Assembly: GCA_016215705.1 (NCBI GenBank)
Contig: JACRIR010000154.1
Span: forward strand, 1 to 25,260
DNA: 25,260 nucleotides
Origin: Candidatus Poribacteria bacterium
GTDB lineage: Bacteria; Abyssobacteria; SURF-5
Direction: 5' to 3'
The notes under the pieces are model-generated. The model was not told where the DNA came from, searched no databases, and saw only the letters and a list, made by a program, of their open reading frames with translations. Below, in pieces: positions 1 through 25,260 of this stretch (position 1 is the first letter of the stretch; each line of letters begins with the position of its first letter). The position numbers and the translations under genes were made by a program.

Positions 1-15
1 GTGTCCCCGAATTGG
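1..15. repeat. Partial REP-like palindrome (right arm only)
   Basis: The window begins with GTGTCCCCGAAT, identical to part of the right arm of the complete REP-like hairpin at 5934-5976. Only this half lies in the window; the left arm would be upstream of base 1. It sits just beyond the 3' end of surE, so like the other copies it occupies an intergenic spacer. The identity over 12 bases is seen directly; membership of the same family is inference. Confidence 0.45.
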
Positions 16-48
16 TTTTCGCCTGCCTCAGATGACAAAGAGAATATC

Positions 49-822
49 TTAAACCGTTATTTCCCAGCGCTTGAGGTCTTCTATTGCGGGGTGGTTGGTA
101 AGGTCAAGGTGAACGGGAGTTATCGAAATCTTCTTCTTGCGCACGGCCTCGATGTCGGTTCCGTTACCTTCCGCCCACCGAGGTTCGCCGTTGCCGATCC
201 AGAAATAGGGCCTGCCGCGCGGGTCCACTTTCTCGACAATCACGTCATCATATGCGCGTCTGCCTTGTTTCGTCAGAGCGACACCCTTAATCCTGTCATC
301 GGATAGATTGGGAACGTTCACATTCAGCAGGGTGTCCTTCGGCATTCCTTCCTTGAGCGCTTTTCGACCGAGCTTTGCAGCGAACCTGGCGGCCGTGTCG
401 TAATGGGTTTTCTTTCCTTCCCTGCTTATCGAAACTGCGATTGCGGGCAAGCCCAGGAGAACCGCCTCGAAGGCGGCGGAAACCGTGCCCGAGTACGTGA
501 CATCATCACCCAGATTATATCCGAAGTTGATTCCCGAGAAAACAATGGCGGGTTTTTCAGGCAGAAGCCGGTAGTATGCCAGCAGCACGCAATCGGTGGG
601 AGTTCCCTCGACGGCAGTCACCCGGGGCGACATCTGCGTTATCCTCAAAGGGTGATGGAGCGTGAGCGAATGGCCGACGGCGCTTTGCTCGCGTTCCGGC
701 GCGACAATATACACCTCGCCGAGGTCGGTCAGGCTCGCGGCAAGAGCCGCAAGACCGGGGGCCCGGACACCGTCGTCATTGGTGACCAGTATCGTCCTTT
801 TCTTTGTTTTGGCTCTGCTCAT
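49..822 (-). CDS. surE: 5'/3'-nucleotidase SurE
   Basis: A 257-residue protein, the usual SurE length. SurE enzymes are metal-dependent phosphatases that remove phosphate from nucleoside 5'- and 3'-monophosphates in the cytoplasm and are often linked to stationary-phase survival. The N-terminal ILVTNDDG (residues 11-18) carries the aspartate pair that binds the divalent metal. Ser47 in EREQSAVGHS and Asn99 in SGINFGYN match the other metal ligands of the family, and DVTYSGTVSAA (107-117) is a SurE signature. The gene lies 18 bases downstream of the DedA-like gene on the same strand and is probably cotranscribed with it from the promoter at 1564-1593. ATG start; only a weak ribosome site (GGAAA) is visible. 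Assignment is secure. Confidence 0.96.
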   Translation of the reverse strand: MSRAKTKKRTILVTNDDGVRAPGLAALAASLTDLGEVYIVAPEREQSAVGHSLTLHHPLRITQMSPRVTAVEGTPTDCVLLAYYRLLPEKPAIVFSGINFGYNLGDDVTYSGTVSAAFEAVLLGLPAIAVSISREGKKTHYDTAARFAAKLGRKALKEGMPKDTLLNVNVPNLSDDRIKGVALTKQGRRAYDDVIVEKVDPRGRPYFWIGNGEPRWAEGNGTDIEAVRKKKISITPVHLDLTNHPAIEDLKRWEITV

Positions 823-840
823 TTGTTTCCGGAAATTGTC

Positions 841-1482
841 CTACAGCGGTTGTTTTCGATGTCGAAGGAACTCGATGACGCCGGGCAGAATGGAAATGAA
901 AATGATGGCGAAGATGACGACCGAAAAATTGTTTTTGACTATGGGAATGTTACCAAAGAAATAGCCACCCAGAACGAACAGTGCGACCCATCCGCTTCCT
1001 CCCGTCACATTGTACACAATGAATGTTCTGTAATTCATGCTGCCGATTCCGGCTACAAAAGGAGCAAACGTGCGAATGATGGGAACGAATCTGGCCAGAA
1101 TGATCGTCTTCCCGCCGTATCTTTCATAGAATCGGTGGGTTCGGTGAAGATGTTCCTTGTTCAAGAGAAGCGATTTCTCCTTGTTGAAAACTTTCGGGCC
1201 GACGAAGAAACCGGCCCAGTAGTTCACCGTATCGCCGGCGACGGCGGCAACTATCAGAAGAGCCAGGAGCAATCTTACATCGAGCGATCCGATGGCGGCA
1301 AAGGCGCCCACGGCAAAGAGCAGGGAATCACCCGGAAGGAAGGGAGTAACCACTAATCCGGTTTCCATGAAGATCACGGCGAAGAAAATCACATATGTCC
1401 AGTTGCCGAAGTCACGAATAATCGCATCGAGATGTTTATCGAGATGCAGGATGACGTCAACAAAAGTGTGAATCAGTTCCAC
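841..1482 (-). CDS. DedA family membrane protein
   Basis: A 213-residue polytopic inner-membrane protein of the DedA (SNARE-associated/VTT) family. DedA proteins are proton-driven transporters implicated in envelope homeostasis and, in several bacteria, in flipping undecaprenyl phosphate or phosphatidylethanolamine. Diagnostic features are visible: an acidic residue in ETG followed by PFLPGDSLL (E40 and D52) and the arginine-rich segment [25 protein letters not shown] (about 130-154), with R131 and R137 at the positions essential in E. coli DedA proteins. Hydrophobic spans lie near residues 30-62, 70-93, 152-178 and 187-207. The start is GTG at 1482. It is the first gene of a probable dedA-surE unit. 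The specific substrate cannot be read from the sequence. Confidence 0.93.
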
Positions 1483-1563
1483 GAATTGAGCCTGACTGCC
1501 TTTCGAACCTTTGGTGAACCAGAGCTTGAACCCACATGAAACGCCTGTTACGAAATCGCCTTC

Positions 1564-1593
1564 ATTTTAGCATATGAACGAATCAAATGGCAA
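1564..1593 (-). promoter_or_regulatory. Sigma-70-type promoter for dedA-surE
   Basis: On the minus strand TTGCCA (1588-1593) is followed after 18 bases by TAAAAT (1564-1569). Each hexamer matches the consensus at five of six positions. Predicted transcription starts near 1557, about 75 bases before the DedA GTG start. It lies in the spacer upstream of the first gene of the unit, which supports it. Confidence 0.6.
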
Positions 1594-1607
1594 AGATTGG
1601 GGACGGA

Positions 1608-2915
1608 TCATTCACCGGATTTCATTCTCTCGACCACTCTGTCGGTATCAGCCGCGACGTGACGCGCGCCCATGAGATAGAAGACGCCGCTGAGCGCCAT
1701 CGCGACCGGCATGGTTATCAGCAGGGCAAAGAGCAGGTTCGTCTTGTCAGAAACGTGTCCTATCACGGTCGGCGAGAACACGTCGCCGAGCGCATGGATA
1801 AGGAAGATGTTTATCGAGAAGGCGGTCACTCGCATTTTAGGCATCGTCACGTTGATGAGTATTGCGTTGGCCGGACCCGTGTTGAGAAAGAGGAAGAACT
1901 CGGCGCAAAATACCGACAGCCAGCACAGAAGCGGCGCATGCGCATACACGGCTGCGACGGTGAATGGCACGCTCAGGAGCATACCGACGCCTGAGACCGT
2001 GAAGTAGGCGCTCTTGTAGCGTGTCTGCAACTTGTCGGCAAGCCAACCACCGAAGAAGGTGCCGATGATGCCGGCGGCCAATGTGGCTATGCCGATGTAC
2101 CTGTCGGCGCTCGCCAGTTCGATTCCTCTGACGCGATAGAAGTACATGGGCATCCATGCCGACAGCCCGCCTGTCGCAAATGTCATCAGGATCATTCCCA
2201 ACGTGTCATACACATACGACTTGTTGAACCATAATTCTCCGTAAGCCTTCAGCGGAATTCTGGTGCTCAAATACTGCGAGAGCTCGGCGTCGCTGACCTC
2301 TTCGCTTTGGCCACGGACCGGCTCCTTTATGAAGAAAATCGCAAGCGCCATCAGCAAGCCCGGCAGGCCGACCATGAGGAAGGCCATCCGCCAGCCGAAG
2401 CGTATTCCGAGTTCTCCTCCAAGAATGTACCCGAGGGCGTAACCGACCGGTATCGCGACATAGAAGAATGAAAGCATCTTCGAGCGACTCTGACGCGGAT
2501 ACAGGTCCGTGATTATCGTGGGCGCGACGGTGGCATAGCTGGCTTCGCCAACGCCAAGTACCATCCTCAACGAGAAAAGCTGGACGAAATTGCGCGCAAG
2601 CGCCGAAGCCGCCGTGGAAACGCTCCACACCGCCACTCCAATTCCGGCGATCCATTTGCGCACATAACGGTCGCCCAGCCAGCCGAACGGGGGAGAGAAA
2701 CACATATAAGCTATCATGAAGGCGGAGACCACCAATCCCACCTTCGTGTCGGAAAGAGTCCACTCCTCCTTGATGAGGGGCAGCATGCCGTTGAGCACGC
2801 TGCGGTCAAGGTAGTTCAGCAGGTTCATGGCGGACAGGATAGCAAGAGTCGCATGCGCCATTCTGCCCGGCTTGACGCGGCTTGCGGCTGACTTTGGAGA
2901 GGTTGAAGATGTCAT
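1608..2915 (-). CDS. MFS transporter, spinster-like
   Basis: A 435-residue major facilitator superfamily permease with about twelve hydrophobic helices. TM1 carries NYLDRSVLN (residues 34-42), the acidic-basic pair typical of the spinster/Spns-like group. The loop between TM2 and TM3 carries motif A as GWLGDRYVRK (78-87), and RMVLGVGEASY (117-127) corresponds to the conserved TM4 region. The second half contains a related loop, FGGWLADKLQTR. Spns relatives move lipids or organic anions, but the substrate here is unknown. The first 18 residues are polar and basic, and Met19 is a possible alternative start. No strong ribosome site is visible because the leader is occupied by a 7-base repeat array (2924-3001). 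Transcription probably comes from 3073-3102, leaving a leader of about 150 bases. Confidence 0.9.
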   Translation of the reverse strand: MTSSTSPKSAASRVKPGRMAHATLAILSAMNLLNYLDRSVLNGMLPLIKEEWTLSDTKVGLVVSAFMIAYMCFSPPFGWLGDRYVRKWIAGIGVAVWSVSTAASALARNFVQLFSLRMVLGVGEASYATVAPTIITDLYPRQSRSKMLSFFYVAIPVGYALGYILGGELGIRFGWRMAFLMVGLPGLLMALAIFFIKEPVRGQSEEVSDAELSQYLSTRIPLKAYGELWFNKSYVYDTLGMILMTFATGGLSAWMPMYFYRVRGIELASADRYIGIATLAAGIIGTFFGGWLADKLQTRYKSAYFTVSGVGMLLSVPFTVAAVYAHAPLLCWLSVFCAEFFLFLNTGPANAILINVTMPKMRVTAFSINIFLIHALGDVFSPTVIGHVSDKTNLLFALLITMPVAMALSGVFYLMGARHVAADTDRVVERMKSGE

Positions 2916-2923
2916 TATCCGGG

Positions 2924-3001
2924 GTCTCGGGTCTAAAGTCTGGAGTTCGAAGCTTAAAGTTTAAGGTTTAAGGTTTAAGAGTCCAAGGTTCAAGGTCGAG
3001 T
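2924..3001. repeat. Degenerate heptamer array in the MFS leader
   Basis: About eleven consecutive 7-base units can be read on the plus strand: GTCTCGG (2924), GTCTAAA (2931), GTCTGGA (2938), GTTCGAA (2945), GCTTAAA (2952), GTTTAAG three times perfectly (2959-2979), one inserted A (2980), then GTCCAAG (2981), GTTCAAG (2988) and GTCGAGT (2995). The phase is kept apart from the single insertion. The array begins nine bases upstream of the MFS start codon and lies inside its predicted mRNA leader. Copy number changes here could alter expression. It resembles the short heptanucleotide tandem repeats known from some bacteria, such as the STRRs of cyanobacteria. Confidence 0.8.
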
Positions 3002-3072
3002 CATGTGATTGCGTCATGTTGCGCCTCTACGGCCATCCAAAGTGTGCATAGGATACTTCAGATGAGCGCCGC

Positions 3073-3102
3073 ATTCTAACATCATACCGTAAATGGAGTC
3101 AA
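3073..3102 (-). promoter_or_regulatory. Sigma-70-type promoter for the MFS gene
   Basis: Minus strand TTGACT (3097-3102), an 18-base spacer and TAGAAT (3073-3078). Each hexamer matches five of six consensus bases. Predicted start of transcription is near 3066, upstream of the heptamer array, so the array would be transcribed. It stands back to back with the promoter at 3125-3154. Confidence 0.65.
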
Positions 3103-3124
3103 ACTCTGCGGGCTGTGATTCCGT

Positions 3125-3154
3125 TTGCCAACGCAATAAGGGTTTTCGTATAAT
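3125..3154 (+). promoter_or_regulatory. Sigma-70-type promoter for the B12 radical SAM gene
   Basis: TTGCCA (3125-3130), 18 bases, then a perfect TATAAT (3149-3154). Predicted transcription start is near 3161, giving a leader of about 60 bases before the GTG at 3221. The divergent -35 elements of this and the MFS promoter are 22 bases apart, so one regulator could affect both. Confidence 0.7.
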
Positions 3155-3220
3155 GCTTCAGTGGAGGCATTCTCTTGAAATAGAAGTCGAAAAGACCCGG
3201 GATGCAGGAAGGGAAAGAGC

Positions 3221-4651
3221 GTGGCATCGGTCCTCTTTATCCAGAACATATTCTTTGAGTTGATAGGAGTCATGTCAATATCGGCCCATCTGAAACACGC
3301 GGGGCACAATGTGGACCTCATCATTGAGAACGATCCCGGACGGGTCATCCGATATATGCGTGGCAGGAACAGGCCCGACATAGTTGCGTTTTCGGCGGTG
3401 ACAGGACAACACAAGACCGTTTTGGAAATCGCCGGGGCCATAAAGGAGTCGTTCGGTCCCATCCCAATCGTCGTCGGCGGCGCACATCCCACTTTTTTCC
3501 CTGAAATCATCAAGGAGGAGGGCATCGATATCATTTGCCGGGGAGAGGGCGAGGAAGCGATGACGGAACTGGCGGACAGGCTCGATGGAGGGGCTGGTAT
3601 CGCTCAGGGCGGCTCCGAGAACATACAGAACCTTTGGGTGAAGACCGGCGACAAACTGAGCAAGAACGAAGTCAGACCGCTGATTGAAGACCTCGATTCA
3701 CTTCCGTTTCCCGACCGCACAGTCTATGCGAAATATGCCTATCTCGCCGCACATCCGGTAAGACGCTTCATGAGCGGGCGCGGCTGTCCGTATGAATGCA
3801 GTTTTTGCTTTAATCACGCTCAAAAGAAGCTTTATGCCGGGAAGGGAAGGTTTGTGCGCATGCGCAGCGCGCAAAACGTGCTCGATGAGATAACCAAGGT
3901 CGCGCGCGAATATCCGACGATGAAGAGGGTCAAGTTCGAGGATGACACGTTTACTCTGAGCAAACGGTGGACAATGGATTTTCTCGCAAGATATCGGACC
4001 CGGACGGACATGTCTTTCGCTTGTTATTCAAGAGCCGACTGCGTGGACGACGAGCTTGCGCGCGCTCTCAAGGAGGCAGGGTGTGACCGTCTGGATTTTG
4101 GTCTTGAGAGCGGCGACGAGCGGATCAGGAACGAAATCCTGAACAAGAGGCTAACGGATGAGCAAATAATCCGGGCGGCCGAGGTCCTGCGCCGGAACGG
4201 TGTGCCGTTCGGCACAGCAAACATGTTTGGTCTTCCCGGTGAGACATTCGAGGAGGCGCTCAAGACTGTAAACCTGAATCGCAGGATCAGACCTCATGAC
4301 GTATGGGGCGCGGTGTTCCAGCCTTATCCGGGCACCGAGTGCGGTCGGTACGTGCTCGAGAAGGGATACTGCAAGGAATTGAGCGTTGATGACATCAAGA
4401 GCGACTATCAGACCGGCACCCTGCTGGTTCAGAAAGACATCCGAAAAGTCGTGAACCTCCACAAGTTCTTCTATCTTTTTGTCATGTTCCCGATTACGAT
4501 GAAACTGATATTACCCCTGCTTTCGCTCCCGGGTAATCGACTCTTTACGCTCGCCCATAGGATGCTCTATTTCCTGGGTTATGCCACACGGACAAAGAGC
4601 GGCTTTGCGCAGATACTCAAGGACATCCGCGCGGCAATGAAATACCGGTAG
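3221..4651 (+). CDS. B12-binding domain radical SAM protein
   Basis: A 476-residue class B-type radical SAM enzyme. Residues 1-125 form a Rossmann-like cobalamin-binding domain (VLFIQNIFFELIG, then IPIVVGGAHPTFFPE at 81-95 and ICRGEGEEA). The radical SAM core follows, with the [4Fe-4S] motif GRGCPYECSFCFN (C189, C193, C196), a downstream FEDDTF strand, and LDFGLESGDERIRNEILNK (291-309), typical of the family. The C-terminal 120 residues resemble the tail of other B12 radical SAM proteins and contain a hydrophobic stretch near 418-440. Members methylate unreactive carbons or rearrange rings in lipids, pigments and natural products, but neighbours give no hint of the substrate. The GTG start is supported by the purine-rich AGGAAGGGAAAG just upstream. 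It appears monocistronic. Confidence 0.93.
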   Translation: MASVLFIQNIFFELIGVMSISAHLKHAGHNVDLIIENDPGRVIRYMRGRNRPDIVAFSAVTGQHKTVLEIAGAIKESFGPIPIVVGGAHPTFFPEIIKEEGIDIICRGEGEEAMTELADRLDGGAGIAQGGSENIQNLWVKTGDKLSKNEVRPLIEDLDSLPFPDRTVYAKYAYLAAHPVRRFMSGRGCPYECSFCFNHAQKKLYAGKGRFVRMRSAQNVLDEITKVAREYPTMKRVKFEDDTFTLSKRWTMDFLARYRTRTDMSFACYSRADCVDDELARALKEAGCDRLDFGLESGDERIRNEILNKRLTDEQIIRAAEVLRRNGVPFGTANMFGLPGETFEEALKTVNLNRRIRPHDVWGAVFQPYPGTECGRYVLEKGYCKELSVDDIKSDYQTGTLLVQKDIRKVVNLHKFFYLFVMFPITMKLILPLLSLPGNRLFTLAHRMLYFLGYATRTKSGFAQILKDIRAAMKYR

Positions 4652-4672
4652 GTCCTGCGTCTTCCCGCACGC

Positions 4673-4700
4673 TTGACATCGCGGATAGGAATGTTATAGA
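4673..4700 (+). promoter_or_regulatory. Sigma-70-type promoter for the acyl-CoA dehydrogenase gene
   Basis: A perfect -35 TTGACA (4673-4678), a 16-base spacer and TATAGA (4695-4700). Predicted transcription start is near 4707, about 55 bases before the preferred GTG start at 4762. Confidence 0.6.
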
Positions 4701-4735
4701 TTTTACCCGACACCCCATCAAGCCATTAATGCGCA

Positions 4736-4753
4736 ATCACGAGTCAAGAACGG
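4736..4753. repeat. Possible short heptamer tract before acyl-CoA dehydrogenase
   Basis: AATCACG, AGTCAAG and AACGGG can be read as period-7 units immediately before the ribosome site. The 9-mer TCACGAGTC inside it recurs in the heptamer array at 24934-24961. Only two to three units are visible, so this is the weakest member of the set. Confidence 0.3.
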
Positions 4754-4761
4754 GAGGAGTT

Positions 4762-5916
4762 GTGAGCAAAAAACATCCCATTTTTACGGAAGAACATGAA
4801 ATGCTGCGGCATTCGCTGCGCAGTTTCGTCGAGAAAGAGCTTGCGCCGCATGCGGAGGAATGGGAGAAGCAGGGCGGTTTTCCCCATGGCCGGATTTTCA
4901 AACGGATGGGGGAGCTTGGTTTTCTCGGCCTCAACGTGCCCGAGCAATACGGCGGCTCGAGCGCTGATTTTGTCGCCACTATCGTCTTTACAGAAGAGAT
5001 GGCGCATGCCAAATCGGGCGGAGTGGGGGCCTCACTCGGGCTGCACACGAACATTGCGCTGCCATATCTTGCGGAACTCGGGACCGAGGAGCAAAAGCAG
5101 AAGTATCTCGTGCCGGGAGTGAAAGGAGAGATCATCGGGGCGCTTGGAGTAACCGAGCCGGGCGCAGGCTCCGACGTAGGCTCGATCCGCACGAACGCGG
5201 CCAAGGACGGCGATAGCTACGTCATCAACGGAAGCAAGATTTTCATAACCAACGGGGGCATCGCCGACTTTGTCATCCTGGCCGCAAAGACAGATAAAGA
5301 AAGGGGACACGCCGGAATCAGCCTGTTTCTCGTTGACAAGGGAACCCCGGGCTTCACGGTCAGCCGCGATCTCGACAAGCTGGGATGGCGCGCGTGCAAC
5401 ACGGCGGAGCTTGCGTTCGAGGACGTGCGCGTCCCGAAGAGCGCGTTGTTCGGCGAGGAGAATCAGGGTTTCTATAACATCATGATTCATTTTCAGGAGG
5501 AGCGCCTGTACATGGCCGCGGGCGCGGTCTGCGAGGCGGAGCAGGCGTTGGAACTGGCGATGGAATACTCCCGGGAGCGAGTGCAGTTTGGCCGTCCGAT
5601 TGCGAAATTCCAGGTTACTCGTCACAAGATAGCCGACATGGCGACCGAGATCGAGGCAGCGCGGCAACTCGTGTACAATTCGATTCGCTTGCACGTCGAG
5701 AAGGAGCCGTGCCAGGTGGAGGTCGCAATGTGCAAGTTGTTCGCGTGCGAGATGGCCAATCGGGTGATAAACCAGGCGCTCCAGATCTTCGGCGGATACG
5801 GCTACATGATGGAATATCCGATACAGCGACTGTGGCGCGACGCGCGCATCGGTCCCATCGGCGGGGGCACTTCCGAAATACAGAGGGAGATTATCGGCCG
5901 GTTGCTGCTGCAGTAG
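4762..5916 (+). CDS. Acyl-CoA dehydrogenase (IVD/LCAD-type catalytic site)
   Basis: An FAD enzyme that desaturates acyl-CoA thioesters at the alpha-beta position and passes electrons to electron-transfer flavoprotein. An ATG at 4729 is in frame, but GTG at 4762 is preferred because GGGAGGAG lies at 4752-4759; this gives 384 residues, the normal family length. In numbering from 4729, VTEPGAGSDVGSIRT (141-155) and FITNGGIADF are FAD and substrate signatures, and GGYGYMMEYPIQRLWRDARI (355-374) is the C-terminal signature. At the position of the medium-chain enzyme's catalytic Glu (before GT in IGGGTSEIQ) there is Gly. HFQEERLYMA instead supplies Glu258, where isovaleryl- and long-chain enzymes keep their base. 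A branched, aromatic or long acyl substrate is therefore plausible. It precedes the enoyl-CoA hydratase gene. Confidence 0.95.
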   Translation: MSKKHPIFTEEHEMLRHSLRSFVEKELAPHAEEWEKQGGFPHGRIFKRMGELGFLGLNVPEQYGGSSADFVATIVFTEEMAHAKSGGVGASLGLHTNIALPYLAELGTEEQKQKYLVPGVKGEIIGALGVTEPGAGSDVGSIRTNAAKDGDSYVINGSKIFITNGGIADFVILAAKTDKERGHAGISLFLVDKGTPGFTVSRDLDKLGWRACNTAELAFEDVRVPKSALFGEENQGFYNIMIHFQEERLYMAAGAVCEAEQALELAMEYSRERVQFGRPIAKFQVTRHKIADMATEIEAARQLVYNSIRLHVEKEPCQVEVAMCKLFACEMANRVINQALQIFGGYGYMMEYPIQRLWRDARIGPIGGGTSEIQREIIGRLLLQ

Positions 5917-5933
5917 CCGGGCCGGAAGCGGCA

Positions 5934-5976
5934 GCATATTCGGGGGCGCCATGCCGCATGGTGTCCCCGAATATGC
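5934..5976. repeat. REP-like palindrome, complete copy
   Basis: A 20-base-pair stem: left arm 5934-5953 (GCATATTCGGGGGCGCCATG), loop CCG (5954-5956), right arm 5957-5976. All positions pair, two of them as G-U in RNA. It lies between the stop of the acyl-CoA dehydrogenase and the hydratase gene, with no T-run after it, so it is not a standard intrinsic terminator; it could stabilise the upstream mRNA. A related copy with the same CCATG-CCG-CATG core is at 9891-9927, and a fragment is at the left edge. Confidence 0.85.
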
Positions 5977-6059
5977 GCTGCATCGTATCCTCCGAGCAAG
6001 CGCGGGGTTGTTTGAGGCGGCAAGTCCAGCCATTTGATTAAGAGACAAGGAGGAGTTTC

Positions 6060-6854
6060 ATGGCGATTGACTACGTGAAGAAGGACAAGATTGCGTACAT
6101 TACGCTCAACCGGCCTGAAGCGCGTAATGCGCTGGATCCGGACACGCTCGAGACCCTTGGCAAAACGTGGATGGACTTCCGCGACGATTCCTCCGTTCTC
6201 GTGGCGATCATAACCGGCGTCGGCAACTCGTTCTGCGCGGGCGCCGACCTCGGTACGCTGATACCACGCATCACGGGCTCTCCCGATGGTCTCGCGGGCC
6301 TGGTAAAAGGGGAAATGGCCCAGACATTCCAGTCGGCGCTCTTGCGGCAATTCGAGATATGGAAGCCGATTGTCGCGGCAGTCAATGGTTTTTGCATTGC
6401 GGGCGGCCTCGAGATGCTGCTGGGGATGGACATTCGAATCGCCTCCGAAAACGCCTTTTTCGCCATTCAGGAGCCGAGATGGGGCATCTTTCCGGCCGGT
6501 GGGTCCACCGTTCGGCTGCCGAGGCAGGTGCCGTTCTGCAAGGCGATGGAGATTCTTCTGACCGGCGAGAAAATGGACGCAAAAGAGGCCCATCGGATCG
6601 GACTGGTCAATTACGTGGTCCCACAACAAGAATTGATGTCCACCGCCGAGAAGATTGCACGGCGGATTGCTGACAACGGTCCGCTGGCGGTGAGCGCCAT
6701 AAAGAAATCGGTCATCGAGTGTCTGAGCATGTCGCTTCCGGATGCGTTTGAGCACGAGATAGAGCTTGCAACTCCCGTGTTCAAGTCGGAAGACGCGATC
6801 GAGGGGCCGATGGCGTTCATGCAGAAGCGCAAGCCGGAGTTCAAGGGCAGATAA
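6060..6854 (+). CDS. Enoyl-CoA hydratase/isomerase (crotonase family)
   Basis: A 264-residue crotonase-fold enzyme that adds water across the double bond of 2-enoyl-CoA, the step after acyl-CoA dehydrogenation. The CoA and oxyanion-hole segments are FCAGADLG (58-65) and VNGFCIAGGLEMLLGMDIRIAS (108-129). Both catalytic glutamates of true hydratases are present: Glu118 in GGLEM and Glu138 in FAIQEPRWGIFPAGGST, matching Glu144 and Glu164 of rat crotonase. That favours hydratase over a dehalogenase or isomerase. Length is typical and the C-terminal helix region (PLAVSAIKKSV) is intact. AAGGAGG lies about six bases before the ATG. The gene follows acyl-CoA dehydrogenase by 143 bases containing the REP hairpin. 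The acyl substrate is not evident. Confidence 0.94.
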   Translation: MAIDYVKKDKIAYITLNRPEARNALDPDTLETLGKTWMDFRDDSSVLVAIITGVGNSFCAGADLGTLIPRITGSPDGLAGLVKGEMAQTFQSALLRQFEIWKPIVAAVNGFCIAGGLEMLLGMDIRIASENAFFAIQEPRWGIFPAGGSTVRLPRQVPFCKAMEILLTGEKMDAKEAHRIGLVNYVVPQQELMSTAEKIARRIADNGPLAVSAIKKSVIECLSMSLPDAFEHEIELATPVFKSEDAIEGPMAFMQKRKPEFKGR

Positions 6855-6872
6855 GAGCCGGAAGTAAAGATG

Positions 6873-6993
6873 GTGAAAGGCGAAATGGAGGAATAAGGCG
6901 CCAGTCTCGGGTCAATGAGGAAGCCAAGAAGAAACATCGGTTTTCGGCTTCTGGTTTCGGGATAAAACCGGAAACCAGGAACCGGAGGGCCGA
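6873..6993. repeat. Degenerate heptamer arrays with opposed orientation
   Basis: Two sets of 7-base units lie in the spacer after the hydratase. GTGAAAG and GCGAAAT form a pair at 6874-6887, and GTGAAAGGCGAAA recurs exactly near 21139. Then CGGTTTT (6938), CGGCTTC (6945), TGGTTTC (6952), a GGGATAA turn (6959), and AACCGGA (6966), AACCAGG (6973), AACCGGA (6980). The second half is close to the reverse complement of the first, so the RNA can form two competing hairpins: CGGTTTT (6938-6944) with AAAACCG (6964-6970), or CTGGTTTC (6951-6958) with GAAACCAG (6971-6978). No U-tract follows. Confidence 0.65.
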
Positions 6994-7026
6994 AATCAAC
7001 TTTTCCGGAGGTGAGGGAGCACATAC

Positions 7027-7527
7027 ATGAACTGGCGGGAAGAGATCAAGAAGTTCATAGTTCGCAGGAGCGAGACGGGCGATGCGCGCTCATACGTGGA
7101 CGTTAAAGGCATGATTGGCAGGCCCGACCTGCTCTTCTCCGTTGTTGCCGAAATCGGCGAGCTTATCTTGAGGAAGCATTCCGAGATCAAGGCGATCGGT
7201 TCGCACGGCGTCGGCGGCACCTTCCTTATCGGCCCAACCATACTATATGTTTACGACCACTGGTTCAACGTGAACGGCTTTTTCGTGCGGCTTGACGCGA
7301 GAGAGAACGGCTCGCATCATGCCATCGAGGGTTGTGTTGAAAAGGGCTCGCGCGTGCTTCTTATTGACGATCTGATCGAGACCGGCAACTCGAGCCTTAA
7401 GGCACGGGACATCCTGGTAGCTCACGGATGCCAGATGGACGGAATCGTCGTGGTCGTAGACCTCAGCAATGGCGACAATGCATGCACACGCGCCGGCATC
7501 AAAGTCGAGCCGCTGACTACGCTGTGA
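7027..7527 (+). CDS. Phosphoribosyltransferase, orotate PRTase-like
   Basis: A 166-residue type I phosphoribosyltransferase. The PRPP-binding signature RVLLIDDLIETGNSS (109-123) closely follows the orotate phosphoribosyltransferase pattern, and the preceding IEGCVEKG also looks PyrE-like. The protein is shorter than a usual PyrE (about 200 residues or more), mostly in the N-terminal hood, so the base it transfers is uncertain; a divergent orotate enzyme or an orphan PRTase are both possible. A strong ribosome site, GGAGGTGAGGGAG, lies just before the ATG. It follows the hydratase gene on the same strand with a 172-base spacer, so cotranscription with the beta-oxidation genes is possible but unproven. 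Its 3' end faces the Crp/Fnr gene. Confidence 0.8.
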   Translation: MNWREEIKKFIVRRSETGDARSYVDVKGMIGRPDLLFSVVAEIGELILRKHSEIKAIGSHGVGGTFLIGPTILYVYDHWFNVNGFFVRLDARENGSHHAIEGCVEKGSRVLLIDDLIETGNSSLKARDILVAHGCQMDGIVVVVDLSNGDNACTRAGIKVEPLTTL

Positions 7528-7612
7528 GAGAAGTCTTTAGGCGAACCGCACCCCTCGCGCCTGACTGTGCGCTATCTTCGATGCGAGATGTTCCGCCCAT
7601 TCCTTATGGAGT

Positions 7613-8302
7613 TTATGTCAACTCCCGGAGTCCCTCCCGGTCGAGGATCACGAGACGGCGGCCTTCGAGGCGAATCAGTTCCATCTCCTGGAATTTGCGA
7701 AAGGTGCGCGAGACGATCTCGCGAACCGTGCCGATATGAGAGGCAATCTCCTGCTGGCTTTCGTGTAAGTTGACGGCGACGCCTTCCGGGACCTTCACGC
7801 CGCTCTCCTCTGCCAGCCGCAACAGGTAGCCCGCTAACCGCGCGTTCACATCCTTGAGGGAGAGGTTCTCCAGTTGGAGCGTAAACCGACGCAGCCAGTG
7901 GGCGAAATGAGAGAGCAAGCCGAACGCCACTTCAGGATACGCCCGCATGATCTTCTCGAAATCGTTCTTCCTTATCAGCAAGAGTTCCGAGTCCTCGAGT
8001 GTCTGCGCGTTGGCCGGGCACAGCCCGTTGTCGAACGTGGGCACTTCGGCGAAGGTTTCGCCGTTCTTGAACGTATGAAGAATATGCTCCCTGCCGCCGG
8101 GTGACATCTTGTAAACTTTGACGGCGCCTCTTCGGACAAAAAAGAATCCTTCGCAGGGGTCGCTTTCGAAGAAGACCATTTGTCCCTTGTCGAATTGCTT
8201 CCGTCGAGCCACCCGCGCAATCTCTCCGAGCGGCTTGTCGCCGAGCTTCGATAGAAAAGGCACCTGTTTGAGTTCTGCCGCTATCTGTTCGATTTCTGCC
8301 AT
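7613..8302 (-). CDS. Crp/Fnr-family transcriptional regulator
   Basis: A 229-residue regulator with an N-terminal cyclic-nucleotide-like beta-barrel (about 15-120), a dimerisation helix (125-155) and a C-terminal winged helix. The recognition helix reads TVREIVSRTFRKF (192-204). Arg194, Glu195 and Arg199 occupy the places of Arg180, Glu181 and Arg185 of E. coli CRP, predicting a TGTGA half-site. It lacks the cysteine set of FNR (only C50 and C95), so an Fe-S oxygen sensor is unlikely. The phosphate-binding cassette reads GETFAEVPTFDNGLCPANA, without the Arg-Ser that binds cAMP. It therefore probably senses something else, as DNR- and HcpR-like proteins do (heme/NO). It is the last gene of the minus-strand group, 21 bases after the PflX-like gene. 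A candidate target is the operator at 13325-13342. Confidence 0.9.
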   Translation of the reverse strand: MAEIEQIAAELKQVPFLSKLGDKPLGEIARVARRKQFDKGQMVFFESDPCEGFFFVRRGAVKVYKMSPGGREHILHTFKNGETFAEVPTFDNGLCPANAQTLEDSELLLIRKNDFEKIMRAYPEVAFGLLSHFAHWLRRFTLQLENLSLKDVNARLAGYLLRLAEESGVKVPEGVAVNLHESQQEIASHIGTVREIVSRTFRKFQEMELIRLEGRRLVILDREGLRELT

Positions 8303-8323
8303 ATTGCTCTCGCTCTCCCTTTT

Positions 8324-9205
8324 TCAGAATCCGCGGTGAAGCCCTTGCGCTCGAGCCATGTCGAGGGCCTCAAGGTACTCCGTCCGTGTTATGCGACGGT
8401 TAATAAGCCGGTGGTCAAACGCCTTATACACCGGATGATACTGCTCCATTATGTTTACATAGGAGTCCACCGACAGATCTCTTGCGATGAAATGCATGAT
8501 TTCTTCGGTCCCGGCAAGGCCGCCGGGCAGCACAAGGTGTCGAATAATCATGCCGCGCTTCGCTATGCCGCGCTCGTCAATCTCCAGGTCTCCCACCTGG
8601 CGATGCATCTCTTTGAGCGCCTGTTTCATGACGGCAGGGTAGTTGGGCGCGCTGGACAGCTCCATGGCCGACTTCTCGTCGGAATACTTGGCGTCGGGCA
8701 TATAGATGTCCATCAAGCCGTCCAGGAGCTTGAGCGTCTCGATGGAATCATATCCTCCGCAATTGTACACGAGGGGAATCCTGAGTCCGCCGTCATATGC
8801 CGCAGGGAGCGCCTCGAGTATTTGAGCGGCAACGTGGGAGGGCGACACAAAATTGATGTTATGGCAGCCGCGTCGCTGCAGCTCGAGCGTCACGCCGGCG
8901 AGCTCGAGAGCGGTTGTGGGGACGCCATGAAGCAAATGGCTGAGGTCGTAGTTCTGGCAAAAGATGCACCCGAGATTGCATCCGGCGAAGAAAATTGTGC
9001 CCGAGCCGTGCGAGCCGACGAGCGGAGGTTCTTCCCCAAAGTGCGGACCGTAACTCGAAAGGAGCGCCTGCCTGCCGGTTCGACAGAATCCGAGCTCGCC
9101 GTCGATGCGATTGACCCCACAATTCCGCGGGCACAGGTCGCAGCTCTCAAGCCGGGCAAACGCTTTCTCTGCCCTCTCATCGATTTGGCTCTGCGAAAGC
9201 ATCAT
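8324..9205 (-). CDS. Radical SAM protein, PflX-like (COG1313)
   Basis: A 293-residue radical SAM protein related to pyruvate formate-lyase activating enzymes. The cluster motif is [16 protein letters not shown] (C76, C80, C83). The N-terminus adds a conserved cysteine set, CDLCPRNCG followed by GFCR (C22, C25, C29, C41), characteristic of the COG1313 group and possibly a second metal site. [19 protein letters not shown] and IIRHLVLPG match the substrate-barrel signatures of this family. The ATG at 9203-9205 overlaps the TGA of the cyclophilin gene (9202-9204), so the two are translationally coupled; a second ATG follows directly. The biochemical target is unknown; relatives are thought to install glycyl radicals or modify peptides, and no glycyl-radical enzyme is visible nearby. 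Confidence 0.88.
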
Positions 9206-9831
9206 TTCGGTTTGGCGGATTCCTCCTTGACGGAGACTTTCTTCATGACAATCTTCTCGAGCGGACGCCCATCCCTGTCAGTGGGAACGGAACCGATGGA
9301 CTGCACCACGTCCATGCCTTCAATAACCTTGCCGAACACGGTGTAGCCGCCGTCCAGATGCGGCGCGGGCGCCAGGCAAACGTAGAACTGGCTGCCGGCG
9401 CTGTCGGGATCACCCGCGCGGGCCATTGCTACGGTTCCGGCAACATGCTTACGTTTGTTGAATTCCGCCTTTATTGTATAGCCGGGCCCGCCCATGCCCG
9501 TCCCCGTCGGGTCGCCGCCCTGTATGACAAAGCCGGCAATGACCCGATGGAAGATAGTGCCGTCGTAGAAGCCTTTTTTTGCCAGATCAACGAAATTCGC
9601 AACCGTGTTCGGCGCATCCTCCGGAAAAAGCACGAATGAGAAAGTTCCTTTGTTTGTCTCTACAGTAGCAGTCATTGTGTTCCCCTTTGTTTGCGCCGAG
9701 GCCATCATGTCGGCATAGTCCTTGGCAATCGAAGGACGCGGCTTCTCAGGCGGGCGAATTCGATTATTGAGAACTATGAACAAACCCACGACCAGAATGA
9801 TGGCTACGGCAGTAATCAACTTGTCGCGCAT
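9202..9831 (-). CDS. Membrane-anchored cyclophilin-type peptidyl-prolyl isomerase
   Basis: A 209-residue protein with one N-terminal membrane anchor and a cyclophilin domain, so it should fold proteins outside the inner membrane. The reading frame opens at a TTG (9843), but the real start is the ATG at 9831: GGGAGGA lies five bases upstream and would otherwise be coding. The anchor spans about residues 5-21 ([17 protein letters not shown]). The catalytic domain shows [21 protein letters not shown] with the active-site FHR, then [26 protein letters not shown], the substrate pocket of bacterial cyclophilins. The first gene of a TGATG-coupled unit with the PflX-like radical SAM gene and the Crp/Fnr gene. 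The C-terminus is lysine-rich. Confidence 0.93.
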
Positions 9832-9861
9832 GGTTCCTCCCAATAGAATAGTTCCTTATTT

Positions 9862-9878
9862 GATTCCGTCAGGGAATC
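9862..9878. repeat. Small palindrome beside the REP copy
   Basis: GATTCC (9862-9867), loop GTCAG, GGAATC (9873-9878): a perfect six-base stem between the cyclophilin ribosome site and the REP-like copy at 9891-9927. It would lie in the cyclophilin mRNA leader. Function unknown. Confidence 0.4.
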
Positions 9879-9890
9879 CGTTACTCACCC

Positions 9891-9927
9891 GTTCCGGGGA
9901 CACCATGCCGCATGACGTTCCTGGAAT
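9891..9927. repeat. REP-like palindrome, diverged copy
   Basis: Left arm GTTCCGGGGACACCATG (9891-9907), loop CCG, right arm CATGACGTTCCTGGAAT (9911-9927). Fifteen of seventeen positions can pair, counting G-U. The core CCATG-CCG-CATG and the GGGGACACC arm are shared with the copy at 5934-5976. It lies in the 107-base spacer between miaA and the cyclophilin gene. Confidence 0.75.
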
Positions 9928-9938
9928 AGGGAAGCGCC

Positions 9939-10883
9939 TCAATTTCCCAACCGCCCGCGGAAGGATTCGGGGAGCGTGGCCACTATTTTTGACAGCGTTT
10001 GCTTCGCTTCGTCCGCCGGTTCGAGATCGATCCATCTAACGGCCTCCTTGCGAAACCACGTCATCTGCCTTTTCGCGTAATGGCGGGAGTTGCGCTTCGT
10101 CAGGCGCATTGCCTCCTCCACGTTGATCCGCCCATCGAGACAATCCAGCGCCTCGATGTATCCCAATGGCCTCAGATGGAGAAGAGCGCGGCCATGCCCC
10201 TGTTCGCACAATCGCCGCACTTCATCAACCAGGCCGCGCGCAAACATTTCTTCGACGCGGCGGTCGATTCGCGCGTACAGGTCCTCCCTCGAGCGCATCA
10301 GTCCCACCATGAATGAATCGCGCGTCTTCCGCTCGGTCCGATGTCGGCCGTGCCACCCGGAAAACGGCGCGCCCGTTAGCTCGAACACTTCGAGGGCGCG
10401 TACGATTCGACGAAGGTCCGTCGGCGCCGCCACGCGCGCATACGCGGGATCAACGGCCTTGAGCCTTTCATAGAGAGTGTTCACGCCATGCTCCCGGGAT
10501 TCCTCTTTCAAACGCTTTCTGATTGAGGCGGAAGCCGGTGGAGCGGGGAAAATGCCGTTTATCAAGATTCTGATGTAAAGACCGGAGCCCCCGACAACGA
10601 CGGGGATCTTATTCTCGGCCAGCAGGCGGGTGATAATCTCGCCTGCTTCGCGTTCGTACCTCGCGGCGCTGTAACCTTCTTCCGGCTCCACGACGTCGAT
10701 CATGTGGTGCGGCACGCGATTTCTGAGCTCTGCCGAAGGCTTATCCGTGCCGATGTCGAGTCCGCGATACACCTGCATCGAATCGGCTGAGACTATCTCG
10801 CCGCAGAGCTTTTCAGCTACTTCGACGCCGACACTCGATTTACCCACCGCAGTCGGACCGCAAATTACCAGCAACTCGCTCAT
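9939..10883 (-). CDS. miaA: tRNA dimethylallyltransferase MiaA
   Basis: A 314-residue enzyme that transfers a dimethylallyl group to N6 of A37 in tRNAs reading UNN codons. The P-loop is CGPTAVGKSS (8-17), followed by the MiaA-specific SADSMQVYRGLDIGTDKP (33-50), HHMIDVVEPEEGYSAARY, VVVGGSGLYI and the C-terminal NSRHYAKRQMTWFR. Length is standard. The start lies six bases after the MutL stop codon, so mutL and miaA form an operon, an arrangement widely conserved in bacteria. No oddities. A REP-like hairpin and about 100 bases separate it from the following cyclophilin gene. Confidence 0.97.
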   Translation of the reverse strand: MSELLVICGPTAVGKSSVGVEVAEKLCGEIVSADSMQVYRGLDIGTDKPSAELRNRVPHHMIDVVEPEEGYSAARYEREAGEIITRLLAENKIPVVVGGSGLYIRILINGIFPAPPASASIRKRLKEESREHGVNTLYERLKAVDPAYARVAAPTDLRRIVRALEVFELTGAPFSGWHGRHRTERKTRDSFMVGLMRSREDLYARIDRRVEEMFARGLVDEVRRLCEQGHGRALLHLRPLGYIEALDCLDGRINVEEAMRLTKRNSRHYAKRQMTWFRKEAVRWIDLEPADEAKQTLSKIVATLPESFRGRLGN

Positions 10884-10889
10884 CCGCTC

Positions 10890-12728
10890 TCAGCCTTTGC
10901 GCCCGAAGGCGCGCGCGATCTGCGGCGCGGAGAGTTTCAGCACGAGAGGTCGGCCGTGCAAGCAGGTCGGGGGCTGCGCCAGTCTCTTCAAACCGTCGAG
11001 GAGCATTTCCGCTTCTTCGTCGCTGAGGGCGTCGCCGGCCTTGATCGAATTCTTACAGGCAGAGATAGTCATGAGTCGCTCCAGAATCTCGCGCGGCGCC
11101 TTCATTCTCAAGCCAAGGTAAAGTTCGTCGACGCCCTCGCGCACGATCTCCAATACTCGCTTCTCGCTGTGAATGCTCATGAGCGCCGTCACTGCGAAGG
11201 TTCTGGCCCCGAATGGCTCGATTTCTATGCCCACGCGCGAAAATTTGTCGAGATGGGCAGTAAGTATTTCGGCGCGGTCGGGCGACAACTCGAGCGTGAG
11301 AGGTATCAGCATCTTCTGTGTGACTGCCCCGGAGCGACTGCTTCGCTCGACGAGTTCATCGTAGAGAATCCTCTCATGGAGCGCATGCTGGTCGACGATC
11401 AGGAGGTCGTCGTTTTCGACGCACAGCAAATACGAGTTGAATAGCCGGTTGATCAGTCTGATACCCTGCGAGACGGCGGAAAAGTCCGCCGCCGGACGCA
11501 CAACAGGGAAAATCTGCGCGACCGGCTTTTCCTCGCGTTCCAACCGGGGCAGCGACAAGGCCATGTCGCTCTCATCGATCCGGATGCTCTTGAAGAGAGG
11601 CTCCTCACCGAGGGATCTCTTGCCCCGGGAGCGTTCAGGAACTTCCACAAAAGCGCGACCGACGGCTATTCCTCCTACAGGCGCGCTCTCGCCCCCGTTG
11701 CCGGCGCTTGCATGGGTTCGCTCTTCAAAGGACCTCTCCGGCGCGTCGTCGAACGCGGCGCGATACGCTCTCTGTAACTCGTCACACACCCTGTCCGGCT
11801 CGGCGAAGCGCACTTCGCGCTTGGTCGGGTGTATGTTCACGTCCACCATGCGCGGGTCAACCTCCACAAACACGAACGCCACCGGGAAACGACCGCTCAT
11901 CACGGCGCCTCGATATGCGTCGGCAAGCGCCTTTCCGAGCAACCTGTTCATTATCGGCCTTCGGTTAAGAAAGAAGAGTTGGTGATCACGGTTGGAGCGC
12001 GTGAGAGCAGGCGTTCCGAAATAGCCGGCCACCGCGAGACCATCGGTGACGGAACGCCCGTGGCGAAGCTCCCTTGCGAACTCATTGCCCCACACGACCG
12101 CAAGCCGGTCGGCTGTTGAAGGCGCGGGAGGAAGATTGAGCGCTTCGTGTTCGCCGTTCACCAGCCGGAAGTTGATGCCCGGATGAGCGAGCGCCTGACG
12201 CTGCAAGGTGTTGATCACGTGTCCCAACTCGGTCGCATTCGATTTTGTGAACTTGTGCCGGGCGGGCGTGTTGAAGAAGAGTTGTCGCACCGTCACTTGA
12301 GTTCCCACCGGCGCTCCTTGCTCGCCGACACTCCTGAGGATGCCGCCTTCAAGGACCACGCGTGTCCCGGAAATACTGTCGGCAGTCCGTGTAATAATCT
12401 CCATCCTTGAGACTGAAGCAATGCTCGGTATCGCCTCGCCGCGAAACCCGAACGTAGTAATGGAATCAAGGTCTGAAGCGCTGGATATCTTGCTTGTGGC
12501 GTGACGCTCGAGGCACAGGAGCGCGTCATCGTATGACATGCCGGAGCCGTCGTCCGTCACACGAATGAGTGTCTTGCCCCCGCCGACCAACTCGACGGAT
12601 ACTTTGCGCGCGCCTGCATCGATGGAATTCTCAACCAGTTCCTTGACGACCGAAGAGGGCCGCTCGATTACTTCTCCGGCCGCGATCTTGTTCGCAGTCT
12701 CTTCCGTCAATATGCTTATTTTCGGCAT
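10890..12728 (-). CDS. mutL: DNA mismatch repair protein MutL
   Basis: A 612-residue MutL from the ATG at 12728. An upstream in-frame extension to 12794 exists, but AGGAG lies six bases before 12728 and the conserved N-terminus MPKISILTEETANKIAAGEV begins there. The GHKL ATPase motifs follow: ELVENSIDAGA, DDGSGM, the ATSKI loop and GFRGEA. A low-complexity linker spans about 330-400. The C-terminal domain has the metal-dependent endonuclease motif DQHALHERILYDE (about 446-458, pattern DQHA-x2-E-x4-E), plus ACKNSIKAGD, CLHGRP and a terminal FGR. It is thus the nicking type of MutL found in bacteria without MutH/Dam-directed repair. First gene of the mutL-miaA operon. Confidence 0.97.
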   Translation of the reverse strand: MPKISILTEETANKIAAGEVIERPSSVVKELVENSIDAGARKVSVELVGGGKTLIRVTDDGSGMSYDDALLCLERHATSKISSASDLDSITTFGFRGEAIPSIASVSRMEIITRTADSISGTRVVLEGGILRSVGEQGAPVGTQVTVRQLFFNTPARHKFTKSNATELGHVINTLQRQALAHPGINFRLVNGEHEALNLPPAPSTADRLAVVWGNEFARELRHGRSVTDGLAVAGYFGTPALTRSNRDHQLFFLNRRPIMNRLLGKALADAYRGAVMSGRFPVAFVFVEVDPRMVDVNIHPTKREVRFAEPDRVCDELQRAYRAAFDDAPERSFEERTHASAGNGGESAPVGGIAVGRAFVEVPERSRGKRSLGEEPLFKSIRIDESDMALSLPRLEREEKPVAQIFPVVRPAADFSAVSQGIRLINRLFNSYLLCVENDDLLIVDQHALHERILYDELVERSSRSGAVTQKMLIPLTLELSPDRAEILTAHLDKFSRVGIEIEPFGARTFAVTALMSIHSEKRVLEIVREGVDELYLGLRMKAPREILERLMTISACKNSIKAGDALSDEEAEMLLDGLKRLAQPPTCLHGRPLVLKLSAPQIARAFGRKG

Positions 12729-12765
12729 GGTTCTCCTGAATGAAATCTGAAGACAACTCCACAAT

Positions 12766-12794
12766 ATCTTAGCACACGCGGAAAATGGGTTCAA
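12766..12794 (-). promoter_or_regulatory. Candidate promoter for mutL-miaA
   Basis: Minus strand TTGAAC (12789-12794), 17 bases, TAAGAT (12766-12771). Four of six matches in each hexamer with ideal spacing; moderate support from position 38 bases upstream of the MutL start. Confidence 0.45.
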
Positions 12795-12984
12795 GGAACG
12801 GTTTCAGAATTTGCGATTCCCCGTCGGAAGAGACAAAAGGAAAGACCACGGGGCAATTGTGCGGAATAAAGGAAGGATTTACTAGAGATTCTTCGCCTCG
12901 CTCAGAATGACGACTTATATGAGAAGACGAATGTGCGGATACTGATTTTCAGTTAACCAATTCCACTGGTAGGGTTTGTGAAGG
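12795..12984. other. Non-coding spacer with a palindromic dispersed motif
   Basis: I see no credible gene here. It contains AGATTCTTCGCCTCGCTC followed by AGAATGAC (12886-12911). ATTCT and AGAAT pair around a short loop. From memory, close versions of this motif are scattered in intergenic DNA of many environmental genomes, so it is likely a dispersed repeat rather than a local regulatory site. A weak pairing CCCCGT (12819-12824) with ACGGGG (12848-12853) and a small hairpin ACTG/CAGT near 12941-12953 are also present. Confidence 0.5.
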
Positions 12985-12999
12985 CACTTGGGGCCAGTG
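12963..12999 (-). repeat. 3'-side inverted repeats of the lysine-rich gene
   Basis: In plus-strand letters, CACTTGGGGCCAGTG (12985-12999) is the exact reverse complement of 13178-13192. Its outer part also pairs locally: TCCACTGG (12962-12969) and CCAGTGGA (12995-13002) form an eight-base stem. The two pairings use the same bases and exclude each other. No U-run follows on the minus strand, so this is not a standard terminator. Confidence 0.7.
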
Positions 13000-13039
13000 G
13001 ATGAGGCTACTTTTCAGATGTTTCCAATGACGTTGCTTG

Positions 13040-13114
13040 TTACTTCTTCTTCGTGGTTTTCTTCGCAGGTTTTTTAGCAGCCTTTTTTTTCGCTGCCTTT
13101 TTCTTTTCGGCCAT
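13040..13114 (-). CDS. Lysine/alanine-rich 24-residue protein, histone H1 tail-like
   Basis: A 24-codon gene starting MAEKKKAAKKKAAKK and ending KKTTKKK; 13 of 24 residues are lysine, six alanine, with single Pro and Glu. It is too short for ordinary ORF calling, but all expression signals are excellent: AGGAGG (13122-13127) seven bases before the ATG, and a perfect TTGACA-17-TATAAT promoter 86 bases upstream. The composition resembles the KAAKK-repeat tails of bacterial histone H1-like proteins (HctB, AlgP type), which bind DNA or RNA electrostatically. Nucleoid or RNA binding is therefore a reasonable inference, not a demonstrated function. The transcript is bracketed by 15-base inverted repeats and has an additional hairpin just before the ribosome site. 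An alternative is that the RNA is the functional product. Divergent to the octaheme cytochrome gene. Confidence 0.72.
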   Translation of the reverse strand: MAEKKKAAKKKAAKKPAKKTTKKK

Positions 13115-13121
13115 ACAATTT

Positions 13122-13171
13122 CCTCCTCATGGCACTTGAACTTAAGCTACTGACGGGATCATGGGTCAAGT
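13122..13171 (-). promoter_or_regulatory. Leader hairpin and ribosome site of the lysine-rich gene
   Basis: In the minus-strand mRNA a CACTTGA segment (plus 13165-13171) pairs with TCAAGTG (plus 13133-13139), a seven-base stem ending six bases before AGGAGG (13122-13127). The same CACTTG/CAAGTG bases recur in the flanking 15-base repeats, so leader, 5' end and 3' end can exchange partners. That is the kind of layout used to control translation, but it is only inferred. Confidence 0.5.
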
Positions 13172-13177
13172 GGATCT

Positions 13178-13192
13178 CACTGGCCCCAAGTG
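13178..13192 (-). repeat. 5'-side 15-base inverted repeat at the transcription start
   Basis: Read on the minus strand this is CACTTGGGGCCAGTG, located one base after the predicted transcription start (about 13193), and it is the reverse complement of the minus-strand bases at 12985-12999. The arm is itself quasi-palindromic (CACT...AGTG), so it could also be an operator overlapping the start site. Confidence 0.75.
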
Positions 13193-13199
13193 TCACGTA

Positions 13200-13228
13200 A
13201 TTATACCACGACATATAGTAGCTGTCAA
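13200..13228 (-). promoter_or_regulatory. Perfect consensus sigma-70 promoter
   Basis: Minus strand TTGACA (13223-13228), exactly 17 bases, TATAAT (13200-13205): a full consensus match with ideal spacing, the strongest promoter in the window. Transcription should start about 13193 and read through the lysine-rich gene. The unusual strength suggests either abundant product or control by a repressor acting at the inverted repeat. Confidence 0.85.
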
Positions 13229-13324
13229 GAGAAAAAACCACATTATCTAGAAAAAAATCACAATACTCTCCGCGGATACCTGAGAGAGCAAGAAATTTGC
13301 CGATAAAGGGGGAATATAGCCCGT

Positions 13325-13342
13325 TTGTGACTTACGTCATTT
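13325..13342 (+). promoter_or_regulatory. CRP-type operator upstream of the octaheme cytochrome
   Basis: TTGTGACTTACGTCATTT contains TGTGA-N6-TCATT, a perfect left half-site and three of five matches on the right against TGTGA-N6-TCACA; the inner TGAC-TTAC-GTCA is fully symmetric. Its centre (13333.5) is about 42 bases before the predicted transcription start, the class II activator position of CRP/FNR proteins. Confidence 0.6.
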
Positions 13343-13369
13343 TACATTGAACGAAGGGTTGGCTATACT
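13341..13369 (+). promoter_or_regulatory. Promoter of the octaheme cytochrome gene
   Basis: TTTACA (13341-13346), 17 bases, TATACT (13364-13369); five of six matches in each hexamer. Predicted start is near 13375-13376, leaving about 53 bases before the ATG at 13429. The -35 hexamer abuts the CRP-type operator. Confidence 0.65.
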
Positions 13370-13428
13370 TGTCTCAGTTTTCTTCGACCATACTCAGACA
13401 CCGGAAACACTAACGCGGGAGGTACGAA

Positions 13429-14799
13429 ATGATTGGTCTTATGCGGGGGACTCTGTGGAAGAGGTTACGGTCAGTTACAATACTTTGCGCAATCATGGCG
13501 ACGATGGGAGTGGTCGGCTCCGAGGGCGCAGTGGGCGATGGCAAGGATGAGACGAAAGGAGCTTCTCCGCCACGCGTATCGGAGGAGTCGCAGAAGTGCA
13601 TTGACTGCCACCGTGACGGCGAAGTTGCGCCGGTAATCGTCAGCCAATGGCAGCAGAGCGCGCATGCCAGGAACAATGTTGGTTGTTACGAATGTCACAA
13701 GGCGGCGAAGAGCGATTCGGACGCGTTCGATCATTATGGCGCGACCATATCCATAATTGTTTCGCCGAAAGATTGCGGGGCTTGTCACGCGAAGGTGGTC
13801 GCGGAGTTTGACGGCAGCCATCATGCGAAAGGCGGCCAGATACTGGGCTCGCTCGATAACGTCCTGGGCGAAGTCGTGGAGGGCGTCCCCGCTGCGAACG
13901 CCGGCTGCAAACAATGCCACGGCTCGGAGGTGAAGGTAATCGGGAATGGGAAGCTAGACCCGACGACGTGGCCGAACACGGGTATCGGCAGGCTGAATCC
14001 CGACGGGAGCAAGGGCTCATGTTCGGCATGTCACTCGCGCCATGCGTTCTCGCCCATGTTGGCCCGGCAGCCGGAGAACTGTGGCAAATGCCACCTTGGT
14101 CCTGACCATCCTCAATATGAGATATACAACGAGTCGAAACATGGGATCGCCTTCCGCGCGTTCATACACAAGATGAATCTGTCGAGCGACAGTTGGGTTC
14201 TCGGCGTGGATTACGACGCCGCCCCGACGTGCGCCACCTGTCATATGAGCGCGACGAAGGGCCTCCCTCTGACGCACGACATCGGAACACGCATAAGCTG
14301 GAACCTGCGGCCGGAGGTGTCCATAAAGCTGGCCGATTGGGAGGGCCGGCGCGACAAGATGGAAACCGTCTGCCAGAACTGTCATACGTCCGAATACGTC
14401 GATGGGTTCTACAAACAGTTCGACGACGTGATCGAACTGTACAACGAGAAGTTTGCGAAGCCCGCTCAGGCCGTCATGAAGAAACTGAGAGAGGCCGGCA
14501 AGATCAATCCGACTCCGTTTGACGAAGAGATCGAATGGACGTACTTCTTCCTCTGGCATCACGAAGGACGCCGCGCGCGTCACGGCGCGTCAATGATGGG
14601 ACCCGACTACACGCAGTGGCACGGTTTCTACGAGGTCGCGCACAGGTTCTACATCGAGTTCATGCCGCAGGCCGAACACCTGTTGCCCGGCGTCACCGCT
14701 GAGTACATGAACAGTGATTTCCACAAATGGACGCAGGGATTGAGCCCTGAAGAGCGTGAGCGAATCCGGAAATTCTATCAGGAGCGCTACGGGCAATAA
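13429..14799 (+). CDS. Octaheme c-type cytochrome, hydroxylamine oxidoreductase (HAO)-like
   Basis: A 456-residue secreted cytochrome. Residues 1-35 form a Sec signal peptide (basic MRGTLWKRLR, then a hydrophobic run). Eight CxxCH heme sites occur at 57, 86, 116, 160, 198, 218, 268 and 315, the count and spacing of the HAO family, with a helical heme-free C-terminal third. In HAO the fourth heme is the catalytic P460, cross-linked to a tyrosine from a neighbouring subunit; MMGPDYTQWHGFYEV (389-403) holds candidate tyrosines, but alignment is needed. Enzymes of this type either oxidise hydroxylamine or, lacking the cross-link, reduce nitrite or hydroxylamine. No HaoB, NrfH/NapC-like partner or C-terminal membrane helix is present. 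GGGAGG lies six bases before the ATG. Expression is probably controlled through the CRP-type site at 13325-13342. Confidence 0.93.
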   Translation: MIGLMRGTLWKRLRSVTILCAIMATMGVVGSEGAVGDGKDETKGASPPRVSEESQKCIDCHRDGEVAPVIVSQWQQSAHARNNVGCYECHKAAKSDSDAFDHYGATISIIVSPKDCGACHAKVVAEFDGSHHAKGGQILGSLDNVLGEVVEGVPAANAGCKQCHGSEVKVIGNGKLDPTTWPNTGIGRLNPDGSKGSCSACHSRHAFSPMLARQPENCGKCHLGPDHPQYEIYNESKHGIAFRAFIHKMNLSSDSWVLGVDYDAAPTCATCHMSATKGLPLTHDIGTRISWNLRPEVSIKLADWEGRRDKMETVCQNCHTSEYVDGFYKQFDDVIELYNEKFAKPAQAVMKKLREAGKINPTPFDEEIEWTYFFLWHHEGRRARHGASMMGPDYTQWHGFYEVAHRFYIEFMPQAEHLLPGVTAEYMNSDFHKWTQGLSPEERERIRKFYQERYGQ

Positions 14800-14800
14800 A

Positions 14801-14828
14801 AGGCGAAAGGGCAAAGGCGGAAGGGAAC
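14801..14828. repeat. Heptamer array after the octaheme cytochrome
   Basis: Four successive 7-base units directly follow the stop codon: AGGCGAA (14801), AGGGCAA (14808), AGGCGGA (14815), AGGGAAC (14822). The unit sequence differs from the other arrays but the period is the same. The rest of the spacer to 14937 holds a short GACGC-GAAG-GCGTC hairpin and no terminator with a U-run. Confidence 0.6.
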
Positions 14829-14937
14829 ACTCACCGTCTATCCATATTTGCGCGAACGCATCGGGGAATACGACTTCCTCGGTGCGTTTCGCTTTTTCCG
14901 GAAATCCGGCGGACGGGACGCGAAGGCGTCGGCCTCG

Positions 14938-15933
14938 CTACAACCTGAGTAGGCACGAGGCCCATGTGAAGCCTGAGCCGAAGGCCGCGAGCATTATCAG
15001 GTCGCCCTTTTTTGCTTTGCCTTCATGAATGGCTTCATTCAGCGCGATGGGAATCGAGGCAGCCGTAGTGTTTCCGTACCTCTGGATATTATTGTAGATT
15101 TTCTCCGGCGGGATACCGAGCGTTTCACCCACGAACTCGTTGATGCGCAAATTTGCCTGGTGCGGCACAAACAGGGCGATGTCGCTCAGGGTGACGCCGT
15201 TTGCGGTAAGCGCCTCGTTGATGACCTCGGGTAGCTTCTCGACCGCCATCTTGAACACCTTTCGGCCATTCATCCGGGGATAGTGCCGACCTTGCTCCAG
15301 ATGCTCTTTTGAGAGCCGGGGGTTATAGCGACTCGCCGGAATCTCGAGCCAGAGGTCCTTCGCGAATCTTCCGTCCGCATGAAGATGCGTCGAGAGTATG
15401 CCCCTGTCTTCCTCCGTCGCGCCCAGGATGGCCGCGCCTGCGCCGTCACCGAACAGGACCGTCACATCACGACCCCTGTCGGTATACTCGAGGGCGGTCG
15501 AATGAACTTCGGCGCCAACGACGAGTATGCGCTCGTACTTGCCCATTCGTATGAAGGCGTCAGCAACCGACAGACTGTAAATAAAACCTGAGCATTGGTT
15601 GCGTAGATCGAGGGCGCCTATTCCGGGCAGGCCGAGTTTATCTTGCAGCACGCAGGCAGAACCCGGGAAGAAGTAGTCCGGACTTAGCGTGGCGAAAATA
15701 ATGAATTCGACGTCGCTCATCCGCATGCCGGCCGCTTTGACCGCTTCTTCGGCGGCCGGAATGGCGAGGTCGGAGCCGCCGACATCATCTCCGTTCGCAT
15801 ACCGTCTCTCGACGATTCCCGTTCTTTGTTGAATCCAATCGTCGCTCGTGTTGAACATCCTGGCGAGATCATGATTAGTAACGACGCGGTCCGGCAGGTA
15901 CTGTCCCAGTCCCAATATAGCCGCTCTTGGCAT
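14938..15933 (-). CDS. fabH: 3-oxoacyl-ACP synthase III (FabH)
   Basis: A 331-residue thiolase-fold condensing enzyme that joins acetyl-CoA (or another acyl-CoA) to malonyl-ACP to start fatty acid synthesis. The Cys-His-Asn triad is complete: Cys114 in DLRNQCSGFIYSL, His258 in FVPHQANLRI and Asn288 in YGNTTAASIP. The glycine-rich FGDGAGAAIL and C-terminal AAFGSGFTWAS also match. It stands alone, without other fab genes, so a specialised starter unit or an OleA-like role cannot be excluded, but the triad and length fit FabH. Expressed from its own promoter at 16024-16053 with a leader of about 84 bases that contains a CAAGGC/GCCTTG hairpin. Converges on the octaheme cytochrome gene. Confidence 0.93.
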   Translation of the reverse strand: MPRAAILGLGQYLPDRVVTNHDLARMFNTSDDWIQQRTGIVERRYANGDDVGGSDLAIPAAEEAVKAAGMRMSDVEFIIFATLSPDYFFPGSACVLQDKLGLPGIGALDLRNQCSGFIYSLSVADAFIRMGKYERILVVGAEVHSTALEYTDRGRDVTVLFGDGAGAAILGATEEDRGILSTHLHADGRFAKDLWLEIPASRYNPRLSKEHLEQGRHYPRMNGRKVFKMAVEKLPEVINEALTANGVTLSDIALFVPHQANLRINEFVGETLGIPPEKIYNNIQRYGNTTAASIPIALNEAIHEGKAKKGDLIMLAAFGSGFTWASCLLRL

Positions 15934-15958
15934 TTTGCCGTCTCACTTCCATAGAAAA

Positions 15959-15979
15959 CAAGGCATTCTCAACGCCTTG
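15959..15979 (-). promoter_or_regulatory. Hairpin in the fabH leader
   Basis: CAAGGC (15959-15964), a nine-base loop, GCCTTG (15974-15979): a perfect six-base palindrome 26 bases before the FabH start, inside the predicted leader. It could be an RNA hairpin or a protein operator. No known operator motif is recognised. Confidence 0.35.
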
Positions 15980-16023
15980 ACTAAGCCGAGCCAGTGGAGT
16001 CCCTGTGACGCTGCATTGGCGTA

Positions 16024-16053
16024 ATTCTAGCAGACGTCCGTTTTTTCAGTCAA
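16024..16053 (-). promoter_or_regulatory. Sigma-70-type promoter for fabH
   Basis: Minus strand TTGACT (16048-16053), 18 bases, TAGAAT (16024-16029), the same hexamers and spacing as the MFS promoter at 3073-3102. Predicted start near 16017. The remaining spacer to 16217 shows no other clear signal. Confidence 0.65.
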
Positions 16054-16217
16054 GCATTCGATTTGACCTCCGCATCGGGAACGTGGTACGCTACGAATTG
16101 CGATTGGTCTCTGAAGTCATCGTGACTGTTGCCAATTCGCTTAAATGCTGACAGACTGGCACGCAGGCGGCACATGAAACGCGGGACTCATCGGGTCGTG
16201 GTCATCGAGAAGGCGAG

Positions 16218-17354
16218 GTGAGTGCATTGAGTTCGCGGCAACAAGTTGAGATTGTGCGAGTGGATTCGGAGCAGAGCCTGATGGAGTTCATAAGATTCCC
16301 GTGGGAAATATATCGCGGGAACGAGCACTGGGTTCCGCCGCTCATCAAGGAGCAGAAGCAGTTTCTGGGCCCCGCCAATCCCTTCTTTCAACATTCCGAA
16401 GCCGAGTATTACCTTGCGCGCAAAGGGGGAAAGACATGCGGTCGTATCTCCGTCAGCATCGACCGAAACTACATCGACTTCCATGAGGAGAAGATGGGGT
16501 GTTTCGGTTTCCTCGAGGTGATAGACGACTTCGAGGTCACTTCCAGGCTGCTCGATACGGCCCGGGATCGACTTAAGGAAAAAGGATTGGAGGTCATGAG
16601 GGGGCCATTCAACTTTACGACGAACCACGAGTGCGGATTGCTCGTCGACGGCTTCGATACGGACCCCGTCATGCTCACGACGTATAATCCGCCCTATTAC
16701 GTCGAACTGGTGGAGAAGTACGGCCTGAAAAAGGCGCGCGATCTGTATTCTTACTATATTACCGACCTCGCGCTCAATAACTCATACGTGCGAAAACTCG
16801 TGGAAAAAGCGAAGGAGAACCATGTGACTGCTCGCACCGTAAACCTCAGGGATATGCGCGGCGAGATGGAGCGAGTGAAGCACGTCTACAACAACGCCTG
16901 GAGCAAGAACTGGGGCTTCGTGCCGCTGACCGACGCCGAGATCGAGGACATTGCCCATCACATGAAGGACCTCGTGATAGAGGACTTGACGTATATCGGC
17001 GAAATCGGGGACAATCCCATCGGCTTTCTTATGTTCCTGCCCGACTATAATGTAGCCGCCAAGAAAATGAACGGGAAGATGGGGCCGATCCAGATACTCC
17101 AATTCCTCTGGTACAAGAGCCGCATCAAGAAAGGCCGCCTGTTCATGATGGGGGTTCACAGGGACTACCAAAAGACGGGCGTGGCGGCGGCGATGCTCGC
17201 GAGGGTTTGCGACACCGCCATCCGCAAAGGATTCAAAGGCGCAGAGCTCTCGTGGATTCTTGAGGACAACGTCCCCGTTCGCACCGTATGCGAGATGATA
17301 GGCGGAAAAATCTATAAGACCCACCGCATTTACGAGCTTCCTTTGACCGACTGA
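16218..17354 (+). CDS. GNAT-fold N-acetyltransferase-like protein
   Basis: A 378-residue cytoplasmic protein with a C-terminal GNAT fold. The acetyl-CoA loop region is MMGVHRDYQKTGVAAAMLARV (about 309-328), followed by the family's terminal strand pattern ending in GGKIYKTHRIYEL. The N-terminal half contains PWEIYRGNEHWVPPLIKEQKQFL and FGFLEVIDDFEV, which look like a second, degenerate acyltransferase-like domain. The family is widespread but uncharacterised, and the acceptor is unknown; amino acid, lipid and polysaccharide acceptors are all possible. The GTG start follows GAGAAGGCGAG. The last 25 bases overlap the convergent PAP2 gene. Confidence 0.8.
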   Translation: MSALSSRQQVEIVRVDSEQSLMEFIRFPWEIYRGNEHWVPPLIKEQKQFLGPANPFFQHSEAEYYLARKGGKTCGRISVSIDRNYIDFHEEKMGCFGFLEVIDDFEVTSRLLDTARDRLKEKGLEVMRGPFNFTTNHECGLLVDGFDTDPVMLTTYNPPYYVELVEKYGLKKARDLYSYYITDLALNNSYVRKLVEKAKENHVTARTVNLRDMRGEMERVKHVYNNAWSKNWGFVPLTDAEIEDIAHHMKDLVIEDLTYIGEIGDNPIGFLMFLPDYNVAAKKMNGKMGPIQILQFLWYKSRIKKGRLFMMGVHRDYQKTGVAAAMLARVCDTAIRKGFKGAELSWILEDNVPVRTVCEMIGGKIYKTHRIYELPLTD

Positions 17355-18250
17355 AGCACAATTCGGTCCCACGCATTCTGAATGAGGCCGGCTATGTATA
17401 CAGCCGCGATGGCAAGGATGGAGCCTGCCAGAACGTCGATCACGTAGTGATATCGCAGCAGGACGGTCGAGAGAATCAATCCCGTGCCTACCGGAAGCAT
17501 TATCCAGAACAGCCGCCGCTCGTACCGGTAACAGCAGACGAGTGTGATGAGCGTTACTGCCACGTGTCCGCTCGGGAAACAGTCGTAGCGATACGGCTCG
17601 AGACCGGCCAGTGTGGTGCGGATGAAGCCACCCACCCATTTGCCTTCAAGCGGGATCGAATGGAATGCCTCCAGGTTCAGGTAGGGCCCGCTCGAGGGAA
17701 AAAACAGGTTTCCGACGTAAGAGAGATAGAAGCCGAGACACACTGCGATCCCGACCGCCTCAAATTCCCGCATTCTTCTCTTTCTGTACAGAACGGACAC
17801 GAGGATCACCGGCAGAAAATAGAAACTTGCGTAACACATCTCGAGCGCATCCACGAGGTACGGGTTCACGAACTGCGACAAGAAAACCGTCGGATGAACT
17901 CCGAACATTGCATAATCGATCGCGATCAGATGCCTGTCAACCTCATAGGGAAGCAAGTGGTGCACTATCTTTCCCAGGCTGAAGAAGATGAGGATCACAA
18001 AGCACACAGGATACCATCTTCTGAGGAAAGCATCCGACGGCCTGGGGTTGCCCCGGCTGAACCAGATCAGGCAGCCGCTCACGGCCAACATGACCGAATA
18101 AAGGAGAATCAGCAAGCGCCATGCCTGCACTCTCTCATTGAACAGCACGCTCATAACAAGCAGAGCAAGAACGAACGACAGGTTTATGATATCCGTCGGC
18201 AGCATCAATTGAGTCATTCGAACTGCCGGTTTATTGCGGTCCCGCCCCAT
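17330..18250 (-). CDS. PAP2 superfamily membrane phosphatase (inositolphosphotransferase-like)
   Basis: A 306-residue membrane protein with about six to eight hydrophobic helices. Two signature motifs are visible: FPSGH (225-229), with the catalytic histidine, and RYHYVIDV (266-273), the histidine-aspartate motif. The preceding FPSSGPYLN segment and overall layout recall the PAP2_3 (Aur1/Ipt1-like) branch, which hydrolyses or transfers phosphate on lipid intermediates. Possible substrates are phosphatidic acid or undecaprenyl pyrophosphate; the choice cannot be made here. The ATG at 18250 is preferred over the upstream in-frame TTG, since GAGAGGAG lies seven bases before it. It follows rlmN by 15 bases and is probably cotranscribed. 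Its 3' end overlaps the opposing GNAT gene. Confidence 0.87.
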   Translation of the reverse strand: MGRDRNKPAVRMTQLMLPTDIINLSFVLALLVMSVLFNERVQAWRLLILLYSVMLAVSGCLIWFSRGNPRPSDAFLRRWYPVCFVILIFFSLGKIVHHLLPYEVDRHLIAIDYAMFGVHPTVFLSQFVNPYLVDALEMCYASFYFLPVILVSVLYRKRRMREFEAVGIAVCLGFYLSYVGNLFFPSSGPYLNLEAFHSIPLEGKWVGGFIRTTLAGLEPYRYDCFPSGHVAVTLITLVCCYRYERRLFWIMLPVGTGLILSTVLLRYHYVIDVLAGSILAIAAVYIAGLIQNAWDRIVLQSVKGSS

Positions 18251-18260
18251 CAAGTTCTCC

Positions 18261-18281
18261 TCTCACTATCCACTATCCGCT
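18261..18281. repeat. Heptamer array at the rlmN-PAP2 junction
   Basis: Three consecutive units TCTCACT (18261), ATCCACT (18268), ATCCGCT (18275), with ACCAAGC after them as a possible fourth. The array covers the rlmN stop codon (18266-18268) and its last sense codons, so the end of the RlmN protein (VADSG) appears to be encoded by repeat sequence. Confidence 0.45.
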
Positions 18282-19330
18282 ACCAAGCCGGCGTTTCTCA
18301 ACTGGCCGCAGGCGCCCTCGACGTCGAGGCCGCGCGAACGCCTTATAAATGCCAGAACGCCTGCGTTTCTCAGCGTCGCCTGGAATCGCAGAATCCGTTC
18401 TCGCGGGGGCGCCGCGAATCTGCCGGACAAAACCGGGTTACACTCGATCAAGTTGACTTTCGCGTCCAGGGACAGAGATATCTTAGCCAATTTTGCCGCT
18501 TCCGGCAAGGAATCATTCACGTCGCGCATCAGCATATACTCGATCGTCAGCGGAGTGCGCCGATTACGCGCGAGGAGCCGGCACGCATCGAGGGTTTCTT
18601 CGAGCGGATACTTGCGGTTGATCGGCATTAGGCGACTTCGCGTCTTGTTGTCGGTTGCGTGCAGCGAAAGCGCGAGCCGAACCGGTAGATCGTCATCCGC
18701 CAGCCTCCGTATTCCGGGCGCATAGCCTGCCGTTGAAATGGTGACGCGCCTCTTTCCCAATGCAAAACATCTCTCGTGAATGAATATGCGGACGGCCTTC
18801 GCGGTGGCCTCATAATTTGCGAGCGGCTCGCCCATCCCCATCAAGACGATGTTGGTCAGTCTCCCCGCGTCGGGATCGTATTGCGCCCATCGGGCCTGGT
18901 CGACTATTTCGCCCGTGGAAAGATTACGCGCGAGACCGCCTGCGCCGCTGGCGCAAAAGACACAGCCGAATGCGCAGCCGACCTGAGTCGAGACACAGAC
19001 GGTGCTGTGTCCGGCCTCCGGCATAAGAACTGTTTCCACCGTCATTCCGTCACTCAACTCGAAGAGAATCTTCTTCGTGCGATCGCGCTGCGAAACTTGA
19101 ACCTTCAGCGCACGGATGTCAGTGATGAAGAGCTCTTCCGCCAATTCGTCTCGAAGCCGCTTCGGCAGGTTCGTCATCGCGTCGAGCGAGCGCGCATTAT
19201 GCTGGTAGAGCCATTCCGTCACCTGCGCGGAGCGATAGGCCTCGAGTCCTCGTCGGGCCATCAACTCGCTAATCTCCTCGGGCAGCATTCCGAGCAGGTC
19301 AAGCTTTTTTGCGGAATTCTGAGCCATCAT
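18266..19330 (-). CDS. rlmN: Dual-specificity 23S rRNA/tRNA methyltransferase RlmN
   Basis: A radical SAM enzyme that methylates C2 of A2503 in 23S rRNA and A37 in tRNA. The frame is open to a GTG at 19417, but no ribosome site is seen there; the ATG at 19330 (or the next one at 19327) gives about 354 residues, the normal length. Counting from 19330, the cluster motif GCAFGCVFCASG supplies C119, C123 and C126. LMGMGEPLANYE, RRVTISTAGYAPGI and LALSLHATD are family signatures, and GLDVEGACGQL near the end holds Cys341, the residue that carries the transient methyl group. All essential cysteines are present. It is followed closely by the PAP2 gene and preceded by yjbQ on the same strand. Confidence 0.95.
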   Translation of the reverse strand: MMAQNSAKKLDLLGMLPEEISELMARRGLEAYRSAQVTEWLYQHNARSLDAMTNLPKRLRDELAEELFITDIRALKVQVSQRDRTKKILFELSDGMTVETVLMPEAGHSTVCVSTQVGCAFGCVFCASGAGGLARNLSTGEIVDQARWAQYDPDAGRLTNIVLMGMGEPLANYEATAKAVRIFIHERCFALGKRRVTISTAGYAPGIRRLADDDLPVRLALSLHATDNKTRSRLMPINRKYPLEETLDACRLLARNRRTPLTIEYMLMRDVNDSLPEAAKLAKISLSLDAKVNLIECNPVLSGRFAAPPRERILRFQATLRNAGVLAFIRRSRGLDVEGACGQLRNAGLVADSG

Positions 19331-19445
19331 TACCCGCCGGGTCGCCTCTACATTCGCAACCCGGAGAAAGAAGCAGCCGTAGTTCTGAAAGAGACCACTA
19401 AGACATTCAGGCAACACGCCGACAAGAACTAACCCCGGCGTTCCC

Positions 19446-19853
19446 TCACATTTTGGCGGAAATCACGCTAACAAAAACCGACCTTCGGCGGGGACCGTCA
19501 AATTCGCAGAAAAAGACGCCTTGCCATGTGCCCAGCGTAAGGCGTGAATCATGAATAGGGATCATATGTGAAAAACCGATGAGCGCTGATTTTATGTGGC
19601 TGTCGGAGTTTCCTTCTGAATGGCGGTACTGGGGGTCATCTCGTGGCGCCAGCCGCGAAAGCATCCCGAGTATATCCCGGCATACACTCGGGTCGGCGTT
19701 TTCGTTCACCGTCACCCCCGCTGTCGTATGCGGAACGTAGACGATGCAGAAACCCTCATGCACGGCGGATTTCTTGACTACGTTCTCAACAGACCGTGTG
19801 ATGTCTATAAACTCTTCGCGCGATTTGCTGGAAACTTCGATTTCTTCAAACAT
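19446..19853 (-). CDS. yjbQ: YjbQ family protein (UPF0047)
   Basis: A 135-residue protein of the YjbQ/UPF0047 family, some members of which are annotated as secondary thiamine-phosphate synthases. Family signatures are VPHTTAGVTVNENADPSV (about 45-62), HSEGNSDSHIKSALIG (84-99) and LGTWQGVFFCEFDGPRRR (107-124); the conserved histidines in the first two are proposed metal ligands. Length and ends are normal. AAGGAGA lies upstream of the ATG. It precedes rlmN by 115 bases on the same strand. The physiological role is unsettled. Confidence 0.9.
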   Translation of the reverse strand: MFEEIEVSSKSREEFIDITRSVENVVKKSAVHEGFCIVYVPHTTAGVTVNENADPSVCRDILGMLSRLAPRDDPQYRHSEGNSDSHIKSALIGFSHMIPIHDSRLTLGTWQGVFFCEFDGPRRRSVFVSVISAKM

Positions 19854-20090
19854 GAGAATGCGTTCTCCTTACAAATCCCCCTTGCGAATCTGCCCCGCAA
19901 TTCTGCAGTTGCCGACTTATTCGCATACGCATCGTGAAAGCAGGCCGCGAAAAAGCGTGCGAATGAACTGGCGACTGCTAAAGGCAATGCCGGTTAGTCA
20001 ATTGTGGAACAATCTCTTGCCGCCCCCCCTTTTTTTTGCAGAAGGAAGAGGGGCAACGCATCAACCGTCTGATCACTGGCTCAGGGCGCG
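19854..20090. other. Gene-free spacer with C7T8 tract
   Basis: No gene is supported in this 237-base spacer between the patatin stop and the YjbQ start. It has a seven-C run (20023-20029) joined to an eight-T run (20030-20037), preceded by ATTGT-GGA-ACAAT (about 20001-20013). On the plus strand this faintly resembles a terminator, but no plus-strand gene ends here. On the minus strand it becomes an A-run and would not terminate patatin transcription. Confidence 0.4.
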
Positions 20091-20921
20091 TCACGCCAGC
20101 GCAAGCAGCGGATGGTCCCGCAGCACGTTTAGGGCGGCGCGCTCACCCGCTCGAATCGAGCGGTCGGTTTCTCCGAAATCGAACATCCGGCGGCTCGGAA
20201 AATGCGGCTCAATGAGAATCAACGGATACTCGTAGAACTCGCGCAGTTGAAGCTGAAGAATGCGGCGCATCATGAGTCCGTTGCTTTGCAGTATGATGTC
20301 GAGTATCCCTTTCTGCTCGGGCACTTCGTCGGGGCGGCTGAGAGCAGGCAATCCCAGATTCACCGCGATTATCAGGTCGGCGTTGCGCTGGCGGGCTACA
20401 TGAACCGGCACATTTGTGCCGACACCGCCGTCCACATAATATGATCCGCCAATCTTCGAGGGCGGGAAAATGCCGGGAACGGCGCATGAGGCATAGACTG
20501 CCTCGTGGACCGGGACATCGTTAAGGCCCTCGCTCCCCCAGTACACTTCTTCGCCGCGGCTTAGCTCGACCGAGTTGACGAGAAGAGGTTTGTCAAGCAG
20601 TTTGAAACTGTCGATAGGGACAATGGTTTCGATATATTGATGCAGAGTTTCGCCTCGATACAGGCTGGACGCTCCGAGCCCTTTACGGACCATGTGCAGG
20701 AGCCCCAGGTCAAGGATGTCTTCGCTCCGCAACGCGAGCGCATGCCGTTCCATCTCCTCGATGTCCATGCCGCCGGCCGCCAGCGAGCATATAAGGGAGC
20801 CCATGCTCGTCCCTATATACTCATGGATGGGGATTCCGAGCGAGCGAATGGCCCTTAGCGCGCCAATATGAGCCAGACCTCGAAGGCCGCCTCCACTCAA
20901 GACAACCGCCACTTTTCCCAA
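20091..20921 (-). CDS. Patatin-like phospholipase family protein
   Basis: A serine lipid hydrolase of the patatin family. The open frame extends to a TTG at 20990, but that region contains the -10 element of the gene's own promoter. A TTG at 20921, eight bases after GGAGG, is a better start and gives 276 residues. Counting from it, the oxyanion-hole motif is GGGLRG (10-15), the nucleophile is Ser39 in GTSMG, and the catalytic aspartate is Asp164 in VDGGVGTNVP: the full Ser-Asp dyad. There is no signal peptide and no surface-exposed domain, so it is probably a cytoplasmic or inner-membrane-associated esterase similar to RssA/YchK. It is divergent from the aminotransferase-serA operon. Confidence 0.9.
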   Translation of the reverse strand: MGKVAVVLSGGGLRGLAHIGALRAIRSLGIPIHEYIGTSMGSLICSLAAGGMDIEEMERHALALRSEDILDLGLLHMVRKGLGASSLYRGETLHQYIETIVPIDSFKLLDKPLLVNSVELSRGEEVYWGSEGLNDVPVHEAVYASCAVPGIFPPSKIGGSYYVDGGVGTNVPVHVARQRNADLIIAVNLGLPALSRPDEVPEQKGILDIILQSNGLMMRRILQLQLREFYEYPLILIEPHFPSRRMFDFGETDRSIRAGERAALNVLRDHPLLALA

Positions 20922-20980
20922 TCCCGGCGCCTCCGGACAAAGCCCAAACTCATGAACGATATGTTGTTTGCTTTGAGGGA

Positions 20981-21010
20981 AGTATAGCAATCGGCAAAAT
21001 CAAAAGTCAA
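20981..21010 (-). promoter_or_regulatory. Sigma-70-type promoter for the patatin gene
   Basis: Minus strand TTGACT (21005-21010), 18 bases, TATACT (20981-20986). Predicted start near 20974, about 53 bases before the preferred TTG start. It shows that the longer reading frame beginning at 20990 cannot be fully translated from this transcript. Confidence 0.65.
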
Positions 21011-21026
21011 TAGGTTCTCGATGGGC

Positions 21027-21055
21027 TTGACACAGCGCGGCATTTTTGATAATTT
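21027..21055 (+). promoter_or_regulatory. Sigma-70-type promoter for the aminotransferase-serA operon
   Basis: A perfect TTGACA (21027-21032), 17 bases, TAATTT (21050-21055); GATAAT two bases earlier is an alternative -10. Predicted start near 21062, leaving a leader of about 135 bases. Its -35 is only 16 bases from the divergent patatin -35. Confidence 0.6.
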
Positions 21056-21097
21056 AGGTGTTTCTACTTCGGTGTGCAGAGTGCGGACAAGAACGGA

Positions 21098-21175
21098 TCA
21101 GAGACTTTTGTTGAGCAAGAAGCATCCCGGATGAGATTGTGAAAGGCGAAAGTCTCTGAGTAAGAAGTATCTTAC
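21098..21175 (+). promoter_or_regulatory. Structured leader of the aminotransferase-serA operon
   Basis: TCAGAGACTTTTG (21098-21110) pairs with CGAAAGTCTCTGA (21147-21159): 13 base pairs including one G-U. The 36-base loop contains a small CATC-CCG-GATG hairpin. A second hairpin, GTAAGA-AGTA-TCTTAC (21160-21175), stacks directly after it and ends at the AGGAG of the ribosome site region. The arrangement could be a cis-regulatory RNA. It matches no riboswitch class I recognise. Confidence 0.55.
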
Positions 21176-21196
21176 AGGAGAAGAAGAGGAATTGAC

Positions 21197-22330
21197 ATGA
21201 AGAAATATCTGCTTATGGCGCCCGGGCCGACCCCGCTTCCGCCACAAGTGCTTCTGGCAATGGCGAAGCCCATTATTCATCACAGGACGGACGAATTCAA
21301 GGCTATCCTCAAGGAAACAAATGAGGGGCTGCAATACGTTTTTCAGACCGCCAATCCGGTCGTTACGATGTCATCGTCCGGCACGGGCGCGATGGAGGCG
21401 GCTGTTGTCAATACGCTATCGCGCGGCGACTGCGCGCTTGTCGTGAGAGGCGGCAAATTCGGCGAGCGATGGGGCGAACTGTGTGAGGCATATGGCGTTG
21501 AGACGATGATGCTCGACGTCGAGTGGGGGAAGGCCGTCGAGCCGTCTCAGATCGAATCCGCCCTCAAGAAACATCCCGAGATAAAGGCAATATTTACTAC
21601 CCTTTGCGAGACCAGCACATGCGTCCGCAATGACATTGAGGCAATCGGGAAGATTGCATCCGGGCATCAAGCGGTCCTGGTTGTCGACGCGATCAGCGGT
21701 CTCTGCGCGGACGAACTCAAGACTGACGCGTGGGGTGTGGATATTGTGGTGGCAGGCTCGCAGAAGGCGCTTATGCTTCCGCCGGGTCTTGCGTTTGTAA
21801 GCGTCAGCCCGAAGGCGCAGGAGCTGATGAAGAAATCGACGTTACCCAAATTTTACCTTTCATTTGCTAAGGCGCTGAAAAGCCTGGCTAAGACTGACAC
21901 GCCGTTCACCTCCTCCGTCTCGCTGATTTACGGCCTGAAGGAATCGCTTACGCTCCTCAAATCTGAAGGAGTGGATAATGTCGTCAAGCGACACGCCCGT
22001 CTGGCCAAAACGACTCGCGAGGCAGCGCGCGCTCTCGGGCTCGAGCTTTTCTCCAAGGCGCCGTCCAATGTGGCCACGGCCATCTTGATGCCCGCCGGAA
22101 TTGACGCCGACGCGCTCCGAAAGAAGCTTACCCGTGACTACAGCATAACGGTCGCGGGCGGGCAGGATAAATTGAAAGGGAAGATAGTCCGCGTCGCCCA
22201 TTTGGGATATTGCGAAGAGTCCGACGTCATAACGGTGATTTCCGCACTCGAAATGTTGCTGAATCAGTTCGGCCACAAATGCGAGCCGGGGGCGGGCGTG
22301 GCCGCGGCAGAGAAGGTGTTGCTGCAATAA
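21197..22330 (+). CDS. Class V aminotransferase (alanine-glyoxylate/serine-pyruvate type)
   Basis: A 377-residue PLP enzyme of aminotransferase class V. The N-terminal MAPGPTPLPPQVLLAM is typical of the alanine-glyoxylate/serine-pyruvate group. SSSGTGAMEAA (59-69) binds the cofactor phosphate, Asp164 in VVDAISG pairs with the pyridine nitrogen, and Lys190 in AGSQKAL forms the Schiff base. It is followed 38 bases later by serA. Relatives in this arrangement can act as the transaminase of the phosphorylated serine pathway in place of SerC, but serine-glyoxylate activity is equally possible; the sequence does not decide. AGAGGA precedes the ATG. The mRNA leader forms a long hairpin, hinting at post-transcriptional control. 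Confidence 0.92.
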   Translation: MKKYLLMAPGPTPLPPQVLLAMAKPIIHHRTDEFKAILKETNEGLQYVFQTANPVVTMSSSGTGAMEAAVVNTLSRGDCALVVRGGKFGERWGELCEAYGVETMMLDVEWGKAVEPSQIESALKKHPEIKAIFTTLCETSTCVRNDIEAIGKIASGHQAVLVVDAISGLCADELKTDAWGVDIVVAGSQKALMLPPGLAFVSVSPKAQELMKKSTLPKFYLSFAKALKSLAKTDTPFTSSVSLIYGLKESLTLLKSEGVDNVVKRHARLAKTTREAARALGLELFSKAPSNVATAILMPAGIDADALRKKLTRDYSITVAGGQDKLKGKIVRVAHLGYCEESDVITVISALEMLLNQFGHKCEPGAGVAAAEKVLLQ

Positions 22331-22368
22331 TCCAGAATCCGGAATAAGTTGCAGGAGAAAGTAACGAG

Positions 22369-23949
22369 ATGAAGATACTGGTTAGCGATCCTCTCGCGAA
22401 ACAGGGGATCGAAGTCATCAAGCGGCAAAGCGACTTCGATGTGGATGTCAAGACAAAGATGTCCCGCGAGGAATTGCTTCAGACAATAGGCGAATATGAT
22501 GCTCTCATAGTCCGAAGCGAGACGAAGGTGACCGAAGAAGTCATCGAAGCAGGTAAGAAGCTTCGGGTCATCGGCCGGGCGGGTGTGGGAATCGATAATA
22601 TAAACGTTCAGGCCGCCACCAAGCGGGGCGTGATTGTTCTCAATGCTCCCGGCGGCAACACTATCTCGACCGCGGAACACACCATTTCGATGATGCTGTC
22701 GCTCACACGGAATATTCCGCAGGCCTGCTCATCCCTGAAAAACCGTAAATGGGAACGCAAACAGTTCACGGGCGCGGAGGTTTACGGCAAGACCCTTGGC
22801 ATAATCGGTCTCGGCCGCATCGGCAGCGAGGTCGCACGCCGGGCGCACGCGCTCGGGATGAAACTGCTGGGCTATGACCCGATTCTTCTGCCGGACCGAG
22901 CCCGCGCGATCAACGTCGAGCCGGTAGACCTGGACACTCTTGTGAGCAAGTCGGACTTTATCACGGTGCACGTGCCGATGAGCGAACAGACGAGAAATAT
23001 GCTCTCTGTGCGCCAGTTCGAGATGATGAAGCAGGACGTGCGCATCATCAACTGCGCCCGTGGCGGCATCGTCAACGAGGCCGCTCTCCTCGACGCGCTC
23101 AAGTCGGGAAAAGTCGCGGGCGCCGCGCTCGACGTGTTTGAGAAGGAGCCGCCCCTCGAAAGTCCCCTCCTTGATATGGATTCGGTCATCGTTACGCCGC
23201 ACCTGGGCGCATCAACCGAAGAGGCGCAAGTGAACGTCGCGTGCGATGTCGCCGATCAGGTGGTCAGGGCCCTGCGCGGGGAGCCGGTTCCCTTTGCCGT
23301 GAATGTCCCGCCGATTGATCCCGAGATATACAGGGAGCTCAAACCGTACCTCGAGATGGCGGAGAAGTTGGGCCGGTTCCAGGCGCAATATCCTCAGAGC
23401 GCCGTGCGAGAGTTGGTCGTCGAGGTCTTCGGTGATATCGAGGAGTTCGACGCGCGCCCGATCAGGACAGCGGTGATAAAGGGATTTCTCGAAGTGTTCC
23501 TGCAGGAGAACGTCAATTATGTGAACGCGCCGGTACTCATCGCCGAGCGAAAGATTGCGGTAACCGAACGCAAGGGACAGATGCTGAAGGATTACGCCAA
23601 TCTGATAACGGTCCGGGCGATCACTGACAGGGGCGAGTGTTCGGTGGCAGGCACGCTGTTCAGCCGCACAACGCCGCGAATTGTCCGACTGAATGATTTC
23701 CACCTCGATGCTTTGCCCGAAGGTGTCGTGCTCATATGTCTCAATGAGGACAAGCCGGGCATCATTGGAAACCTCGGGACACTCATGGCGAAGAACAGCA
23801 TCAACATTGCCGCAATGACGCTCGGCAGGACTCACCGGGGAGGAGCGGCCGCAACGATTCTGAATCTGGATGCGGAACTGGGCGCCGACCTCATCGAACA
23901 GGTGAAAAAAATCCAGCACATAAATGATGCGAGAGTGGTGAAACTGTGA
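22369..23949 (+). CDS. serA: D-3-phosphoglycerate dehydrogenase SerA (long form with ACT domain)
   Basis: A 526-residue enzyme that oxidises 3-phosphoglycerate to 3-phosphohydroxypyruvate with NAD, the committed step of serine synthesis. The NAD-binding site is GIIGLGRIGSEVARRA (144-159). The catalytic residues are Arg231 (NCARGG), Glu260 (DVFEKEPP) and His278 (TPHLGAST). An intervening ASB domain (about 310-440) and a C-terminal ACT domain (LICLNEDKPGIIGNLGTLMA, then SINIAAMTLGR) make it the long, potentially serine-inhibited type. GCAGGAG lies upstream of the ATG. It sits between the aminotransferase and galE; its TGA overlaps the GTG start of galE by three of four bases. Confidence 0.97.
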   Translation: MKILVSDPLAKQGIEVIKRQSDFDVDVKTKMSREELLQTIGEYDALIVRSETKVTEEVIEAGKKLRVIGRAGVGIDNINVQAATKRGVIVLNAPGGNTISTAEHTISMMLSLTRNIPQACSSLKNRKWERKQFTGAEVYGKTLGIIGLGRIGSEVARRAHALGMKLLGYDPILLPDRARAINVEPVDLDTLVSKSDFITVHVPMSEQTRNMLSVRQFEMMKQDVRIINCARGGIVNEAALLDALKSGKVAGAALDVFEKEPPLESPLLDMDSVIVTPHLGASTEEAQVNVACDVADQVVRALRGEPVPFAVNVPPIDPEIYRELKPYLEMAEKLGRFQAQYPQSAVRELVVEVFGDIEEFDARPIRTAVIKGFLEVFLQENVNYVNAPVLIAERKIAVTERKGQMLKDYANLITVRAITDRGECSVAGTLFSRTTPRIVRLNDFHLDALPEGVVLICLNEDKPGIIGNLGTLMAKNSINIAAMTLGRTHRGGAAATILNLDAELGADLIEQVKKIQHINDARVVKL

Positions 23950-24929
23950 AAACAATTCTTGTCACCGGTGGCGCCGGTTACATAGGAAGCCACGTCGTCA
24001 AAGAGTTGCTGCGGCAGGGCTATGATACTGTGACGGTTGATAGCCTTGTCACCGGACATCGTGAATCCGTGCTGGGCGGCGAATTGGTCGAGGCCGACCT
24101 TCGGGACCTCACCGCCCTTCGAAGCGTATTCGCGAAGTATCCCGTCGACGCAGTCATGCATTTTGCCGCTTCGTGCTATGTCGGCGAATCAGTCAAAGTC
24201 CCGATGAAATACTACGAGAACAATGTTCTTTCCGGCCTGAACCTGCTTGCGGCGATGGCTGAGGCGAGCGTTCGGCACATCATTTTCTCGTCCACTGCGG
24301 CAGTGTACGGCAATCCTCTTCAGATACCTATTCCCGAAGAGCATCCGCAACTGCCCATCAATCCCTACGGCCAGACCAAGTCCCTCTTCGAGGACATTCT
24401 CCGGAGTCACGAACGGTTGCACGGCATCCGCCACGTCGCTCTCCGCTATTTCAACGCGGCGGGGACCGATCCGGAAGGCGAGATCGGAGAAATACACGAT
24501 CCGGAAACGCATCTTATACCGATTGCTCTGGACGTCGCGCTTGGCCGCATTTTGCACATCGAGATTTTCGGCTCCGACTATAGAACGCCCGACGGCACTT
24601 GTATCCGGGACTTCATCCATGTTTGCGACCTCGCCGACGCGCACATCCGCTGCCTGCGATACCTGTTGGACGGCGGCCCGAGCAACTCCTACAATCTCGG
24701 CGCGGGGCGCGGGTACTCGGTGAAGCAGGTGATAGATGCCGCCGAGCGCGTGAGCGGTCGAGTCATACCGCGCATCAACTCGCCTCGCCGGCCGGGCGAT
24801 CCGCCGGAACTTGTCGCCGGCGCCGCGAAAATAAGGAATGAACTGGGATGGGAGCCCCGACATTCATCCATCGAGGAAATACTCACGACGGCCTGGCAAT
24901 GGCAGAAGAAACTGCGCGGCCGAAAATAG
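23946..24929 (+). CDS. galE: UDP-glucose 4-epimerase
   Basis: A 327-residue extended short-chain dehydrogenase that interconverts UDP-glucose and UDP-galactose (or the N-acetyl forms), feeding surface polysaccharide synthesis. The NAD motif is VTGGAGYIGSH (6-16). The catalytic set is SSTAAVYG (115-122) with Tyr141 and Lys145 in NPYGQTKSLFED. Further GalE signatures are LRYFNAAGTDPEGEIGE and DGTCIRDFIHVCDLADAH. Length is normal. The GTG start overlaps the serA stop, so it is translationally coupled to SerA, an unusual metabolic pairing that may simply reflect operon growth. A truncated membrane glycosyltransferase-like gene follows. Confidence 0.95.
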   Translation: MKTILVTGGAGYIGSHVVKELLRQGYDTVTVDSLVTGHRESVLGGELVEADLRDLTALRSVFAKYPVDAVMHFAASCYVGESVKVPMKYYENNVLSGLNLLAAMAEASVRHIIFSSTAAVYGNPLQIPIPEEHPQLPINPYGQTKSLFEDILRSHERLHGIRHVALRYFNAAGTDPEGEIGEIHDPETHLIPIALDVALGRILHIEIFGSDYRTPDGTCIRDFIHVCDLADAHIRCLRYLLDGGPSNSYNLGAGRGYSVKQVIDAAERVSGRVIPRINSPRRPGDPPELVAGAAKIRNELGWEPRHSSIEEILTTAWQWQKKLRGRK

Positions 24930-24933
24930 ATAG

Positions 24934-24961
24934 AAATCACAAGTCACGAGTCGCGAGTCCA
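24934..24961. repeat. Heptamer array after galE
   Basis: Four in-phase units fill the spacer between galE and the next gene: AAATCAC (24934), AAGTCAC (24941), GAGTCGC (24948), GAGTCCA (24955). The consensus resembles RAGTCRC. The next gene starts at 24966, so the array takes the place of a normal ribosome site. Confidence 0.6.
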
Positions 24962-24965
24962 TGAA

Positions 24966-25260
24966 ATGGGTAAGAGGGTAGACGGCGGAGAGTTTCTGAT
25001 TCCACTTGCCGCCGCCATTCTCGCGCTTGTGGTCTACTCGAATTCGCTTAAGAACGGCTTCGTCTGGGACGACAACGAACTCATCGTCGACAATCCCGCA
25101 GTTCACAGCCTTTCCGGTATCTCATCCTTCTTTTCAGGGCATTTTTGGTCAGGCTCCGCTCAGCCTGTCGCGCGAGGCTACTACCGGCCGCTCATCTCGC
25201 TCACGTACGCAATCGACTACGCCTTCTGGGGCCCGAATCCCTTCGGGTTCCATTTGATGA
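24966..25260 (+). CDS. Multi-pass membrane protein, GT-C/TMTC-like, N-terminal fragment
   Basis: An open frame begins at ATG 24966 and runs off the right edge after 98 codons without a stop. Residues 10-24 form a first membrane helix (FLIPLAAAILALVVY), followed by the extracytoplasmic segment NSLKNGFVWDDNELIVDNPAV (25-45) and YYRPLISLTYAIDY (72-85). An acidic FVWDD followed by YRPL is the pattern of the N-terminal part of PMT/TMTC-like glycosyltransferases (GT-C fold), which in bacteria often carry C-terminal TPR repeats. Those use polyprenyl-phosphate sugars at the outer face of the membrane. It begins 36 bases after galE, so it is probably in the same operon. The family call is moderate because only the start is visible. 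Confidence 0.7.
   Translation, partial: MGKRVDGGEFLIPLAAAILALVVYSNSLKNGFVWDDNELIVDNPAVHSLSGISSFFSGHFWSGSAQPVARGYYRPLISLTYAIDYAFWGPNPFGFHLM

What the first reader, a model, noticed from the sequence alone, without database searches (positions are those of the whole stretch)
2924..24961. A shared period-7 architecture in unrelated spacers
Arrays at 2924-3001, 6873-6993, 14801-14828, 18261-18281 and 24934-24961, with weaker traces at 4736-4753 and 21139-21152, all have period 7, all lie at gene boundaries, yet have different unit sequences. GTGAAAGGCGAAA is shared by the 6873 and 21139 sites, and TCACGAGTC by the 4736 and 24934 sites. A common generating process (slippage, a guided polymerase, or a replicating seed) fits better than separate chance. 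Period-7 tandem repeats (STRRs) are known in cyanobacteria, but a set of arrays with independent sequence and common period is not something I can name.
Basis: partly seen in the sequence, partly recalled or inferred. Interest (0 to 1): 0.62.

Follow-up and report, generated by a model that had tools for sequence, protein, structure and literature searches.

The report
Outward-pointing seven-base repeats at gene edges
The spacers between genes of this uncultured deep-subsurface bacterium really are peppered with short repeats of period seven; this is a known but unexplained kind of bacterial repeat, and here its G-rich strand almost always points away from the neighbouring gene, a rule that also held when I tested it in a cyanobacterium and that constrains how such repeats are made.

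Summary
In 0.83 Mb sampled from the host genome (a 5.5 Mb MAG related to Candidatus Abyssubacteria), intergenic DNA has 54 lag-7 segments against 0 in Markov controls and 0-18 at other non-multiple lags. Of the seven listed sites, three are sound arrays (2924, 18261, 24934), two are weak or composite (6873, 14801) and two are not arrays (4736, 21139). The units are not independent: most belong to a few recurring families (AAAGGCG, AAACCAT, AAAATCC, AATGATG). Arrays are about five- to tenfold rarer in two sister genera, and two array spacers are short and array-free in relatives, so they are lineage-recent. This is the known class of heptanucleotide long simple-sequence repeats. The surprise is polarity. 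Within 20 nt of a gene edge the strand running 5'->3' away from the gene is G-rich in 27 of 28 skewed arrays, at stops and starts alike. It held in an independent test on a Kovacikia plasmid (26:5 within 60 nt; 13 of 13 opposed neighbours converge). Rehm et al. 2015 reported the same placement for quadruplex-forming heptads; here most units have only GG. I favour polar growth of a G-rich 3' end leaving the gene edge, but selection on leaders and trailers predicts nearly the same.

The parts
2924..3001 (+). Degenerate heptad array (GTTTAAG/GTTCAAG/GGGTCTC type), just upstream of the minus-strand MFS gene 1608-2915; G-rich strand runs away from that gene
   Evidence: Lag-7 score 17, 0 of 4000 simulations reach it; a related 53-nt stretch at C96, 81% identity. 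In G001 the MFS and acyl-CoA dehydrogenase genes are adjacent with a short array-free spacer
3221..4651 (+). B12-binding radical SAM gene between the array and the acyl-CoA dehydrogenase gene; absent between the orthologous neighbours in G001
   Evidence: Pfam Radical_SAM and B12-binding; synteny
6855..7026 (+). 172-nt spacer after enoyl-CoA hydratase; 55 nt in SURF_17. Holds GTGAAAGGCGAAA after the stop, then convergent heptads GGTTTTC.GGCTTCT.GGTTTCG / AAAACC.GGAAACC.AGGAACC forming a hairpin
   Evidence: Spacer lengths; RNA fold -54.1 kcal/mol, z -2.7
14800..14828 (+). Short AAAGGCG-family array directly after the cytochrome stop codon (TAA 14797-14799), purine-rich on the coding strand
   Evidence: Sequence; score 6, P=0.0075
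18264..18282 (-). Array GGATAGT(n) overlapping the 3' end of rlmN, whose stop codon TAG is part of the array
   Evidence: RlmN_N and Radical_SAM
21137..21152 (+). Single dictionary word GTGAAAGGCGAAAG upstream of an aminotransferase gene; not an array
24937..24959 (+). Array TCACRAG(n) between the galE stop (24929) and the next start; little G/C skew
   Evidence: Score 10, 0 of 4000 simulations reach it; array-free at the orthologous place in G001

Best explanation
These are degenerate heptanucleotide simple-sequence arrays (the LSSR/STRR class) that expanded recently in this lineage. Shown: they are intergenic, abut gene edges (stop codons above all), use a few recurring units with a conserved core and variable positions 5 and 7, and are polar, the strand that runs 5'->3' away from the gene being G-rich; where two arrays of opposite polarity share a spacer they usually converge. 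Inferred mechanism: an array grows one way, by repeated 7-nt out-of-register re-priming of a G-rich 3' end that leaves a gene edge into a spacer, for example the resected 3' ends of a break in the spacer after trimming back to the gene edge. The two ends then meet, which leaves converging arrays as a scar. Growth into a gene is purged. Some composite stretches are later copied to other spacers. I hold class membership at about 0.9 and this growth mechanism at about 0.35.
For: Lag-7 excess 54:0. Arrays 62 in 808 kb of the host against 4 in 333 kb and 3 in 392 kb of sister genera. Array-free orthologous spacers: 172 against 55 nt in SURF_17 and 254 against 28 nt in G002. 17 of 55 arrays lie within 20 nt of a stop codon against 4.3 expected when each is moved at random within its spacer (0 of 1000 reach it). 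Outward G-rich: 27:1 at 20 nt or less, 69:17 overall (P=1.3e-8), against a non-array baseline of 39% to 22% at 3' ends and 20% to 45% at 5' ends; present in the purine, GGAT and 'other' families, weaker in GGTT. Position in spacer: G-rich-top median 0.14, C-rich-top 0.86, P=5e-8. Kovacikia, sampled to test the rule: 17:3 at 20 nt or less, 9:2 at 21-60 nt, 7:8 beyond; opposed neighbours 13 convergent, 0 divergent, P=0.0002, 10 of 13 with different units. Host 6:3, the three exceptions with gaps of 251, 543 and 795 nt. Arrays inside predicted ORFs near an end do not hide violators (5:2). The same placement is published for Xcc, Xac and Nostoc, with 70-75 convergent pairs in the xanthomonads (PMC4692102).
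Against: No break, polymerase or growth event was observed. The rule '3' side G-rich, 5' side C-rich on the coding strand' is the same statement as 'G-rich outward', so selection on mRNA leaders and trailers predicts nearly the same near edges. A mixed set of 33 foreign arrays did not show it (12:18; crude gene calls). Other lags lean the same way (host 15:7, Kovacikia 11:4 within 60 nt). Copying of composites makes the arrays non-independent, so the P-values are optimistic. Ku is in the array-rich host and in array-poor G002, so it does not track arrays.
Confidence: 0.5

Rival explanations
1. Selection on transcripts sorts randomly oriented slippage arrays: G-rich units in a 5' leader mimic Shine-Dalgarno sequences or fold, C-rich units in a trailer are harmful in another way, so only 'G-rich outward' arrays survive near genes. 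Slippage is ordinary and non-polar.
For: Polarity is strongest within 20 nt and in Kovacikia fades beyond 60 nt. Slippage is the published idea for the abundance of heptads (PMC4679880).
Against: Needs two unrelated selective reasons. In the host, arrays more than 150 nt upstream of starts are still 21:7. Five of 26 members of the Kovacikia convergent pairs break the nearest-edge rule yet keep the convergent order. It does not by itself explain crowding at stop codons.
Confidence: 0.3
2. Small mobile or copied elements: heptad arrays travel as parts of REP-like composite cassettes inserted after stop codons in one orientation.
For: Composite stretches recur at unrelated genes: a GAAAGGGG...GGGGAA array followed by a GATTGCTTCGCTCCGCTCGCAATGAC-like hairpin at C51 and C52; GTCATTCTGAGCGAAGCGAAGAATCTC followed by AATCCAAAATCC at C38 and C46. 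REP-like palindromes are abundant (up to 40 copies) and three Y1_Tnp genes are present.
Against: Many arrays have unrelated outer flanks. Kovacikia arrays are mostly of different units, which copying cannot give. No target duplication or fixed array end was seen in the few spacers compared.
Confidence: 0.2
3. A dedicated template-guided enzyme, a telomerase-like or DRT-type reverse transcriptase, writes heptads onto DNA ends.
For: G-rich strand at the outward 3' end is telomere-like geometry.
Against: The only PF00078 proteins found are a group II-intron-like RT and a DGR RT with bAvd and an FGE-domain neighbour; against PADLOC both match a general RT model best. Unit diversity in Kovacikia argues against one template.
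Confidence: 0.05
4. Binding sites for a protein that needs a 7-nt (21 bp, two helical turns) spacing, kept for gene regulation, as proposed for TAACTGA repeats.
For: Conserved core and variable positions 5 and 7; location at gene edges.
Against: Many different units in one genome, mainly at 3' ends; no functional theme was noted for similar heptads (PMC4692102).
Confidence: 0.1

Closest known systems
Heptanucleotide long simple sequence repeats, LSSR (Mrazek et al. 2007, as described in PMC4679880)
   Same: Units of 5-11 nt in excess over chance, heptads the most abundant class, phylogenetically scattered
   Different: The summary read here does not describe gene-edge polarity or convergent pairs; the original paper was not read
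GGGAATC / (GGGANTN)n repeats of Xanthomonas and GGGGA(C/T)T repeats of Nostoc (Rehm et al. 2015, PMC4692102)
   Same: Period 7, intergenic, 0-50 bp from the ORF, upstream on the non-coding and downstream on the coding strand, overlap of stop codons, convergent pairs, variable positions 5 and 7
   Different: Those are one G-quadruplex-forming unit per genome; here there are several unit families, most with only GG, and converging arrays with different units
Cyanobacterial STRRs
   Same: Several heptad families in one genome
   Different: Named STRR unit sequences were not compared here
TAACTGA direct repeats (MacGregor 2015, PMC4679880)
   Same: Intergenic heptads at gene edges, phylogenetically scattered
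   Different: One unit, mostly just upstream of starts; here several units, mostly after stops, and the TAACTGA unit was not seen among the host arrays
Heptanucleotide elements of Geobacter metallireducens (PMC2700814)
   Same: Multicopy tandem heptads
   Different: Described as 49 GGACCGG-type elements found within and between genes, and other classes as paired putative regulator sites

Membership tests
Heptanucleotide LSSR | Tandem runs longer than chance, heptads the dominant length | tested here: met
Heptanucleotide LSSR | Mostly outside coding regions | tested here: met
   92 intergenic arrays, 5 inside predicted ORFs
Heptanucleotide LSSR | Copy number changes by slippage between strains | not testable with these tools
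   No second strain of the species was held
Rehm G-rich heptads | Within 0-50 bp of an ORF, G-rich strand away from it, including stop-codon overlap | tested here: met
Rehm G-rich heptads | Runs of at least GGG able to form a quadruplex | tested here: not met
   Commonest units AAGGCGA, GGTTCAT, GGTTTAT, GGATTTT, GAATGAT
Rehm G-rich heptads | Positions 1-4 and 6 conserved, 5 and 7 variable | tested here: inconclusive
   GGTT family mismatches by position 27,1,2,14,64,11,20; AAGG family 4,3,9,4,37,12,24: 5 and 7 are the hottest or near it, but position 1 of GGTT also varies
Cyanobacterial STRR | Named heptad unit sequences | not tested
   Known to me from memory only
TAACTGA repeats | Unit TAACTGA, mainly upstream of starts | tested here: not met
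   Array units
REP/RAYT elements | Palindromic dispersed element | tested here: not met
   The arrays are direct repeats; REP-like palindromes are separate, though sometimes adjacent
RT-written repeat (telomerase- or DRT-like) | A fitting reverse transcriptase in the genome | tested here: not met
   Only group II-intron-like and DGR RTs found; the MAG is 92% complete

The most novel reading that the evidence does not exclude
Across phyla and whatever the unit sequence, bacterial heptad arrays are written outward from gene edges with the G-rich strand as the 3'-growing strand, and opposed arrays in one spacer converge. They would be scars of a general polar, end-driven repeat synthesis, a bacterial analogue of telomere-like end extension, rather than of non-polar slippage or of quadruplex function.
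Probability: 0.25. Interest if true: 0.8.

Novelty: new member of a known kind. Interest (0 to 1): 0.5.

Why it matters
Why heptads dominate long bacterial repeats has been open since 2007. A sharp polarity that ignores transcription direction and unit sequence, seen in an Abyssubacteria-like genome and a cyanobacterium and published for Xanthomonas and Nostoc, turns that into a testable question about how the repeats grow. It also weakens the quadruplex explanation for the placement, because most units here cannot form one.

Tried and rejected
Reverse transcriptase as generator: only ordinary types found. Ku end-joining as the distinguishing factor: does not track arrays. BLAST of two arrays against plasmids: nothing; AAAGGCG found in 4 records. 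Literature search by repeat sequence: nothing relevant. Rfam on the window: no match. Cross-genome search: AAAATCC arrays in 6 of 192 genomes, reversed-pattern control 0; AAACCAT in 3 of 192, control in 1, so a cross-phylum unit preference is suggestive only. Polarity in mixed foreign loci: not seen. Replication-strand bias as the cause: rejected because both orientations occur in one spacer. Gene-caller bias: checked, does not hide violators.

Full report
What is there. The window is contig C78 of a 5.47 Mb, 270-contig MAG, 92% complete. Its multihaem cytochrome is 77% identical to that of Candidatus Abyssobacteria SURF_17 and its enoyl-CoA hydratase 90%, so the host is most likely an Abyssubacteria relative (inference). 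Three of the seven listed sites are statistically sound period-7 arrays, two are weak or composite and two are not arrays.

Is it more than chance. I sampled 60 further contigs, 0.83 Mb with the window, called genes with a hexamer model and counted lag-k self-matches. Lag 7 gave 54 intergenic segments, Markov controls 0, and other non-multiple lags 0-18. Density is 62 in 808 kb here against 4 in 333 kb and 3 in 392 kb in two other genera of the same family.

Anatomy. Seventy-nine segments of score 9 or more fall mainly into AAAGGCG/AAAGGGG/AAGGAGC, AAACCAT/AAACCGT, AAAATCC/AATCCGC and AATGATG families. Arrays are mosaics: in the GGTT family adjacent units differ mostly at position 5 (64 of 139 mismatches), with 118 transitions to 21 transversions; in AAGG at positions 5 and 7. 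Such unevenness is not what slippage plus uniform point mutation gives. Some arrays sit in repeated composites with REP-like hairpins.

Recent origin. The spacer 6855-7026 is 172 nt here and 55 nt in SURF_17; C51 5754-6008 is 254 nt against 28 nt in G002; the array 2924-3001 and the radical SAM gene 3221-4651 sit between genes that are neighbours in G001. The direction (gain here rather than loss there) is inferred from the rarity of arrays in the relatives.

Polarity. 17 of 55 arrays lie within 20 nt of a stop codon, 4.3 expected. Reading away from the nearest gene edge, the array is G-rich in 27 and C-rich in 1 at 20 nt or less, and 69:17 overall. Both 3' and 5' edges obey (within 60 nt 27:3 and 12:3). 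Array-free spacer shows only a weak tendency at 3' ends and the opposite at 5' ends. G-rich-top arrays sit at median 0.14 of the spacer, C-rich-top at 0.86.

Independent test. A Kovacikia minuta plasmid, found because it holds an AAAGGCG array, was then sampled for 500 kb. It has the same lag-7 peak (64), mostly with different units from array to array, and the same polarity: 26:5 within 60 nt. Thirteen of 13 opposed neighbouring arrays converge, ten of them with different units. The test was on unannotated DNA with my own gene calls.

Prior art. Rehm et al. 2015 describe, for GGGAATC repeats of two Xanthomonas and GGGGA(C/T)T of Nostoc, location within 0-50 bp of the ORF, upstream on the non-coding and downstream on the coding strand, overlap with stop codons, variable positions 5 and 7 in Xanthomonas, and 70-75 convergent pairs. 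I found the polarity here before reading this. They discuss it in terms of quadruplexes; most units here cannot form them, so the placement is not a quadruplex property alone. Mrazek's slippage idea for heptads is quoted in PMC4679880 and in the Rehm discussion.

Mechanism. Shown: location, polarity, convergence, lineage recency, position-specific unit variation. Inferred: one-way growth of a G-rich 3' end leaving the gene edge, with two ends meeting in the spacer. The main rival is selection on leaders and trailers, which near the edges makes almost the same prediction. Against the rival are host arrays more than 150 nt upstream (21:7) and pair members that break the nearest-edge rule but keep the convergent order. 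Neither is conclusive. Reverse transcriptases present are of ordinary kinds, and Ku does not track arrays.

Limits. My gene calls are simple; the host sample is 15% of the genome; copied composites make arrays non-independent; the mixed foreign set showed no polarity (12:18); other lags lean weakly the same way; the gap observation for the three host exceptions is post hoc.

Noticed in passing
Host sample, for example C42, C51, C22: Abundant REP-like palindromes, such as GAAAATCGGGGACACGATGCCGCATCGTGTCCCCGATTTTC (core 14-mer 40 copies) and TGTCATTCTGAGCGAAGCGAAGAATCTC (30 copies), nearly absent from two sister genera; three Y1_Tnp genes are present.
   Followed up: partly
L123 (G000 C52:35394-39029): A diversity-generating retroelement: FGE-sulfatase-domain gene, bAvd, reverse transcriptase.
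   Followed up: no
L264 1506-1605; L265 1286-1542: Long, nearly perfect AAAGGCG (CCTTTCG) arrays, about 14 copies in Pantoea agglomerans and some 36 in a Burkholderia multivorans record: the same unit as in the host.
   Followed up: partly
Kovacikia L268 32511-32700, L270 25239-25360, L276 1868-2080: Heptad arrays apparently inside long open frames, again in G-rich then C-rich order along the coding strand; may be real in-frame arrays or gene-call artefacts.
   Followed up: no
L207-L230 (G030), L235 (G189), L236 and L244 (G146): Unrelated genomes hold the same AAAATCC and AAACCAT units, the latter with the same GGTTCAT/GGTTTAT alternation in G189.
   Followed up: partly
window 3221-4651: B12-binding radical SAM gene inserted beside the strongest array, between genes adjacent in G001.
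   Followed up: no
L072 17826-17946: A 17-copy ACCAGTC/ACGAATC mosaic array in a Deltaproteobacteria MAG.
   Followed up: no
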